Assembly (NCBI GenBank): GCA_029261035.1
Contig: JAJDCD010000025.1
Span: 248,001 to 312,000 of the forward strand
From: Candidatus Omnitrophota bacterium
Lineage (GTDB): Bacteria; Omnitrophota; Omnitrophia; Omnitrophales; JACROU01
Direction of reading: 5' to 3'
Length of the DNA: 64,000 nucleotides
Shown here piece by piece: positions 1 to 64,000 of this stretch; positions within the stretch are counted from its first letter, which is position 1; the number at the start of each line of letters is the position of its first letter. A program made the translations under genes and the position numbers. The notes beneath the pieces were generated by a model, which had not been told where the DNA came from, made no database searches, and saw nothing but the letters and a program-made list of their open reading frames with translations.

Positions 1-1
1 C

Positions 2-802
2 GGAATGTTAGACCAATACTGTTTGAATCAGAAAAAGCTAAAAAAATATTTATACGGAATGTTAAGAGAAAGAAAAGTTTTAAATCATGCACAATCGATT
101 CATTTCACCTCTGTTTTTGAACAAAATGAAGCGAAACGTTTTGGTATTTCAAGACCGAGCAACATCTGTCCATTAGGGATTACAGTTAATGATGATACAT
201 CCCCTCAAGCATCCCCTTTATTTCCTGAATTAAAAGAAAAACAAAACATTCTCTTCCTGGGGCGATTAAACCCCATTAAAGGTTTAGATCTGCTTATAAA
301 AGCATTTGCACAAATAGCCCAAGGTCACCCTAAAGCTCATTTAGTTCTAGCCGGCCCCGATGAAAACAATTACAAAAAAAGCCTTTTAAGTTTGATTCAA
401 AAATTTGATTTAATAGACAGAGTCACCTTTACCGGAATGCTCAATGCTTCAGAAAAAAAAGCGCTCTATCGCCAATCTCAGATTTTTTGCCTACCTTCTT
501 ATCATGAAAGCTTCAGCATCACTTGCCTGGAAGCAATGAACGAGTCCTTGCCTGTAATCCTCTCGGATCAAGTCGGAATTGGTGATTCCGTTGAAAAAGG
601 AAATGCTGGAATTATAGTTCCTTGCAAAGAAGACTCTTTAGCTCTCGCTATAAGAAAGCTTTTAGATTCAAAGGATTTAAGAAAAAATATGGGGGGAAAC
701 GCTTCAACCCTGACCCAGAATTATTTTAGCTGGGATAAAGCAATCACTGCAATGGATGAAATGTATCAAGCTGCTTTAAATCAAGTATCAACTCACGCTT
801 AG
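2..802 (+). CDS. Glycosyltransferase family 4, C-terminal part (5' end outside window)
   Basis: The reading frame is open to the window edge, so the N-terminal acceptor domain is missing and the first ATG at 5 is probably internal. What remains is the nucleotide-sugar-binding Rossmann half of a GT-B retaining glycosyltransferase: the GRLNPIKG loop starts it, and an E-x7-E motif (SYHESFSITCLEAMNE) near residue 170 marks the GT4 family. It probably transfers a sugar to a polysaccharide or lipid-linked acceptor at the cytoplasmic face of the membrane. It is the only plus-strand gene of the polysaccharide region and converges on asnB with no gap: its TAG ends at 802 and the asnB stop begins at 803. 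Confidence 0.85.
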   Translation, partial: GMLDQYCLNQKKLKKYLYGMLRERKVLNHAQSIHFTSVFEQNEAKRFGISRPSNICPLGITVNDDTSPQASPLFPELKEKQNILFLGRLNPIKGLDLLIKAFAQIAQGHPKAHLVLAGPDENNYKKSLLSLIQKFDLIDRVTFTGMLNASEKKALYRQSQIFCLPSYHESFSITCLEAMNESLPVILSDQVGIGDSVEKGNAGIIVPCKEDSLALAIRKLLDSKDLRKNMGGNASTLTQNYFSWDKAITAMDEMYQAALNQVSTHA

Positions 803-2671
803 TTAGATGCTTGTCCCTATTTTTTTCTTGGAACAATAAGCGTTTAAAATAAATAAACTCCAAGGCAAAGACCAATGAAGTTCTCCTTTTAAAAATTGAG
901 CCCAAATCTTTTCGATCTCTTTTTTAGAAATAAAATCGAAGCCTTCCTCTAAAAGAACCTGCTCCACTCTGGATTTCAAAACTCCTCGCATCCATTGATC
1001 TAAAGGAAAAGTAAACCCCTGCTTCTTCCTAAAAACACTTTTATCAGGCAATTCACTTCCTACAAGATCATAAAGTAATTTTTTTGGCACCTTAGGATCG
1101 AAACGATATTTATAATTTAATTGAAGCACATTTTCAATGAGGGTGTGATCCAAAAAAGGCACTCGCATTTCAATCGAGTGTGCCATACTCATCACATCCG
1201 CATCTTTAAGGAGCTGATCCTGAAGATAGCGATCAAATTCCAAATAAACGGCCTTATCCATATACGAAGATAATGCATTTGCATCTAAGCTAAGAGCGGG
1301 CTGAACCCTGTCAACATTACAATTCAACAACTGAGCTATCTGCTCTTTAGAAAAAACACCCCTATAAACTCGGTACATACTTTCAAACGAAGTGTCCATC
1401 AAATAGGAAAGCCGTCCGAACCCCTTGAGATTTCTATTTCTGGCAATCCATGTTAAACAATTAAGAATTGGCGGATGAAATCCTTTTGGACAAAATTCTA
1501 ATACCTTTTTAGCCGTATTTAAATAATGAATCAATTTAAAATGAGAGTAGCCTCCAAAAAGCTCATCTCCTCCAAGCCCTGACAACAAGACCTTTATCCC
1601 TTGTTCTTTTGCTACCTGCGTCACAACAAAGGTATTTAGGCCATCTACAGAAGGTTGATCTAAATGATTCAGAAACGCGTCAAAATACTTTAAAATATCC
1701 TCTTCTAATAACAAACATTCATAGTGCTCCGTATTAAACTTCTCACTCACTTGTTTTGCATATAAAGACTCATCAAAATCTTTTTCCGCAAATGAAATAT
1801 TCAAAGTTTTTAGTTTAATATCAGGGTTAGATGCTGAAAAGGCAACTAAAGCAGAAGAGTCCATACCCCCACTCAAAAGAATAGCTAGAGGGACATCACT
1901 CACTAAATGTTTATTGACTACGTTTTGGATAATTTTTTTTAAGTCTTTTATCTCTGGAGATTTTTTTATATTTTTATTAAGAATCTTTGCCAAACTCCAG
2001 TAAGGATGCTCCTTAAGCTCTCTCCCCTCTAGAGTCATATAATGGCCTGGCGTCAGTGTTTTAATATTAGAAAATATTGTATTAGGACTTGAAACAGCTC
2101 CGTATTGCAAAAAATGAGACACAGCTGTAAGGTCATACTCACCCTCTTCACCCAGAGCTTCTTTCAAAGGTAAGACCTCTGAAGAGAACATAAACACTTG
2201 AGTCTCTTCCTCAAAAGAATAATAGAGTGGTTTTATCCCCAAACGATCCCGTGCCAAAAAAAGCTTTTGTTTTTTATCATCCCATAGAGCAAAAGCAAAC
2301 ATTCCTTCCAAGAAATCCACACATTTTTCATCATACTCTTCATATAAATGAAGAATCACTTCCGAGTCTGACTCCGACTTAAAGGTATGTCCTTTCTGAA
2401 TTAAATCTTCTCTTAACGGAACAAAGTTATAGATTTCGCCATTATATGTTAGCCAAACAGTATCGTCTTCATTCGACATAGGCTGTTTTGCACTATCTGA
2501 CAAATCTATAATCGAGAGCCGTTTATGCCCCAAAAAAAGTTGGTCATTCTGATAAAAGCCCTCATTGTCAGGACCTCGATGATCTAGTTTTGAAAGAATT
2601 TGATTACAGGAGAGAATTTCTTTATCTAAAAGTTTTCTTTGAGAAGCAAAGATACCAGCGATTCCACACAT
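803..2671 (-). CDS. asnB: Asparagine synthetase (glutamine-hydrolysing)
   Basis: Class II glutamine amidotransferase fused to an ATP-dependent amide synthetase, 622 residues, the usual length for the long AsnB type. The start is set at the ATG at 2671 because Cys2 in MCGIAGIF must be the N-terminal nucleophile; a longer open frame to 2761 would bury it and overlap the upstream gene. The glutaminase half shows LDHRGPDNEG and the synthetase half shows the PP-loop LLSGGMDSS and GLGGDELFGGY. It starts two bases after the stop of the WecA-like gene and is the last gene of the polysaccharide operon. AsnB paralogues in such loci often amidate sugars or nucleotide-sugar precursors rather than supply asparagine; which applies here cannot be told. 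Confidence 0.93.
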   Translation of the reverse strand: MCGIAGIFASQRKLLDKEILSCNQILSKLDHRGPDNEGFYQNDQLFLGHKRLSIIDLSDSAKQPMSNEDDTVWLTYNGEIYNFVPLREDLIQKGHTFKSESDSEVILHLYEEYDEKCVDFLEGMFAFALWDDKKQKLFLARDRLGIKPLYYSFEEETQVFMFSSEVLPLKEALGEEGEYDLTAVSHFLQYGAVSSPNTIFSNIKTLTPGHYMTLEGRELKEHPYWSLAKILNKNIKKSPEIKDLKKIIQNVVNKHLVSDVPLAILLSGGMDSSALVAFSASNPDIKLKTLNISFAEKDFDESLYAKQVSEKFNTEHYECLLLEEDILKYFDAFLNHLDQPSVDGLNTFVVTQVAKEQGIKVLLSGLGGDELFGGYSHFKLIHYLNTAKKVLEFCPKGFHPPILNCLTWIARNRNLKGFGRLSYLMDTSFESMYRVYRGVFSKEQIAQLLNCNVDRVQPALSLDANALSSYMDKAVYLEFDRYLQDQLLKDADVMSMAHSIEMRVPFLDHTLIENVLQLNYKYRFDPKVPKKLLYDLVGSELPDKSVFRKKQGFTFPLDQWMRGVLKSRVEQVLLEEGFDFISKKEIEKIWAQFLKGELHWSLPWSLFILNAYCSKKKIGTSI

Positions 2672-2673
2672 AG

Positions 2674-4314
2674 TTAAAAATAAACTTTCCCTATAACAAT
2701 ACCCATAAAAAAGAGTAAAGGAACAGTTAAAATAACAGCTAAGAAAATAAATGCATTCCACCTTTTCTTTGAGTGAATTGAAAGCTGCTGAATAGCCTTT
2801 TGAACACTTACTTGGAAATGAGTATAATTAATAGGCTTAGTCAAAACATCCAAAACAGAAGAGTCCATTGTCTTAGCAATCTCTTTAAATTGATCAGGAT
2901 AAGCCATTAATAGAAATTGCGAATGAGGGCTATATGTTTTAAGTGTTTGGTGAAACAAAGAGTCTGTTTCCGATTTTAAAACATAATCAGAAATGATAAT
3001 TGGAAAGGTTCCTTGCGAACAAAGCTTCAAAGCTTCATCTTCACTTCGAGTACAACTGATATTTAAATAACTATCAAACTCATTCCAATTCACACCCTCC
3101 CCTGTTAAATGATCCTTATTTTCAAAAACCAATACTCGAGGTCGGTTTTCTCTTTCTGGTATAGGAAGAATAAAATCTTTAACACCTTCATTTGGAGCTG
3201 CATCTTTCTGGGTGGAAAATGGCATCTGAGTCGCCGGAAATTTTCTGAAAGCAATAAAGAAAATAGCTCCCATATAGACTAAAATAAGTGCCACATATTG
3301 ATATCGGGTTGCCGTCAAAATAAAACCAATAAGTCCAAAACCTAAAGAAAGAATATAAAGCAGGATTACGGCTTTTCGCTTTGTCATTCCTTGAGCAAGC
3401 AATCTATGATGGATATGATTTCGATCAGCAAAAAACACTCTAGTCCATGAAAACATCTTTTGGTAAAACGTTTTTGATTGCACCCATTGGTTATACCACC
3501 TTCTGTAGACCGTAGAAAGGGTATCCAGTATAGGCAGTCCTAATACCGCAATAGGAATCGCAATAGCCACAGCAGTTGAGCTCTTCTGTGAACTCATTAT
3601 AGATAAAGTAGCTAACATAAAGCCCAAGAACAAACTCCCTGTATCCCCCATAAAGATCGAGGCTGGAGAAAAATTATATCTTAAAAATCCTATAATGCTT
3701 CCTGCCAAAACCACAGAAATAACGGCACCTTGTATATTCCCTAGATACAGTGCGATAACAAAAATAGTTAAACTTGCAATAAGAGCAATGCCCGCCGCTA
3801 AACCATCCACCCCATCTATCAGATTAATTGCATTAATAATGAAGACAAACCAAAAAACAGTCACAGGAACACTGAAATAACCCAATAAAACTGTTTCGCT
3901 ATTCCATGGATTAGTAATACCTTCAATCACAAAACCAAAATGAACCATAATCAAGGCTGAAAGAATTTGCACAATCAGTTTAAATTTATAATTCACATGA
4001 TACTTATCATCTATAATGCCACAAACAATTAATGGCAGAGCTCCTAACAACAAATAAACGCCTTTAATACTAGGCATTAAGGGTTGTTGATTCCAAACAT
4101 AAAAAATTAGAGTGCTAAATCCAATCGTTAAGAAAAAGGATACAAAAATAGCAAGTCCACCCATGGACGGAAATTCCCCTTCGTGAGATTTTCTGTCACT
4201 CGGCCTATCCACAACCTGGAAATGAAGGGCTAACTTCAATACAAAAGGTGTTAAGACAAAAGAAATACCTGCTGCAATCAAAAAAGGAAATCCATAATAA
4301 AATAACTGATTCAT
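2674..4314 (-). CDS. WecA/TagO-like polyprenyl-phosphate sugar-1-phosphate transferase with receiver-like tail
   Basis: Residues 1-355 form the multi-helix MraY/WecA fold that moves a HexNAc-1-phosphate from a UDP-sugar onto undecaprenyl phosphate, the first step of polysaccharide assembly. Seen motifs: IIDDKYHVNYKFK, NAINLIDGVDGLAAG, FMGDTGSLFLGF and the cytosolic DRNHIHHRLL. The protein is 546 residues, about 200 longer than the family. The extension (about 390-520) reads like a response-regulator receiver: RVLVFENKD at the first strand, PIIISDYVLK where the phospho-Asp would sit, and LTKPIN where the conserved Lys-Pro would sit. A further membrane helix closes the protein (about 525-546). 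The receiver reading is inference; the acidic pair at the first strand is weak. Confidence 0.88.
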   Translation of the reverse strand: MNQLFYYGFPFLIAAGISFVLTPFVLKLALHFQVVDRPSDRKSHEGEFPSMGGLAIFVSFFLTIGFSTLIFYVWNQQPLMPSIKGVYLLLGALPLIVCGIIDDKYHVNYKFKLIVQILSALIMVHFGFVIEGITNPWNSETVLLGYFSVPVTVFWFVFIINAINLIDGVDGLAAGIALIASLTIFVIALYLGNIQGAVISVVLAGSIIGFLRYNFSPASIFMGDTGSLFLGFMLATLSIMSSQKSSTAVAIAIPIAVLGLPILDTLSTVYRRWYNQWVQSKTFYQKMFSWTRVFFADRNHIHHRLLAQGMTKRKAVILLYILSLGFGLIGFILTATRYQYVALILVYMGAIFFIAFRKFPATQMPFSTQKDAAPNEGVKDFILPIPERENRPRVLVFENKDHLTGEGVNWNEFDSYLNISCTRSEDEALKLCSQGTFPIIISDYVLKSETDSLFHQTLKTYSPHSQFLLMAYPDQFKEIAKTMDSSVLDVLTKPINYTHFQVSVQKAIQQLSIHSKKRWNAFIFLAVILTVPLLFFMGIVIGKVYF

Positions 4315-4318
4315 AATT

Positions 4319-5647
4319 CTATTTAAGCTCCATACTCATTTTTAAAAGTGCTGCAAATAGTATCCAATAAACAAAACAAAAAGCATTCCCGATCGAATAA
4401 ATCCAACTTTCAAAGAAAGCTAAACATAGACCCACAATCACAGAGGAAAGCAAAGACAAAAAAAGTAAGAAATCTGAATGTCGGCGAAAGCGATACAATG
4501 AAAAAGCACTTTTTACAACAAACAAAAAGATTGGGAAAAAGAAAAGGAGAGCTCCTAGCAAACCTAGCTGACTTACGAGCCCCAAATAAGAATTATGTGC
4601 ATAAGCACCAGAATGTTCTTCGAAAATAATATCAAACTTAAAAAATATTTGATCTTCCGTGCCAAACCCATATCCCAGCCAAGGACGATAAGCAATTAAT
4701 CTTAAAATTTCGTCCCACGCTTCTAGACGTCCACTCCCAGAGCTCAGGGTGTCCATTCGCACAATTTGAGCTATAAGGGAAGCCCCAAAAAGCTCTAAAT
4801 AGAGCATAAACAGGCCCGCAACAAAAAATATAATAGTTAAAACAACATGTTTTTTGTTCTCAAAATAGTGCCAAAGAAAAAAACCCAAGCCTATTGCAGC
4901 GCTTAAAAAGCCTGACCTTGATTGACTTAGAACAAGAGATAAAAGTAGAACTCCTAAAAAAATGAGTGCCCATTTTTTTCTTGTTGTTAAATAGAAGTAT
5001 AAAGCCACAGGAGACAAAACAGCGGACAAAAGTGCCACTGAATTAGGATTCGTGAAAATGCCTAAAAACCGGCCTCCCCCAACAAAAAAGAACCCAATGA
5101 CAAAGACAACGAAAACAATTTTTAATATATCACTAAGAATTAATTTAATTTTATCTGTACTATCCATATATTGCCAAACGGCAATAAAGATAGAAAAGTA
5201 GAAGAGTAGAATAGAAATACTTCTTTGAAAAGTAAGCTCTGGATCTATTGAGTAAACCTGAGAGTAAAAAGCTAAAGCAATAAAATTAAGGCCTAAAACA
5301 TCCAACAATCTCACCTTTACTGATTTAACATCAGACAAAACCATTGAAATTGCTTTCAAAGAAACCACACCTAAAAACACCCATCTTAAATTAAGAAAAG
5401 CAGCTTGGATAGATAAGTGTGCACTCGATGCTAGCATAAATGCCAATGCTGTAGCTGCAATTAAATAGCGCAGGTCTAAAAAATATAAGACCACCAAAAC
5501 GATTCCCAAAACCATAGCACCCATCATCTGCCAGTTACTAGCAGCTATAGTCGTGCCTAGATAATAAGGCGCTAAAATAAGAGCCACTCCAAATAAGCAA
5601 ACCCAAGTGAGTGACAAAATAACTGATTTCGAACCAAATGTTTGCAT
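4319..5647 (-). CDS. O-antigen ligase/polymerase family membrane protein (first of two)
   Basis: A 442-residue integral membrane protein with about ten hydrophobic segments. The large periplasmic loop near residues 300-350 has the family signature: GSGRLEAWDEILRLIAYRP, then WLGYGFG, then AHNSYLGLVSQLGLLG. Such proteins (Wzy_C/WaaL group) either polymerise lipid-linked repeat units or ligate the finished chain to an acceptor in the periplasm. It lies four bases from the WecA-like gene downstream and six from the glycosyltransferase upstream, so it is in the same operon. A second, longer member lies at 13915-16098; one may be the polymerase and one the ligase, but sequence alone does not say which. 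Confidence 0.88.
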   Translation of the reverse strand: MQTFGSKSVILSLTWVCLFGVALILAPYYLGTTIAASNWQMMGAMVLGIVLVVLYFLDLRYLIAATALAFMLASSAHLSIQAAFLNLRWVFLGVVSLKAISMVLSDVKSVKVRLLDVLGLNFIALAFYSQVYSIDPELTFQRSISILLFYFSIFIAVWQYMDSTDKIKLILSDILKIVFVVFVIGFFFVGGGRFLGIFTNPNSVALLSAVLSPVALYFYLTTRKKWALIFLGVLLLSLVLSQSRSGFLSAAIGLGFFLWHYFENKKHVVLTIIFFVAGLFMLYLELFGASLIAQIVRMDTLSSGSGRLEAWDEILRLIAYRPWLGYGFGTEDQIFFKFDIIFEEHSGAYAHNSYLGLVSQLGLLGALLFFFPIFLFVVKSAFSLYRFRRHSDFLLFLSLLSSVIVGLCLAFFESWIYSIGNAFCFVYWILFAALLKMSMELK

Positions 5648-5653
5648 GTAATC

Positions 5654-6826
5654 CTACTCTTTAGAACTCAAAGTAAATTCTTCTATATTTAAAGATTCAA
5701 TCGTTTCCAAAAAACCTTCAGCACATATCTCGGGAGAGTTTTGTGCTATTATTTCCAAGGACTTTTCTCCCATCTTTGAACACAAATCACGATCATTTAT
5801 TAGTAATTTTATTTTCGCTAACAACTGAGATACATCCCCCGGTTTAAATAAATACCCATTTTGACCTTCAAGAACCAAATCTGGCGCAGACCCTATATCT
5901 TCAGAAACAATTACAGGTAAACCACAAGCCATAGCCTCATTAAGAACTAAACCCCACTCGTCTCTAAACGAAGGCATGATAAAAACATCAGAAATTCCAT
6001 AATAAAAAGGGAGTTCTTCTTGCTGCTTAAAACCTTCAAAAAACACGTTTTTCAAATTATTTTTCTTACAATACTGCTTAAACTCTTCTTCATCCGGCCC
6101 ATCTCCAACTAATACAAGCCCTATGCTTTCCTTATCCTTTAATTTTTCATACGCCTCTATTAGCGTCATGAAACCTTTGTAATGCAATAAACGGCCCACA
6201 GATACTAATATTCTTTTAGGATAACCTCTGTTTTGCTTAATCTCTTCCTTAGTTTTTCGAACTTCAATTACCTTATTAGAAAATAATTCGTTATCTACAG
6301 CATTTCTTGCCGTTTTTATCTTCTCTTCTGGAATACCAAAGCTCTTCATATATTGAAAAGAGCTTTTCCCAGGAACAATACAACGACTCGCTTTTTTTGA
6401 AATGTATTTCCTATAAAATTGTGCGAGGGGCCATTTTACACGAACACTCTTTTCATGACTCTCACACCAAAGAATAAATTTTTTCTTAAATAATTTACAA
6501 TACAAAAAAGCAACCAAATAAGAAGGATGTTGATATCCTCCACAGATAACCACATCCGGATTCCCTTGTGTCAAAAGCTTCCAAAGAGATGGGTTGAAAA
6601 AAATAGGAAATCTCAAAGGTAGACTCAATTTAAAACCTCTGATAATCTCATAATCAAAATCCATATCTTCTTCATGCATTTGCCATTTTCTCCCACCTGA
6701 TATTCCGGAAAGAAATAGGACTTTAAAATCAAACTGATTCTCTTTTGCAATATGATTAAATACAGGGACTCTATAGGGAGAGACGATCTCTGTTAATAAA
6801 AACACCTTCTTTTCTTTATTATTCAT
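5654..6826 (-). CDS. Glycosyltransferase family 4
   Basis: Full-length GT-B enzyme of 390 residues. The N-terminus (LLTEIVSPYRVPVFNHIA) is typical of GT4 enzymes that accept lipid-linked sugars. The donor half begins at VSVGRLLHYKGF and has FRDEWGLVLNEAMACG, where Asp replaces the first Glu of the E-x7-E motif, a substitution common in this subgroup. No membrane helix is seen, so it likely works at the cytoplasmic face on the undecaprenyl-linked repeat unit. It follows the next upstream glycosyltransferase by 15 bases. Confidence 0.9.
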   Translation of the reverse strand: MNNKEKKVFLLTEIVSPYRVPVFNHIAKENQFDFKVLFLSGISGGRKWQMHEEDMDFDYEIIRGFKLSLPLRFPIFFNPSLWKLLTQGNPDVVICGGYQHPSYLVAFLYCKLFKKKFILWCESHEKSVRVKWPLAQFYRKYISKKASRCIVPGKSSFQYMKSFGIPEEKIKTARNAVDNELFSNKVIEVRKTKEEIKQNRGYPKRILVSVGRLLHYKGFMTLIEAYEKLKDKESIGLVLVGDGPDEEEFKQYCKKNNLKNVFFEGFKQQEELPFYYGISDVFIMPSFRDEWGLVLNEAMACGLPVIVSEDIGSAPDLVLEGQNGYLFKPGDVSQLLAKIKLLINDRDLCSKMGEKSLEIIAQNSPEICAEGFLETIESLNIEEFTLSSKE

Positions 6827-6841
6827 TTAATATCCCAAACA

Positions 6842-7960
6842 TCAATTTACAACCTGTTCTATTGAATCTAAAATTTGATGAGCCGTTCTACTCCAATTAA
6901 ATGTCGCAGCTCTCTCTATCCCTTTTCTTCTTAAATCATTCTTAAATTCAGAATTTGAAAAAAGATGACACAATGTATCCGAATAAGCTTCTACGTCCAT
7001 GGGGTCATGTAATATTCCAGCATCTCCAACCACCTCAGGAATCGAAGTAACATTGGACGCAATTAACGGGACTCCTGAAGCCATCGCTTCCAGCAACTGA
7101 AATCCAAACCCTTCAAATAAAGACGGGTCCAAATAAGCACTAGCTCCTTGATATAAGCGAATCAGCTCCTCTCCCACCGCAAACTTTCTAAAGAGTATAG
7201 AGGAATCCTCTTCAATGCCTAACTGCTCTGCAGTAGTTCCAACAATTACGAGCATTACCTGTAAACTTGTTTTTTTTCTAAATTGTCGATAAGCACGAAT
7301 AACTGTTTCTGTATTATCTCTTAAATCTCCTGTCGAAAAATGTAAGACATACTCCTGCCCCCCACTCACTTCTTCTCTAATCTTCTGAAGATTATCTAGA
7401 TTATCTTCAAATACAAACTCTCTATCCTGAGCAGCCTGAACAACCCTAATCTGATCAGATGCAATGCCGTATTTTTCTACCAAGTCTTGTTTGGTAAAGT
7501 CCGAGCTCGTTACAACCAACTTTGTTTTTCTGATGCTTTTTGGAAATATTCGTTCTAAATAAACCCTAGCCACTGAGCGAAGCAAACTAAATTTCTTTTG
7601 TTTCGCTCTATCCAATTGAATCCGGTAATCAGGAACTTCAAAAAGATAAATGATAAAGGGAGTATCTCCAATCAAGGGGATACAATCATAAGCTGTATGA
7701 ACAATATCTAACTTATGCTTCCTTATAAGCAAAGGAAGTTGAAACTGTTCCCAAACAGACCTCATCATCATCGAAACACCAACGCACTGCCAGTTCGGTT
7801 TATTTATATTAAAGCGTTCTGACAAAGATGAATTATAAAAAACAACAAACTCATGATTCGATGCAAGTTCTGATAAGGCTTCAACGATATTTTTTTGATA
7901 GCGTGTAATCCCTTTTCCTTGCGACAAAAGACTTGTTGCGTCTATCCCTATACGTGCCAT
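6842..7960 (-). CDS. Glycosyltransferase family 4
   Basis: 372 residues, GT-B fold. The start ARIGIDATSLLSQGKGITRYQKN carries the Gly-rich acceptor-side loop. The donor half shows FSTGDLRDNTETVIRAYRQF in place of the usual GR-x-x-x-KG loop and a clean E-x7-E motif in DPSLFEGFGFQLLEAMASG. Close relatives are mannosyl- or rhamnosyl-transferases of surface polysaccharide loci; sugar specificity cannot be read. The gene starts three bases after the stop of the epimerase gene. Confidence 0.9.
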   Translation of the reverse strand: MARIGIDATSLLSQGKGITRYQKNIVEALSELASNHEFVVFYNSSLSERFNINKPNWQCVGVSMMMRSVWEQFQLPLLIRKHKLDIVHTAYDCIPLIGDTPFIIYLFEVPDYRIQLDRAKQKKFSLLRSVARVYLERIFPKSIRKTKLVVTSSDFTKQDLVEKYGIASDQIRVVQAAQDREFVFEDNLDNLQKIREEVSGGQEYVLHFSTGDLRDNTETVIRAYRQFRKKTSLQVMLVIVGTTAEQLGIEEDSSILFRKFAVGEELIRLYQGASAYLDPSLFEGFGFQLLEAMASGVPLIASNVTSIPEVVGDAGILHDPMDVEAYSDTLCHLFSNSEFKNDLRRKGIERAATFNWSRTAHQILDSIEQVVN

Positions 7961-7963
7961 GAG

Positions 7964-9037
7964 TTACTTATTCACCGCATTCAGTTCGGCATTTTTAGTA
8001 AACACATCCAAATGATCTTGAATCCAGGTCACAAGCTGGTGAACTCCAGCTTCCGGAGAAGTAGTTGGAGACCAATTTAATTCTTTTTTTGCTTTATTTA
8101 TATTAGAAATATAAACTTTTTGATCATTAGGACGCCAATCCCCATACTCCACTTGGATTTTTTTACTGAGCTGTTGCTCCAAAACCTCTTTCAACTCTAA
8201 AAGAGAAATGGTGTTTTCTTCACCCCCACCCATATTTACAACTAAACTCTTCTCGGAATTTTGAATAAAAGCATCAAAGGCATTAACAAGATCCGTAACA
8301 AACAAAATATCTCTCACTTGCTTTCCATCTCCATAGAAATTAATTGTTTTATCTAAAAGTGCTGCAATAGAAAACCAAGCTAACCAACCCTGATCTTCAA
8401 GCCCAAATTGACGCGTCCCATAAATGCAAGACATGCGAAAAACGCCCACTTTCAAGCCGTAGTACGAGGCATAGTCTTGCATGTAAATATCTGCAGCAAG
8501 TTTAGAACACCCGTAAGGAGATCTCTCACAATGATCAATGCTAAACTCTTCTGGAATCCCCTCTTTATACCGCTTATCCGAAAACTGATAACGAGTCCCA
8601 CACTCCTCTAGAGCAATATCATTAACGTTTTTCCCGTAAACCTTGTTCGTTGAACAAAAAACAATCGAAGGCTTTTTTTCTTGCTTTCGAGCTGCTTCTA
8701 ATACTTGAAACGAGCCTAATGCATTAATTTTGAAATCCACATCAGGTTGTTCGTAAGAAGAAGTCACAGCCGTCTGTCCTGCGGTATGAACGACAGCATC
8801 TGCGCCCTTCATCGAAACCTCCAGAAGATCTTGATCTAAAATATCTCCTTGGATCAAATGAACATTATCAAATTGCTTTAAGTAGTCCCAATTGAAGTTA
8901 TATTGCAAATTCTTTTGCCCAAGCAAATGCATTCGAGAAAGGTTGTCATAAACAACAACTTCAACTCCTTTTTTAGCATAAAATTCGGCTACATGACTTC
9001 CTATAAATCCAGCCCCGCCTGTAATAAATATTTTCAC
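7964..9037 (-). CDS. NAD-dependent epimerase/dehydratase, CDP-paratose 2-epimerase-like
   Basis: A 357-residue extended short-chain dehydrogenase acting on nucleotide sugars. Seen: the NAD loop GGAGFIGSH at residues 7-15, the CSTNKVYG motif near 129, and YxxxK as SPYGCSKLAAD near 172. The STNKVYG and SPYGCSK context plus a later VFRMSCIYG block resemble RfbE/CDP-paratose (tyvelose) 2-epimerases more than GalE, so I favour a C2 epimerase making an unusual deoxy sugar; UDP-sugar epimerase is the alternative. The start is a GTG that overlaps the TGA of the upstream glycosyltransferase in a GTGA junction; an AAAGGGG ribosome-binding site lies ahead of it. Confidence 0.87.
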   Translation of the reverse strand: MKIFITGGAGFIGSHVAEFYAKKGVEVVVYDNLSRMHLLGQKNLQYNFNWDYLKQFDNVHLIQGDILDQDLLEVSMKGADAVVHTAGQTAVTSSYEQPDVDFKINALGSFQVLEAARKQEKKPSIVFCSTNKVYGKNVNDIALEECGTRYQFSDKRYKEGIPEEFSIDHCERSPYGCSKLAADIYMQDYASYYGLKVGVFRMSCIYGTRQFGLEDQGWLAWFSIAALLDKTINFYGDGKQVRDILFVTDLVNAFDAFIQNSEKSLVVNMGGGEENTISLLELKEVLEQQLSKKIQVEYGDWRPNDQKVYISNINKAKKELNWSPTTSPEAGVHQLVTWIQDHLDVFTKNAELNAVNK

Positions 9038-10173
9038 GATTTCGACCCCTTTATATTCATTTGATCATATAATTTTAAAATCTTATCAACCATTTGACTC
9101 TCTGAAAAAAAATCTTTTACTCTTTGATATCCACGCAGACCCATCTCAGTCCCTTTAGGGGCATCACCTCCTATTTGGGTGATGGCTTTACACAAAGAGG
9201 AAACATCGTTAGGAGGAATCAAGAGACCCGTTTCTTTGTCTGCAACTAATTCGCAAACACCTCCCACATCCGTAGCAACAACGGGCTTTTTTAAAGCCAT
9301 TGCCTCTAGTATCGTAATTGGAAGACCCTCTAACTTTGACGGTAAAACAAAACAATTAAAAGAGTTCATCAGATCATAAATATCAGATCGATGCCCTGTA
9401 AAGAAAATGCAAGAATTTAGATTTAACTGCGAAACCAAATCTCTTAACTCTTTTTCATAAGCTCCATTTTCTTCAAGATCTTTTCCTACAATAATAAACC
9501 GGTAATCTTTATTCTGCTTTATCAACTGACTCGCTGCCAGTATAAATTCTTTCTGCCCTTTAATGGGACATAAGCGCCCAACAGTTCCAATCACCTTACA
9601 ATCCACCTCAATGCCAAACTCCTCTAACACTGCTTCTCTAGATCTTAGAAACTGACATTTGTTCAAATCAATTCCATTATGGATCACATCAACACGATCT
9701 TTAGATATTCCCTGAACATCCAAGTCTTCACGCGTCGAATGAGAAATAGTTATGATTTTCTTGCACAAATACGCTGTTAAATTATCAAACAGACGTTGAT
9801 ATACTTGAATTAAAAAATGATCTCTAAATTTATTGGGTATATGTATATGAGCTATAATTGGCACCCCCGCAAGCGTTGCTCCCAACCTTGCTTGAATGTT
9901 AGCCGAAACCATAGCGTGCGTATGTACTAAATCAATGTTCTCTTTCTTAAGCAAAGAAGAAAACTTGAATGCGTTACTAAAATGGTATGTCTTTTTAAAG
10001 GGAATGTAATAAACAGGAATTCCTTCTTTTAATAAGATTTGAGTAAAATCCCCATCATAAGGGGATACAACAACAATCTCATCTCCTCTTTTTATTGAAG
10101 CATCGATAATTTGCTTACAAACCTTTTGACCTCCAGAAACATCTCCACCAACAATCAAATGAGCTATCTTCAT
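9034..10173 (-). CDS. Glycosyltransferase family 4
   Basis: 379 residues. The N-terminus MKIAHLIVGGDVSGGQKVCK is the acceptor domain of GT4; the donor domain starts at GTVGRLCPIKGQKEF and holds the E-x7-E motif in PSKLEGLPITILEAMA. The DVIHNGID stretch between the domains is also typical of the family. It overlaps the epimerase gene by four bases and lies four bases after the methyltransferase gene, showing translational coupling. The donor sugar is unknown. Confidence 0.91.
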   Translation of the reverse strand: MKIAHLIVGGDVSGGQKVCKQIIDASIKRGDEIVVVSPYDGDFTQILLKEGIPVYYIPFKKTYHFSNAFKFSSLLKKENIDLVHTHAMVSANIQARLGATLAGVPIIAHIHIPNKFRDHFLIQVYQRLFDNLTAYLCKKIITISHSTREDLDVQGISKDRVDVIHNGIDLNKCQFLRSREAVLEEFGIEVDCKVIGTVGRLCPIKGQKEFILAASQLIKQNKDYRFIIVGKDLEENGAYEKELRDLVSQLNLNSCIFFTGHRSDIYDLMNSFNCFVLPSKLEGLPITILEAMALKKPVVATDVGGVCELVADKETGLLIPPNDVSSLCKAITQIGGDAPKGTEMGLRGYQRVKDFFSESQMVDKILKLYDQMNIKGSKS

Positions 10174-10177
10174 TAAA

Positions 10178-10939
10178 TCAATTCACCTTTTTGGGTTTCT
10201 TACAAATCCCAATAATATAATCCGCACGTTTAAAATCATTTTCCAAAAAACTAAAATCAGAAATATCCATATCACTAAAAGGGGTTGTTCCTACCGCTTT
10301 TACAACTGGGTTCGTCCACTTTAAGAGGTTGAACTTATGTCTTAATTTAAAGAAATCCAGTTTCTGCAATATCTGGTGAAATCGACTTTGTTTTCTTTGT
10401 TGTCCAAACAAACTAATTTCAGAAAAGTAATTTTGTAATAATAACTCAAAATCTTTAGGGGACCATTCTTGAATATGATAGGGGTTTTCAGGAGATAAAG
10501 TTGTCTTAGAAACGTAAGGAGAAGAAACAATGTATACCCCTTCATCTTTCAAGACATTCACAATATTTTTTAGGTAAGGCTCTACGGATGGTAAATGTTC
10601 TATCGTTTCGAAAGAACAAGCCACATCAAACGGACCCCCCTCTATTTGTAGTTTACATGCATCTTGAGCAAAGAATTGAATATTATCTCTCTGATATCTC
10701 TTCTGCGCGTATTGTACGGCCTCCTCAGAAAGATCCACACCAACAACCTGTTCAGAGAATTGAGACAAATATTCACTCCCATACCCTACACCACAAGCAA
10801 CATCCAAAACTCTTTTTCCCTCACAGTGATTTCGGGCAAACTCATATCGTGCTAAATGAATAGAAATAATCCCTTTAGGGGTTTTGTCTGGAATGATTCT
10901 TTCGTCAAAATCCGCTTTATTCACTGAGGATATCTGCAT
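10178..10939 (-). CDS. SAM-dependent class I methyltransferase
   Basis: 253 residues with a Methyltransf_11-type Rossmann domain. Motif I is VLDVACGVGYGSEYL near residue 43, motif II ends in VGVDLS, and motif IV is VACSFETIEHLP. The rest of the protein is C-terminal and probably shapes the substrate pocket. In this operon it may methylate a sugar, for instance to cap the glycan. The start overlaps the end of the upstream GT2 gene by 23 bases. Confidence 0.85.
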   Translation of the reverse strand: MQISSVNKADFDERIIPDKTPKGIISIHLARYEFARNHCEGKRVLDVACGVGYGSEYLSQFSEQVVGVDLSEEAVQYAQKRYQRDNIQFFAQDACKLQIEGGPFDVACSFETIEHLPSVEPYLKNIVNVLKDEGVYIVSSPYVSKTTLSPENPYHIQEWSPKDFELLLQNYFSEISLFGQQRKQSRFHQILQKLDFFKLRHKFNLLKWTNPVVKAVGTTPFSDMDISDFSFLENDFKRADYIIGICKKPKKVN

Positions 10940-11927
10940 ATTTCAAACTCTCTTTGTCTTCATGAGTCGAGTTCCATCGAATCTCAATAGTTTCTAAAAT
11001 AGGGGCCTTGTTCTTAAGTAATTTTACAACAAGAACCCTAGGAAGAGAACTAATAATAAATTTCGTTAAGATGTTGATATTAAACAAGATAAATAGATTA
11101 GATTTAATAATTTTAGCTAAATAGGTTCGGCACTGCCCCAAATCATTTACCATATAATAAGCCTCAACCAAGTTCAGATTTAGATTCTCCACTGATTTTT
11201 TCACAAAAGGTAATCCAGGGTTTTGTTCTAACAAATCTAAATGCTTCAAACAAGTATTTACACGCCCTTCCGTAAACTCCTTTAAGCTCCTTCTGCTATC
11301 GTGAAATCTAAATTGAGTCAAAATCTCTGGAACAATTTTAAATTCATACTTCAAAGCCACTCTTAAATAAAAGTCCCAATCTTCCATCGCCTCCACTCTA
11401 GGATCAAAGAGTCCAAACTCATCAAAACAGGCTTTTCTTACAACAATGGTGGAGGGCCATAAAATACATTGGCGAGCCATCGCGGAGTAGTGATACCCTC
11501 TTTTCAACGCAGAATAATGGAAGTTGAGACGTTCTCCAGTCTCCTTATCTAAGGTGCTCCCCTGGTTATCAATAATCTCACTGAATGAATGGACTATCCC
11601 TATCCTACTATCCGATTCTATGAGTGCCATTTGTTTTTCTAATTTCTCAGGATACCAAAGGTCATCGGAATCCAAAAAGGCCACGTACTCTCCATCAACT
11701 TGCCTCAAAGCAATATTTCTTGCCTCAGAACTGCCTACATGACTTACTTTAATATATTGAATCTTGTCTCCATAAGCAGCCAAAACGTGTTCTGTATCAT
11801 CTGTGGAACCATCATCCACGACAACAATTTCAAAATCTTTATATGTCTGACGAAGAATACTATCGATAGAATCGCAGATAATATGCGCTCGATTAAAAGT
11901 AGGAATAATGACACTTACTTTAGCCAT
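10917..11927 (-). CDS. Glycosyltransferase family 2
   Basis: GT-A inverting transferase of 336 residues. The start MAKVSVIIPTFNR is chosen because a strong AGGAG site sits just upstream at the proper distance; a longer frame to 11963 runs further into the FkbM gene. Motifs: VVDDGSTDDT, then the metal-binding FLDSDDLWYPEKLEKQ, then MEDWDFYLRVAL (the ED-x-D acceptor-site motif). It overlaps the FkbM gene by eight bases. Confidence 0.88.
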   Translation of the reverse strand: MAKVSVIIPTFNRAHIICDSIDSILRQTYKDFEIVVVDDGSTDDTEHVLAAYGDKIQYIKVSHVGSSEARNIALRQVDGEYVAFLDSDDLWYPEKLEKQMALIESDSRIGIVHSFSEIIDNQGSTLDKETGERLNFHYSALKRGYHYSAMARQCILWPSTIVVRKACFDEFGLFDPRVEAMEDWDFYLRVALKYEFKIVPEILTQFRFHDSRRSLKEFTEGRVNTCLKHLDLLEQNPGLPFVKKSVENLNLNLVEAYYMVNDLGQCRTYLAKIIKSNLFILFNINILTKFIISSLPRVLVVKLLKNKAPILETIEIRWNSTHEDKESLKYADILSE

Positions 11928-12783
11928 GATACTCCTCTTCATGAATTGCGTAATAATCTCCATTAAAAAGTTCTAAATCTGTTTTTTTCCCTGAATCATC
12001 TAAAAAGACATACCCTTTCTTTCTTAAAAAGTTAACTGCATTTTCAACATACCCTTCCTCTTGCCACACATTAACGACTTGGCGCAACTCTATTTGGATC
12101 ATGGGTAAATAGGTATCAATGGATTTCTCAGCACCCAACAGCACATCATACTCGTACCCATCGGTATCTATTTTCATAAAATCCAGTCCATTCAACTTCT
12201 TCTTTTCCATAAATTCGTCAAAAGCAATAATCTCTGTTTTTTCAAACTTCCAAGCATAGGGATCTTCAAAAGAATACTTCCCTGTATTCACAGATGCTGT
12301 TTGAGGCTCTTCATGGTCATAAAGCAACGCCATTTCATCCTGTTTGCTGGCACGGCCTAATCCCATAGGAAGAATAGAAACATTCTCTATATGATTTAAA
12401 GCAATATTTTCCTTAATCTGATCCCTAAAGCTTTCAATGGGCTCGAAAGAATACACAGCGTCAAATAACTCACTAAGGATGAGTGAATAATGGCCAATAT
12501 TAGCCCCAACATCAATGGCTATTCTACGGGGCTTTCTTTTTGAAAGAAGATTTCGCATCGTCTTAATCAACTTCTTCTCATAACATCCAAAAACAAGGAC
12601 GTTCCATCCAATATGATTACTGGACTTCACATTAATTCTTTTAGAGGTCCCTAAAATCTTAGCTGGTTTTTCAATAATAGGTTGGCTTTCTTCACTAAAA
12701 AAAAGCCGAATCAACCTGTCTTTTCCTTTAAAATAAAAAGGGATTGCAGCAATCCATCTCGCAAACATAAGCTTTATATTCAT
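11920..12783 (-). CDS. FkbM-family methyltransferase
   Basis: 287 residues. The FkbM signature is clear: IAIDVGANIGHYSL near residue 90, YSFEPIESFRDQI after the second strand, and DFMKIDTDGYEYDVLLGAEK near 200. In polysaccharide loci FkbM enzymes O-methylate sugar hydroxyls. The N-terminal 70 residues, before the catalytic domain, are basic and unassigned. Its start overlaps the upstream glycosyltransferase stop by four bases. Confidence 0.88.
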   Translation of the reverse strand: MNIKLMFARWIAAIPFYFKGKDRLIRLFFSEESQPIIEKPAKILGTSKRINVKSSNHIGWNVLVFGCYEKKLIKTMRNLLSKRKPRRIAIDVGANIGHYSLILSELFDAVYSFEPIESFRDQIKENIALNHIENVSILPMGLGRASKQDEMALLYDHEEPQTASVNTGKYSFEDPYAWKFEKTEIIAFDEFMEKKKLNGLDFMKIDTDGYEYDVLLGAEKSIDTYLPMIQIELRQVVNVWQEEGYVENAVNFLRKKGYVFLDDSGKKTDLELFNGDYYAIHEEEYHG

Positions 12784-13901
12784 ACCAATACCTTCTCTCT
12801 AGGTTCAACTAAATTCTTATACATATTCAAATAGTCTTTCTTTAAATTATTCCAATCAAAACGTTGAAAGGCTCTATCATAATCTTGCTCCACATCGAGG
12901 CTTTCAAGAGGCATGGCTAAAACACCTTTAATCTTATCCGCTAAAGCCCCTTTAAGCGACAAATCTACCAAACTCTTCTTATCCCCCAATATCCACTCTG
13001 AATGGGGTGAACGATGCAAAACGACAGGAATTCTCGCTGCCATAGCCTCTAATATCACCAATCCAAAGCCTTCTTCTAAGGAACATAGAGTAAATAAGTC
13101 GGCACAGGAATAAACTAAATGGGCTTCATTAAAAGGTAAATGCATAAACTTATAATTCTTTCCCAACTTGCTCTCAGCCAAAGCCACAAGAGACTCATCT
13201 TCAAGATGGCCTAAAACAACTAAATAATAATCGTCTCCTAACCGACTCACTTCTTCTATTAAATAATCTACCCTTTTATGAATTTTATTAATTGCCGAAA
13301 CAGATAAAATAATTTTTTTGTTTAAAGGGATCCCGTATTTCAATTTTAAGTCATCCGTATTCTTTGTAGACAAATCAAAATTATTGAAATGAATACCAAA
13401 AGGAATCATACCTAATTTATCTTGCTCAATTCCATAATTTGTCATTTTTTCAATTTGCGCAGGAGTGAGCTGATGTAAAAAATCAACACGATGCAAAGCT
13501 GGATCCAATATACCATTTCCATTCGTCAAAATAGATTTAAATTGAAAGTCAAAACCCAGCTTCGTTCTAAAATGGTATATAAAATTAACCAGCGAATAAT
13601 CAGCAAAATGGACAATGTCATATTTGTTCTTTTTTAAATGAGATAATAAAGAAATAAAAAATGAAAGCGCCTCAAAGTAATATGGGTTTCTGCTCTTCGA
13701 ACTCTTAATCAAAGGCAATTTAGACAAAAAGCCATCTCTCTTAAAATGAGGAATCACAACTTCTTGATCATTTGATTCTCCTGCCCCCTTAAACAAAGTG
13801 ACGTCCACATCCTTCTTTATCAAATGAAATAAATCATAGATGAATCGTTCATACCCTCTATAAACATTTCCTAAACCTGTAGAAATTAATGCTATTTTCA
13901 T
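12780..13901 (-). CDS. Glycosyltransferase family 4
   Basis: 373 residues. The N-terminus LISTGLGNVYRGYERF forms the acceptor-side loop, the donor domain starts near KKIILSVSAINKIHKRVD, and the E-x7-E motif lies in CSLEEGFGLVILEAMAARIP. It is the first sugar transferase after the large Wzy/ligase gene in transcription order, 13 bases downstream of it. Confidence 0.89.
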   Translation of the reverse strand: MKIALISTGLGNVYRGYERFIYDLFHLIKKDVDVTLFKGAGESNDQEVVIPHFKRDGFLSKLPLIKSSKSRNPYYFEALSFFISLLSHLKKNKYDIVHFADYSLVNFIYHFRTKLGFDFQFKSILTNGNGILDPALHRVDFLHQLTPAQIEKMTNYGIEQDKLGMIPFGIHFNNFDLSTKNTDDLKLKYGIPLNKKIILSVSAINKIHKRVDYLIEEVSRLGDDYYLVVLGHLEDESLVALAESKLGKNYKFMHLPFNEAHLVYSCADLFTLCSLEEGFGLVILEAMAARIPVVLHRSPHSEWILGDKKSLVDLSLKGALADKIKGVLAMPLESLDVEQDYDRAFQRFDWNNLKKDYLNMYKNLVEPREKVLV

Positions 13902-13914
13902 TCTCTATATACCT

Positions 13915-16098
13915 TTATAAGCTCACAGGGCTTTGATTTAAACGTTCTGAAAAATAACGCCTCACCCTATCCTTAACATGTTCATGATACTGCCCCTCAG
14001 GAGCAAGCGTTTCTAAATATTTTTGACTCACAGATGGATTATAGTAAAGATAAACAGAAATCACATCCTCGGTATAGTTCGCATCCGATTGAATCGCTTT
14101 TTTGAAAAGATTAAACGCAATACTCTCCTGACCTAATTGCATTTCATTTTTTGCTAGCTGAAATGTGTAATAGGGATTATATGATTCTAAATTATGTGCT
14201 TTTTCCAAATAATAGTGTGCTTCTTGATGCTGTTGCCTCAGCTCATACAGCCACCCCAGGGAGTACCATGAAGGGGCTGGCATTGGAGATAGTTGAATCG
14301 CTTCAATTAAGGATTTCTCAGCTCTCTGATAGAGCTCTATTTGTTCTGGGGAATCCACACCTTCTAGCTTTCCTAAATAAATCTCGTTTAAGCCCAAGCT
14401 ATAATGGATTCTAGATTGCTTTTTGTCCCATGCATTCGCTTTAAGAAATCCCTGATAACTCTTAGTTAATTGGGTGTATTGATCTTCTTTTACTACAGAT
14501 GCCTCTTTTAGTAAATCTCTTGCTTTAAAATAAATATGATCAGCCAAAAACTGCTTAGATAAAATAGGTAGAAAAATTAACATTAAGAGAAGAAACAAGA
14601 TCGAAGATCTTACTTTATTTGTCGGTTTTGTATCTTGAATATAGACATCCCCAAGGGACAGTATGCTCACCAATGCTCCAGCCAAAGATGAAGCTAAAAA
14701 CATATTAAAGGGAAAATTTGTGGGGTAATCCACCAAACTATGCACTGTCATCGCAATAAGGGCACTAAACAATCCCAAAGATAACCAAGAATAAGTTTTT
14801 TTAGAATAAGAAAACCACCAAGAAATAAATCGAAAGGTGAGAACTAAAACAAATAAAACTAAAATAGCAGACCCTACAATTCCTAGCTCTGCTAAGGCCT
14901 GAATATAATCATTCTCCGTATTATAAGAACGTATCTGTATATGATCTCCTATTTGAGGCATAGACTTATAAAATGGGATCATAACTCTAAAAGCACCTGC
15001 CCCCACCCCTACGATAGGAAAATCGAAAAACATTGTAAGGGCATCCTGCCAATTACGCAGTCGAGAATAAACAGAAAATTCTAAAAGAAAATCCGAATTA
15101 AAACTAAATTTCTGAAGTAATGGCGTCACATTCACTAAAGCAACAACAAAAAGAAGAGCAACACCCGTTAGGGCACCAAGAACCAACAACGATCTTTTTT
15201 TCAGAATAAGAAAGAATGAAAAAACAAACAAAGAAACAAAAAAAGCCAAAATCCCTCCCCTGGATGCTGTAAAAAAAAGAGTATATAGCTGAACCACCAA
15301 AATACTGCTATAAAGAAATACGGAAGTACTAGAGCCTGAAAAAAAGCCTAAAAACTTCTCTTTCAGACTTCCTAACTGCATAAATTTTGATTTATCTAAA
15401 GTTAAAAAAATCAGGGAAAGAGTAATGGGTGTAGTCATTGCTAAAATATTTGCGAAGTGATTTCTATTCACATAAGGGGTTAAGGGAATGGAGTTACTAA
15501 AGGAGTATATGCCATAAATTTTAGTCGAATCAATCTGGTAATAAAAAAGCCCTAAAAAACACATTCCAAAACTTAAAAATACAACAAACTGACAAAAGCG
15601 ACGAAGACTTTGCTTACTTTGAAAAAAGTTTAATACAAAGAAAAATATCCCCGTATACATCAATAGCTTCAATAAGGCAACTCTAGAAAAATAATTATAG
15701 AATGTCAAAGGGTACAGCTTATGCTCATCCTCCTCAAACAAAGAAGTGTATTCCAAAAAAGTATTGCGTTCAGGGGAAATCATTTCTAAAAACTCGCTCG
15801 TCACAGGAAGCCACTGAAGAAAAAGATATCCAACCCAGGTAACGAGGATCCAGAAAAATGGGTTTTTCCAAAGGCATTTTTCAATGGCCGTTTGGGAGAA
15901 AGGGCAAAAAAGCAAAAAACAAAATAAAGCAACGGTCCATAACTCAAGGACTGTATATCCCAAAGTCATACCAGAACCAAATAAAAGCAACCCTACAATC
16001 AAGGAAGTATAATAAAAAAGTTCTAGACATCCCTTATAAGAAAACAAACCTGGAAATGAAATATTTATTTTTTTCTTCTCTAATGAAAATAAATTCAT
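13915..16098 (-). CDS. O-antigen ligase/polymerase with C-terminal TPR domain
   Basis: 727 residues. About residues 20-480 are membrane helices with the Wzy_C periplasmic loop: PYVNRNHFANILAM, then NWQDALTMFFDFPIVGVGAGAFR and NTENDYIQALAELGIVG. Residues 520-700 are soluble and contain TPR helices (SYQGFLKANAWDKKQSRIHY, APSWYSLGWLYELRQ). The TPR part probably lies in the periplasm, where it could hold a partner of the export machinery; that is inference. It sits between the PHP phosphatase gene and the transferases, the place a Wzy polymerase usually takes. Confidence 0.9.
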   Translation of the reverse strand: MNLFSLEKKKINISFPGLFSYKGCLELFYYTSLIVGLLLFGSGMTLGYTVLELWTVALFCFLLFCPFSQTAIEKCLWKNPFFWILVTWVGYLFLQWLPVTSEFLEMISPERNTFLEYTSLFEEDEHKLYPLTFYNYFSRVALLKLLMYTGIFFFVLNFFQSKQSLRRFCQFVVFLSFGMCFLGLFYYQIDSTKIYGIYSFSNSIPLTPYVNRNHFANILAMTTPITLSLIFLTLDKSKFMQLGSLKEKFLGFFSGSSTSVFLYSSILVVQLYTLFFTASRGGILAFFVSLFVFSFFLILKKRSLLVLGALTGVALLFVVALVNVTPLLQKFSFNSDFLLEFSVYSRLRNWQDALTMFFDFPIVGVGAGAFRVMIPFYKSMPQIGDHIQIRSYNTENDYIQALAELGIVGSAILVLFVLVLTFRFISWWFSYSKKTYSWLSLGLFSALIAMTVHSLVDYPTNFPFNMFLASSLAGALVSILSLGDVYIQDTKPTNKVRSSILFLLLMLIFLPILSKQFLADHIYFKARDLLKEASVVKEDQYTQLTKSYQGFLKANAWDKKQSRIHYSLGLNEIYLGKLEGVDSPEQIELYQRAEKSLIEAIQLSPMPAPSWYSLGWLYELRQQHQEAHYYLEKAHNLESYNPYYTFQLAKNEMQLGQESIAFNLFKKAIQSDANYTEDVISVYLYYNPSVSQKYLETLAPEGQYHEHVKDRVRRYFSERLNQSPVSL

Positions 16099-16106
16099 TT
16101 TACTCT

Positions 16107-16826
16107 CTATAAAAGTCCTTTTATCGCTCGGTCTGGATTAGTTTCAAATATTTCTTTCGCCTTCTCTTCCCCAACAAGAGATGTGACTTTTTTATAAGCT
16201 TCTGACAATACAGGAGGTCTCGCTTTTATAGAATGAGTGTCTGAAGCAATAAAATGAATTAAATCTCTATCTAAAAGCTCTAAAGATGCCTCTTCTGCTT
16301 TTTTTCCAAAACGTCCTGTAATACTCATAGCGGTAACCTGACACATCGCTCCCTGGTCCACAAACGACTCAAACTCATCCAAATGGTTCTGTAAATAGGT
16401 GTTTCGTTCAGGGTGCACAATAATAGGAATAAATCGTTTAAGCGTTAATTGAAATATAAGGTTTTTTACATTGGGAGGGATTGTAGTATGAGGAAACTCC
16501 AACAAAAAATAATGCCCATTAGAATTCAGTGTTAATGAAATATCCTTTTCCAAAAGTTCTGGTATATCAGGTCTACTATGCACTTCTGCTCCAGCAACAA
16601 CAGAAAGTCCAATTGCACGTTCTTTAAGCTTTTCATTTAGAAACTTGATTTCTGCTGTAATATCCTGTCCCTCATGGCCATAAACACCATTAAAAGCATG
16701 TGGAGTAGCCACAATCGTACGAACTCCATCTTTCCATGCTAGATCGCACATCTCAAAGCATTCTTCCCAAGAAGTAGCCCCATCATCGATTTCAGGAATA
16801 ATATGCGAATGAATGTCTATAACCAT
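16107..16826 (-). CDS. CpsB/YwqE-type PHP protein-tyrosine phosphatase
   Basis: 239 residues with all PHP-domain metal motifs in order: DIHSHIIPEIDDG at the N-terminus, ATPH near 41, AGAEVHSRPD, IVHPERN and ASDTHS. This family, best known from Gram-positive capsule loci (CpsB, YwqE), dephosphorylates the tyrosine cluster of the partner BY-kinase. The kinase is encoded immediately upstream, so the two probably form the phospho-switch that sets chain length and export. A taAGGA site seven bases ahead supports the ATG. Confidence 0.91.
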   Translation of the reverse strand: MVIDIHSHIIPEIDDGATSWEECFEMCDLAWKDGVRTIVATPHAFNGVYGHEGQDITAEIKFLNEKLKERAIGLSVVAGAEVHSRPDIPELLEKDISLTLNSNGHYFLLEFPHTTIPPNVKNLIFQLTLKRFIPIIVHPERNTYLQNHLDEFESFVDQGAMCQVTAMSITGRFGKKAEEASLELLDRDLIHFIASDTHSIKARPPVLSEAYKKVTSLVGEEKAKEIFETNPDRAIKGLL

Positions 16827-16887
16827 AACAAATCCTTAAGGAGTAAAAATAGGTTTCAAGAAATAACAAACTGATATGAGAGAATTT

Positions 16888-18780
16888 CTATTTCGAGGCA
16901 ACGACTTTTGATTCATCTTTTTGAGATGAATCTGATGAATGCTCCGCCGCGTATCCACCATACTGATATGAATAAGTAGAATACTTATATTTCTCTTGTT
17001 CGAAGTTCATATCATTTAAAACAACCCCTAAAATATGGGCTTTAACATCTAAGAATTTTTCCTTACCTTTTAACAAATGATCTTTTTGAGTCTTGTTATA
17101 ACGTGTTATCAAAATAGTTCCATCTAAATACGTCGATAACACAACAGGATCTGTTACTGCCAAAAACGGAGGTGAGTCAAAGATAACATAATCGTACTCT
17201 GCTTTTAATTTGTCTATCAGCTCTATCATCCTCTTAGATCCGATTAATTCTGCAGGCATAGGAGGTATCGGGCCACAAAACATAACGGAAAGATTATCTA
17301 TAGAAGGCTTGTACACAAACTCAGAGATATCTTGATCAGGGTCTGCCGTCAAAGCATTACTTAAACCTTGAATATTAGCTTGCTTAAATACTTTATGGAG
17401 GCGAGGCCTTCTCATATCCGCATCTATAATAATTACTTTAGCTCCACTTTGAGCAATCGTCACAGCCAAATTACTCGCAACCAACGTTTTACCTTCTTGT
17501 GGGTTTAAACTTGTTACTCCCAACGCCCTCAAAGGTTTATCTGGAGAAGAAAAAAGCAATGCCGTTCTAATCGCACGAAACGACTCCGAAACACTCGACA
17601 GTTTATTTTCATTAACAATAAGCTCTGTCCCCTTGCCCATTTTTGAATGTGCGATCACACCTAAAACCGGGATTCCAGAAATCTTCTCGATATCTTCTGT
17701 GGACTTAATCGTATTATCTAAATTTTCAAAAAATAAGGCTAATCCACCTCCACCAAAAAGCCCTACAAAAATACTTAGAAAAATATTCAGAAAAATCCTT
17801 GGCGATACAGGGGTTGTAGGGACTTCGGCTACATCAACAACAATCACATTAGCATCTTCCATACCCTCTGAAGCTACAGTCTCGTTCAAGCGAGAAAGCA
17901 TTGTTTCATAAATCTTACGATTGCTTTCCACTTCCCTTTTAAACTGATTAAATTGTATAGCAATTCTCCCCATTTCAATATTATTCCCGAGCTGTGAATT
18001 CAATTCATCCTCTAATCCAGAAATTTGAGAGGCAACCCGGATTACTTTTGGATGCTTTGGAAGATATTTTTTGTTCAGTGCTGAAAATTCTGTTTTCAAC
18101 TTTGCCAATTCTAGCTGTAATTCATTCACAAAACTCTCTGAGGTTTCCAACGATGCAAAGTCGACTCCCTGGTTTGCTTCTTTAAATTCTTGCAATTGAC
18201 TTTCGGATTTAGAAAGTTTTTTCTGCGTTTCTTTTATCTTTAATTCAAGCCACCCTGTTGCCTGGCGAGTCATAGATAGTTTGTTCTCCAAGTTTTGTTC
18301 TACATAAAATCGAACAAGAGCATTTGCAATATCAGTGGCTTGTTGAGGGCTCTGAGAAAAGGCTTTTACGTCAACTAACCTAGATTGCTTTACCGGCTCT
18401 ACATCTATCTGGTTAAGAAAAGCAGCTGTTGGGTCTTTAGCTCCCGATAACTGATTAGATAAATTAAGATGATTAATCACCTTTTTAGCAATCGTCCTGC
18501 TTTTTAAAATTTTATGTTGTGTTTTGTAATAATCAGAGCCTGCTGTATCAACGGAGAACACATCTTGAAAGGAAAGAATATTCTTACTTCCTTTCTCTAT
18601 CAAAACTTTTGTGCTTGCCTGATAAATTTTAGGCTGAGTTAATGAGTAAAAAAAGGTGGACGTTACCACAACAAGAAAAAAAGTGATTAATATTCTTTTC
18701 CGTTTAACTAGTATATGCCAATAGTCCCCAAGTGAAAGTTGTGGCTGTAAGCTAGATAATGTATTTTGAGATTCAATCAT
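16888..18780 (-). CDS. Polysaccharide co-polymerase and tyrosine autokinase (Wzc/CpsCD-like)
   Basis: About 630 residues from the ATG at 18780, chosen because it follows the upstream stop by seven bases; an open frame to 18849 would overlap that gene. N-terminal Wzz domain: a membrane helix near 30-50, a long periplasmic coiled-coil stretch (about 170-290), PxxP at VPTTPVSPRIFLN before the second helix. C-terminal BY-kinase: Walker A in LNPQEGKTLVASN, Walker A' VIIIDADMRRPRLH, Walker B YVIFDSPPF. The tail has a cluster of tyrosines (KYKYSTYSYQYGGY), the expected autophosphorylation site and the likely substrate of the neighbouring PHP phosphatase. Confidence 0.93.
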   Translation of the reverse strand: MIESQNTLSSLQPQLSLGDYWHILVKRKRILITFFLVVVTSTFFYSLTQPKIYQASTKVLIEKGSKNILSFQDVFSVDTAGSDYYKTQHKILKSRTIAKKVINHLNLSNQLSGAKDPTAAFLNQIDVEPVKQSRLVDVKAFSQSPQQATDIANALVRFYVEQNLENKLSMTRQATGWLELKIKETQKKLSKSESQLQEFKEANQGVDFASLETSESFVNELQLELAKLKTEFSALNKKYLPKHPKVIRVASQISGLEDELNSQLGNNIEMGRIAIQFNQFKREVESNRKIYETMLSRLNETVASEGMEDANVIVVDVAEVPTTPVSPRIFLNIFLSIFVGLFGGGGLALFFENLDNTIKSTEDIEKISGIPVLGVIAHSKMGKGTELIVNENKLSSVSESFRAIRTALLFSSPDKPLRALGVTSLNPQEGKTLVASNLAVTIAQSGAKVIIIDADMRRPRLHKVFKQANIQGLSNALTADPDQDISEFVYKPSIDNLSVMFCGPIPPMPAELIGSKRMIELIDKLKAEYDYVIFDSPPFLAVTDPVVLSTYLDGTILITRYNKTQKDHLLKGKEKFLDVKAHILGVVLNDMNFEQEKYKYSTYSYQYGGYAAEHSSDSSQKDESKVVASK

Positions 18781-18787
18781 AATCGTT

Positions 18788-19375
18788 TTAGAAAAAGCTC
18801 TCCGGAACAACCACCGTATCCCCTGGTTGCAACAGCTTATCTTCTCCATTTCCCTTTGTGATACTACTAATATTAACTTTAATCATTTTCTTTTTCTCAT
18901 CATCACCAGATCGGATAATTCTAACTTTTCTTTTATTGGCAATATCAGAAAAGCCACCCGCTGTCGTAATCGCTTGCACCACAGTCATTCCACCATTAAA
19001 AGGCACAGGGCCTGGTTTTTTTACTTGCCCATACACAAATACATTGCTGAATTCTTTAACAAAAACTTTTACTTGAGGATTCCGTATGTAATCCTTAGCC
19101 AGAGACGTCCTAACGTAATCCTCTAAACCATTAATCGTCATCCCTGTCACTTTTATTCTTCCTAACAACGGATAAGATATAAAACCATTCGTTGTAACCC
19201 TAACTTCCTGAGTTAAATCCAATTCATCATAAACGGATATTTCAAGAACGTCATTAACGCCAATTTGATAGGTGTTCGATAAAATTTGAGAAGAATTTTC
19301 TTGAGAGAAAGAGATAGGCAAAAAAAGAAGAGAAGACAGGGTGAATATAGAAACAAGCTTCATCGCAAAAAACAT
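18788..19375 (-). CDS. Wza-like polysaccharide export protein
   Basis: A periplasmic/outer-membrane polysaccharide export protein with a signal peptide (MKLVSIFTLSSLLFLPISFS). Poly_export domain: YQIGVNDVLEISVYDE near the start, then an SLBB-type beta-grasp domain (VYGQVKKPGPVPFNGG, AITTAGGFSDIAN). At about 195 residues it is shorter than E. coli Wza and lacks its C-terminal amphipathic outer-membrane helix; the beta-barrel encoded next upstream may supply the pore. I chose the ATG at 19375, which has an AAGG seven bases ahead; an ATG at 19435 would give a longer n-region. No lipobox cysteine is seen at the cleavage region. Confidence 0.9.
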   Translation of the reverse strand: MFFAMKLVSIFTLSSLLFLPISFSQENSSQILSNTYQIGVNDVLEISVYDELDLTQEVRVTTNGFISYPLLGRIKVTGMTINGLEDYVRTSLAKDYIRNPQVKVFVKEFSNVFVYGQVKKPGPVPFNGGMTVVQAITTAGGFSDIANKRKVRIIRSGDDEKKKMIKVNISSITKGNGEDKLLQPGDTVVVPESFF

Positions 19376-19489
19376 TAGGGAACCTTGATTTCTATATTTA
19401 AGCATTCTCGCTTTGGGCTTTACAGCCTCTACCATTAGTCTTCTCTTCTTTCTTTATATAAATTTTGTATTGCAACTAACAGATAAAAC

Positions 19490-20746
19490 TTAAGCCGTTA
19501 GCGTAAATCCAACTGTGACAATGCTGTTATTATAATCGAATACCGCTGCATTAGAACTACGTCTATTGTACTGATATCGCACATCCGCACTAACCCAATC
19601 AGTAAATTCGTAAACTAACTTTGTATCCACTGTGATTAAATCGTCATCTCTATCACCAATAAATCCGGCAGCACCAAAACGGTTGACTGTTTCATAGTCT
19701 TGATTGATATAGTAAAAAGAAGCAGAAGCGCTTAGCTTTTGAGTAATACCTTGATTTACCGTCAAGAAAAGCAAATCTTGTTTGTAAATTGTGGTATTAG
19801 AAAAAGTAGATTGTTCTTGGCTTCTCAAATAACCTGCATCAATTGAGGTACGAGCAAACGGTGTATAAATAACACCTATTTGAGAAATAAAGTTATTACC
19901 ATCTTTACTATTCTGCACTTCTAAGTTTTCATAACCAAACTTCGCATATACAGAGGTTTTTGGAAATAAATCCCCTGTAACACCTGCCAAGATTTTATTA
20001 CTAAAAGCATCTCGGGTATCATTGCGATAACTAAAATCTGTAATACTATACTCAACAAATGTCTGAACCTTTTCGGTTAAATCAAAAAAGATACTTTCAG
20101 TGAACTTGTGCGTATGTAAGTCCAAACGATTTTGAGAGGAGTTATCAAAACTACGATAGAAACTTTCGTATCCAGACTCTACGGTAAATCGATTAAATGT
20201 ATAACCCGCTTGTACAAAAGCCGTATTTTCAAAACGAGGACTTCTTTTGGTGAATGTGGTTCCAGAACGACTGGAAGTATGCGTAATATCGTCGCCTAGA
20301 TTAATATACAGTTTATTAAAACTTAAATTGATTTCTGATTTAAAATATTGATTCTCATCGTTTTCTCTAGGAAGCTTCATAAACTGTTCAAACTCAGCTT
20401 CATAATCCACAGTAATGAGATGCTGTTGAATTGGAACGATAATTTCAATTCCAGGAATCTCTCTAAAAATAGAGTCTCCTTTACCATCCCCTTGTTCCAA
20501 GAGAACGTTGTCATCCAAAGAATATTCCCCTCTAAAACGCGGGTTTATCTGGATACCTCCTACTTCAAATCCCTCTCCTAGTTGATCATCAATCCAACTA
20601 GAAAGTCCTTTTCCAGTTTTCCCAGCTTTTCCTTCTAATCCTTGATCTGCTGTTGCTGCCAATAGTAATTGAGTAGGAATAAATCCAAAAATAAGAAGTA
20701 AAGCTAATGTTTTTTTACTGCGTTGAACAATTTGTTTAATCTTCAT
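19490..20746 (-). CDS. Outer-membrane beta-barrel protein of the exopolysaccharide locus
   Basis: 418 residues: signal peptide (LALLLIFGFIPTQLLLAATA), a Gly-rich linker, then alternating amphipathic strands that end in an aromatic/hydrophobic last strand (IVTVGFTLTA). The start GGIQINPRFRGEYSLDDNV resembles the opening strands of the putative beta-barrel porin-2 group found in exosortase/EPS loci. It lies directly before the Wza-like gene, so a role as the outer-membrane exit channel or assembly site for the polymer is likely, by context. A GAGG ribosome-binding site precedes the ATG. Confidence 0.72.
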   Translation of the reverse strand: MKIKQIVQRSKKTLALLLIFGFIPTQLLLAATADQGLEGKAGKTGKGLSSWIDDQLGEGFEVGGIQINPRFRGEYSLDDNVLLEQGDGKGDSIFREIPGIEIIVPIQQHLITVDYEAEFEQFMKLPRENDENQYFKSEINLSFNKLYINLGDDITHTSSRSGTTFTKRSPRFENTAFVQAGYTFNRFTVESGYESFYRSFDNSSQNRLDLHTHKFTESIFFDLTEKVQTFVEYSITDFSYRNDTRDAFSNKILAGVTGDLFPKTSVYAKFGYENLEVQNSKDGNNFISQIGVIYTPFARTSIDAGYLRSQEQSTFSNTTIYKQDLLFLTVNQGITQKLSASASFYYINQDYETVNRFGAAGFIGDRDDDLITVDTKLVYEFTDWVSADVRYQYNRRSSNAAVFDYNNSIVTVGFTLTA

Positions 20747-20785
20747 AGATACCTCGTCTATTTGGTTGATGAAAAATTACTAAAA

Positions 20786-21340
20786 TTAAGGACTTGTCAT
20801 TGAAGCTGCTTGTTCATTACCACCAACAGCACCATCCTGTGTTCCAATATTGGTTCCAAGTCCACCCGGAACATTTCCATTTTTGAGAGGTTCGGTCGTC
20901 ACTGCTTTTGCATTACCAGTACCAACCTGGCCAGTTCTAGTACCAGAAAATACACCCTTACGAATATAATCTAAAGACCCAGATAAAACAGTTAGACTTA
21001 ATGACCTGCCCCCTCTACTGGACTGAGCTCTAACAGAATCCCCATTTTGAGCCAGATAATACCCTACTATATTATTTATTTTTACAGAGGATGTACCCGT
21101 TGTAGAAAAAGTTGCCGTTCCTGTAACAATAGTAACTGAAGCCCCATCCAAACTAGGTACTGTCTCTCCTGCAGTGGCTGCTGTCAAAGTTCCATCAGCC
21201 GCAACATTAACTCGGGTTCCATTTACCTCAATTGTTGCAGGGCCTGTAACTGAAACATCCGCAAACGCTGTTGGAGCAACTAAAATTGCTAAAAGAAATA
21301 AACCAAACACTAAACTGGTTTTTAAATTGATTATTTTCAC
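20786..21340 (-). CDS. Small secreted protein, function unknown
   Basis: 184 residues with a clear signal peptide (VFGLFLLAILVAPTAFA). The mature part is rich in Thr, Gly, Ser and Val and should be beta-rich; the middle (NNIVGYYLAQNGDSVRAQSS, LTVLSGSLDYIRKG) loosely resembles FecR-like periplasmic sandwiches. The last 45 residues are low-complexity with many Gly and Asn. Translation starts at GTG with a strong GGCGGAGG site. It is the first gene of the polysaccharide operon, so it may be an accessory or surface component. I do not recognise a named family. Confidence 0.7.
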   Translation of the reverse strand: MKIINLKTSLVFGLFLLAILVAPTAFADVSVTGPATIEVNGTRVNVAADGTLTAATAGETVPSLDGASVTIVTGTATFSTTGTSSVKINNIVGYYLAQNGDSVRAQSSRGGRSLSLTVLSGSLDYIRKGVFSGTRTGQVGTGNAKAVTTEPLKNGNVPGGLGTNIGTQDGAVGGNEQAASMTSP

Positions 21341-21466
21341 TGTGGCCTCCGCCTTTTTAAATCGTTAAAATGCCTAGAAATAACATTATTACCGGCTTAT
21401 CTTATATCGACCATAAAAACTGTAATATTTAAGTAAAAAGATAGAATTACTGCAAATTTGTACTGA

Positions 21467-21495
21467 AGTTTACCTATTTTAAGTGTAATGGTCAA
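21467..21495 (-). promoter_or_regulatory. Candidate promoter of the polysaccharide operon
   Basis: On the minus strand TTGACC (21490-21495) and TAAACT (21467-21472) are 17 bases apart, a fair sigma-70 match (5/6 and 4/6). It would give a leader of about 120 bases before the GTG at 21340 and lies in the only sizeable gap upstream of the operon. No riboswitch fold was recognised in the leader. Confidence 0.4.
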
Positions 21496-21553
21496 CTCTT
21501 TTTACGAAAATAATTAAAAACAATCAGTATATTATAGGTCGTTTATATTTAAC

Positions 21554-21581
21554 TTGCTTTTTTAACTCAAAACTCTATAAT
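21554..21581 (+). promoter_or_regulatory. Promoter of rpmB
   Basis: TTGCTT (21554-21559), a 16-base spacer and a perfect TATAAT (21576-21581) lie 41 bases ahead of the rpmB ATG. A GGCGGAG ribosome-binding site follows at 21610-21616, six bases before the start. Confidence 0.7.
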
Positions 21582-21622
21582 ATGCGTCCTTTTGTTAAGA
21601 AAATTTATAGGCGGAGTTTATC

Positions 21623-21853
21623 ATGAAAATATGTGAATTTTGTAAAGTTAAACCGATGGTTGGAAAAACGATTGCACGACGCGGTATGGCGAAGAAAAAA
21701 GGCGGTGTGGGTAAGAAAGTTACCGGCATTACCCGTAGACGTTTCTTCCCTAACCTACAACGCGTAAAAGCTCTTTTACCTGGCGGCACTGTTAAAAGAA
21801 TTAAAGTATGTGCTAGTTGTATTCAAGCAGGTAAAGTCACTAAAGCAGCCTAA
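21623..21853 (+). CDS. rpmB: 50S ribosomal protein L28 (bL28), zinc-binding form
   Basis: 76 residues. Cysteine pairs CEFC near the N-terminus and CASC near the C-terminus form the zinc ribbon of the C+ form of L28. The RRRFFPNLQRVK stretch is the rRNA-binding core. It is a single-gene plus-strand unit amid minus-strand genes, with its own promoter and a terminator directly after the stop. Confidence 0.95.
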   Translation: MKICEFCKVKPMVGKTIARRGMAKKKGGVGKKVTGITRRRFFPNLQRVKALLPGGTVKRIKVCASCIQAGKVTKAA

Positions 21854-21854
21854 G

Positions 21855-21909
21855 AAAGCGTAAAACGGTAGCGGTTTGGTAGTTTGTTATTCGTTTTACG
21901 CTTTTTTTA
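21855..21909. terminator. Bidirectional intrinsic terminator between rpmB and recJ
   Basis: The arms 21855-21867 (AAAGCGTAAAACG) and 21892-21904 pair over 13 bases, with a 24-base loop and a T-run on the plus side (an A-run on the left serves the minus strand). The recJ stop codon lies inside the right arm, so the hairpin serves both converging genes. Confidence 0.82.
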
Positions 21910-23572
21910 TGTCCCGAATAACCAATTCGTAAATCTCTCTCCCCTCCCAAATCTTCAGAGTAGGAGAATAAATAACATCGTAATAACCTATAGAAATCTG
22001 ACCATAGTTTTCAAATGGATTCTTCCAAACAGCTTCTAATGTAAGCCCGTCTTGATTACACATAAATCTTTGTTCTTTGCTGGCATAGTAACGCGGAGGA
22101 ATTGGTTTTAATTCTACTTTTCGTGTAAGAAACACGGGTTTTGGATTTTTAAGACCAAAAGGTTCCAGAAGCGCAATCTCTTTCATCTGTTGCGATGTTA
22201 GATCAGAAAAACTAAGCTCTTCATCTATATCAAATGTTTTGGACAAATCATCCGGAAGAACAGTCTCTCGTGCCGCTTGATTAATTAACTCTCTAAATTG
22301 AGTTAAATTCTTTTCCTCAATGGAAAGCCCTACGGCTTGTTCGTGTCCCCCAAATTGTTCTAAAGGATCACTCGCCTGATTCAAGAGTTGATATAAATTT
22401 ACATTTCTAATAGACCGGCCAGAGCCCTTACCCATACCTTTATCTAAACTAATCACTAAAGAGGGTCTGTGAAATTTGTCGACTAAACGTGCTGCTACAA
22501 TCCCTATAACACCTTGATGCCAACCTTCATCCCAAACCACAATCACTTTAGATTCGTTAAAATTAATTTCTGTCTCAACTTTTTTAATTGCGTCTCGTGT
22601 TGCCTGCTGTTCAATTTTTTTTCTTTCCTTATTATATTTTTCTAATCTTTGAGCGAGCTTCTCAGACTCAACCACATCATCAGTTAAAAGTAATTCCAAA
22701 GAAGGTTCTGCTGAATCCATACGTCCCGATGCATTAATCCGAGGACCAAACATAAATCCAATATGGGTTACGTTATAACGACGCGCTCTCATCTTTGCGC
22801 TTTGGGCTAAGGATCTAAAGGGAACATTCGGATGGTCAGACATGGCTCTCAATCCGTACTTAACAAAGATTCTATTTTCTCCTTTAAGAGGAACCATATC
22901 GGCAACCGTTCCTAATGCTGCAAAATCCAAGTACTGCATCGCCTTATCACCAATCAATGCTTGTGACAATTTAAAAGCTAGGCCTGTTGCACAATAAGGA
23001 ACAAAAGGAGACTCACAAGCTTCTTGATGTGGGTTCACTAAACTATAAGCGTCTGGAACTTTTCCGTCTTTAACTTGATGATGATCGAAAATAAGACAAT
23101 CAATTCCAGCCTCGTTGGCTTGCTTCACCTCATCAAAAGAAACGGTTCCACAATCTAAGGTCAACATAATGCGAGCACCTTCGTCTCTAGCAAATTCAAC
23201 TCCATGTTTTGTAAAACCATACCCATGTTTAGAACGGTGAGGTACGAAAGGCTTCCAGTTAGCTCCTAAACGATTAAGCGTACGTCCCACAATGGCACTT
23301 GCTGTAATGCCGTCCACATCATAATCTCCATGAACAATAATCAGCTCGGATTGATCAATTGCTTGGATCAATCGCTTCACCGCTTTTTCCATACCATAGA
23401 TAAGATAAGGATCCTGTAGGTCTTCAGGGGTGCCATAAAGAAACTGCCGCGCTTCTTCAACGGAGTCAATGCCGCGATGTTTAAGAAGTTTTGCTGTAAG
23501 GGGTGTTACTTGGAGAGATTCTACAAAGTCTGCTGCAGAATCTAATTGTTTCATGTTCCATTCAGTTAACAT
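21896..23572 (-). CDS. recJ: Single-stranded-DNA-specific exonuclease RecJ
   Basis: 558 residues, normal for RecJ. DHH phosphoesterase motifs: IVHGDYDVDGITASA near residue 80, LDCGTVS, FDHHQVKDG, then the DHHA1 domain with GSGRS and FGGHEQAVGLSI. It degrades single-stranded DNA 5' to 3' in mismatch and recombinational repair using Mn/Mg. It is the last gene of the queA-tgt-yajC-secDF block. A second possible start is the Met at residue 7 (MKQLDSAADF). Confidence 0.94.
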   Translation of the reverse strand: MLTEWNMKQLDSAADFVESLQVTPLTAKLLKHRGIDSVEEARQFLYGTPEDLQDPYLIYGMEKAVKRLIQAIDQSELIIVHGDYDVDGITASAIVGRTLNRLGANWKPFVPHRSKHGYGFTKHGVEFARDEGARIMLTLDCGTVSFDEVKQANEAGIDCLIFDHHQVKDGKVPDAYSLVNPHQEACESPFVPYCATGLAFKLSQALIGDKAMQYLDFAALGTVADMVPLKGENRIFVKYGLRAMSDHPNVPFRSLAQSAKMRARRYNVTHIGFMFGPRINASGRMDSAEPSLELLLTDDVVESEKLAQRLEKYNKERKKIEQQATRDAIKKVETEINFNESKVIVVWDEGWHQGVIGIVAARLVDKFHRPSLVISLDKGMGKGSGRSIRNVNLYQLLNQASDPLEQFGGHEQAVGLSIEEKNLTQFRELINQAARETVLPDDLSKTFDIDEELSFSDLTSQQMKEIALLEPFGLKNPKPVFLTRKVELKPIPPRYYASKEQRFMCNQDGLTLEAVWKNPFENYGQISIGYYDVIYSPTLKIWEGREIYELVIRDIKKA

Positions 23573-23596
23573 TCTAAATAAGTCCCGATCATAAGA

Positions 23597-23703
23597 AGCG
23601 GATAGCGTCTAGCGTAGAGCGTATAGTTGTCTAACCCTCACCCTCCCCTATCAGGGAGAGGGGAAAGTTTTTCCTATCCGCTAAACGCTATGCGCTCTAC
23701 GCT
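23597..23703. repeat. Palindromic repeat element, family D with inner hairpin
   Basis: Arms 23597-23627 and 23672-23703 are inverted copies of a roughly 25-30-base unit built on AGCGGATAGCG and GCGTAGAGCG. Between them sits a smaller hairpin (CCCTCACCCTCCCCTA / GGGAGAGGG). The same arm sequence recurs at 30160, 34087 and 34229. Confidence 0.85.
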
Positions 23704-23714
23704 AATTTATTTTA

Positions 23715-25925
23715 CTATCTTCTTTTTCCGTTAAGATCTGCTGCCAAAGGTGCTGCAATAAAAACAGAAGAGTAAGTACCCACAACCACACCAATCAAAA
23801 TAGCAAAGGCAAAGTCATTAATCACTTCTCCACCAAAGACATACAATGCAATCACAGCCAAGAGTGTTAACCCGGATGTGATGATCGTTCTCGAAAGTGT
23901 CTGATTTAAACTCAAGTTAATTAAGTCTGAAAATGTCATTTTTTTCAACAAGCGCATATTTTCACGGACACGGTCAAAAATAACAATCGTATCATTCAAC
24001 GAATAACCAATAATCGTAAGAATCGCTGCGATAAAGGTTAAGTTCATTTCACGACCTGACAGAGAATAAAGCCCTACCGTAATGGCTGCGTCATGAAACA
24101 ACGCCACCGCTGCACAGACTGCGAATTGAAATCTAAATCGGAAGGACACATAAACACCCATCGCTATGAGAGCCCAAATAGATGCCCACATAGCCTTCTG
24201 TCTCAAATCGGCTCCAACAGCAGGGCCAACTCGTTCGACTCTCATAATCTCGACTTGGTCATCCCCTACCAATGCTTTCAGAGACGCCTCTACTTCTTCT
24301 GGATTCATTTGAGGTGTTCTTACAATAATTTCATTCAAGCTCGAATCCCCAAAGTTCTGAATCTGAGACCCTTCCACTCCCCCTTCTTTTAAAGCAGATC
24401 GAATGGCTCCCATATCCGTTGGCTCGGCAAATTTTACCTGAACTAAGCTTCCTCCAGAGAAATCAACACCAAAGTTGTCAGAACCCCGATTAAAAAAGAA
24501 TAAAAGCCCACAGACAATTACAACAGAAGAAACACCATAAGCAATATGACGCCATTTAATATAATTAAAACTAGGAACACCCACCAACTCAAGCATTTTA
24601 ATCTTAAGATCTTGCTTCTTACTGATGAAATCAAAAATAGCACGTGTTACAAAAAGAGCGGTGAACATACTAACGATAATACCCAAACTCAATGTAACAG
24701 CAAAACCTCGAATAGGCCCCGTTCCAAAACGAAACAGAAGTAATGCTGTGATCAACGTTGTAATATTCGAGTCCAAAATTGTAGACAACGCTTTGTTGTA
24801 ACCCGAAGCAATAACAGCCCGAGCTCCCTTCCCTAACTTCAACTCTTCACGCATACGTTCATAAATAAGAACGTTCGAGTCCACGGCCATACCCATGGCC
24901 AAAATAATACCTGCAATACCAGGCAACGTTAGAGACGCATTAAACAAAGACAACCCTGCAATAAGAAAAAGTAAATTTAAAATTAATGCTACATTCGCAA
25001 CCGCACCATTAATGAAGTAATAAGCAAACATCGCCACTAATACGAGAACAAGTCCCACAAAACAAGCTCGAATACCTTTTTCTATTGAATCCTGCCCCAA
25101 TGTGGCCCCAACCGTTCGTTCTTCTTCGACATAAACCGGAGCTGGAAGAGCACCGGCACGAAGCACAAGCGCTAAATCACTAGCGTCTTCATAAGTAAAT
25201 TGTCCTTGAACAATGGCTCGACCGTTAGGAATACGTTCTCTGACTTGAGGTGCAGAGCGTAATGCCCCGTCCAGAATAATAGCTATTCGACGAGGAATGC
25301 CATCCACCCTAAAATCTCCAGACGCTTTTGCTGTCGCTTGATCAAAGGTCTTAGCACCTTCGTCATTAAACTCTAAAGTAACAATAGGCTGACCTAAACT
25401 ACCTTGATCAAAAGAAACACCTGCATTAACCAACTTGTCTCCAGATAGAAAAGAATCTTTTTCTAAAAGAAGCTTTTCAGAACCCAAACCTTTACCTCGA
25501 GACAATTCCTTAATCTCATATCCTTCGGGAATTTCCCCACCAAGAGCCTGATCAATCAAGGCTTGTTCATGAGCAACCATTCTAAATTCCAAATGAGCTG
25601 TTTTTCCGATAATTTCCAAAGCACGTTTACGATCACTCACACCTGGAAGTTGTATGATAATCTGATCCACCCCTTGCTTGGAAACCGAGGGCTCTTTCAC
25701 ACCGAATTCGTCAATACGATTACGGATAACTTCTACGGCACGATCTGTGGCATCTTCTCGAGCAAGTTCAGGAACCTTCTCAAGGTCCACTTTCATCACA
25801 ACATGCATTCCACCTTGAAGATCGAGTCCTAGATTAATTTTTTCAGACGGAGGGCTAATTTTCCAAATCGAAAGAGCAACAATGGCAACAATCAGTAAAA
25901 CTTTCCATTTGTAATATTTGTTCAT
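23715..25925 (-). CDS. secDF: Fused protein translocase subunits SecD-SecF
   Basis: 736 residues, a natural fusion of the two RND-type subunits that use the proton gradient to pull proteins through SecYEG. SecD half (1-440): helix 1, then LGLDLQGGMHVVMKVD, the periplasmic P1 domain, and GIAGIILAMGMAVDSNVLIY. SecF half (450-736): DNFGVDFSGGSLVQVKF and IIGYSLNDTIVIFDRVREN. Twelve membrane helices are expected. Fused SecDF is known from several phyla. It follows yajC, its usual partner. Confidence 0.95.
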   Translation of the reverse strand: MNKYYKWKVLLIVAIVALSIWKISPPSEKINLGLDLQGGMHVVMKVDLEKVPELAREDATDRAVEVIRNRIDEFGVKEPSVSKQGVDQIIIQLPGVSDRKRALEIIGKTAHLEFRMVAHEQALIDQALGGEIPEGYEIKELSRGKGLGSEKLLLEKDSFLSGDKLVNAGVSFDQGSLGQPIVTLEFNDEGAKTFDQATAKASGDFRVDGIPRRIAIILDGALRSAPQVRERIPNGRAIVQGQFTYEDASDLALVLRAGALPAPVYVEEERTVGATLGQDSIEKGIRACFVGLVLVLVAMFAYYFINGAVANVALILNLLFLIAGLSLFNASLTLPGIAGIILAMGMAVDSNVLIYERMREELKLGKGARAVIASGYNKALSTILDSNITTLITALLLFRFGTGPIRGFAVTLSLGIIVSMFTALFVTRAIFDFISKKQDLKIKMLELVGVPSFNYIKWRHIAYGVSSVVIVCGLLFFFNRGSDNFGVDFSGGSLVQVKFAEPTDMGAIRSALKEGGVEGSQIQNFGDSSLNEIIVRTPQMNPEEVEASLKALVGDDQVEIMRVERVGPAVGADLRQKAMWASIWALIAMGVYVSFRFRFQFAVCAAVALFHDAAITVGLYSLSGREMNLTFIAAILTIIGYSLNDTIVIFDRVRENMRLLKKMTFSDLINLSLNQTLSRTIITSGLTLLAVIALYVFGGEVINDFAFAILIGVVVGTYSSVFIAAPLAADLNGKRR

Positions 25926-25988
25926 TTATTCTCCTTTATGAATAGCAGATAGCCATTAGCATATAGACAATAGGATTCTTTTGTCTAT

Positions 25989-26076
25989 AGATTCTTCGTC
26001 GTTTCACTCCTCAGAATGACAGATTTAAGTTTGTCATCCTGAGCCGCCGTTCTTTGTGGCGGAGAAGGATCTTGAG
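25989..26076. repeat. Palindromic repeat, family A pair
   Basis: Two inverted copies of the ATTCTTCG...CAGAATGACA / TGTCATCCTGAG...AAGGATCTT unit lie in the secDF-yajC gap (25926-26101). The left of the gap carries a decayed family D arm. Nothing else was recognised there. Confidence 0.75.
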
Positions 26077-26101
26077 ACAATGGTTCTATTGGCTAACAAA
26101 C

Positions 26102-26434
26102 CTAGTCTTGTTGAACCACTTGGCTTACAGCAGATTTTTCGAATTCAAGTTTAACTTCATCTTCACCTACTTTAACAACAACTTTCTTTTCATCAACACC
26201 TAACACTTTACCAATAATCCCACCATTGGTAACAACCTTATCCCCTTTTTTTAAATTGCTCACCATTAACTTGTGTTCTTTTTGGCGTTTTTGTTGAGGA
26301 CGAATCAATAAAAAGTAAAAAATTACAAACATTAAAATCAAAGGCAAAAATGCCACAATAGGATTTCCCTGTCCTTCACCACCCGCACCGGGTTGTGTTG
26401 CTGCTCCTAAAATCATCAAGTCCGTTAAATTCAT
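26102..26434 (-). CDS. yajC: Preprotein translocase subunit YajC
   Basis: 110 residues. One membrane helix (IVAFLPLILMFVIFYFLL) is followed by the family motif RPQQKRQKEH and a small basic/acidic beta domain (LKKGDKVVTNGGIIGKV). YajC joins SecDF in the holo-translocon. The residues before the helix are Gly-rich (GAGGEGQGNP). An upstream gap with repeats separates it from tgt. Confidence 0.93.
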   Translation of the reverse strand: MNLTDLMILGAATQPGAGGEGQGNPIVAFLPLILMFVIFYFLLIRPQQKRQKEHKLMVSNLKKGDKVVTNGGIIGKVLGVDEKKVVVKVGEDEVKLEFEKSAVSQVVQQD

Positions 26435-26570
26435 TATTTCTTCCTTTCGATTGTTTAGCTATCAACTGTCAGCTATTAGCCGTCAGCAAAAACTAAATAC
26501 TTCCTTTGAAATCGGCAAATATCAAACTGCCTTTAATTTAGTATTAAAACTTACACAACTTCAGCAAACT

Positions 26571-26647
26571 GTCATCCCCGAATGATTTAGTCGGGGATCC
26601 ATTCTTTTATAAACTAGCTCCCCGATACAAACATTCGGGAATGACAA
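26571..26647. repeat. Palindromic repeat, family C
   Basis: GTCATCCCCGAATG and CGGGGATCCATTC form one hairpin and CCCCGATACAAACATTCGGG another; the same unit recurs at 36796 and 62220. It fills most of the tgt-yajC gap (26435-26670), where I see no gene. Confidence 0.75.
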
Positions 26648-26670
26648 ATTTCAGGCCACAACAAAATTTA

Positions 26671-27804
<1,134 letters not shown>

Positions 27805-27842
27805 TTACTAGCTACGTCAAGAAAACGATACGTACCTAATGG

Positions 27843-28013
27843 GGGACTGTCCCGTTTAGTATGGGACTGTCCCAGACCACCCTTTAATCGATAAGAAATA
27901 AACTACGCCGCCTTAAGAAAAAAGGGACAGTCCCTTTTTGGGACAGTCCCCTTTTTTGCCTGTCATTGCGGGGCATTATTCATTCGGGCCGTGACAATTA
28001 CCTCGCAATGACG
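27843..28013. repeat. Palindromic repeats: four GGGACWGTCCC units and one family B copy
   Basis: The 11-base palindrome occurs at 27843-27853, 27863-27873, 27924-27934 and 27940-27950; the first pair reads GGGACTGTCCC and the second GGGACAGTCCC, making a larger inverted array. A family B unit (TGTCATTGCGGGG ... CCTCGCAATGACG) follows at 27961-28013. This is all that is seen between tgt and the GGDEF gene. Confidence 0.8.
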
Positions 28014-28053
28014 TTATAAGTTTGAATTTAGACAAGAAAACTATCCGCTAGAA

Positions 28054-30075
28054 CTACGCCGCCTTAAGACCATTCTCACCTGCTAGACTTACTTTATTTC
28101 TTCCATGTTCTTTAGAGTAGTAAAGAGCCGCATCCGCTGCTTTAACTAAGTCGCCTTCATTCTTGGCATGCATTGGAAAAGTGGCAACGCCTAAACTAAC
28201 AGTAACTTTTAGTTTTTCTTTAGGTTTGGCTCCAGGAAAATCGTGTTCTTCAATTTTCTCTCGAATACGTTCCGCGACTTTCATAGCGTCCTCCATTCCC
28301 GTTTCGGGTAACACCACCACATACTCTTCCCCTCCATAGCGACAAGGAATATCCATTTCACGGACACTTCCTTTAAAAAGTTTGGCTGTTTGAACTAACA
28401 CCAAGTCTCCCATCTGATGCCCGTAGGTATCATTGAATTTTTTAAAGAAATCAATGTCAGACATAATGACAGAAACCTCATGTCCTTTACGTTCCGCACG
28501 CACAAACTCATCATGAAGTCTTTGCTGAAAATATCTATGGATATGAAGCTGCGTTAAACCATCCGTAATAGCCAAGTGGTACAGTTGCGCATTATAAATA
28601 GTAACCGCTGCCTGTCCGGATAAAGTACTTAAGAACTCCACGTCTTCTTCCTGAAATTTTTCACCCGATAATTTATTAGTAATATTCATCACACCAATAC
28701 ATTCTTCGTTGGCAATCAGGGGCATACAGATAATCGAGTTCACATTCGACTTATTTGATTTTTTAAACTGCTTGTCTTTACCTACCTCATTAATCAGCAT
28801 AGGTTTCTTAGTTTTAGCGACTTTACCAGCGACACCTTCACCCACCTTAATCCTTGTCGTCTCAATTTCACCCTGATTAATCTTTGCTTCATCCAGAGGA
28901 TCAATCCCTCGCACCACCTTAACTTCTAACTCCATCGTTTCTTTATTAATTAACATAATACTGCCCTTCTGTGCATTAACCGCTTCCTTCGATTTATCTA
29001 AAATAAGAAGAAGAGTTTTCTGCAGATCGTGCGCAAAATTCAAAGCTTGGCTTACATCATAGATTGCCGAAAGGTTATCCATTTTCTTGCTCAAAGCATG
29101 CGTCGCTTTCTCTTTTTGCTGATCCAACAAAGCACTATCAATAGCCACAGCCGCTTGAGCCGATAGCTGACTAAAAAAAGAGATTTCATCTGTTGTATAA
29201 GGCATCCCATCTTTCTTAACCCCTAAGGTCAAAACTCCAACTAAAATATCTTTCACAATAAGGGGGAACCACATTTCAGAATCCAACTCATTCAAACGCC
29301 ACTTATCTACAATGTTGGAAAAACGGTATGAGCCCGTCGAATCTTTTATGTGAAAGGGTTCTCCACTATTTAAAACCTGCCAAAACAAACCTTCTTCTTT
29401 TTGAAAGCGAATACTTTTCGCCTTCTTTTCATTGGGCCCCATATACTTATTTAAAACAAAAACACCCCGACTATCATCAGAAACCAAAATAGAACAATTA
29501 CTCGCATCACTCACTTCATAAACAGAAGATAAAAAAACATGGCAGATTTCATCTAAATTCTGCATTGAAAGAAGAGACTTTCCTAATTGAGATAAAGAGA
29601 AAAAATCGAAAACCTTTTTCTCAAGCCCTCCAATATTTCGGCTGATTTCTTGAGATTCTCTTTCTTCTTTCATCGCGAGTTTTTTATTCATATGTAAAAG
29701 ATCAAAACCTTTATTAAAATAAAAATTAAGACTTTCTTGGGTCATCGAAGATTGGCAAATATCAAAAAAACAACTTTTCTTCTCATCCGCCAAGAAGGAA
29801 AATATCTTATTGTTCGATTTGTAAACACAGGCATATTTTATTTTTTCAGAGCGAAGTACGTTTTGGACTAAATGCGCTTCGGAAGGTTCCCACAAAGATT
29901 CATCTATAAAAGCCATAATCTGATCATGTTTTTCCATTTCAGCTAAAAAATCCTCAGGATGGTGTGTCCAAATGGCTTCTGTTCCAATTTTTTCGATATG
30001 TGAAGGATTTTTTAGTTTCTTTTTCGCAAAACAAACCACACTAAACTCTGACAAACTCTCCATGTCCGCCCCCAA
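28054..30075 (-). CDS. Diguanylate cyclase with two GAF domains
   Basis: 673 residues. About 1-150 is an unassigned alpha/beta domain, 165-315 a first GAF domain, 340-500 a second GAF domain (LEVKVVRGIDP ... MPLIANEECIGVMNITN), and 505-665 the GGDEF domain. The active site is GGEEY, an active variant, with MSDIDFFKKFNDTYGH ahead of it. The REMD five residues before GGEEY is an RxxD inhibitory site, so product feedback is expected. No membrane helix is seen: a cytosolic sensor that makes c-di-GMP. It interrupts the common queA-tgt pair and may control the polysaccharide locus nearby, by inference only. Confidence 0.92.
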   Translation of the reverse strand: MGADMESLSEFSVVCFAKKKLKNPSHIEKIGTEAIWTHHPEDFLAEMEKHDQIMAFIDESLWEPSEAHLVQNVLRSEKIKYACVYKSNNKIFSFLADEKKSCFFDICQSSMTQESLNFYFNKGFDLLHMNKKLAMKEERESQEISRNIGGLEKKVFDFFSLSQLGKSLLSMQNLDEICHVFLSSVYEVSDASNCSILVSDDSRGVFVLNKYMGPNEKKAKSIRFQKEEGLFWQVLNSGEPFHIKDSTGSYRFSNIVDKWRLNELDSEMWFPLIVKDILVGVLTLGVKKDGMPYTTDEISFFSQLSAQAAVAIDSALLDQQKEKATHALSKKMDNLSAIYDVSQALNFAHDLQKTLLLILDKSKEAVNAQKGSIMLINKETMELEVKVVRGIDPLDEAKINQGEIETTRIKVGEGVAGKVAKTKKPMLINEVGKDKQFKKSNKSNVNSIICMPLIANEECIGVMNITNKLSGEKFQEEDVEFLSTLSGQAAVTIYNAQLYHLAITDGLTQLHIHRYFQQRLHDEFVRAERKGHEVSVIMSDIDFFKKFNDTYGHQMGDLVLVQTAKLFKGSVREMDIPCRYGGEEYVVVLPETGMEDAMKVAERIREKIEEHDFPGAKPKEKLKVTVSLGVATFPMHAKNEGDLVKAADAALYYSKEHGRNKVSLAGENGLKAA

Positions 30076-30159
30076 TCATACTTTAGGAAGAAATTCAAAC
30101 TTTTTAATAACTCTAAATAAAGTCTAAACTAAGATGTGACAATATGCAAATATGTGTCT

Positions 30160-30303
30160 AGCAGATAGCGTAGAGCGTTTAGCATATAGGAAAAAGCTCC
30201 TCTGTCAGAGATCCTTCGTTGCTCTCAGGATGACAAAACTCAGCCTGTCATCCTGAGCAACGCGAAGGATCTCTGACAAAGAATCTTGTTTTTAAGCTAT
30301 TCG
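30160..30303. repeat. Compound palindromic element (family D arms around a family A pair)
   Basis: An arm AGCAGATAGCGTAGAGCG at 30160 is followed by a long inverted pair of family A (30202-30278: GATCCTTCG...CAGGATGACA with TGTCATCCTGAG...CGAAGGATC) and a decayed right arm reaching the end of queA. It is nearly the whole gap between queA and the GGDEF gene. Confidence 0.8.
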
Positions 30304-31338
30304 CTAAATAATCAGCATTGCATCACCATAACTAAAGAATCGGTACTTCTCTTGTATGGCTGTTTGATAGGAATTTAATATCTGTTCTCTGTCAGCAAAA
30401 GCACTGATGAGACACAATAGGGATGTTTGTGGGAGATGAAAGTTAGTGATCAACGCATCTGCTGTTGTCACGGAGTAAGGTGGGTATATAAAAATAGAGG
30501 TTGAGCCTTTTTCCGCCTGGATTCGTCCATGTTTTTTCTGGACCGACTCTAAAGCCCTGAGTGTCGTCGTTCCACACACAAAAACTTTATTCCCCTTCTG
30601 TTTTACATCGTTATAAATTTGAGCAGCTTCTTCGGAAATTTCAAAATGTTCTTCATGAAGCGACTGAGTTTCAAAATGGTTCTCTTTAAGGGGTTGGAAT
30701 GTTCCATAGCCCACATGAAGCGTTACCTCTCCAACACGAATTCCTTTTTCTTTTATTTTCTCCAATAACGTTTCATCAAAATGAAGTCCCGCTGTGGGCG
30801 CAGCAACCGCTCCGCGTTCTGCGGCATAAACAGTTTGATACGTATCTTGATCTTTGCTAGATGCTTCTCTTTTAATATACGGTGGAAGAGGAATTTTTCC
30901 ATAAAGGTTCAAACAATTCCAAAAGTTTTCTTTTTCACTAAACTCAACTCTACGAACTCCTGGTGTTTTTGTTTCTTCATAAACAGTTACTCTAAAATCT
31001 TCCCCAACAACCAACGATTCCCCTTGCTTCACTTTTCCTGAATGACTTACAAGCGCTTCCCACTCGCCTAAAGCAATTTCTCTTAAAAGTAAAACTTCTA
31101 TTTCTCGCCCAGTATCTCTTTTTGCTTTTATACGTGCTGGAATCACTTTTGTATTATTAACAAAAAGAGCATCTCCAACTGTAAGAAAATCTAAAATATC
31201 AGAAAAATGTTTATGGGAAATTGTATTGGTTTTTCTATCAAGTACTAAAAGTCGAGAAGAAGATCTTTTTTCAAGAGGAGAGGATGCTATTAATTCTTCT
31301 GGTAAATCGTAATCATAATCAGAAAGCTGAGTGGACAT
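30304..31338 (-). CDS. queA: S-adenosylmethionine:tRNA ribosyltransferase-isomerase
   Basis: 344 residues, the standard length. It moves the ribosyl part of SAM onto preQ1-34 of tRNA to give epoxyqueuosine. Seen: N-terminal YDLPEELIASSPLEKRSSSR, NNTKVIPARI, GAVAAPTAGLHFDE, HVGYGTFQP and ITNFHLPQTSLL. It starts six bases downstream of the stop of the unknown membrane-anchored gene and so is probably in one transcript with it. Confidence 0.96.
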   Translation of the reverse strand: MSTQLSDYDYDLPEELIASSPLEKRSSSRLLVLDRKTNTISHKHFSDILDFLTVGDALFVNNTKVIPARIKAKRDTGREIEVLLLREIALGEWEALVSHSGKVKQGESLVVGEDFRVTVYEETKTPGVRRVEFSEKENFWNCLNLYGKIPLPPYIKREASSKDQDTYQTVYAAERGAVAAPTAGLHFDETLLEKIKEKGIRVGEVTLHVGYGTFQPLKENHFETQSLHEEHFEISEEAAQIYNDVKQKGNKVFVCGTTTLRALESVQKKHGRIQAEKGSTSIFIYPPYSVTTADALITNFHLPQTSLLCLISAFADREQILNSYQTAIQEKYRFFSYGDAMLII

Positions 31339-31344
31339 AGAATA

Positions 31345-32019
31345 CTAAATCACTTCCCCTTTAAGAATTGCTGGGATAGGCTTCGCATCGATGCGAAGAC
31401 CGCCATCGTGCTCGATATGTAATGTATAAATAGTGCCAGGAATAAAGAGTGTTCCAGGAGCTTCAAGCTGTGCAGACTTAATCCCTTCAATTTCTTTTGT
31501 TTCTGGGTTTAATGCATAGTCCCAAAACCGATTCCATAGTCTCTGTTCATATAAATCATCCACTTCCAACTTATACCCTTTAGGGATTTCAGACACAGGG
31601 TTAATAATCATTTCTTGAGTGTCTTTTCCATCTAAAACAAACGCTTTTAAGAAAAGATAAATACTTTTACCCTTAAGACCATCGCCCTTCTTAACAAAAT
31701 CGTCTTTAAACCGAATGACCAATGACTGAAACTGAATTTGATTGCCAAAAAATGTAAAATACTTCGGCTCTAACGGTTTACCTTCTACATCAAATTCTAA
31801 AAACTTTATAGTGGTTCTAATCTTCCCCTTATCTTCATCCAACTCCGCTTTAGTAACAAGCACTTCTGCTACTTGGGACTCTGAGGACAAACGTTCAACA
31901 ACTTGTTTTAACACTTTGTTCTCATGAAATGTGTGTTGGATAAGAAAAAAAACCTTCACCCCTAAACAAATCCCCATGATAAGAAAGAAAGCAACAAAAG
32001 CTAATTTAATTTTATTCAT
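31345..32019 (-). CDS. Membrane-anchored protein of unknown function
   Basis: 224 residues from the ATG at 32019, which has an AAAGGA site five bases ahead. A longer open frame to 32217 exists but its first 66 codons are made of intergenic repeats (it would read VILSVAKNLKGEILRCAQDD), so I reject it. One N-terminal helix (LAFVAFFLIMGICLGVKVFF) anchors a periplasmic domain with a short coiled-coil and a beta-rich body (TIKFLEFD ... LFIPGTIYTLHIEHDGG). I know no family. It lies between the SpoIID-like gene and queA. Confidence 0.75.
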   Translation of the reverse strand: MNKIKLAFVAFFLIMGICLGVKVFFLIQHTFHENKVLKQVVERLSSESQVAEVLVTKAELDEDKGKIRTTIKFLEFDVEGKPLEPKYFTFFGNQIQFQSLVIRFKDDFVKKGDGLKGKSIYLFLKAFVLDGKDTQEMIINPVSEIPKGYKLEVDDLYEQRLWNRFWDYALNPETKEIEGIKSAQLEAPGTLFIPGTIYTLHIEHDGGLRIDAKPIPAILKGEVI

Positions 32020-32059
32020 TAGTGTCCTTTGTTTATAGCTTTTAGTAAAAGCTTTTTCT

Positions 32060-32183
32060 AGTGTCATTGCGTGGCAATTGAGAAAAGAGCCGTGGCAATC
32101 TCGGATAAAAAAACTCTTGTCATCCTGAGCGCAGCGAAGGATCTCTCCCTTAAGATTCTTCGCTACGCTCAGAATGACAACGA
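32060..32183. repeat. Palindromic repeats, family B then family A pair
   Basis: 32060-32105 is a family B half (GTCATTGCG ... CGTGGCAATCTC). 32119-32180 is a family A inverted pair (TGTCATCCTGAGCGCAGCGA ... CGCTACGCTCAGAATGACA). They lie between the SpoIID-like gene and the unknown gene and code for the false N-terminal extension noted there. Confidence 0.85.
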
Positions 32184-32203
32184 CAACTATTGTATTCAGA
32201 CGC

Positions 32204-33475
32204 TTACCTAACAACATCTCTTATGGAACTAAACCAACTAGAAAGAACTCTTTTCAATGTTCCACCATTATAAGGAGGGTATGCTTGAAGCATTGTTGAT
32301 TGAGGATAAAAATATTCTAAAATTTTGTTGTACGAATAAGATTCATCTGCCATCGTTTTAGCGCCCCATTGAGAAAGGCCGACACCATGCCCCCATCCCC
32401 TACCTTTAATCTGAAGTCCTTCCCTCTGATTATCAAAAGTTATAAGAGTGCTGAGTAATTTTTTATATCCAATAATTCTTCTAAATTCAGAGGCTTTCAT
32501 AACCTTATTTCCTTGGCTGTGAATAATATTCACTTTTCTTAAACGTCCCGAACGGTCTCTATCCACAGCTTCAACACGAATAATATCTCCAACAGGCGTT
32601 TTGTCTTTTTCTAACAACTCTTTAATTTCCTTATAACTTACTTTTCGCTCCCAAGAGGCATACTTCGAACTTTCAACAAACTTACTTTTCACTCCTCGAA
32701 GAGAAGGGTGAGAGCGAATATTCCAAACCTCAGCAGCATCTGTGGTAGACCCTCCAGAAGAGGAGTGAAAGAATGTAGGAAAAACCCCTCCGCTATACGT
32801 TAAAATCTCTCCCTGTGTTAAATCGACAGCAAGAGATGTCCGGTTATGTTCGTTCGTCTTCCCCCCATAAACTTGACTAGACACATCACTTTTCAAAAAG
32901 AAGGGTGCTTTAGGAGCTCTTAACCCTTGAAACAAAGCAAAAGTACGTGCCGCTACCGCCTGAGCCTTTAACGCCTCCATATTCCAACGAGGACTTACTT
33001 CTCGAGGTAAAACTCCTTTTAAATATTCATCCAAAGGAAGCTCATTAATCACACTTAATTTTTCTTCATTATTAATTAAAATTCGAACTCGAAATCGATA
33101 TTCTCTCTTATTAACTATAATCACTTTGTTTTCTGGAATTAAGCGGATATCTTTTGTTTTCACTGTCTGTCCATCAATAACAAGTCCTGACGAAGAGACT
33201 CCTACTGTCATCTTACGTTTAGGGTAACCTTGTCGAATCAACTTTCTTGAGTCGGAATCCAAAGCAACAAAATGACCCTCTGAACTAAACGTTACAGGCT
33301 CATCCGATCTTAGAATAAGCACTTTCGTCAAAGGGGCTTGGTTTAGCCCTACCGGCAACAGAATAGAACTGGGTGCTGGGGGAACTATTTTCTTCGTGTC
33401 AGCATACCCAGATGAAGAAAAAGAAGTCACAATAAATATAAATAAAACTAATTTAACAATCGCTTTTTGAATCAT
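32204..33475 (-). CDS. SpoIID/LytB domain protein
   Basis: 423 residues with a signal peptide (LVLFIFIVTSFSSSGYA). The SpoIID domain (about 130-400) shows LPLDEYLKGVLPREVSP, WNMEALKAQAVAARTFAL, FHSSSGGSTTDAAEVW and the C-terminal GRGWGHGVGLSQWGAKTMA. SpoIID is a lytic transglycosylase acting on stripped peptidoglycan; outside spore formers the family acts in cell-wall remodelling. Its ATG overlaps the HAD gene stop by one base, so the two are coupled. Confidence 0.92.
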   Translation of the reverse strand: MIQKAIVKLVLFIFIVTSFSSSGYADTKKIVPPAPSSILLPVGLNQAPLTKVLILRSDEPVTFSSEGHFVALDSDSRKLIRQGYPKRKMTVGVSSSGLVIDGQTVKTKDIRLIPENKVIIVNKREYRFRVRILINNEEKLSVINELPLDEYLKGVLPREVSPRWNMEALKAQAVAARTFALFQGLRAPKAPFFLKSDVSSQVYGGKTNEHNRTSLAVDLTQGEILTYSGGVFPTFFHSSSGGSTTDAAEVWNIRSHPSLRGVKSKFVESSKYASWERKVSYKEIKELLEKDKTPVGDIIRVEAVDRDRSGRLRKVNIIHSQGNKVMKASEFRRIIGYKKLLSTLITFDNQREGLQIKGRGWGHGVGLSQWGAKTMADESYSYNKILEYFYPQSTMLQAYPPYNGGTLKRVLSSWFSSIRDVVR

Positions 33476-34077
33476 TATAACAATACTCCCAAAGATTTTA
33501 GTTCATGCTCAAAGTGTTCTGAGGATTTAAAATGATGCGCTTTAAAACCTATCTTTTTAGCCGCATCAATATTTTTCTTAACATCATCCGTGAAAAAGAT
33601 CTCTTCCGGCGCTAACCCTGTCGCATCTAACACCTTCTTATATATTTCGATATCTGGTTTTTGACATTTTAGCTCATGAGACAAGAAAAGTTGATCTAGT
33701 TCTAAAAGAATAGGATAAACCACCTTCACATACTCAATATGCCAGTCATTCGTATTTGATAGCGCCCAAACAGGATACGACGATTTTAACTTTCGAATCA
33801 GGGACTCCATATCCTCTTTACGCCCAAAAATCTCGTTCCAGATGTTCTTAAACTTTTCTTTAGATAAATCAAACTTTAAATCGGAGGATACTTGGTCAAA
33901 AAACTCATCCGAAGTCACCTTCCCTTCAGTATAGTCTTTATCCCCTCCCTGAAGCAAAAAATAACGTACGATATCCATCTCAGAAATCCCTGCCTGCTCC
34001 TTCATATTAAAGACAAAGCGCTCAGGGAAGTAATCAATAATCACATTTCCAATATCAAGTAAAATTGCTTTAATCAT
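33475..34077 (-). CDS. HAD-superfamily hydrolase, YihX-like
   Basis: 201 residues from the ATG at 34077; the eight codons of the longer frame lie in a repeat arm. Motif I is LLDIGNVIIDYF, with Gly where most HADs have the second Asp, as in YihX-type phosphatases. Motif II is ALSNTNDWH, motif III the Lys in CQKPDIEIYKK, and motif IV FFTDDVKKNIDAA. The likely substrate is a small phosphate ester such as a sugar phosphate; it is not readable from sequence. Confidence 0.87.
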   Translation of the reverse strand: MIKAILLDIGNVIIDYFPERFVFNMKEQAGISEMDIVRYFLLQGGDKDYTEGKVTSDEFFDQVSSDLKFDLSKEKFKNIWNEIFGRKEDMESLIRKLKSSYPVWALSNTNDWHIEYVKVVYPILLELDQLFLSHELKCQKPDIEIYKKVLDATGLAPEEIFFTDDVKKNIDAAKKIGFKAHHFKSSEHFEHELKSLGVLL

Positions 34078-34086
34078 GATGAAAAT

Positions 34087-34253
34087 TAGCGTAGAGCGCA
34101 TAGCGTTTAGCGGATAGAAAAACCCTTCTTTTACCTCTAGATCCTTCGCTCCACTCAGGATGACAAACTAAAGAACTGTCATTCTGAGGAGTGCAACGAC
34201 GAAGAATCTAAAGACAAATGATTCTATCAGCTCTACGCTAAACGCTATCCGCT
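34087..34253. repeat. Compound palindromic element, full D-A-A'-D' form
   Basis: Left arm 34087-34116 (GCGTAGAGCGCATAGCGTTT...) and right arm 34229-34253 (GCTCTACGCTAAACGCTATC) are inverted copies. Between them lie two inverted family A units (34136-34165 and 34177-34210). This is the clearest complete copy in the window. Confidence 0.87.
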
Positions 34254-34257
34254 GTCC

Positions 34258-34734
34258 TTATGTAAGAAACAAAACACCAAAACCAATAAGTAAAATAAGA
34301 AGCGTCACTTTTACAGACATTTTATGCCAAAAACCAAAAGCTTTTCTTTTTGGGTCTTCAGAGCCTGGCTCCCACGACGTTATTTCTTCTCTTAAAATAC
34401 GCAGTCTTTTCGACACCACATTCAGTTGAAAAACACCTAGGATAGACATAACGAAAATTAAAATTAAACGGATCACAACTAACTCATCAGGATTTTCTGG
34501 ATTTTCCCACAACTGATAACGAGCCATAGCCGAAACCAATAAGACCAACATAGCAACAAATTGAAATAAATAGAACCGTCTAAAAATTTGTGCTTGAAGT
34601 CCCCCAGCTTCCTTTCGAGGTAAATTGCCAAAAACGATAGGCGCCACAATAAAACTCAAAATAATTATTCCACCTAGCCAAACAATTAAACTTAGGTGAT
34701 AAAAAAAATCAACGGTTGAAAAAGCAACATTCAT
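34258..34734 (-). CDS. DUF4149/TMEM205-like membrane protein
   Basis: 158 residues from the ATG at 34734, chosen for a strong AAAGGAG site five bases ahead. Four membrane helices: STVDFFYHLSLIVWLGGIII, FQFVAMLVLLVSAMARYQLW, VIRLILIFVMSILGVFQLNV and VKVTLLILLIGFGVLFL. The first helix with WLGG and the following IVAPIVFGNL fit the DUF4149 group of small membrane proteins. Function unknown. Confidence 0.72.
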   Translation of the reverse strand: MNVAFSTVDFFYHLSLIVWLGGIIILSFIVAPIVFGNLPRKEAGGLQAQIFRRFYLFQFVAMLVLLVSAMARYQLWENPENPDELVVIRLILIFVMSILGVFQLNVVSKRLRILREEITSWEPGSEDPKRKAFGFWHKMSVKVTLLILLIGFGVLFLT

Positions 34735-34760
34735 ATTTACTCCTTTGTTAGCTGAAAATG

Positions 34761-34872
34761 GTGTCATTGCGAGGTATCTACAAATTGAGCCGCGGCAATC
34801 TCAGGCAAAGGAATCGGTCCAGCTCCCTTGAGATTGCCACGGACCCCTTGTTTACTTCCTCGCAATGACGGT
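34761..34872. repeat. Palindromic repeat, family B, running into a coding end
   Basis: GTCATTGCGAGG ... CCGCGGCAATCTCAGG pairs with CCTTGAGATTGCCACGG ... CCTCGCAATGACGGTG. The right end overlaps the last seven codons and stop of the following glycosyltransferase, so the repeat supplies its C-terminus. Confidence 0.82.
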
Positions 34873-35631
34873 GTTTTTACTTTTCTTACCTAAAAGAATA
34901 CGTAAGTTCACCAGCATTTCGTAATACATCGAGCCAAAAGAAAACACCAACCCCCAATACCCATCCAGAAACGCTTTCTTCAAAAAATAATTCTGAAAAA
35001 AACGAGCCCAAGGTTTAATAAAAAGACGAATAAAAGACAGTTTAAATTCAGGGTCTTTCAAACAATAATCCGCTTCAAGTTCGGTGTAAAAATTTATTTT
35101 GTGAATATAGTGAGAAATCGATTCAAAAAAGAAATGAACGAGTTCCCCATTCAGTTTACCAATCTCCCCACGAACCTTAGGTGAACGATGGATCTTCTCT
35201 GGAAGCTCTAACAAATCTACTTTCTTAAAAAGCCTCAATTGAAAATCAGGATGACCAAAATGTACTGGCCTACTTACATCTAAGTAGTTACGCCGCATAA
35301 AATGATAAGCAGAAAAAGAACCTCCTTTTAAAACAACGTCTTCGATCTGCTTTCTCAGCTCGTCGCTCACACGCTCATCTGCATCTAAAAGAAAGAACCA
35401 GTCACAACTAACCCTCTCTAAACCCTTCAATCTCTGCTCTTCACACGAAGAAGCGGGCTCAACAAACACATCAGAGGTATATCGCTTAGCTATAGAAACG
35501 GTATCATCTTCAGAAGAACCATCAATCACAATAACTTGCTCTGCCCACTCTACACTCTGAAGACACTCTTCAATATTCTTCTCTTCATTTCGAGTTGCTA
35601 AGACAACACTCACAGGTACTTTCAAATTCAT
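34852..35631 (-). CDS. Glycosyltransferase family 2, WaaE/KdtX-like
   Basis: 259 residues, GT-A fold. SVVLATRNEEKNIEECLQS opens the domain, VIVIDGSSEDDTVSIAKRY is the nucleotide loop, and FLLDADERVSDELRKQIEDV holds the metal-binding DAD. This pattern is that of lipopolysaccharide-core glucosyltransferases (WaaE/LpcC group). A C-terminal amphipathic part (FIKPWARFFQNYFLKKAFLD) is also typical. The last residues NTVIARK come from an inserted repeat. Confidence 0.88.
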   Translation of the reverse strand: MNLKVPVSVVLATRNEEKNIEECLQSVEWAEQVIVIDGSSEDDTVSIAKRYTSDVFVEPASSCEEQRLKGLERVSCDWFFLLDADERVSDELRKQIEDVVLKGGSFSAYHFMRRNYLDVSRPVHFGHPDFQLRLFKKVDLLELPEKIHRSPKVRGEIGKLNGELVHFFFESISHYIHKINFYTELEADYCLKDPEFKLSFIRLFIKPWARFFQNYFLKKAFLDGYWGLVFSFGSMYYEMLVNLRILLGKKSKNTVIARK

Positions 35632-35641
35632 CCTCCCAAAT

Positions 35642-35748
35642 AGTGACAGTCACCATGGTCTTGTCTTACGCCAAGCCTGGTGACAGTCACTTTTAACTTT
35701 TGTGACTGTCACCAGGCTGCGTCCTCGCAGACCATGGTGACTGTCACT
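35642..35748. repeat. Palindromic array with four GTGACWGTCAC units
   Basis: Units lie at about 35643-35653, 35680-35690, 35702-35712 and 35737-35747. The halves 35642-35690 and 35702-35748 are inverted copies including the flanks CCATGGTC and CCTGG, so the stretch can fold into one large hairpin between the two GT2 genes. Confidence 0.83.
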
Positions 35749-35760
35749 ACACCCCAAAAT

Positions 35761-36690
35761 CTAAACCAAATCAAAAATTTCCTGGTCGGTTCTAATGCTT
35801 TTATTGCCCTTTTCCTGACTTCTTTTCTTAAACGCTTCTGGCAATTTAGGCAATGCTTTAAAGAAGCCTTGAACAAAATCCACATGTCCTCGAAGCAAAG
35901 CAAAAACAAGTCTGAGAGGCAAAAAAAACAGATGCTGAATCCACATCCAACTACTTCTTAAGTTTTTCCATAAAAATAAAAAAGAATTTCTATGATTAAT
36001 AATTAACGTTCCTTTTTCACCAAACTTCTTATGAAAACTTTCTGCACCCGAGTGATACACAATCGACTTTGGCTCATAAACACAATTCCAACCCCGTCGC
36101 CAAGCTCTGAAACAAATATCCGAGTCTTCTAAACGTCCTGGCAAATAAAGTTCGTCATACCCCCCCAATTCCAAAAATTTTTCCCGATCCACAGCCCCAT
36201 AACCTGCTGCCATGGTTAATCCTGGTTCATCAATCAGAGGTTCGTACCCTGGATAACGAGAGCTTGCCCAAAAAATACCATACTTCAATCGAAAACGGGT
36301 CTTCCCACCCTCATAGTGCGTTTTATCAGAAGACAATGTTTTAGAAACCGTCATAAAAGTGTTAGAGTCCTTCTTGAAAGACTCCATCAAAGGATCGACA
36401 AAATCAGGTTCTACCTGTATATCGTTATTCATCAAAATAACAATGTCATCATCAATCGATTTAAGGTAATCATTGTAAGAACACAGCACTTTATTTTTAG
36501 GAGCATCCACCCACGTGACATCCTCACTAAAAGGAGCTATCACCTCTTTGCTTTTATCGGTGCTCACATTGTCTAAAATTGTAATTCGTGTTGGCGTGGT
36601 TGCTTGTTTAGCAGCTTCGATTATAGAAGGGAGGCATCGAGGAAGCAACTCTTCCCCATTGTAATTAAGAATAACAATATTTGCTTTCAT
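35761..36690 (-). CDS. Glycosyltransferase family 2, rhamnosyl-type
   Basis: 309 residues from MKANIVILNYNGEELLPRCL; an open frame nine codons longer exists. GT-A motifs: ILDNVSTDKS, ILMNNDIQVEPDFV with the metal-binding region, and GRLEDSDICFRAWRRGW for the acceptor side. The long C-terminus has two amphipathic/hydrophobic stretches (WMWIQHLFFLPLRLVFALL). The subgroup contains many rhamnosyltransferases; the sugar is not certain. Confidence 0.87.
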   Translation of the reverse strand: MKANIVILNYNGEELLPRCLPSIIEAAKQATTPTRITILDNVSTDKSKEVIAPFSEDVTWVDAPKNKVLCSYNDYLKSIDDDIVILMNNDIQVEPDFVDPLMESFKKDSNTFMTVSKTLSSDKTHYEGGKTRFRLKYGIFWASSRYPGYEPLIDEPGLTMAAGYGAVDREKFLELGGYDELYLPGRLEDSDICFRAWRRGWNCVYEPKSIVYHSGAESFHKKFGEKGTLIINHRNSFLFLWKNLRSSWMWIQHLFFLPLRLVFALLRGHVDFVQGFFKALPKLPEAFKKRSQEKGNKSIRTDQEIFDLV

Positions 36691-36719
36691 AAATAAACAC
36701 CAGAATATTGAAGACAATT

Positions 36720-36831
36720 GTCATTCCCGCCTGCCTACCGGTAGGTAGGCGAAGGCGGGAATCCACTGACAAAAGATTTTTTGTGACATTAAAAGTACTG
36801 GATCCCCGACTAAAACATTCGGGGATGACAA
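36720..36831. repeat. Two family C palindromes
   Basis: 36720-36765: GTCATTCCCGCC ... GGCGGGAATCCA around a CCTACCGGTAGG core. 36796-36831: ACTGGATCCCCGAC ... TCGGGGATGACA. They fill the gap before the GT2 gene. Confidence 0.83.
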
Positions 36832-36832
36832 A

Positions 36833-37462
36833 TTATTTTCTTTTGGCTATAACCAGCATTTGCCAAGCAAAGCTTTTTCGAATCTTACAGAGAAAGTTGA
36901 TGAGTTTTTGTTTCCAAGGATTAGCGTAAGGGCCATTGTAATAATAATAATCAATTATTTCAAAACCATGTCGGTCAAACAACTGGCTTAACACTTCTTT
37001 TTCATAAGTAGCCACATGTTCATCATTAGGACGAATCCCATCTTTTAAAGTTACAGCTTTTAAAGATCGAAGCCCAAAACAATTATCTGTGGTTAGTAAA
37101 AACAAACTGTCACTATTCATATGACGATTTACCGAATCTAAGAAAAGGCCGGGATTAGATACATGTTCAATAATATTACCCGCTGTAACAACCTCAAAGG
37201 TACGACCTAAATCCAAACACTCCACATTACCGACCTGAACATGATATCCCTTATCCTTAAGCTGCTTAACATCTTCTTCTTGGTAATCAATACCCAAAAC
37301 GTCACTCGCCACATTCTTCACCTTACGATGAAGCCAATGAGAATTAACCTCATTCTCCGCCTCGTGGTCTACACAGCCTAGGTCGAGCACCGATTTACCT
37401 TCAATCAGCCCCTCCATCACGTCCCATCGGTCCGCTATAAGTTTCTTTTTTCCATTCATCAT
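36833..37462 (-). CDS. SAM-dependent methyltransferase
   Basis: 209 residues from the ATG at 37462 (a TTG at 37483 gives a longer frame). Motif I VLDLGCVDHEAENEVN, a second strand VASDVLGIDYQEEDV, motif IV FEVVTAGNIIEHVSNPGLF. It belongs to the methyltransferase type found with glycosyltransferases and closes the small glycosylation cluster. No Shine-Dalgarno is seen; a promoter right upstream suggests a very short or absent leader. Confidence 0.83.
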   Translation of the reverse strand: MMNGKKKLIADRWDVMEGLIEGKSVLDLGCVDHEAENEVNSHWLHRKVKNVASDVLGIDYQEEDVKQLKDKGYHVQVGNVECLDLGRTFEVVTAGNIIEHVSNPGLFLDSVNRHMNSDSLFLLTTDNCFGLRSLKAVTLKDGIRPNDEHVATYEKEVLSQLFDRHGFEIIDYYYYNGPYANPWKQKLINFLCKIRKSFAWQMLVIAKRK

Positions 37463-37471
37463 AATCGAGAG

Positions 37472-37500
37472 ATTATACAGCAAAAAAAGGAGGCTGTCAC
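37472..37500 (-). promoter_or_regulatory. Candidate promoter with -35 inside a palindromic repeat
   Basis: Minus strand: GTGACA (37495-37500), 17 bases, perfect TATAAT (37472-37477). The -35 hexamer is one arm of the palindrome CTGTCAC...GTGACAG at 37494-37513. The start point would be only a few bases before the ATG at 37462. Confidence 0.5.
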
Positions 37501-37753
37501 TTCATGTGACAGTCCCATTTTTTCACAAACCCTTATATAGTTAAAGTTTAGAGCTAAAGCTGGGGCCATGGACTTTTGATATTGTTGCACAGCAACTGTG
37601 TCAAAAGTGTATTAAAACAGGCCCGGGCCTACATAGAACAATACAGAGGTTTTGAGGTTGTTTGTCATTCTGAACATAAGTGAAGAATCTGGATTAGATT
37701 ATAAACCTTTTAATGTGCTTTAGATCCTTCGTTTTACTCAGGATGACACCTTA
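37494..37753. repeat. Repeat-filled gap downstream of the giant gene
   Basis: Three elements: CTGTCACTTCATGTGACAG at 37494-37513; the GC-rich palindrome AGGCCCGGGCCT at 37619-37630; and an inverted family A pair (TGTCATTCTGAAC...GAAGAATCT at 37661 with AGATCCTTCG...CAGGATGACA ending at 37748). The last can fold into a long hairpin that may end the giant transcript, though no T-run is evident. No gene is seen between 37463 and 37801. Confidence 0.75.
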
Positions 37754-37801
37754 CCTAATTTCCTACTTAAAGACTATGTTCCCTGTGCGAATCAACTATT
37801 T

Positions 37802-38644
37802 TTACGCAGCCTGCTTGATTTGCTGTGTCGCCTTAAATTCCTCTAGCAAACTATCCAGAACAGCAAACACACCTTCCCCAACAAGCCAAAAACCGTCTTT
37901 AGACTCTAACCCAACTTCAGTAAAGAGACGTTCTTGAGCCACAGGGTCGGCACTTACAGAAGCCAAAGCACGCAACAATGAAAATAAAATTTGAGGATGA
38001 ATCTGATGCTCAGACAATCTCTCTTTATCCAATTTAAATCGAAGTAAGTTCTTAGCTTTATCCGGCATAGACACCGTATCTTCCAAAGCTTCTAAAGAAA
38101 ATCTCTGTCCAAACCCACGAAACATCAAATTAAGTTCACTGGCATAAGGCGTGTTTGTTCTTAAACTTTTCACATGAATATTCTTTCCACTAGCAACTTC
38201 TCTTATCTCAGGAATCGCGTCATACTCCGTACCCACATCATCAATCGCAACAATACGATCCTGAGGTCGCAAACTTTCAACCAAAGCTTGAATACCGTTT
38301 ACAATCATAGATTCTGTAACAACAACCACAACTGGAGATTCGGTTAACTGCGAATCAAGAATTCTTTTAAGTACAAATTGATTAAAGCCGCCTTGAGTTA
38401 CTCCCAAGTCAACAAGAGGCCGCGTAGAACTTTGAGCATAAAGAGGTTTGATTCCCAAAACAACATTTAAAAGGTCTCCCATCAATACTCCATCATCAGG
38501 AGCAAATACACGATCCGTAACATCCGTACCTACAGATAAAATGCTTAATACATTCCTATACCCCTGTCCATTACGAACTAAACCATTCTGAAATTGAATC
38601 AAAACTGAATAATCGATACCACGGGTAAGCTCTCCACCCAAACT
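37802..38644 (-). other. Giant protein: C-terminal segment after the last SLG motif
   Basis: Residues 7786-8065. Mixed alpha/beta, with a Rossmann-like stretch (SPVVVVVTESMIVNGIQAL, then DRIVAIDDVG) and a helical tail (QIHPQILFSLLRALASVS). No family recognised. As the last segment it could be a terminal recognition or release domain, but nothing shows this directly. Confidence 0.5.
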
Positions 38645-41600
38645 ACTTGCTTCAGAACGTTTTTGGTTCATAGCTTCCAAAGCCTCTTGCATGCGACGCT
38701 CTCTTCTAAAACGCTTTACTCTATCTTTCATTTTTCTGATTCGAGCAGAAATATTAGGCTGGGACACTCCAAGTTCTTGAGCAATATCACCAACCCTATT
38801 TCCTTCTATAATCATCTCCGCAACTTGACGGTGACTTGAGGCGAATCGCTCAAACCAACCTTCCTTCTTAACTTCCTTGAAATAACGAATTTCTTTCTTT
38901 CGTTTCAGCTCTTTCCTTCCTGATATATCCTCGCCCTTCCTCAAACGTTGGATTTTTTCTTCTGCTCTGCTTAATGATTGAGATATGCTCTGTATATTTG
39001 CATTAAATTGACGCGCTATTTCTGGAACCTTTTTACCCGACATAAATAACTGAACCACTTCTTTTTCTCTTATGCTAAGTTGTTTAAACAACCCTTCTCT
39101 TTTAGCTTTTCTAAAAATTTTCATTCTTGTCTTGTCTTGTAAAGCTTTGGTTTCAGCTTTTATTCTTGCTTGCTCCTCTTTACTTGTCCATTTGCCCTCT
39201 CTCATTAAAGATATATTTGACTTAGCACGATCTAACCTTCTCAGAACAGTAGTTGGAGTTACATTCGTTTCAATAGCAATAATAGCCACTCTGTATCCTA
39301 GCAAAATCCTCCAAGCAACTTCCTTTTCTTCTTTCGGCAACTTTTCATACAAACCTTCCTCTTGAGCTTTCCTCAAAAACTCTCGGTCCACTTCATAATC
39401 TCTCACCCCCCCCAAACTGCTGGCTTTTATCTGTGAACCTGTATTATTTGAGTCTGGAAACGGAATAATGATCCCTTCTTTTTCTTTTGCTGCTTGTCTC
39501 TGTTGTCCAATCTTTTCTCTAGCCTTTTTTCTGTGCAAATAAATGGCTGCTTGCGTCACCTCAAGCCATTCCGCTATCTCAACATATTTTTTCCCGGACA
39601 AAATACCTTCTATGACTCTCTTCTCTTGAAATGACAAGACTTCTAACAACCCCTCTTCCTTTGCTTTGCTAAAAAATTGGATCTCCTCTTTATAGTTCGC
39701 TTTTTTTCTTTTTCTAATTTCATTGCCACTATCAGGATGATTTGCCTTTTTATTAGCAGTTCTAAATGCAAGGTATACGGTCGATTCATTGAGTGAAGTT
39801 TCTTTGATTACTTCTGGAATCGTGTTACCTAAAAGGACTCCTTCAATAACCCGCTTTTCTGTCTCAGAAAGCCTGTCCCAATAAACTCCTTTCGCAGCCT
39901 GCCATAACACTCTATATGCTTCATAGTCTATTTCCCACCGAGAAGAAACTTCTTTTCCTGCTATTAAATCATCTATTTTCTGCTTGGTTCTTTTTATGGT
40001 GTCACGAACAGTAGCAGAATCCACTTTAAGCTGTTTGGCAATGGCGCTCGGCTGTCTTCCAGTTAAAAATAATTTCAAAATCTGCTTCTCTCGTTTTGTC
40101 AGTTTATCGAGAAACCCTTGCTCTTTTACCTCCAGAAAAAAGCTTTTAAGTTTTTGATAATCCACATATTCCACATTATTAACAGGTAAACCTTGTTTAA
40201 GCTTGTTCAACTTTTTCTTAGCTTTATCGAGGTTGTTGGAAACAGCACCTACAGAAATTCCTACCTCAACAGCAATTTCTTCCTTTCGTTTACCGGAAAC
40301 AAGCAAATGAATCACTTTCTGCTCTCGAGTTGAGAGTTGTTCCAGGTAACCTGATTTTTTCTCTTTTTCCCAATACTCCTTTTCTTTATCGTAGTCAAAA
40401 TACGTTATTGTTCGTACAGTATTACCGCTTCTCATTTTTTTAAACTTTGCTTTAGCTCGACTCATTGCAACAGAAACATCCGAAGGAGTAATATCCATTT
40501 CTTCAGCTATTTGTTTATTTCGTTTTCCTGAAAGAATCAACGCAATGACCTGCTTTTGTTGTTGTGACAGTGCATCAAACAATCCTTCCTCTTGAGCTAA
40601 CGAAAAATACTCTCTCAGCTTTTTATATTTTGTTTCTATAACAGTTGTTGGTTTAGCCGAATCACTATTCTTATTAATTTCTTGTTCGTGTTTTATTGCA
40701 TCATCCGATTGCTCGTTACCCAAACTTTTACCCTCAATGTCTTCACTAGAAACTTTCTTAGGCTTGTAAGTATAGCCACCCGAAGATTTGTTGCCTTTTC
40801 TCTCATCTTCCAAAAGCCCCGCAATTATCCGAGCTGCATCCAGATCTTTCATTTCAAGCTGAAATCTCAATCTTTGATCTATCTTATCTAATAAATAACT
40901 AACTTGGAGCACGCTTTGTACCGTTTCTCCTTTTCCTATACGACTCATTATGTCAGTAAGCCTATAAAAGCAAGATGATTGTTGTTCTTTTTCCACATCC
41001 CTATCCGGCAATTCATCTCCAAGCTCAACCTTCTTCTTTCTATTCTCCGGATTAATCATTCCAGTCCCTGTGGCATAGCTCATCAGTTCATCAAAAGCAT
41101 CATCAGAAGCGCCGGACTTTTTTCTTTTTTGAATTTCTTCCCAGATTCTTTGAGAGTCCATTCTATACTTATTAACAACATTATCAATTTGATTCATAAA
41201 ACTTAGCGTTGTTTTTCCATCAAAAAGATCTTCCGCTAAAATTAAGGACTCATCCATTGCCGCAACTAAACGGACTGCATCCTCAAAATTTAGACTTTTC
41301 ATAATTAGAATATACATTTTGGGAATAACTGCATTACGCACCTCTGTTAATAAAATTTCAGCAAGAAAATACCAGCCTCTTTCTTTAACCAGTTGGCTCA
41401 CATACTCCATAAGAGTCTCATGAGAATTAGAAGCAAGAGAACCGAAATAATTAATATGCGCCATTAAAAACTTCTCATTAATTGCTTTATTTACCCCTTT
41501 ATAAGCGTTTAAAAAATCACGCTCACTATAATTTGCTAAATACTCTGACTTTAATTCTGGATTTAAATGAAAGAAAGCATAGATCACTTCTTTTTGAAAT

Positions 41601-44600
41601 GGTTCAGAATGCATAGAAAAACGTCCAAAAGAACTAACGAGATTCTTCATCATCCGAAAAGACGCTTCAGCCCAAACATGACTTAATATATCGTAAACTT
41701 TATCGATGGACTCTTCAGAAACACTGCTAATTTCGTGAATAATGTGAATAAAGCTCCATAAGCGCAACCACATTCTATCTGGATAATTATCGAGCATATG
41801 GAAAGTTAGAATTTCTTTACTAGCTAGATAAGCAACCGTTGGATTAGCAACTAAATCAATACGCAGTTTTATTATCTTCTTTCCGTCTTCTAAAACCAGA
41901 GCAACAGGAGCTGTCTGATTGGAAACAATTTGCCAAACCACTTCTCCAAAAACAAGATTCTTCGATTTATCCCTACCCCCACTAATAACCGAAATAACGT
42001 CCTTTACAAGCACCTCTAAACTCCCACTAAATTCATCAAATTCAAAAACCCCGTTGGATTCCAAATATTTTTCAAGCCCATTTTGATTTATCTGAAAAGC
42101 ATCTTCTTCCACAGGCAGTTCAGCTACAATATTAACTGGATCTTCCTCAACGATATCTACAACAGGAAAGCTAGATTGAAAAGTCAGTCTACTTACTCGA
42201 ATCACTTCGATAAAGTTAATCAATTGATTAATATCTTCACTCGAATTAAGAATATTTATTTTCTTTAATTCCTTTCTCGGAGCCGTAATTACAATATGAC
42301 CTCCCTCTAAAACCAGAGGTCTTTTTTTGCCTACTTTAATGTCAACAGTAATAGGGTTTGAAAGAGAAACCCCTTTTTTAGATAGAATTTCTCTAATTTT
42401 ATGTTTAATATTTTCTCGCACTTCTGTTGCTTTTAACTTTGAAGAATTGAGCAGTGCTATATTTAATAAATCATTCCCAACATCATCATCGCTAAGGTCC
42501 AGCTCCTCTATTAATGTCTCAGACTCTGCATTTCTTGAAACCGCTTTAAATACAGGCTCTTTTCCGCGTTTTAACAAATCTTGGTGAACACCAAAATATT
42601 CTGCCACCACACTTATTTCTTTGTCAGACAACTTTTCTTTTCCTTGCTCAATTTTCTTAACTGATTTTTTAACGAATAAAGTATTTGTTTTTAAAAGATC
42701 TGCTCGATTCATTCCCTTCGACAATCTCAACAGCCAAATCCTGTTCCCAATTGATTTTTTACCTTCACCACCATCAAGCAAAGCTTCCTCTAATGCTTTC
42801 CCTACAATAACTTCAGTGACTGTCACTCCCAAATACTCAGCGATAGCTTGAACTAAACTGACCGGCACGCTCTGAGGGTCACTATTCATCTTTTCTAACT
42901 TACTTGCAGTTACAATTTTTATATCCGAAACAAGATCTTCTAACGTTTTACCCTTTTTTAATAATACTTTAGCCAGAGGAAAAGAAGTTTTTCCTATCTT
43001 TGCTACTCTACTACTAGTTGAAGCACTCTTTACATCTAGATTTTCATTTTTCACCTTTTCTAATAGTGTGATGTCCCCTTTATTATCAAACTGAGCTTTC
43101 CATTGTCTTTGAGCCCATTCAGGCAATTCCTTATAGCCTATGCCATCAAAGCTCAATTCGAAACCATCTTTTTTAGACTCTAAAACTCCATGTCGAGCTA
43201 ATAGCAAGAGTAAGGTGAAAACATCTTTACTCTTAATCCCTCCAAATTGGTTTCTTAAATGATTAATAATAAATGAGACTCCTTTTGAGCGTAAAACAGA
43301 ACCCCATCTTAAAAATAAGCTTTTACGACTAGAAAGATTATAAATCACTTGGTAACGACCCAATAAATTAGCTTTATCTGCCCCTATTCTTTCTCCAAAA
43401 ATATATGTATGAACCTCATCTCCGACAATTGGAAAGCTTGTAACGAGCCTGCCTTCATCTTCTGCTGTTGGTTCTATAATACTTCTGAGAATAGAAACGC
43501 CTTTATTATCAGAAGAAGGTTCCAAGAAATGCAGATACCAGTTAAGCTCCCAGCTAGGAAGAATCTTTTTATAATTAACTCCTCTTTGAATGCCTTCAAG
43601 AACTATTTCTCTAACTTGGATCTGATCTAATTCTCTTGGAAAAAAAGAAGTCATTGCTCCATCCAAATTAGATTCTGGACTTAACATATGGCGATCAAAA
43701 ACATGGGCTAATCCTGACTCGTAAAAAACATCCAGACTACTATCATAATTAACAATAGAAGCTGCCCCCGAACTCAAAGAACCTCTGCCTTTTACCTTTT
43801 CCTCAGAATCTAAATTAAAAACACGTATTGAAATATCATATTGGTGAATTAATTCTTTGGCATGGTCAAGCATCTGTTTAGCCTTAGCCAAATCCCCTTT
43901 TTGAACTTCAACGCGAGCAGCAACGCCCAAAGATCGTATTTGATACCAACGGAGCGTTCTGCTATTTTTATGTTTTTTTAGATGCAATTTTGCTTTCTTA
44001 TACGCTTCTTGATATTTTCCTAAAGATAACAAAAATTCAAGCTCATAAACTCTAACCCAAGAATCATCCGGATACATTTCCTTTAACATCTCTGCCTTAC
44101 TTAATCCTAGTTCATATTTACCTAAGGCAACAAGAACTCGTAACTCTAACATTAAAGTCCAATAATTCCGCCGATCAACAGACAAAGCTTTTTCCACAAC
44201 TTCCAACGCTCTATTTGCATCCCCCTGATTTAAATAAGCTTTTGCCAGCATATTATGAGCAAAGCTATTGGAAGGATTCATCCTCACCGAATGTTCGGAA
44301 ATTTGAATAGCACGATCATTCATTCCTAGCTGTATGAGTAGCTTTGCCGCAGAGTTTCGAGCAAAAATATCGTGTTTTCCTACATCTAAGATTTCTTCCA
44401 CAACTCTCAACGCCTCTATCTTTAACTCCAACTTAATTAAAATATTTGCCTTTAAAATCATTTTTCTAAAGTCATCAGGCTTAATACGATAAGCTTTCTC
44501 TACTATATACAACGCTTCTTGAAGCCTATCTTTATCACCCGTTCGTGCAGATCTGAAAATGGCCCGCGCCAATATTTCCAAAGCAAAATGGTAATCTGGA

Positions 44601-47600
44601 CTACTATACAAAAGATTTCTTAAATTTTGCTCTGCCTCTTCAAATCGTCGTTCTTTAATTAAATACTGCGCTTGTCTAACACGTAAAAAATCTTGTTGTA
44701 ATTCATAAACCGGAACATTTCCTCGTGTAAGACCAACACGACGATCTTCCTCCACCCCCAAACTATTACCTTCTACATACTCTTTTGGTCTAGGAGTTCC
44801 CAAATCCTCAGCAAAGAAAACAACACCACTCCGTTGAGCAATGAATATCTGCATAATATCCACAACACTGGGTTTCTGCCCTTCAAAAAATTCACTCGTA
44901 ATATCAATAATCATTCTAAAATCACGAACTAATTCATCTTCCTCTGCATCTGAATTATGTACAGGGCCTGTTATAAAAATTTTCTCGGCTATTTGTTTTA
45001 ATCTCTGCAATAAACGACTGTTCTTTAGTGGATCTTTCAAGAGCTCTCCAGTCAAACCGCCTAATATCCAATCTTGTAAACTAATTAACTCCATAGTGAC
45101 CAAGTGTCCAAACTTTTCTCTTAAATAAGAGCTCTCTTCTCCCAAGCTTTGTGCGGATAAACCTTCAGTTTCATTTTTGAAACTAGAGTCTACAGCGCTG
45201 AGCAGTTGCTCTAAATGTTCCGGAGATGAAACTAACTCTAACTCTCTTTCTAAAAATTCATAAAAAGGCTTTAGATTGTAAAAACTTGGACTATCTCGAT
45301 TATAGTAGTAGTTATTTTGGCCTAACTGATCTCCTAGATAAGCTCCGACAATGCGAGCAAAAGCTTCGCTGACATTTTCTAAGTTTTGGATAATATGTTC
45401 ATCATCTTCGTAAATTGTGTTACCCAAACCAAGGTCTACTTTGTCGTAATCTGAGTCAAAGACCTTATAAGGGAATTGTTCTATATACTTTTTCTTCATC
45501 TCAATAAGTATAGCTTTAAATTCATTCCTCTGACTTTCTGTTAAGGTATTCCAAAACACATCATGCATCGATTGATGGATGATGTACCAAATATTATCAG
45601 AGTGCCCCGCTCCTGTTCCTACAAAGTAAGATCTGTATTGATACGGCATTACTGCTAAGCCTTCACGAACCATTATTTCAAGACCTTTTCGACTTTTGTT
45701 TTTTGTTAAATTATGATTTCGTTGCCACCAAGAATGTCTTTGTTGACTACTACGCCCCATATTGGCCCGATCTGCTCCATATTCAAATCTAATACCTTCT
45801 AAAACAACCTTTGGATTAACCCCTAACTTTAACAACTGAATATGTTCTCTAGACCAAGGAAGACTTTTTGTCTTTTGATTAAAAGATATTGGATCTATTC
45901 TTAGTTCTTTTATTCTTTGCACAAGCTCTTTGCTTCTTTTAATTTGATCATCCCGTAACCATCCATCCAAATGGCTTCTTAACATTTTTATTAAATTCGG
46001 ATCTGAAGAATAAGTTCGGCTAAAATTTCCTGACTCAAATCTCCTCACAACCCCATCAAGCACTTGTCTAGACAAATACCCCTTGTTTCTCATAAGAGAA
46101 ATAAGTTGATCAAAAAGCTCTTCAGCATTTGGGCGTTTCATAATGTAAGAGATGAATTCAAAGAAATGATGTTCTAAAGCCTTTAAGTTATTTGGAAAAT
46201 ATTCAAGCACATCCAGATCCACCATTTTTGCTATTCGGTTCCCATTTTGATCACGAGTGACAGAAAATTGATCCCACCTAAAATCTCCAATAGCCCAAGA
46301 ATGGTCTAATAGACGAAGATACGATTCAATAATATGGGGTATTAATTTGATATTAGACGGATCATGAGTCACAGGTTCGACATACTCAACACTTTGATAT
46401 AAAAACCCAGCTTTTCCTTCTTGGACAGCTCCCACACGAGGAAATAAATCAAAACCAGAAGTTGAAGCCATATAATCTGCAGCTCTTTGATAATTATTTA
46501 CATACTTATTTAAATCAGTTTTATTTCCTCTAGTTTCATAAATATAAAAACTCGATTCAACGTCCTCCTCACTCACCAACTGAACCTTATAGATATTCTT
46601 TTGAAGGTTTGTTTTAACTCGTTCGAACTTGATCCATTTTAATGGAGTCAGGCCTACAGGAAGATTCAGGTTTTGTATTGTTTCTCTAATAAAATCATTG
46701 TCTTTTAATACATCTAATGGAATCGTTAATTGATGTGGGCCATAAGGTTTTATTTTATATTTAGTTTCACTGCTCAAGAGAGGCTTACCCAAGCTTTCTG
46801 CTCGTGAAAAACTCATTCTTTTTATTACGATAGGACCTTTTTCTGAAATGGGATTAACAAAACCAATAGCTTTAACAATATTTGTTCCAAATAAACGGTC
46901 CCAAAGTTTCATTTTTGAATGTAAATCAATGGTAATCTTTTGCAGCCCTTCTTCTGCCTCAACTGTAATAGCACCTAATTTATTTTCTCGAACTAATGGC
47001 TTCACTTCTCTATTTAACAATCCCAACCAGAACCAAGCTTCACTTTCTGCTTCAATCCACAAATTAAGATAACGAAATTGATCCAAATCAATGGGTTGAG
47101 ATGGAGTTGCCATGAAGTAACCTTCATTTGGAAATAACGTTAGCTGATTGTCTTTAAAAGTATATTTAGGGCCATTAACCTCCTCTATGACTTCCATTCC
47201 TTTTAAGGCTTCAATGGATTTAATTCCTGTTTGCTGTGTGGTTTTTATTAGATTACACCCCGCTAAAGCTGTAGGGCCTGCTAGTAAAGTTAACAAAAGA
47301 AAACCTGATCTAAACCCTAATCTTCTACCCAAACTATCGCCTTCCAACATTTCACCTACAGACTCCCCTTCACCACTATCACGAGAGTATTCTGTGGAAA
47401 GAATCTCTAATGATTTGGCATTTATTTTCATTAAATTTCCTAAAGCAGAAAAGTTCATCGTGATTGAATTGAATAATCTCTTCAATTTAACAAGTGTCCC
47501 AACAACAATCATAATAGGAAGAAGTACTGATATTAAAAAAATAGGGATCGTTTCCATAGAAAATGAAGAGTTTAAAATTAAAGTTAAATTGACTCCAGAC

Positions 47601-50600
47601 ACAAACAGCAAGATTGGATCTGCAACAAAATAGAATAATCCTTTAGACTTAATTTCTTCGATTTTAGTAGCGATAAATTCAGAGAAGACAATATCTGAAG
47701 GATAGTTACGACTAATATAGTCCGCAATATAACGAGCAACAAGCTCCTTATTCTCTTCTGTAGCAATTTCAGGATTTAATGCAAAGATAAGATGAATAAG
47801 GCTCAAGACATCGATAACAACCAAAGCTTTTGGTTGCTCAGAAACAATTTCTAAAAGCAAACCAAAGGTATCCAAGGTAGCCATTTGTTTTCTCTTCAAA
47901 AGAACTTCAGCTTCAATAGATTCTAGTTGTTCTTCCGCCCCTCCTAAACTTTTTGCTTCCACACTTTGAGGAGCAAACTCTTCCGTTCGCTTTTTGTCAA
48001 AGTCAACAGAGTAAATACCAGAATCAATTTGAATATAGCCCAAATCTTTTCTGTCATCATTTTTTTGAGAGAATAAAATAGAAAAATTTACTAGGGTAAC
48101 AGAATCCCCCATAAAAAGACTGTGCCGAAATGCTTTATAAACCTTATACCTAGATTCCTCTGGTACGTCTGGGTCTAAATTGATGGTTTGTATAATAAAG
48201 TTATAACGGCTCTCTATATACTGCATTGAAGAAAGAGAGCTAACAACAACAAGCCCCTCACCTTCTTCTTTTTCTAAAATAATGGAGTAATCAGAATATT
48301 TAAAAGGTTTGTTTAAAGGAGTAAATTTATACTGAGCAATAGAATAGGAACGAATAGTTCCATCAGAATAGATAAAATACATTAGATCTTCATTTCTCTT
48401 ACTAGATAGAATTTGTTTAATATTTTTTTGACCCGATGTTTTTACTGCTGATTTCAACACTCTTCTACTGGCCTCATCATTCAAAGAGTGAACCCTCATT
48501 AGATAGTAGTGAAGTACTTTTTCTAAAAACCCATGCTTTAATAAAGACGCTTTTTGTTCTTCACTAAAAACACCATCTTCCGGGATAAGCTTCAAAACCC
48601 GCTTTAAATAATCTATTTCATTCAACATAGGATATCGAAAAAAGTCCACGACTCTTTCTTTGTAAATTTCAGGATTAGATTGACGCAATGATCGTGGAGG
48701 TAATTTTATTTTTTGACTCAAAAAAGGTAGCCCAAGGCTATGAATCAATCCTAAAACACTAACTGGAAATGCAATGAAAGAAATTAACCCTATAACATAA
48801 TGAACTACCTCTACATTAACCTGAGAAAAAACAATTCCATAAAACGCTAAAGCTAATACAGAAAAAGAGAAAAATGCAGCCCATTTAGAAGTCTCTATTT
48901 CTTGGCTCCCTAAACTATCCGCTTCAACCCCATCTCCATCTTCCTTATTTCGTTTTCCTCCAAACCAATACCCCAAAGTTCCTATAATTTCTAGTTCAAA
49001 CTCCTCATCCGTTAAATCATCCAAATCTTTATCTAATGGATCTTCACCTAAAGACATCCCCTGTGTAGAGGGTATTCCTTGTGGAGTTGGAATATAGGGG
49101 GGTGCACGCATTGCCTCGTAAGCCAAATACCCTGAAACAGCTAACACAAATCCCAAACTAACAGCACCTAGCAATGTTAACGGTAACTCTCTATCTGTAA
49201 TTTGGGTCGATTCAATTTCTTTGAGGCTATCTTTACCTAAACTTGAGGCGCTATATTTTCCGCTCTGTGACAAAACTGTTTCTAAAGGTATTCTTATTTG
49301 TCTTATAGCTCCTTTAGTTTCCAAACGATTAAATAAGTCGATGAATGCCGGTCTTCGTCGAACAGAAACATCTGATGCTATTCTTTGAATTACATCTTCG
49401 TCCATTCCCATCCCACCCAAAAATTGATCGTCTTTTAATTTTGAATCTGATTTATTAAAATGAACCTCCCCATTTCCATTGTCGATAAGCTCGATAATAA
49501 GGTTTCCGTCCTCTACGTAGGCTCTATAGACAATATGTAAATCATCCTTAAAACCAGGCTCTTTCTGCTTTCTTTCAACAAAAGCATCCCAAGAATTTTC
49601 TAATGAAAAAAACATAACCGCATTGATCTTCCCTATAAGGAATTCATTTTCCACTTTTAAGCGCCTAAGAAGTTCTGTTTCACTCATATGGAGTTTACCC
49701 ACAGACTGATAAATGCTACGAACCATTTCGCGAACTAAATCTCTGAGTGCATTCTCCTCTTTTTTTCCTGGAACTGAAAAATACGTTAGCTCTTTATAAT
49801 AAATCTCATCTCCTCTTTTCAATCCAGATTTTTCTATATTCGAATGTCTTCGTGCATACCTATCTCCCAAACTAGAACCCTCAACGAGACTACTTGGTTC
49901 CAAAGCCCATTTATTATCTTCATTCCACTCTAAACCAAAACCGATAACGTCACGAAGTTCTCGAAGATAATCTGCAGGAACAAATTTAGCCTTCGATTCA
50001 TATCTTCTAATCTGAAATGCAGAGTGGCTCATAGCAGGATGACTCGCAATGGCTCTTCGGCTCAACCCTCCTCTGAGTAAAATTAAAAGTTCTCTTAGTT
50101 TGTTTGTGCTTTTTATTTTTCCTTCTTTGGACTTACCTAAGGGCTTCCCTGCTAAATTTCTTAACTTCATCGTCCGGGTAACGGAATCTTGGTTGATCAA
50201 TTGAACTGCAGGGCTTTCTAGGGAATCCAACAGCTTTGGCCAATCAATCGTTTCGTCTTCTGATTTTCTAGGTAACTCTTGATTCATTCCGATGAGCAAA
50301 GTAGCTATATGCTTCTCTGGTTGATCCAAATCGGATGAAGCATCCAAAATTAAGTCGTTTTCAAAATAACCCATTCTCATAAGCTGAATTGTAGGGCCAG
50401 CAGATGAAAATATTTTAAACCCACGGTCTCGAGCATAACGCGGAATAGGAATAGTATGCCCTGTTAAAATTCCAGCCAATCCCATTGTAGATAGGAACTG
50501 TTGTTGCTTTTCTGAGTCAAACTCTCGTTTATTAACTAAGGTATGGAGATAAGGGTTTTCATTAACCCGGTAGCCGCCCCAATACAGCACATTTGCCAAC

Positions 50601-53600
50601 TCTTCTAAACTTACCAAATCATATAAAGGCAATTCATCTTGAGCTAAATCTTCAGAGCTAACCAGTATTTGAGCTAACTTAATTGGATTCTCTGCCTCTT
50701 TAGGAAACATAACATCTACAGGAGGATTCGCATGAAGTGCCATCAAATACTCTTTCCCTACACGAATACGTATCATCAACGGCAACGATCGAAAAAGAGA
50801 GTCTAAATGATGAGCAAGTTGTCTTTTTTGTTTTGTGCCGTAACGAGCCTCTAAACTATTTTCAAATTCTTTATTTTGATAATGCTCTTTCCCCTTCGGG
50901 TCTTTCTTACGAGCAGAAAAATTAGAACCTTCGACATGAGATAACTCATGATTTCCCAAAATGGTATGAATATTTCCAGGAAAAGCTGTCTTAAGCTGCA
51001 TAAACAAAATCAAAGTAGCCAACGATTGAGTTTGAGCATTTTTCTTCAGCATTAAATTACCTGACGGATGAATCAAGTCCCCTAAAAACACAAGATGAAG
51101 CGTTCCATCTTTCAAACCAGAAAGAACACGAGGGTGCATTAACATCTCAACCAAGTTATAGTAATGCCCTTGAAGATCCCCTATAGGTAATACATTCTCC
51201 CCGTCGGTTATATGGACTATCGCTCCCGGCTGAGATTCAAAGTCGAGACCTGGCATCGCCTCATCCATACGTGTCCATGGACGAGCTGTTCTAGAATAGG
51301 AAAGCATCGCCTCCCGAGCATCCCTAAACAAACGTCTTAAATCTAGGTAAGACAAACTCTCAACCAAATCTTCCGGCTCAAAATAAAGATCAAAATTTTT
51401 ATTAACCGGTAAGGTTCTTATAGGAGATTTCCCCAAACTAGAAGCTTCAACTTCATCTGAATCATCTGACTTCAGTACAGCATCTTGCTCTGCTTCACTT
51501 GCTTCATTAGACTCTCCCGCATTAGAAGCCACACCAGCCATGATCCTTGCTTTTGCTTGGGCTATATCAGCATCAGATAATCTAGGCGAAGGTACCACCG
51601 AATTGAATAGCTCCGTCACAAAGCTCTCATCTTCATCCTCACTACTTTCACCTTCCACTCCTAAACTATCTGCATCTACCCTATCAGAGCCAGCTAGTTT
51701 TACAGTTAAGTCTTTAGAAAGCTTCTCATCCCCTAAACTAGATGCTTGGGCGGAAGCTTCATCAGGAGGAACTTCTCCCTCACTCAATTTAACAACAAAT
51801 TCTTTAGCTTCCTTTAATAACTTTAGGGTCAGCACTGGAGAAATTCCAAAATCATTAGCAATCTTTACTACCGCCTCTCCCTTAAGAAACTTTTTAAGAA
51901 CAATGACATGCCATGAGTCCATATAATCAAACAACAAGTCTCTATTCACTTCTTCAAAATCACTTACTGTGACATCTATTTCAAATTTAGGCTCATTAGA
52001 TTCATCAGAAACCAATTGAATGCCTTCAAGCTGTTCAAGTTGACTTTCGTTTACTTCAGATCCAACAAGAATTTCTTCAGCCTTTAATAATTTTTCCAAG
52101 GCTCTTCTTCTATAGATAGATACACTTGTCTGAGCAATACCTAAAATTTCTCCAATCCGCTTTATCTTTAAAGAAGGCTCAAGCAAAACAAATTTAACCA
52201 CTTTTTTTTCATTTTCTGAAAGGCCGGATCCATTAAGTAGCTGCTCCTTACTATTAGGGTTCCTTTTGAACAGTTCTTCAATTTGAGGGACGACTCTTGT
52301 TTTTTTTGAACGTCTTATCTTTTCTCGTTTTTCTTGCTTTGAATCATCTGGCTTTAACTCTCCACCTTGCTTGAGGATTTCTTCAGCCTCCAAGAGCTTT
52401 TCTAAGGCTCTTGATCTAAATATACTCGCACTTGAATAAGCAACTCCTATTTTATTTGCTATTTTTTCTATAGTTAAATCAGGGTCAGATAAAGCAAATT
52501 CTACGATTCTTCTTTCATTTTCTGAAAGGCCGGATCCATTAAGTAGCTGCTCCTTACTATTAGGGTTCCTTTTGAACAGTTCTTCAATTTGAGGGAGGAC
52601 TCTTCTTTTTTTTGAACGTCTTATCTTTTCTCGTTTTTCTTGCTTAGAATCATCTGGCTTTAACTCTCCACCTTGCTTGAGGATTTCTTCAGCCTTTAAT
52701 AATTTTTCCAAGGCTCTTCTTCTATATATAGATACACTTGGCTGAGCAATACCTAAAATTTCTCCAATCCGCTTTGTCTTTAAAGAAGGATAAAGCAAAA
52801 CAAATTCAACCACTTTTTTTTCATTTTCTGAAAGGCCGGATACATTAAGTAGCCGCTCCTTACTGTTAGGGTTCCTTTTGAACAGTTCTTCAATTTGAGG
52901 GAGGGCTCTTAGTTTTTGCTTTGAATCATCTGGCTTTAACTCTCCACCTTGCTTGAGGATTTCTTCAGCCTCTAAGAGCTTTTTTAAGGCTCTTCTTCTA
53001 TATATAGTTACACTTGGCTGAGCAATACCTAAAATTTCTTCAATCTGCCTTATCTTTAAAGAAGGATCAAGCAAAGCAAATTCAACCACTTCTTTTTCAT
53101 TCTTTGACAGATCTGAACTTTCAAGCAATTGAAATGAATTTTTAGAATTCCTTTCAAAAATTGTTCGGATAGCATTAACATGTTTAGAAAACTTACCCTT
53201 TCCTAAACTAGCCCCAGAAGTTTTCTTTTTCTTCTTTTCTTCAAATCCGCCTGGAAACTTCGTTGGAAGCTTTGACTTTTTAACTCTAGGAGGAACTTTA
53301 GATTTCGGTCTTTCAAATGGTTGTTTTCCTAAGCTTCTTGCCAAAACCCTCTTTTCTTCCGCTGTGATTAATTCTTTTTCTAAAAGCAAATCAAGCAAAA
53401 TAGGTCTAATAGTTATTTCCCCTCGATTTCTTTTCTTTTCACCACTAAGCCTATCCCCTAATAATCGAAGAAGCTGTTCATAAGTCATAGGTGTTTCTTC
53501 CATACGTTGAGTAAATAACTGGTAAATATCCTTTATGGCCTGGTAGCTGTCTGGATTACCAACAGAAGTCACAATAAAGTATCTCAACATACTCTTCTCT

Positions 53601-56600
53601 ATATATCTTTTTCTCTCTGTTTCGGTCAATCTTCCTTCCAACTCTTTTTGAATAGTTATTTCACGTTCACTTCGACCAGGGTTTGGTCTTATTATTTGGT
53701 TAGATTGTAATTGGAAACTACTTGTATGGCTGGCTCCAATAGGAACTACGATACGATAATTTGGGGATTGATATCCTGCCTGTACTGCCTGAGCCCATAA
53801 CCGTTCGTTCATCTGTATCACTTGCTGCCAAAGCTCACGGTCTCTTAAATAAATCATTTCCACCGAGTAACGGAACGCTAAATCGCTATAAAAATAAGCT
53901 CCTTCAATATCATTGTTAAACAAACTCCAATGCGCCAACTCTGTCAATTTATTGACATCCCAAGAAATTACCCAGGAGTCAAAACCCCTACTCTCTGGAA
54001 GCAAGTATGCTTTATTCTGAATAGCCCACTCCATTAAATGAGATGAAAAACTACTATCTCCAAATTCAGAACGAAGCCTTTCTACTTTTTGCGCTACTGA
54101 AGCAGCTCTTGGAGACTGGTCATTGAAAAAGTTATATTGACGGCCTCGAATTTGATTTCGATACGCAAGCAGAGCGTTGTTTAAGGCTTGGTTTGTTTGA
54201 GAGTCTTTAATGATATCTTCTATTAATAGATTGAAGCTTGCTTGTTTTTGCTGAATCTTTGACATCTGTCTTAACGCTTCTAGACCGTTTATTTCTACAA
54301 GTCCATCAAAATCAATATCCCCTTCAGCCCACAAAACCATAGGCAGAACTCCATTATTAGGATCCCTGGAAAGCTGCCCTTCTATTCCCTCTAAAATATC
54401 TTTAAGACGTCTAGCATTATCCTGTCCCGTGTGCGTTACTGGTATTAGAGTTAATGGAAAATCAGAAGGCACTTCAATCGGTTCAAAATTCCGATATTGA
54501 AAGTTTCTTTTAACGAGGTCCTTTCTAGCCAATGGAGACTCAACCCCTAAGAAAGTAATGTCATCACGAATCCTCGCTGGAGAAGCTGTAGACTTTTTTT
54601 CTTTAATTGGTTTTGAACTTGGAAACAAAAATAGAACAGTAGTAAAAACTAAGGCTAACACACCTAAAACTATGGCTGGTTTAATAAGCAAACGAAATGG
54701 AGGAGCTCTTTCTTTAGAACCTTTTTCAACATTCTCTTTAATTTTTCTTTCTTGATTGATACGAAACAAATTCTTTAATTCTTGTAGTAGTTTCTGAGAC
54801 TCTTCTTCAGAAAGTGAGCCATCATTCATTTCTAAAATAATCGTTTGAATATCTTGGGTCGTAATCAAACTTTGAGTTTTATTATCTCTCCTAGAAATAA
54901 TTTTTTTTGCTATCTTAGAGCGTAATGCCTTTTTCTGCACCTTCTCATGCTTAGGCAAACCCTTCCCACTTAAAAAGTCTATTTGTGCCAAACGTGTCTG
55001 AACCTCAGCAAATCCCAATGTGAAAAGCTCCTTACTTTCCCCTAAACTAGAAGCTTCGGTATTTTCAGAATCATCTGTTTCTTGCCCTTCATTTTGCTCA
55101 CCTTTCCCATTCTTGTTCAGTTGAGGAAACATATCTTCTAATTTGAGGTTTCTTCTAGCTGCTTCTGCAGCTAGCATAGTATCCAGCTCCTGCCTAAACT
55201 GTTTCCATTCAGCATCAGGATAAGGAACTGAAGGATCTGACATAGGTGAAAGCAAACGACGAATAGGATATAAAAGATTGGGTAAAAGCCAAAGAAATGT
55301 TGCTAAAGAAAAATAGTAAATAGAAAAACTAGCTAACGAGTATGGATGACTAAACAAAACCCATTGAGCCGCAAATAAGAAAGCCCCCAACTTCACACTT
55401 GTTCGGACAAAAGAAATTAAGCTAGAAAGATATACAAAAGCTTTGAGACGAAACGATTCTGGCTGAAAAGTTACTTCCTCAGCAAACGGCTTCCACTTAT
55501 CTTTAAAATAAACAGCAACATCTGCAAGACGAAATAAAGCTCTATATCTCTTTGCATCCGCTTCTGTAATTTCACTAGGGTGTAACATCATGCCATGTTC
55601 CTGAAATGAGGAAGTCTGACGATTTAGTCCAATACGCATTTTGAAAACCCCTTGTTTAACAGGGATCTCTTCTTCTAAAATTATTTCTGCATTGCGTAAA
55701 TACTTGATAGGGATCCCTCTTTTGGAAGAAAACCTCTCTCCTTGCCCAGTCAAAGGATCAAAAGAAGGTCGAAGAAAAGGCTGTACATCTTCAACGGGTA
55801 GGCGTAAAACAGCACGTCTTTTAAAATCTTCTAGCGGTGGCAGCGGTAACTTTATCTGAAACTTTTCCCATAATTGTTTATAAAACTCATATGCTGTCTC
55901 AGCTCGACCACTTTCTGCTGTTCTGTCAGCATAACCAATAACCATCTCATAAGCCTGGAAAAGGTTATCTTTAGTTCTTTGTAACATAAAAAAAATACGG
56001 CCCTTACTGGAGAAAACCATTGGGTTATCAGGATCAGCTTTAACAATATCATCACTAAAAGCAGGATACCCACCCATACGCCCAAGTGTGACCTGAGCTT
56101 TAAGAATACCGACACTTGTTCCATATAAGTAATGTGGTCTTTTATACCAAAGATCAAAATCCGTCATTAAAAAAGGATAATCCATCAACAAACGACTACG
56201 ACCCTTTAATTCCGGAATAACGCCCCAAGAATGATAAATATCATCGGTGTCACTCGGCTTAAAATCCAGCCACTTCTCAGGTCCCTTTTTCTTTCCTAAA
56301 CTAGCCCCCCTGGCTTTAGGAGATTTCTGTGCTGCTGTAACCTTACTTATTACACGAATGTCATGAATAGTCGTTACTCCACCCAGATGATTAAAAAGGC
56401 TAATCTGATGAACCAAACGATCCCTATTAAAAGCATGGTCTTGGGTACCTGGAATAATATAAGGTGTTAAATCCAATTCTAAAACTTGGGTTTTTCCATT
56501 CGTATTTGGAAAAGAAACTTCAACAGGAGTATATAAGTTTTCTCTTTCAGGGACAGCGTAACCTACTAACTCTCTGCCGTACTCGTTTTGTATTACTATA

Positions 56601-59600
56601 TTTGCTGGAACACTTTTTTCTGTTGGGGGCTTCGTGGAAAATCTAATGTGCAAAACAGGATTTTCATCTATATGCTTTGGCTCTAATTTTATGCTAAAAG
56701 TAGCTTTAGTAGTTCTAGGCATAAGCTCAGCAGGTAACTCTAAAAAAGCTGAAAAACTATTGGTCGAAAAATACATATGAGGAAAGACTGCATACTCCTG
56801 TTCTTTTCCTCTCTCATCCTTTCCTAAACTTGCAGCTTGGATATTTGTATTATCTGGTAAAAACTTAGACGGAGCATTGAGTGAAATTAAGTCAGGAAGT
56901 GTTTTTGGATCTAGGATTCTTCTTTCCAGCAATGCATCCATTTGTGTTCTAGTTTCTTGTTCTGTGGGACGCAAAATAGTGGATGGATTAAAAATTTCTC
57001 TCAATGTCTCTTGATGTCGGTTAAAACCTGCACGATCAACACCGGGGAGAATATTAGCAGAACGAACACTTGCTTTAACGGCAGCTTCAAGATTTCTTCT
57101 AAATACAGATAAAATATGTCGGCGAACATAGTTTCTGACATCTTCAGAAGACGGGGTTGCTCCTTCAGCTTGGAGTTTTTCTATAATTGTAGCTTCTCCT
57201 AGCCTAGAGACCAGTCGTGTTGTTAATGTATCCAGTTCTGTAGCAAAAGCACCTTCTGTCGTATTTACCGAATTCATTAATCGAACAATCATCTCCGACT
57301 CAGCTGGATTCCATTGTAAGGATAAAACTATTCTGTAATAAAGAAGAGCTTGTCTAACCCACTCTTTGGGTTCTTCAGATGAAACAATTGCAAGGTACAA
57401 GCCATAGGCTGCTAAAAGACGATCAGAGTAAGTGGTAATAAAACTATCATGATCCATATTCGGAATAATGCTTGTCTTAAGCTGCTCCCATGTAACATCA
57501 TCCGCTTCTATTCCGCGACGCTCTAAATAACCATTCAAAGTATATTTAAAACCTGTTAAAGGAGTCCTATTTGGATCTCCATTAAATCGTAAAAGCCAAA
57601 CTAATGGAAAAATGAGAGGTCGTTGTGCATGAGTCATCATGTTTGGAATCTTACGTTCATCTATGTTTGCATTCTGCCTAAGAAGTCTCTCCAACTCTGG
57701 CATCTGGACCTCATCAGCCATTCGAGTAAGGTCAGCCATAGACAAATCAGGGTTCTGTTGCAACGCTTTCTTCCACCGCAATAAATGCCCATCATAATCT
57801 GAGTCAGTATAAGCACTCAGATAGATCGTAGACAACCAGCTTTGAAATACTGCCGCCCTCATATCTATCAGTTGTAATTCTAAACGTTCTCTTTGGGTCA
57901 ATCCACGGTTAAAAGAAGACTCATCATTTCTAATAATCCAATGCGTTCCTTCGTGAAAAACTGCCGGTAATCCAAGTACAAACAAATGTGAATCTTCCGT
58001 AAAGGTCTTCTCCTCACTCATCACAATCGTCCATGTCGAGCCCCCGTTCTCAGTTCTCGTCTGGCCATTAACTCCCTCAGGAAGTCCGGTCACAAACGTC
58101 GTCACAGAAAGAAGCCTTTGAACTAATCTGTCTTTGGCCGCTGCACCAATTCCCGGTCTAGCGATATCTACCGCCATTCGATATCCATACTCCAAAGCCT
58201 CTCTTCTAAAAGCAGATTTGCCTTTAGGCGACAGCCTAAGCTGATCTCTATCAGCAGATCCCATCAGCCGTACTAATTCACGCACCGAAGAAGTAATGTT
58301 AGGGCTAAACAAATGGTTCTCCAACTTTACTCTTCTTAACTCGACAACAATAGGATACCAAGCACCAAAATCTCTTCTCTCAATTTGCTCAACAGTTAAA
58401 GGAACTGGAACTTCAGGTGTTATCTCCTCATCTGAAGTTAATGTTGGAACACTTTCATTTTCAGTTTTTAAAAAGATCATTTTCCAGCCAAACATCGCGA
58501 TCAACAATAACGATGTAGCAACGCCACCAAACAAGAGGAATTTCCTGCTCTTAGCTCTTTTTTGCTTTATCTGTTCTATCTTCTGCAATGACTGCTGGTC
58601 CATTTGTTCTTTGATGGGTAACAATAGCTGATCAACAATCTCCTCTTGAGCATCTTTAAACGCAGAAACATCAACGGAATCTAATGTAAAAATAGATTTT
58701 TTGTCATAAATAATTTTTATTTCCAAACCATGTGGATGAAGATGGGTCGCGATGATAGGGCCTTGAACCTCTCTATAAATTTCAGAGTCTCGAAAATGAT
58801 TTAATAGCTTCTGAGCAATTGTTTTTGAAACAGGTCCAACAGTTGATATTTCAAGAGCCTTTCTTTCTCCCAAACTAGCTCCAACAGATTCTTCCCCTAG
58901 GTCTACTTCTTGCTTTAAAATAGCTAACTCCAAGGTTTTAATAATTTCCTTATCCGTTTCGGATATAACTTGGATGGGATACAGCGACTGATCTTTTCCA
59001 GGAAAAAATGTATCTAATAGGCGTTTGGATCTTTTTATAAAACTGTCAGGAACTATCAAAAAAAGCTTTCCCTTATTATCAAGGCCAATATTTACAATTG
59101 ATTTTAAATAAGTTACGACAGAAAGTTTTGGAGGGTAACCTTCTCTTTCAATAAAAGATTTTGCTTTTTTAGTTGCAACAGCAAATGCAAATTCCCACTG
59201 CCTCACTCTAAACTCTTTTGAAGAACCTCGCACAAAAACGCTGCCCGTATTTCTATTCAAATGTATTGAGTGAGGGCCATACAAAACCTGGACAGAGCCA
59301 TCTTCTAGCCTTTTAACATCAACAGCAATTTGCCTCTCTAAAAATAGTTCTATCAGATCTTCCGTTAAAGCAGACACCTTATTCCAATTTTCTTGTTTAG
59401 ACTTAGATCTCTTCCCATTACCTTTCTCGTCCTCAAAAATTATCGTATCAATTGTGTCAATTGCATCGTGTGCGATTTCAAGAACCTCCTCTTCAGAAAT
59501 TTCTGCTTGTAGCTCGTCTCTAAAGTATGCAGTAATTTGAGAAACACTTAAACCTTTCAGAATTTTTTCTACAACCGTTTTAGAATCAGAGTCTAGAATT

Positions 59601-61999
59601 GAAAGAAGATAATGCTTCTCTCTACCTAATACTTTGAAGAGCATATTAATCTTACGAATAGCTCTATCTTCGAAGGGGTATATTGCAGCAAATTCTAAGA
59701 CCTCTTGCAAACGATCTAAGTCATTAAACTCAATACTAAAACCTTTGTAACCTAAAAAGCCAACCTCAATCTTAATTTCTTCTTTTTGAGCAACCTTACC
59801 CACAGTCATATTAGAGGTTATAAACGATTTCATATCCTTTAACTGAGTAATGAGTCTCCTCATATTGCTAGCTAAAACAGACTTCCCTCTTACCACAATT
59901 CGGATTTTTTCGTCTTCACGCTCCACCCTAACTCTATCTAGAGAGTCAAAGTCTTCAGATTTTTCTGAAACAATTGCTTTTAATAAAAGTTCTAAATTCT
60001 TGTAGTCCTGATTCCCCACGCGATAATCAATTTTTTCTCCTACTCTCATAACAGTCAATTCTAAACCACCAATTTGAGACAGCATTTTTGCTTGAATAAT
60101 TTTATCTACAAACAAAGGAATCTTCTTCAAAGACAAAGCAAGTTCTCGATTCCCTTCTGATTCGTACGTTTCTCCGTCAACAGAAATAATATATTTTAAA
60201 CCATCCCTAACAACGCTAATTTCATGCCCTACACTTCCTAAACTAGCACCAGAAACTTTCTTATTCTTCTTATCTTTAAATCCACCAGGAAGTTTAGTAG
60301 GCAATTTTGATTTTTTAACTGCAGGAGGAAGTTTAGATTTTGGTCTTTCAAAAGGTTTCTTTCCTAAACTATTAGCAACCGAAGCTACTAATTGTTCTCT
60401 TTGAGAAGCTGACACCCCTAATTGAATAGGGTTAACAACTGACAAATGCTGCTTCATCACATTGGATACGTCAACCGAACCCAACATAGACTCAACATAA
60501 GTCCTGTGAGAATCATTTTCAAGATAAGGTGCAATCGTAGAATAGCTCCACTGATGCTGTTTATAAAAATCCGTCAAAGCTCCAGCATGAAAACCCCCTG
60601 TAATCACGAGCGCTTTTGATTTTTTCTTTTCTTTAAGAGTTTTCTGAATTGTTTGGGTAAAAGCGCCTTCTCGAGCTTCTGCTATTTGATAAAATTGGAG
60701 AGCATTTTGAAATACATCATTTATCTGAGATTCTTCGTTGTTCTTTTCCTCTTCACCCAGAATGACAGTGGTAGGAGAGTTCTTCACTTCTGCCCAGTCT
60801 GTTCGAGTGAGTTGGAGTAAGAGTAGTTTCCTTAATAGTTTAAATGCTCCGACATTTCGAATCGCTTCTTTAGCACTTTCTGTTACTGCTAATTTGTTAG
60901 AGATGAGCTCAATCCATTGCGCGAGTTCTGCGAACAGCTCTTTGCTTTGGAGTTCATATTGGAAAATAATGTTTTTGGTATATTCTGAAAAGTGAGGATA
61001 ATCTTTGAAATCAAAGCCTTTTGGTTCTAATTCTTGGTGGAGTTTTTCAAGTAAATGGCGTGGGTTGGTTTCGACATAATTTTCAAAGAAGATCTTTTGT
61101 ATTAGATCCTTCGTTTCACTCAGAATGACAAATTTGGATAGGATAAGCTCCCACCCTTGTTGAGCTTGTGCAATAGTATTTTTTTCTGACTCTGTTTTTA
61201 ATTTGAGTAATCGAAGTAAGTTAGGAAATTGTCTTTGTTCTATTGGGTTTCTCAAATCTCTTTCAAGATGTCTTTGACTCATATGATCCAAATCTGAAAG
61301 AACCTTCATTAAAGAAAAGTTCTTCTCGCCCATATCCAAAGATATTCTTAACAAAGACAAAAGATCTCCTGTATCTGTACTCTTAGAAACAAGCAACGTT
61401 AATTCTTTATCTAAACTCTGTCTCTGTAACTCTAGCCACTCTTTAACTTCATCTTCATGTATTAATACTTGCTTCAGAGCTTCTACATTTTTTAGATAGA
61501 GTTCTGGATTTTCAATTCCTACAAACTCCACCTTCTTATTTCCATGTTTGGATAAAAATAGGTCCGACTGGGTCGCTTCTCCCATCTGGGAAAGCTTATC
61601 TAATATTTTTTTATTTAATTCTGGATTTTCCGTGAAATTAAGCAAATCAGCATCTAAACCTTGCTCCGTGGCCGCCTCAACAAAAATGAGATCGATGTCG
61701 TGCTGCTCGACAAGATATTCCATAATAGAAGCTAAATTTTTCTGAGCTTCATAGTTCGCATGAGCATCTTGAAGATGAATGATTAAGGGATGTTCCTGAG
61801 TCGGTTTTGAAGAAAGAAAGTTTTTTTCTTGAACAGAACCTAATTCTGAAGGAATAGACAATTGTAAATCATAAAAAGGAAGACGGTCTACCTGCTTAGG
61901 TAGAGACGCTAAGGGAATTTGCCCATAACTAAGAGTATTCCATGAAAAGAGTAAACAAGTAATTAAAGCTATAAATCTAAGATATTTTTTAAAATACAT
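37802..61999 (-). CDS. Giant multidomain protein (about 8065 residues) divided by 23 [A/G]-x-S-L-G motifs; putative polyprotein
   Basis: One unbroken frame of about 24.2 kb. I place the start at the ATG at 61999, which opens a signal peptide (KKYLRFIALITCLLFSWNTL, then SYGQ); a TTG at 62035 gives 12 extra residues. A GGGAGG lies 15 bases ahead. The motif [A/G]-x-S-L-G occurs 23 times, at Ser residues 544, 586, 1042, 1724, 1900, 2318, 2889, 2931, 3421, 3445, 3521, 4043, 4253, 4316, 4362, 4684, 4889, 5069, 5618, 5746, 7092, 7528 and 7786. Segments between motifs are 24 to 1346 residues long and mostly unrelated; they are listed as separate entries. No named family covers the whole. Mixed content (signal peptide, membrane anchors, internal lipobox, phosphatase, kinase-like, GHKL-like and HTH units) suggests a polyprotein cut after export. 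No frameshift is seen. Function unknown. Confidence 0.88.
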   Translation of the reverse strand: MYFKKYLRFIALITCLLFSWNTLSYGQIPLASLPKQVDRLPFYDLQLSIPSELGSVQEKNFLSSKPTQEHPLIIHLQDAHANYEAQKNLASIMEYLVEQHDIDLIFVEAATEQGLDADLLNFTENPELNKKILDKLSQMGEATQSDLFLSKHGNKKVEFVGIENPELYLKNVEALKQVLIHEDEVKEWLELQRQSLDKELTLLVSKSTDTGDLLSLLRISLDMGEKNFSLMKVLSDLDHMSQRHLERDLRNPIEQRQFPNLLRLLKLKTESEKNTIAQAQQGWELILSKFVILSETKDLIQKIFFENYVETNPRHLLEKLHQELEPKGFDFKDYPHFSEYTKNIIFQYELQSKELFAELAQWIELISNKLAVTESAKEAIRNVGAFKLLRKLLLLQLTRTDWAEVKNSPTTVILGEEEKNNEESQINDVFQNALQFYQIAEAREGAFTQTIQKTLKEKKKSKALVITGGFHAGALTDFYKQHQWSYSTIAPYLENDSHRTYVESMLGSVDVSNVMKQHLSVVNPIQLGVSASQREQLVASVANSLGKKPFERPKSKLPPAVKKSKLPTKLPGGFKDKKNKKVSGASLGSVGHEISVVRDGLKYIISVDGETYESEGNRELALSLKKIPLFVDKIIQAKMLSQIGGLELTVMRVGEKIDYRVGNQDYKNLELLLKAIVSEKSEDFDSLDRVRVEREDEKIRIVVRGKSVLASNMRRLITQLKDMKSFITSNMTVGKVAQKEEIKIEVGFLGYKGFSIEFNDLDRLQEVLEFAAIYPFEDRAIRKINMLFKVLGREKHYLLSILDSDSKTVVEKILKGLSVSQITAYFRDELQAEISEEEVLEIAHDAIDTIDTIIFEDEKGNGKRSKSKQENWNKVSALTEDLIELFLERQIAVDVKRLEDGSVQVLYGPHSIHLNRNTGSVFVRGSSKEFRVRQWEFAFAVATKKAKSFIEREGYPPKLSVVTYLKSIVNIGLDNKGKLFLIVPDSFIKRSKRLLDTFFPGKDQSLYPIQVISETDKEIIKTLELAILKQEVDLGEESVGASLGERKALEISTVGPVSKTIAQKLLNHFRDSEIYREVQGPIIATHLHPHGLEIKIIYDKKSIFTLDSVDVSAFKDAQEEIVDQLLLPIKEQMDQQSLQKIEQIKQKRAKSRKFLLFGGVATSLLLIAMFGWKMIFLKTENESVPTLTSDEEITPEVPVPLTVEQIERRDFGAWYPIVVELRRVKLENHLFSPNITSSVRELVRLMGSADRDQLRLSPKGKSAFRREALEYGYRMAVDIARPGIGAAAKDRLVQRLLSVTTFVTGLPEGVNGQTRTENGGSTWTIVMSEEKTFTEDSHLFVLGLPAVFHEGTHWIIRNDESSFNRGLTQRERLELQLIDMRAAVFQSWLSTIYLSAYTDSDYDGHLLRWKKALQQNPDLSMADLTRMADEVQMPELERLLRQNANIDERKIPNMMTHAQRPLIFPLVWLLRFNGDPNRTPLTGFKYTLNGYLERRGIEADDVTWEQLKTSIIPNMDHDSFITTYSDRLLAAYGLYLAIVSSEEPKEWVRQALLYYRIVLSLQWNPAESEMIVRLMNSVNTTEGAFATELDTLTTRLVSRLGEATIIEKLQAEGATPSSEDVRNYVRRHILSVFRRNLEAAVKASVRSANILPGVDRAGFNRHQETLREIFNPSTILRPTEQETRTQMDALLERRILDPKTLPDLISLNAPSKFLPDNTNIQAASLGKDERGKEQEYAVFPHMYFSTNSFSAFLELPAELMPRTTKATFSIKLEPKHIDENPVLHIRFSTKPPTEKSVPANIVIQNEYGRELVGYAVPERENLYTPVEVSFPNTNGKTQVLELDLTPYIIPGTQDHAFNRDRLVHQISLFNHLGGVTTIHDIRVISKVTAAQKSPKARGASLGKKKGPEKWLDFKPSDTDDIYHSWGVIPELKGRSRLLMDYPFLMTDFDLWYKRPHYLYGTSVGILKAQVTLGRMGGYPAFSDDIVKADPDNPMVFSSKGRIFFMLQRTKDNLFQAYEMVIGYADRTAESGRAETAYEFYKQLWEKFQIKLPLPPLEDFKRRAVLRLPVEDVQPFLRPSFDPLTGQGERFSSKRGIPIKYLRNAEIILEEEIPVKQGVFKMRIGLNRQTSSFQEHGMMLHPSEITEADAKRYRALFRLADVAVYFKDKWKPFAEEVTFQPESFRLKAFVYLSSLISFVRTSVKLGAFLFAAQWVLFSHPYSLASFSIYYFSLATFLWLLPNLLYPIRRLLSPMSDPSVPYPDAEWKQFRQELDTMLAAEAARRNLKLEDMFPQLNKNGKGEQNEGQETDDSENTEASSLGESKELFTLGFAEVQTRLAQIDFLSGKGLPKHEKVQKKALRSKIAKKIISRRDNKTQSLITTQDIQTIILEMNDGSLSEEESQKLLQELKNLFRINQERKIKENVEKGSKERAPPFRLLIKPAIVLGVLALVFTTVLFLFPSSKPIKEKKSTASPARIRDDITFLGVESPLARKDLVKRNFQYRNFEPIEVPSDFPLTLIPVTHTGQDNARRLKDILEGIEGQLSRDPNNGVLPMVLWAEGDIDFDGLVEINGLEALRQMSKIQQKQASFNLLIEDIIKDSQTNQALNNALLAYRNQIRGRQYNFFNDQSPRAASVAQKVERLRSEFGDSSFSSHLMEWAIQNKAYLLPESRGFDSWVISWDVNKLTELAHWSLFNNDIEGAYFYSDLAFRYSVEMIYLRDRELWQQVIQMNERLWAQAVQAGYQSPNYRIVVPIGASHTSSFQLQSNQIIRPNPGRSEREITIQKELEGRLTETERKRYIEKSMLRYFIVTSVGNPDSYQAIKDIYQLFTQRMEETPMTYEQLLRLLGDRLSGEKKRNRGEITIRPILLDLLLEKELITAEEKRVLARSLGKQPFERPKSKVPPRVKKSKLPTKFPGGFEEKKKKKTSGASLGKGKFSKHVNAIRTIFERNSKNSFQLLESSDLSKNEKEVVEFALLDPSLKIRQIEEILGIAQPSVTIYRRRALKKLLEAEEILKQGGELKPDDSKQKLRALPQIEELFKRNPNSKERLLNVSGLSENEKKVVEFVLLYPSLKTKRIGEILGIAQPSVSIYRRRALEKLLKAEEILKQGGELKPDDSKQEKREKIRRSKKRRVLPQIEELFKRNPNSKEQLLNGSGLSENERRIVEFALSDPDLTIEKIANKIGVAYSSASIFRSRALEKLLEAEEILKQGGELKPDDSKQEKREKIRRSKKTRVVPQIEELFKRNPNSKEQLLNGSGLSENEKKVVKFVLLEPSLKIKRIGEILGIAQTSVSIYRRRALEKLLKAEEILVGSEVNESQLEQLEGIQLVSDESNEPKFEIDVTVSDFEEVNRDLLFDYMDSWHVIVLKKFLKGEAVVKIANDFGISPVLTLKLLKEAKEFVVKLSEGEVPPDEASAQASSLGDEKLSKDLTVKLAGSDRVDADSLGVEGESSEDEDESFVTELFNSVVPSPRLSDADIAQAKARIMAGVASNAGESNEASEAEQDAVLKSDDSDEVEASSLGKSPIRTLPVNKNFDLYFEPEDLVESLSYLDLRRLFRDAREAMLSYSRTARPWTRMDEAMPGLDFESQPGAIVHITDGENVLPIGDLQGHYYNLVEMLMHPRVLSGLKDGTLHLVFLGDLIHPSGNLMLKKNAQTQSLATLILFMQLKTAFPGNIHTILGNHELSHVEGSNFSARKKDPKGKEHYQNKEFENSLEARYGTKQKRQLAHHLDSLFRSLPLMIRIRVGKEYLMALHANPPVDVMFPKEAENPIKLAQILVSSEDLAQDELPLYDLVSLEELANVLYWGGYRVNENPYLHTLVNKREFDSEKQQQFLSTMGLAGILTGHTIPIPRYARDRGFKIFSSAGPTIQLMRMGYFENDLILDASSDLDQPEKHIATLLIGMNQELPRKSEDETIDWPKLLDSLESPAVQLINQDSVTRTMKLRNLAGKPLGKSKEGKIKSTNKLRELLILLRGGLSRRAIASHPAMSHSAFQIRRYESKAKFVPADYLRELRDVIGFGLEWNEDNKWALEPSSLVEGSSLGDRYARRHSNIEKSGLKRGDEIYYKELTYFSVPGKKEENALRDLVREMVRSIYQSVGKLHMSETELLRRLKVENEFLIGKINAVMFFSLENSWDAFVERKQKEPGFKDDLHIVYRAYVEDGNLIIELIDNGNGEVHFNKSDSKLKDDQFLGGMGMDEDVIQRIASDVSVRRRPAFIDLFNRLETKGAIRQIRIPLETVLSQSGKYSASSLGKDSLKEIESTQITDRELPLTLLGAVSLGFVLAVSGYLAYEAMRAPPYIPTPQGIPSTQGMSLGEDPLDKDLDDLTDEEFELEIIGTLGYWFGGKRNKEDGDGVEADSLGSQEIETSKWAAFFSFSVLALAFYGIVFSQVNVEVVHYVIGLISFIAFPVSVLGLIHSLGLPFLSQKIKLPPRSLRQSNPEIYKERVVDFFRYPMLNEIDYLKRVLKLIPEDGVFSEEQKASLLKHGFLEKVLHYYLMRVHSLNDEASRRVLKSAVKTSGQKNIKQILSSKRNEDLMYFIYSDGTIRSYSIAQYKFTPLNKPFKYSDYSIILEKEEGEGLVVVSSLSSMQYIESRYNFIIQTINLDPDVPEESRYKVYKAFRHSLFMGDSVTLVNFSILFSQKNDDRKDLGYIQIDSGIYSVDFDKKRTEEFAPQSVEAKSLGGAEEQLESIEAEVLLKRKQMATLDTFGLLLEIVSEQPKALVVIDVLSLIHLIFALNPEIATEENKELVARYIADYISRNYPSDIVFSEFIATKIEEIKSKGLFYFVADPILLFVSGVNLTLILNSSFSMETIPIFLISVLLPIMIVVGTLVKLKRLFNSITMNFSALGNLMKINAKSLEILSTEYSRDSGEGESVGEMLEGDSLGRRLGFRSGFLLLTLLAGPTALAGCNLIKTTQQTGIKSIEALKGMEVIEEVNGPKYTFKDNQLTLFPNEGYFMATPSQPIDLDQFRYLNLWIEAESEAWFWLGLLNREVKPLVRENKLGAITVEAEEGLQKITIDLHSKMKLWDRLFGTNIVKAIGFVNPISEKGPIVIKRMSFSRAESLGKPLLSSETKYKIKPYGPHQLTIPLDVLKDNDFIRETIQNLNLPVGLTPLKWIKFERVKTNLQKNIYKVQLVSEEDVESSFYIYETRGNKTDLNKYVNNYQRAADYMASTSGFDLFPRVGAVQEGKAGFLYQSVEYVEPVTHDPSNIKLIPHIIESYLRLLDHSWAIGDFRWDQFSVTRDQNGNRIAKMVDLDVLEYFPNNLKALEHHFFEFISYIMKRPNAEELFDQLISLMRNKGYLSRQVLDGVVRRFESGNFSRTYSSDPNLIKMLRSHLDGWLRDDQIKRSKELVQRIKELRIDPISFNQKTKSLPWSREHIQLLKLGVNPKVVLEGIRFEYGADRANMGRSSQQRHSWWQRNHNLTKNKSRKGLEIMVREGLAVMPYQYRSYFVGTGAGHSDNIWYIIHQSMHDVFWNTLTESQRNEFKAILIEMKKKYIEQFPYKVFDSDYDKVDLGLGNTIYEDDEHIIQNLENVSEAFARIVGAYLGDQLGQNNYYYNRDSPSFYNLKPFYEFLERELELVSSPEHLEQLLSAVDSSFKNETEGLSAQSLGEESSYLREKFGHLVTMELISLQDWILGGLTGELLKDPLKNSRLLQRLKQIAEKIFITGPVHNSDAEEDELVRDFRMIIDITSEFFEGQKPSVVDIMQIFIAQRSGVVFFAEDLGTPRPKEYVEGNSLGVEEDRRVGLTRGNVPVYELQQDFLRVRQAQYLIKERRFEEAEQNLRNLLYSSPDYHFALEILARAIFRSARTGDKDRLQEALYIVEKAYRIKPDDFRKMILKANILIKLELKIEALRVVEEILDVGKHDIFARNSAAKLLIQLGMNDRAIQISEHSVRMNPSNSFAHNMLAKAYLNQGDANRALEVVEKALSVDRRNYWTLMLELRVLVALGKYELGLSKAEMLKEMYPDDSWVRVYELEFLLSLGKYQEAYKKAKLHLKKHKNSRTLRWYQIRSLGVAARVEVQKGDLAKAKQMLDHAKELIHQYDISIRVFNLDSEEKVKGRGSLSSGAASIVNYDSSLDVFYESGLAHVFDRHMLSPESNLDGAMTSFFPRELDQIQVREIVLEGIQRGVNYKKILPSWELNWYLHFLEPSSDNKGVSILRSIIEPTAEDEGRLVTSFPIVGDEVHTYIFGERIGADKANLLGRYQVIYNLSSRKSLFLRWGSVLRSKGVSFIINHLRNQFGGIKSKDVFTLLLLLARHGVLESKKDGFELSFDGIGYKELPEWAQRQWKAQFDNKGDITLLEKVKNENLDVKSASTSSRVAKIGKTSFPLAKVLLKKGKTLEDLVSDIKIVTASKLEKMNSDPQSVPVSLVQAIAEYLGVTVTEVIVGKALEEALLDGGEGKKSIGNRIWLLRLSKGMNRADLLKTNTLFVKKSVKKIEQGKEKLSDKEISVVAEYFGVHQDLLKRGKEPVFKAVSRNAESETLIEELDLSDDDVGNDLLNIALLNSSKLKATEVRENIKHKIREILSKKGVSLSNPITVDIKVGKKRPLVLEGGHIVITAPRKELKKINILNSSEDINQLINFIEVIRVSRLTFQSSFPVVDIVEEDPVNIVAELPVEEDAFQINQNGLEKYLESNGVFEFDEFSGSLEVLVKDVISVISGGRDKSKNLVFGEVVWQIVSNQTAPVALVLEDGKKIIKLRIDLVANPTVAYLASKEILTFHMLDNYPDRMWLRLWSFIHIIHEISSVSEESIDKVYDILSHVWAEASFRMMKNLVSSFGRFSMHSEPFQKEVIYAFFHLNPELKSEYLANYSERDFLNAYKGVNKAINEKFLMAHINYFGSLASNSHETLMEYVSQLVKERGWYFLAEILLTEVRNAVIPKMYILIMKSLNFEDAVRLVAAMDESLILAEDLFDGKTTLSFMNQIDNVVNKYRMDSQRIWEEIQKRKKSGASDDAFDELMSYATGTGMINPENRKKKVELGDELPDRDVEKEQQSSCFYRLTDIMSRIGKGETVQSVLQVSYLLDKIDQRLRFQLEMKDLDAARIIAGLLEDERKGNKSSGGYTYKPKKVSSEDIEGKSLGNEQSDDAIKHEQEINKNSDSAKPTTVIETKYKKLREYFSLAQEEGLFDALSQQQKQVIALILSGKRNKQIAEEMDITPSDVSVAMSRAKAKFKKMRSGNTVRTITYFDYDKEKEYWEKEKKSGYLEQLSTREQKVIHLLVSGKRKEEIAVEVGISVGAVSNNLDKAKKKLNKLKQGLPVNNVEYVDYQKLKSFFLEVKEQGFLDKLTKREKQILKLFLTGRQPSAIAKQLKVDSATVRDTIKRTKQKIDDLIAGKEVSSRWEIDYEAYRVLWQAAKGVYWDRLSETEKRVIEGVLLGNTIPEVIKETSLNESTVYLAFRTANKKANHPDSGNEIRKRKKANYKEEIQFFSKAKEEGLLEVLSFQEKRVIEGILSGKKYVEIAEWLEVTQAAIYLHRKKAREKIGQQRQAAKEKEGIIIPFPDSNNTGSQIKASSLGGVRDYEVDREFLRKAQEEGLYEKLPKEEKEVAWRILLGYRVAIIAIETNVTPTTVLRRLDRAKSNISLMREGKWTSKEEQARIKAETKALQDKTRMKIFRKAKREGLFKQLSIREKEVVQLFMSGKKVPEIARQFNANIQSISQSLSRAEEKIQRLRKGEDISGRKELKRKKEIRYFKEVKKEGWFERFASSHRQVAEMIIEGNRVGDIAQELGVSQPNISARIRKMKDRVKRFRRERRMQEALEAMNQKRSEASSLGGELTRGIDYSVLIQFQNGLVRNGQGYRNVLSILSVGTDVTDRVFAPDDGVLMGDLLNVVLGIKPLYAQSSTRPLVDLGVTQGGFNQFVLKRILDSQLTESPVVVVVTESMIVNGIQALVESLRPQDRIVAIDDVGTEYDAIPEIREVASGKNIHVKSLRTNTPYASELNLMFRGFGQRFSLEALEDTVSMPDKAKNLLRFKLDKERLSEHQIHPQILFSLLRALASVSADPVAQERLFTEVGLESKDGFWLVGEGVFAVLDSLLEEFKATQQIKQAA
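38645..40726 (-). other. Giant protein: second HTH array, eight LuxR/sigma-4-like units
   Basis: Residues about 7092-7786, interrupted by an SLG motif at 7528. Eight units of about 50 residues repeat the pattern L-S-x-x-E-x-x-V-I ... SGK-x-x-x-I-A ... (for example LSTREQKVIHLLVSGKRKEE and LTKREKQILKLFLTGRQPSA). The order LS..E..V / I A / V S . A K is that of LuxR/GerE and sigma-70 region 4 DNA-binding domains. Units are joined by Lys/Arg-rich linkers. DNA binding is expected from the fold; the target is unknown. Confidence 0.75.
40727..44764 (-). other. Giant protein: TPR array, possible nuclease-like domain, XRE-type HTH and helical region
   Basis: Residues 5746-7091, the longest segment. 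5760-6057 is a TPR array of about seven units (AKAYLNQGDANRALEVVEKA). Residues 6099-6104 are HVFDRH, followed by SFFPRE and a helix, which loosely resembles BECR/EndoU-type RNase toxins. About 6410-6470 is XRE-like (GNRIWLLRLSKGMNRADLLK). The rest (about 6550-7080) is mostly helical and unassigned. Only the TPR and XRE calls are reasonably firm. Confidence 0.6.
44765..45148 (-). other. Giant protein: short helical segment
   Basis: Residues 5618-5745, 128 residues, mostly helical (SYLREKFGHLVTMELISLQD). It is bounded by QSLG and NSLG motifs. No family recognised. Confidence 0.4.
45149..46795 (-). other. Giant protein: kinase-like segment
   Basis: Residues 5069-5617. The stretch LLDHSWAIGDFRWDQFSV near 5236 followed by AKMVDLDVLEYF resembles the catalytic loop and metal-binding Asp of protein-kinase/aminoglycoside-kinase folds (normally H-x-D-x4-N and DFG/DxD). 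The upstream FLYQSVEYVEP fits the hinge. The family reading is uncertain and a key Asn is not obvious. The later part is helical and contains long polar loops. Confidence 0.45.
46796..47335 (-). other. Giant protein: lipoprotein-like segment with internal lipobox
   Basis: Residues 4889-5068. The SLG motif is followed at once by two arginines, a hydrophobic run (SGFLLLTLLAGPTALAG) and Cys4915, giving L-A-G-C, a standard type II signal peptide and lipobox 26 residues after the Ser. The mature part looks like a beta-sandwich of carbohydrate-binding type (YFMATPSQPIDLDQFRYLNL ... IVIKRMSFSR). As a free protein this would be a normal lipoprotein; it only works as such if the chain is cut at or near the SLG site, or if translation starts again nearby. 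Confidence 0.7.
47336..48916 (-). other. Giant protein: two membrane-anchored segments
   Basis: Residues 4362-4888, split by an SLG motif at 4684. The first begins with two helices (WAAFFSFSVLALAFYGIVF and VVHYVIGLISFIAFPVSVLG) and carries a mixed domain (VVVSSLSSMQYIESRYN). The second has a helical start, a pair of helices in the middle (FYFVADPILLFVSGVNLTLI and IPIFLISVLLPIMIVVGTLV) and a polar tail. No enzyme motif recognised. The topology would alternate across the membrane if the chain stayed whole. Confidence 0.5.
48917..49243 (-). other. Giant protein: short membrane and acidic segments
   Basis: Residues 4253-4361, cut by an SLG at 4316. The first piece has one membrane helix (LPLTLLGAVSLGFVLAVSGY, with a chance SLG inside the helix). 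The second is a 46-residue acidic piece (EDPLDKDLDDLTDEEFELE). They look like linkers or regulatory tails. Confidence 0.45.
49244..49873 (-). other. Giant protein: GHKL-ATPase-like segment
   Basis: Residues 4043-4252. Three motifs of histidine-kinase/Hsp90-type ATPases occur in order: N-box ENSWDAF (4134-4140), DNGNG G1-box (4173-4177) and GGMGM G2-like (4195-4199). No DHp helix with a phospho-His is seen, so a full sensor kinase is unlikely; an anti-sigma-type or degenerate HATPase is possible. It is flanked by SSLG motifs on both sides. Confidence 0.6.
49874..51439 (-). other. Giant protein: calcineurin-type metallophosphatase segment with HTH tail
   Basis: Residues 3521-4042. Phosphoesterase motifs in order: IGDLQGHYYN near 3610 (GD-x-x-GH), FLGDLIHPSGN near 3645 (GD), ILGNHELSHVEG near 3680 (GNHE), ALHANPPVDVM (H) and TGHTIPIP (GH). 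All metal ligands expected of PPP/MPE phosphatases appear present. The C-terminal 100 residues have a helix-turn-helix-like piece (LLRGGLSRRAIASHPAMS). Substrate unknown; Ser/Thr or Ap4A-type hydrolase are options. Confidence 0.68.
51440..51739 (-). other. Giant protein: two short SLG-bounded acidic peptides
   Basis: SLG sites at residues 3421, 3445 and 3521 cut out pieces of 24 and 76 residues, both rich in Asp, Glu and Ser (VEGESSEDEDESFVTEL). They have no fold of their own and could be released peptides or spacers. They are the closest-spaced motifs in the gene. Confidence 0.55.
51740..53209 (-). other. Giant protein: first HTH array with four near-identical repeats plus one
   Basis: Residues 2931-3420. 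Four tandem copies of a ~100-residue unit (period 306 bases at 52221, 52527 and 52833; the fourth is shorter) each hold an HTH (LSENEKKVVEFVLL, then IGEILGIAQPSVSIYRRRAL) and a linker EEILKQGGELKPDD. A fifth, diverged HTH (IANDFGISPVLTLKLLKEAK) follows. Near-identity of DNA sequence between copies points to recent duplication. Confidence 0.8.
53201..53335 (-). repeat. Giant protein: duplicated 45-residue basic linker, copy 2
   Basis: Residues 2889-2933. SLGKQPFERPKSK starts it and TSGASLG ends it; it is rich in Lys and Pro. 37 of 45 positions match copy 1 at 60236-60370. It is bounded by SLG motifs at both ends and so would be a free peptide if both were cut. Confidence 0.9.
53336..55048 (-). 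other. Giant protein: segment with one membrane helix
   Basis: Residues 2318-2888. A helix near 2435 (AIVLGVLALVFTTVLFLFP) follows about 110 polar residues; behind it is a large alpha/beta domain (FPLTLIPVTHTGQDNARRL ... IVVPIGASHTSS) with alternating helices. The VIPIGASHTS loop suggests a hydrolase-like or TraB-like module related to the N-terminal one, but I could not assign it. Confidence 0.45.
55049..56302 (-). other. Giant protein: segment with paired membrane helices
   Basis: Residues 1900-2317. The first 250 residues are a mixed domain (YLYGTSVGILKAQVTLGRMG), then two hydrophobic stretches (VKLGAFLFAAQWVLFSHPYS and FSIYYFSLATFLWLLPNLLY) and a polar tail ending TEASSLG. No enzyme motif recognised. 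Confidence 0.4.
56303..56830 (-). other. Giant protein: beta-sandwich segment
   Basis: Residues 1724-1899. Predominantly beta with alternating hydrophobics (MYFSTNSFSAFLELPAEL, ATFSIKLEP, VLELDLTPYIIPG). It resembles small carbohydrate-binding or jelly-roll modules. It ends in KARGASLG. Confidence 0.4.
56831..58876 (-). other. Giant protein: membrane-anchored segment with HExxH
   Basis: Residues 1042-1723. A helix near 1175-1195 (FLLFGGVATSLLLIAMFGW) follows a basic stretch. Residues 1349-1353 are HEGTH within LPAVFHEGTHWII, the zinc-protease motif HExxH flanked by hydrophobics as in metallopeptidases. The third ligand (a downstream Glu or His) was not identified. If active it is a candidate processing enzyme of the polyprotein. 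Confidence 0.55.
58877..60235 (-). other. Giant protein: unassigned segment
   Basis: Residues 589-1041. Alternating beta and helix pieces (RVEREDEKIRIVVRGKS, TVVEKILKGLSVSQITAYF) with a basic loop (GKRSKSKQENWN). It begins after GASLG and ends before GASLG. No family recognised. Confidence 0.4.
60236..60370 (-). repeat. Giant protein: duplicated 45-residue basic linker, copy 1
   Basis: Residues 544-588, between SLG motifs at 544 and 586. Opens SLGKKPFERPKSK, closes VSGASLG; Lys/Pro-rich, predicted disordered. Same spacing (42 residues Ser to Ser) as copy 2. Confidence 0.9.
60729..60770. repeat. Family A-like repeat in frame inside the giant gene (diverged)
   Basis: GATTCTTCG ... CACCCAGAATGACAG keeps the two ends of a family A unit with a changed middle. 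It encodes part of the Glu/Asn-rich stretch after TTVILGEEEKNN. Confidence 0.5.
61105..61131. repeat. Family A repeat in frame inside the giant gene
   Basis: GATCCTTCGTTTCACTCAGA and the following ATGACAA match the family A unit found in intergenic gaps (for example 37725-37747). Translated on the minus strand it gives FVILSETKDLIQK, close to the VILSVAKNL peptide coded by another copy at 32150. Confidence 0.8.
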
Positions 62000-62037
62000 A
62001 TAGTTAAAACCAGACCTCCCTAAAGAATTGAACAAAA

Positions 62038-62066
62038 AGGTTACCCTATACCCTAGCAGATGTCAA
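62038..62066 (-). promoter_or_regulatory. Candidate promoter of the giant gene
   Basis: Minus strand: perfect TTGACA (62061-62066), 17 bases, then TAACCT (62038-62043, 3/6). The start point would be near 62031, which fits translation from the ATG at 61999 and not from the TTG at 62035. Confidence 0.42.
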
Positions 62067-62147
62067 ACTTTTAAAAAGCTTATAACACCTAACTGTTGAT
62101 AAGCTTCCTAACCCATTTATTTAAAATATGTTAGAACATGCTTCCCC

Positions 62148-62316
62148 CATTCAGGCCCGGGCCTCTTTTTTTCTAAAATTAGAGGCCCGGGCCTGAATGA
62201 AGGAGCTGTTAGCAAAGACACTGGATCCCCGATAAAAGATTTCGGGGATGACAGATCTTTTGTAGAAACGGTACCCCTTTGTCATTCCTGACTTGATCAG
62301 GGATCCAGTGTCTTTG
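62148..62316. repeat. Hairpin with AGGCCCGGGCCT arms and family C palindromes
   Basis: Arms 62148-62166 and 62181-62199 are perfect 19-base inverted copies around CATTCAGGCCCGGGCCTCT. Family C units follow: 62220-62255 (CTGGATCCCCGA...TCGGGGATGACAG) and 62281-62310 (GTCATTCCTGAC...GGGATCCAGTG). The flanks CAAAGACACTGG and CCAGTGTCTTTG also pair. The 62036-62328 gap holds nothing else apart from the promoter. Confidence 0.82.
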
Positions 62317-62328
62317 TTTTTTTATTAT

Positions 62329-63051
62329 TTAATCGATTTTATAGATAAATTGCTTTGGAATACGTTCTAGGAGGAAATCCTGAACTTGCTTGTTTGCTTT
62401 GGTGTTTTTGGATTCGATCGTAATTAGGTTCTTATAGTGCTTGTTGTGATAATCAGGATAAGAACCAATTTCAACTTCCCCATTCACATGAGAAGCTTGT
62501 TCTAAAATAGCAGATATTTCTTCTTCCTTAATGGTTACAAATATACGCGTTACTTCAAAAGGTTCCTGCTTGAATTGATTTTTAATAGACTCAAACTGCT
62601 CTTTAAACAAAGGCGGGTACCCTGGAAGTACATAAATATTTTTAACTTTAACAATTGGAATCAATTTTTTATCTTCTGTGATAATTTCGGCTTCTTTAGG
62701 AAGTTCTGCCATCGATAGGACATGCTCTTTAATTTCATCTCCAAAGAAATATTTCAACTTACCTTCATACTCATTGTTTCTTTCCAGAGAAGTACCAAGA
62801 CCATGCGCAATAGCAGACATGGTCACATCATCATGTGTTGGTCCAATACCCCCGGTAGTAAAAACAAAGTCGAACAAAGGATGGATTCTTTTTATAAGCG
62901 CTGCTATGGTCTTCTCCTCATCAGGAAGAATAAATACTCCCCCAACCGTAACACCCAATTTACGAAATTCTTGGATTAAATAATTTGAATTTAGATCTGT
63001 AATTTTTCCGGAAAGGATTTCATTACCAATAACAACTATAGCTACAGTCAT
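62329..63051 (-). CDS. CinA/MoaB-like molybdopterin-binding domain protein
   Basis: 240 residues from the ATG at 63051; a GTG at 63069 gives six more. The MoCF-type domain shows AIVVIGNEILSGKITDLNS, then FTTGGIGPTHDDVTMSAIA, the signature of CinA N-termini and their archaeal single-domain relatives (KH-ADPR pyrophosphatase/COG1058). The C-terminal nicotinamide-nucleotide amidase domain of CinA is absent, so this is the short form. A role in nucleotide clean-up is possible. It starts 22 bases after the small unknown gene. Confidence 0.88.
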   Translation of the reverse strand: MTVAIVVIGNEILSGKITDLNSNYLIQEFRKLGVTVGGVFILPDEEKTIAALIKRIHPLFDFVFTTGGIGPTHDDVTMSAIAHGLGTSLERNNEYEGKLKYFFGDEIKEHVLSMAELPKEAEIITEDKKLIPIVKVKNIYVLPGYPPLFKEQFESIKNQFKQEPFEVTRIFVTIKEEEISAILEQASHVNGEVEIGSYPDYHNKHYKNLITIESKNTKANKQVQDFLLERIPKQFIYKID

Positions 63052-63073
63052 AGCTTCAACTTTCTGCACTACG

Positions 63074-63415
63074 TTATTTAATTGATTTTAAGGTTTCTTT
63101 GTAGGTTTTCTTAGCAATTGAAGGCTTAACAACAATGTGCTGACCGTCTTCAATAGAGTTTTTATTAAGCTCTTTCTTAATGAGAGCAAAACCAAGCTCT
63201 TTCAAACCATTCTCATTTTCTTCTCTATTTTTCATTTTCCACTTTTTAGTTGCAATATCTCGAGGCAAGCGGATCATAACTGATAACACTTCTTCTGGGG
63301 TCTTCACATTAAATTTAAAACCAAAGTCATTTGCAATATTTCCTAAGAAATGAGCAGCTGTTATTTTGTATTTAATTCCATTAGAAGCTTCAAAGGTTTG
63401 ATTTTTATCAGACAT
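63074..63415 (-). CDS. Small conserved-looking protein of unknown function
   Basis: 113 residues, basic, with no signal peptide or membrane helix. The first half has a beta-hairpin-like stretch (FEASNGIKYKITAAHF), the second is helical and Lys-rich. A GAAGGA site precedes the ATG and the gene is co-directional with the CinA-like gene, probably co-transcribed. I recognise no family. Confidence 0.65.
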   Translation of the reverse strand: MSDKNQTFEASNGIKYKITAAHFLGNIANDFGFKFNVKTPEEVLSVMIRLPRDIATKKWKMKNREENENGLKELGFALIKKELNKNSIEDGQHIVVKPSIAKKTYKETLKSIK

Positions 63416-63503
63416 GATTTTTTTCCTTCACTTATTGTTTGGTGATCTCACATTTAGACCTGTAATAATACCAAATCCTTATAGGATATATAACCAGACA
63501 AAA

Positions 63504-63532
63504 GAAAAAATGCCGCTGGAAAGCCAGCGGCA
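63504..63532 (-). terminator. Intrinsic terminator of the rRNA operon
   Basis: Arms 63511-63519 and 63524-63532 (TGCCGCTGG/CCAGCGGCA) form a 9-base GC-rich stem with a 4-base loop; on the minus strand it is followed by six Us (63505-63510). It lies just after the 5S gene. Confidence 0.9.
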
Positions 63533-63547
63533 CTTTATTAAATAAAA

Positions 63548-63661
63548 CCGGCAATTACCTACTCTCCCAATCCCGTTAGAGATAAGTACCATCGGCGGAG
63601 GAGGGCTTAACTGCCGTATTCGAAATGGGAACGGGTGTTTCCCCTCTCCTATGATCACCGG
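63548..63661 (-). rRNA. 5S ribosomal RNA
   Basis: 114 bases. The ends CCGG...CCGG pair as helix I, and the conserved loops are visible on the minus strand (CGAAUACGGCAGUUAAGCC; GGUACUUAUC). Boundaries are set from the terminal helix and could shift by a few bases. Confidence 0.92.
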
Positions 63662-63761
63662 AAACTGTTATAGTATTTTCGTTTCACGATTTAAAAAATC
63701 TGACAATTGAAATCAATATCAAGAGCTTGGATAATAGTCAAGTAGCTGAAATTATATTATG

Positions 63762-64000
<239 letters not shown>

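Follow-up and report, generated by a model that had tools for sequence, protein, structure and literature searches.

What is a bacterial protein of 8,065 residues for, when one short motif, [AG]-x-S-L-G, recurs along it at the borders of seemingly unrelated modules, and does such a chain stay whole? The question is posed by a gene in the 64,000-nucleotide stretch of an Omnitrophota contig analysed here (the window). Giant Omnitrophota ORFs, among them one of 39,678 aa in Velamenicoccus archaeovorus (Seymour et al. 2023, PMC10066038), have few annotated domains and their function is open; a surface coat has been proposed for the V. archaeovorus giant (PMC10066038), and the post-transcriptional integrity of such ORFs has been called unclear (PMC12057145). 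By its phylum and its size, the window ORF belongs to this phenomenon, whereas a delimiter, a common leader and tail, or processing are not described in the accessible parts of the V. archaeovorus report, the main text of which does not contain the word polyprotein. Nor did we find a description of a delimiter in the literature on bacterial polyproteins, including those of Omnitrophota, in a search with preprints and many subscription journals outside its scope. As far as this literature goes, delimiter-joined giants are new, although giant Omnitrophota ORFs were already known.

The gene is one open frame on the reverse strand (window 37802-62035), encoding 8,065 aa from an ATG at 61999, with a TTG at 62035 as a possible alternative start. 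Its product has very few cysteines and, by eye, a signal-peptide-like N-terminus (aa 1-27; 61919-61999), and paralogous giants have similar hydrophobic N-termini. It contains 27 SLG tripeptides against 4.1 expected from composition, and 24 of them have the form [AG]xSLG, for which 2,000 shuffles give an expectation of 0.48 and a maximum of 4; the remaining three (48739, 44026 and 43933) lack Ala or Gly at position -2. The original prediction had counted 23 SLG, every one with Ala or Gly two residues before the serine, against about four expected by chance; all of its 23 serine positions are correct and the chance estimate agrees with ours, and the totals are now 27 and 24. The additional match, AVSLG (Ser 49159; 49151-49165), lies within a hydrophobic, membrane-like segment, is probably a chance occurrence and is excluded from the delimiter count. 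In the 31 other window ORFs that we checked, with 11,915 aa in all, there are 11 SLG, none of them [AG]xSLG. Across the genome, a scan with the back-translated pattern, GSNNNNAGYTTRGGN, gives 205 matches, against 26 for its reversed control.

All features of the gene are given here on the reverse strand, from the N-terminus onwards. Behind an N-terminal domain of about 460 residues, referred to below as the leader (aa 45-508; 60476-61867), the motif scan places delimiter 1, ANSLG (aa 542-546; 60362-60376), then GASLG (delimiter 2; 60236-60250), GASLG (3; 58868-58882), AASLG (4; 56822-56836), GASLG (5; 56294-56308), ASSLG (6; 55040-55054), ARSLG (7; 53327-53341) and GASLG (8; 53201-53215). A repeat module resembling the helix-turn-helix of sigma-70 region 4 and LuxR, identified by Pfam, occupies 51740-53209, and is followed by ASSLG (9; 51731-51745), ADSLG (10; 51659-51673) and ASSLG (11; 51431-51445), the last marking the start of a metallophosphatase module (aa 3521-4042) with a calcineurin-like phosphoesterase domain (PF00149; 50786-51190). 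GSSLG (12; 49865-49879) opens a module (aa 4043-4245; 49265-49873) homologous to the first post-leader module of another giant, L026. Further on come ASSLG (13; 49235-49249), GMSLG (14; 49046-49060), ADSLG (15; 48908-48922), AKSLG (16; 47942-47956), GDSLG (17; 47327-47341), AESLG (18; 46787-46801), AQSLG (19; 45140-45154) and GNSLG (20; 44756-44770), which precedes a TPR module supported by Pfam and an AF2 model (aa 5746-6050; 43850-44764). After GKSLG (21; 40718-40732) there are two more modules of the sigma-70-region-4/LuxR-like helix-turn-helix type by Pfam (38651-40717), with ASSLG (22; 39410-39424) between them. ASSLG (23; 38636-38650) stands before a C-terminal domain common to other giants (aa 7815-8065; 37805-38557), which closes with an amphipathic tail ending in -QAA (37805-37879).

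Two similar 42-residue linkers rich in Lys and Pro (60236-60376 and 53201-53341) have a delimiter at both ends of each; a cut at these flanking delimiters would free a small basic peptide twice.

A search with the first 573 residues of the protein finds 57 places in its 2.70-Mb genome, most of them inside open frames of 1,300 to 16,199 aa, and on this sequence evidence the genome encodes dozens of giant, predicted exported ORFs, of which the window ORF is one. The set of giants compared here comprises the window ORF and 21 further giant frames from twenty genome stretches; genome-wide counts rest on pattern scans together with extracted stretches, and giants longer than 20 kb were read in part. 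Together the 22 giants amount to 79,270 aa, or 8.8% of the genome, and contain 149 copies of [AG]xSLG against 4.4 expected. One-residue variants occur about as often as chance predicts, or less often (SIG, 2 seen and 2.4 expected; TLG, 1 and 2.7; SLA, 2 and 5.0; SLS, 2 and 5.5; likewise SVG), the largest count being that of SLD, with 8 against 4.2. Position -4, which lies outside the motif definition, is Val, Ser, Ala, Thr or Ile in 126 of the 149 copies (p = 4e-42), and position -3 is Glu in 47, so that the consensus in family f1 reads [VSATI]-x-[AG]-x-S-L-G; counted from the serine, its constrained small residues are those at -4 and -2. The cargo strung along these chains spans helix-turn-helix, TPR, WD40, LRR, macro, phosphatase and PPDK-like domains by Pfam, and unrelated Pfam domains and paralogue-defined modules lie along the chains, giving several distinct folded units per precursor.

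Where do the motifs fall relative to these units? An all-against-all BLASTP of the giants yields 584 paralogous HSPs. Only 54 of these cross a motif, whereas 200 rotations of the motif positions give a mean of 314 and a minimum of 231; conversely, 163 HSP ends lie within 12 aa of a motif, against 58 by rotation (maximum 133). As HSPs are mutually dependent, the rotation test as a whole serves as a guide and gives no exact probability. At 33 of 57 crossings the partner carries a motif at the equivalent place. All 19 Pfam stretches compared with motif positions lie between motifs, the metallophosphatase module starts at a motif both in the window ORF and in the giant L025, and the module at aa 4043-4245 does so both in the window ORF and in L026. 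Some module joints carry no motif. The original prediction of segments that look like different proteins, with a fixed delimiter at their edges, is thus borne out at the level of sequence by HSP crossing, Pfam domains and shared modules alike.

The motif sites also appear to be flexible. Mean disorder propensity, profiled for the SLG motifs, rises from -24 to +11 around them, with no rise around other SLG. Two AF2 models sample three motifs of the window ORF. In the first (aa 28-640; 35 aligned sequences; mean pLDDT 79.7) the leader domain is confident, the stretch at aa 510-594, which holds the motif at 586 (delimiter 2, pLDDT about 30) and borders that at 544, is mostly of low pLDDT, and a beta-rich module follows. 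In the second, a single-sequence model of aa 5590-6070, the motif at 5746 (delimiter 20) lies in coil with a pLDDT of about 23, and two control SLG at 5992 and 6023 that are not part of a motif lie inside TPR helices with a pLDDT of about 90; this model offers weaker support, because its first 178 residues, including the motif, are all of low confidence and it was built with no alignment. The original prediction had expected motifs in disordered joints, and the three sampled motifs do lie in or beside low-pLDDT joints. Disorder propensity and these two models, which cover few motifs, place the short, strict motif in flexible stretches that join the modules.

Is the motif a feature of the protein or of the DNA that encodes it? 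Of 113 matches to the back-translated pattern in the giants, 112 keep to the reading frame. In f1 motifs the glycine codon and the choices between AGT and AGC and between TTA and TTG are near background, whereas serine is coded by AGY in 84% of copies against a background of 32%, and leucine by TTR in 87% against 61%, a bias that fits the descent of copied motifs in which the residue is under selection. In family f6, the serine of the same motif is coded by TCN or by AGY, indicating that the residue is kept and the DNA is not. For RSExR, the delimiter of other families described below, the first arginine and the serine are biased towards CGY-TCN, wobble included, and other RS pairs show no such bias; together with the codon-family bias in f1, this suggests that recent DNA copying contributes. 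A DNA-level element or recombination site was considered for the f1 motif and rejected, given the in-frame matches, the mostly free wobble positions and the other serine codons of f6. Reading frame and codon usage thus indicate that the constraint on the motif acts on the protein.

The giants share their two ends as well. His80, Glu108 and G468-G469-F470-H471 of the leader are invariant in 19 paralogues, and its DAH, E and GG-x-H motifs are invariant in 35 homologues. The six best structural matches of its AF2 model are to EreC, BcR135, HopBA1 and ChaN (Z 9.2-7.6; the next match scores 5.2); Foldseek E-values are weak (best 0.02), the window protein scores 13.5 bits against the ChaN family PF04187, below the Pfam gathering cut-off of 27.7, and a profile of the domain gave no meaningful match among PDB sequences. 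The conserved His and Glu, with the late GxxH, correspond to what we take to be the key residues of the Tiki superfamily. From homology, the model and its structural matches, the leader is predicted to have an EreA/ChaN-like (Tiki superfamily) fold. It shares this fold and the invariant His and Glu with the EreA/EreC erythromycin esterases, HopBA1 and ChaN, and differs from them in its length of about 460 aa, its large helical part, its sub-threshold Pfam score and its fusion to giant cargo. A weak match that suggested a second EreA/ChaN-like copy at aa 2490-2800 was dropped, BLAST recovering a shared linker only.

In giants that have a leader, the first motif comes after it, usually 50-250 aa beyond GGxH; exceptions are L020, in which the first match falls within the leader, and giants with few motifs. 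Two giants of L027 (2,786 and at least 2,067 aa) have a signal peptide and seven motifs each but no leader. At the other end, all 41 complete giants of the order end in Ala (-AA in 29, -SA in 8), against 4 of 31 control ORFs; three frames were set aside, two of them because they contain runs of N and one as antisense. This end forms an amphipathic tail with Leu, Ile or Val at -15, regardless of the delimiter, and the Ala tail is possibly an export or protease signal; a conserved C-terminal domain was detected in 13 of 51 complete frames.

How far does this architecture extend? The leader is present in 143 of 285 sampled Omnitrophota genomes. The [AG]xSLG delimiter is found in families f1, f4 and f6 (in f4 in one of the two giants read from G014, and in f6 as GxSLG in G007), RSExR in f3, f5, f7 and f8, and LSD[ST]R in one genus (G020, of f8). 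In giants of f5, f3 and f8, which have no xSLG, RSE[LVMA]R takes this role: it is in frame, its first copy lies at aa 570-825 in most such giants, and only 2 of 60 paralogous HSPs cross it, against 34 expected. Genome-wide, RSExR greatly exceeds its reversed control in G021 (328 against 31), G027 (293 against 26), G030 (252 against 20), G008 of f7 (96 against 12), G018 (100 against 18) and G004 (59 against 8), and shows no excess in G000 (2 against 9), G014 (7 against 11) or G007 (5 against 14); conversely, strong enrichment of the AGY-TTR form of SLG is confined to G000, with G001 and G002 weakly enriched. As G001 has a weak RSExR excess (21 against 7), the two delimiters are mutually exclusive where signals are strong. 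The expectation that the motif would recur in other Omnitrophota giants thus holds for f1, f4 and f6 and fails for f3, f5, f7 and f8, in which RSExR replaces it. These comparisons show the architecture recurring across the order, with a delimiter that differs from family to family.

Outside the order, the giants sampled from seven families carry the leader with neither delimiter enriched, and as none is detectable there the leader does not need the delimiter. Inside the order, almost no copy of either occurs in the giants read from G003, G025 and G005; L115 (G003) has a single [AG]xSLG and L085 (G025) a single RSExR, with either another delimiter or none. Relatives of the leader domain also occur outside Omnitrophota, in Elusimicrobia/Endomicrobia records (L172 and L175).

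The reading that we consider best, with a probability of roughly 60%, is that the giants are exported polyproteins, putatively cut at the delimiter. Each would be made as one Sec-exported chain consisting of a signal peptide, usually an EreA/ChaN-like leader, a string of cargo and an Ala-ending tail; [VSATI]-x-[AG]-x-S-L-G would serve, within the flexible joints, as the linear sequence recognised by a sequence-specific endoprotease outside the cytoplasm, which would free the leader, the cargo modules and the tail. We infer cutting at the site, export before cutting, such an enzyme as the reader and an action of the products on other cells. A specific protease would impose strict residues next to a flexible position, sites placed to release leader and tail, and a change of site throughout a family, and the retention of the architecture where the site differs (RSExR, LSD[ST]R) suggests that reader and site changed together. 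The cargo folds, from helix-turn-helix, TPR, WD40 and LRR to macro, phosphatase and PPDK-like domains, suggest effectors or enzymes rather than a coat. It is conceivable, at slightly less than even odds, that much of the order's exported host- or prey-directed repertoire is made as dozens of giant polyproteins served by one dedicated protease; its specificity would have switched among [AG]xSLG, RSExR and LSD[ST]R from family to family, the sites across the genome following in step, as a genome-wide code of protease and site in a cellular organism.

The delimiter might instead be a site at which, for example, a carrier or export chaperone docks or a glycan or anchor is attached, on a chain that stays intact as a surface coat. 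A strict linear motif repeated in flexible stretches would suit a binding site too, serine is the one residue common to SLG, RSExR and LSD[ST]R, and a coat is what has been published as a proposal for V. archaeovorus (PMC10066038). Enzymatic and DNA-binding folds, however, make little sense in a coat, the motif marks module borders, and its first copy usually stands behind the leader, where leader release needs it; we regard this alternative as unlikely. Less probable again is that the delimiter is a scar or joint of domain shuffling between giant genes, with no function in the protein. Modules have clearly been exchanged, the motif sits at their borders, and the Ser/Leu codon-family bias of f1 and the CGY-TCN bias of RSExR speak for shared DNA ancestry, but third positions in f1 are mostly at background, f6 uses either serine codon family, the patterns seldom match out of frame or on the opposite strand, and a functionless scar would not have stayed strict against one-residue variants.

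We give very little weight to the delimiter being a peptide that acts in translation, by pausing the ribosome or separating chains, and not a protease site. It is short, strict and placed at joints, as such a peptide would be, but the later chains would lack a signal peptide and not be exported, and the unrelated SLG and RSExR sequences would both need the property; to our knowledge, the motif has no resemblance to separating peptides of the 2A type.

If the delimiter is a protease site, which enzyme reads it? The original prediction had noted that [AG]-x-S matches the -3/-1 rule of signal peptidase I for a cut after the serine, a proposal that the sequences do not support; instead, the small residues of f1 lie at -4 and -2 of the serine, which would correspond to this rule (AXA) if the cut were after Ala/Gly, with -4 loose in f6. 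On average the motifs are not preceded by a hydrophobic segment: none was found before the window motifs, where mean hydropathy from -24 to -5 ranges from -0.05 to -1.7. Signal peptidase I (S26) is mostly single copy, and is an unlikely cutter on these grounds and because RSExR does not fit it. Among the protease families covered (S26, S41, Trypsin_2, C11, S8 and C14, with the gingipain family C25 outside the set), no enzyme tracks the delimiter. With its hydrolase-shared fold and conserved His and Glu, the leader may be the protease, but only as a candidate; giants without a leader also carry the motif. L180 encodes a stand-alone exported leader-domain protein with no motif and no cargo (2716-4209, forward strand), adjoined by a gene for an exported HtrA-like protease of trypsin fold (4230-5045, reverse strand); an HtrA-like protease is likewise a candidate reader.

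Viral polyproteins and neuropeptide precursors yield many products per chain through a strict short site and a specific protease, both varying between lineages. The giants differ from these in occurring in a cellular bacterium, as dozens of exported chains per genome, and in that their cutting is putative. The gingipain and HagA precursors of Porphyromonas are large, exported and composed of few related domains, into which a specific protease cuts them at general Arg/Lys sites; the Omnitrophota giants, known so far from sequence, have unrelated modules and a strict site, and clostripain-type C11 is absent. The delimiter predicts product boundaries for hundreds of modules and shows structure prediction where to cut; it provides a search image for the enzyme, and it makes chain integrity directly testable. 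If the sites are cut, bacteria have an economy of polyproteins much as viruses do, and its recognition code has changed wholesale from one family to another.

Elsewhere in the window, an ORF on the reverse strand (31345-32217) begins VILSVAKNL...RCAQDDK, which looks like translation through a dispersed repeat that is also found in other genomes.
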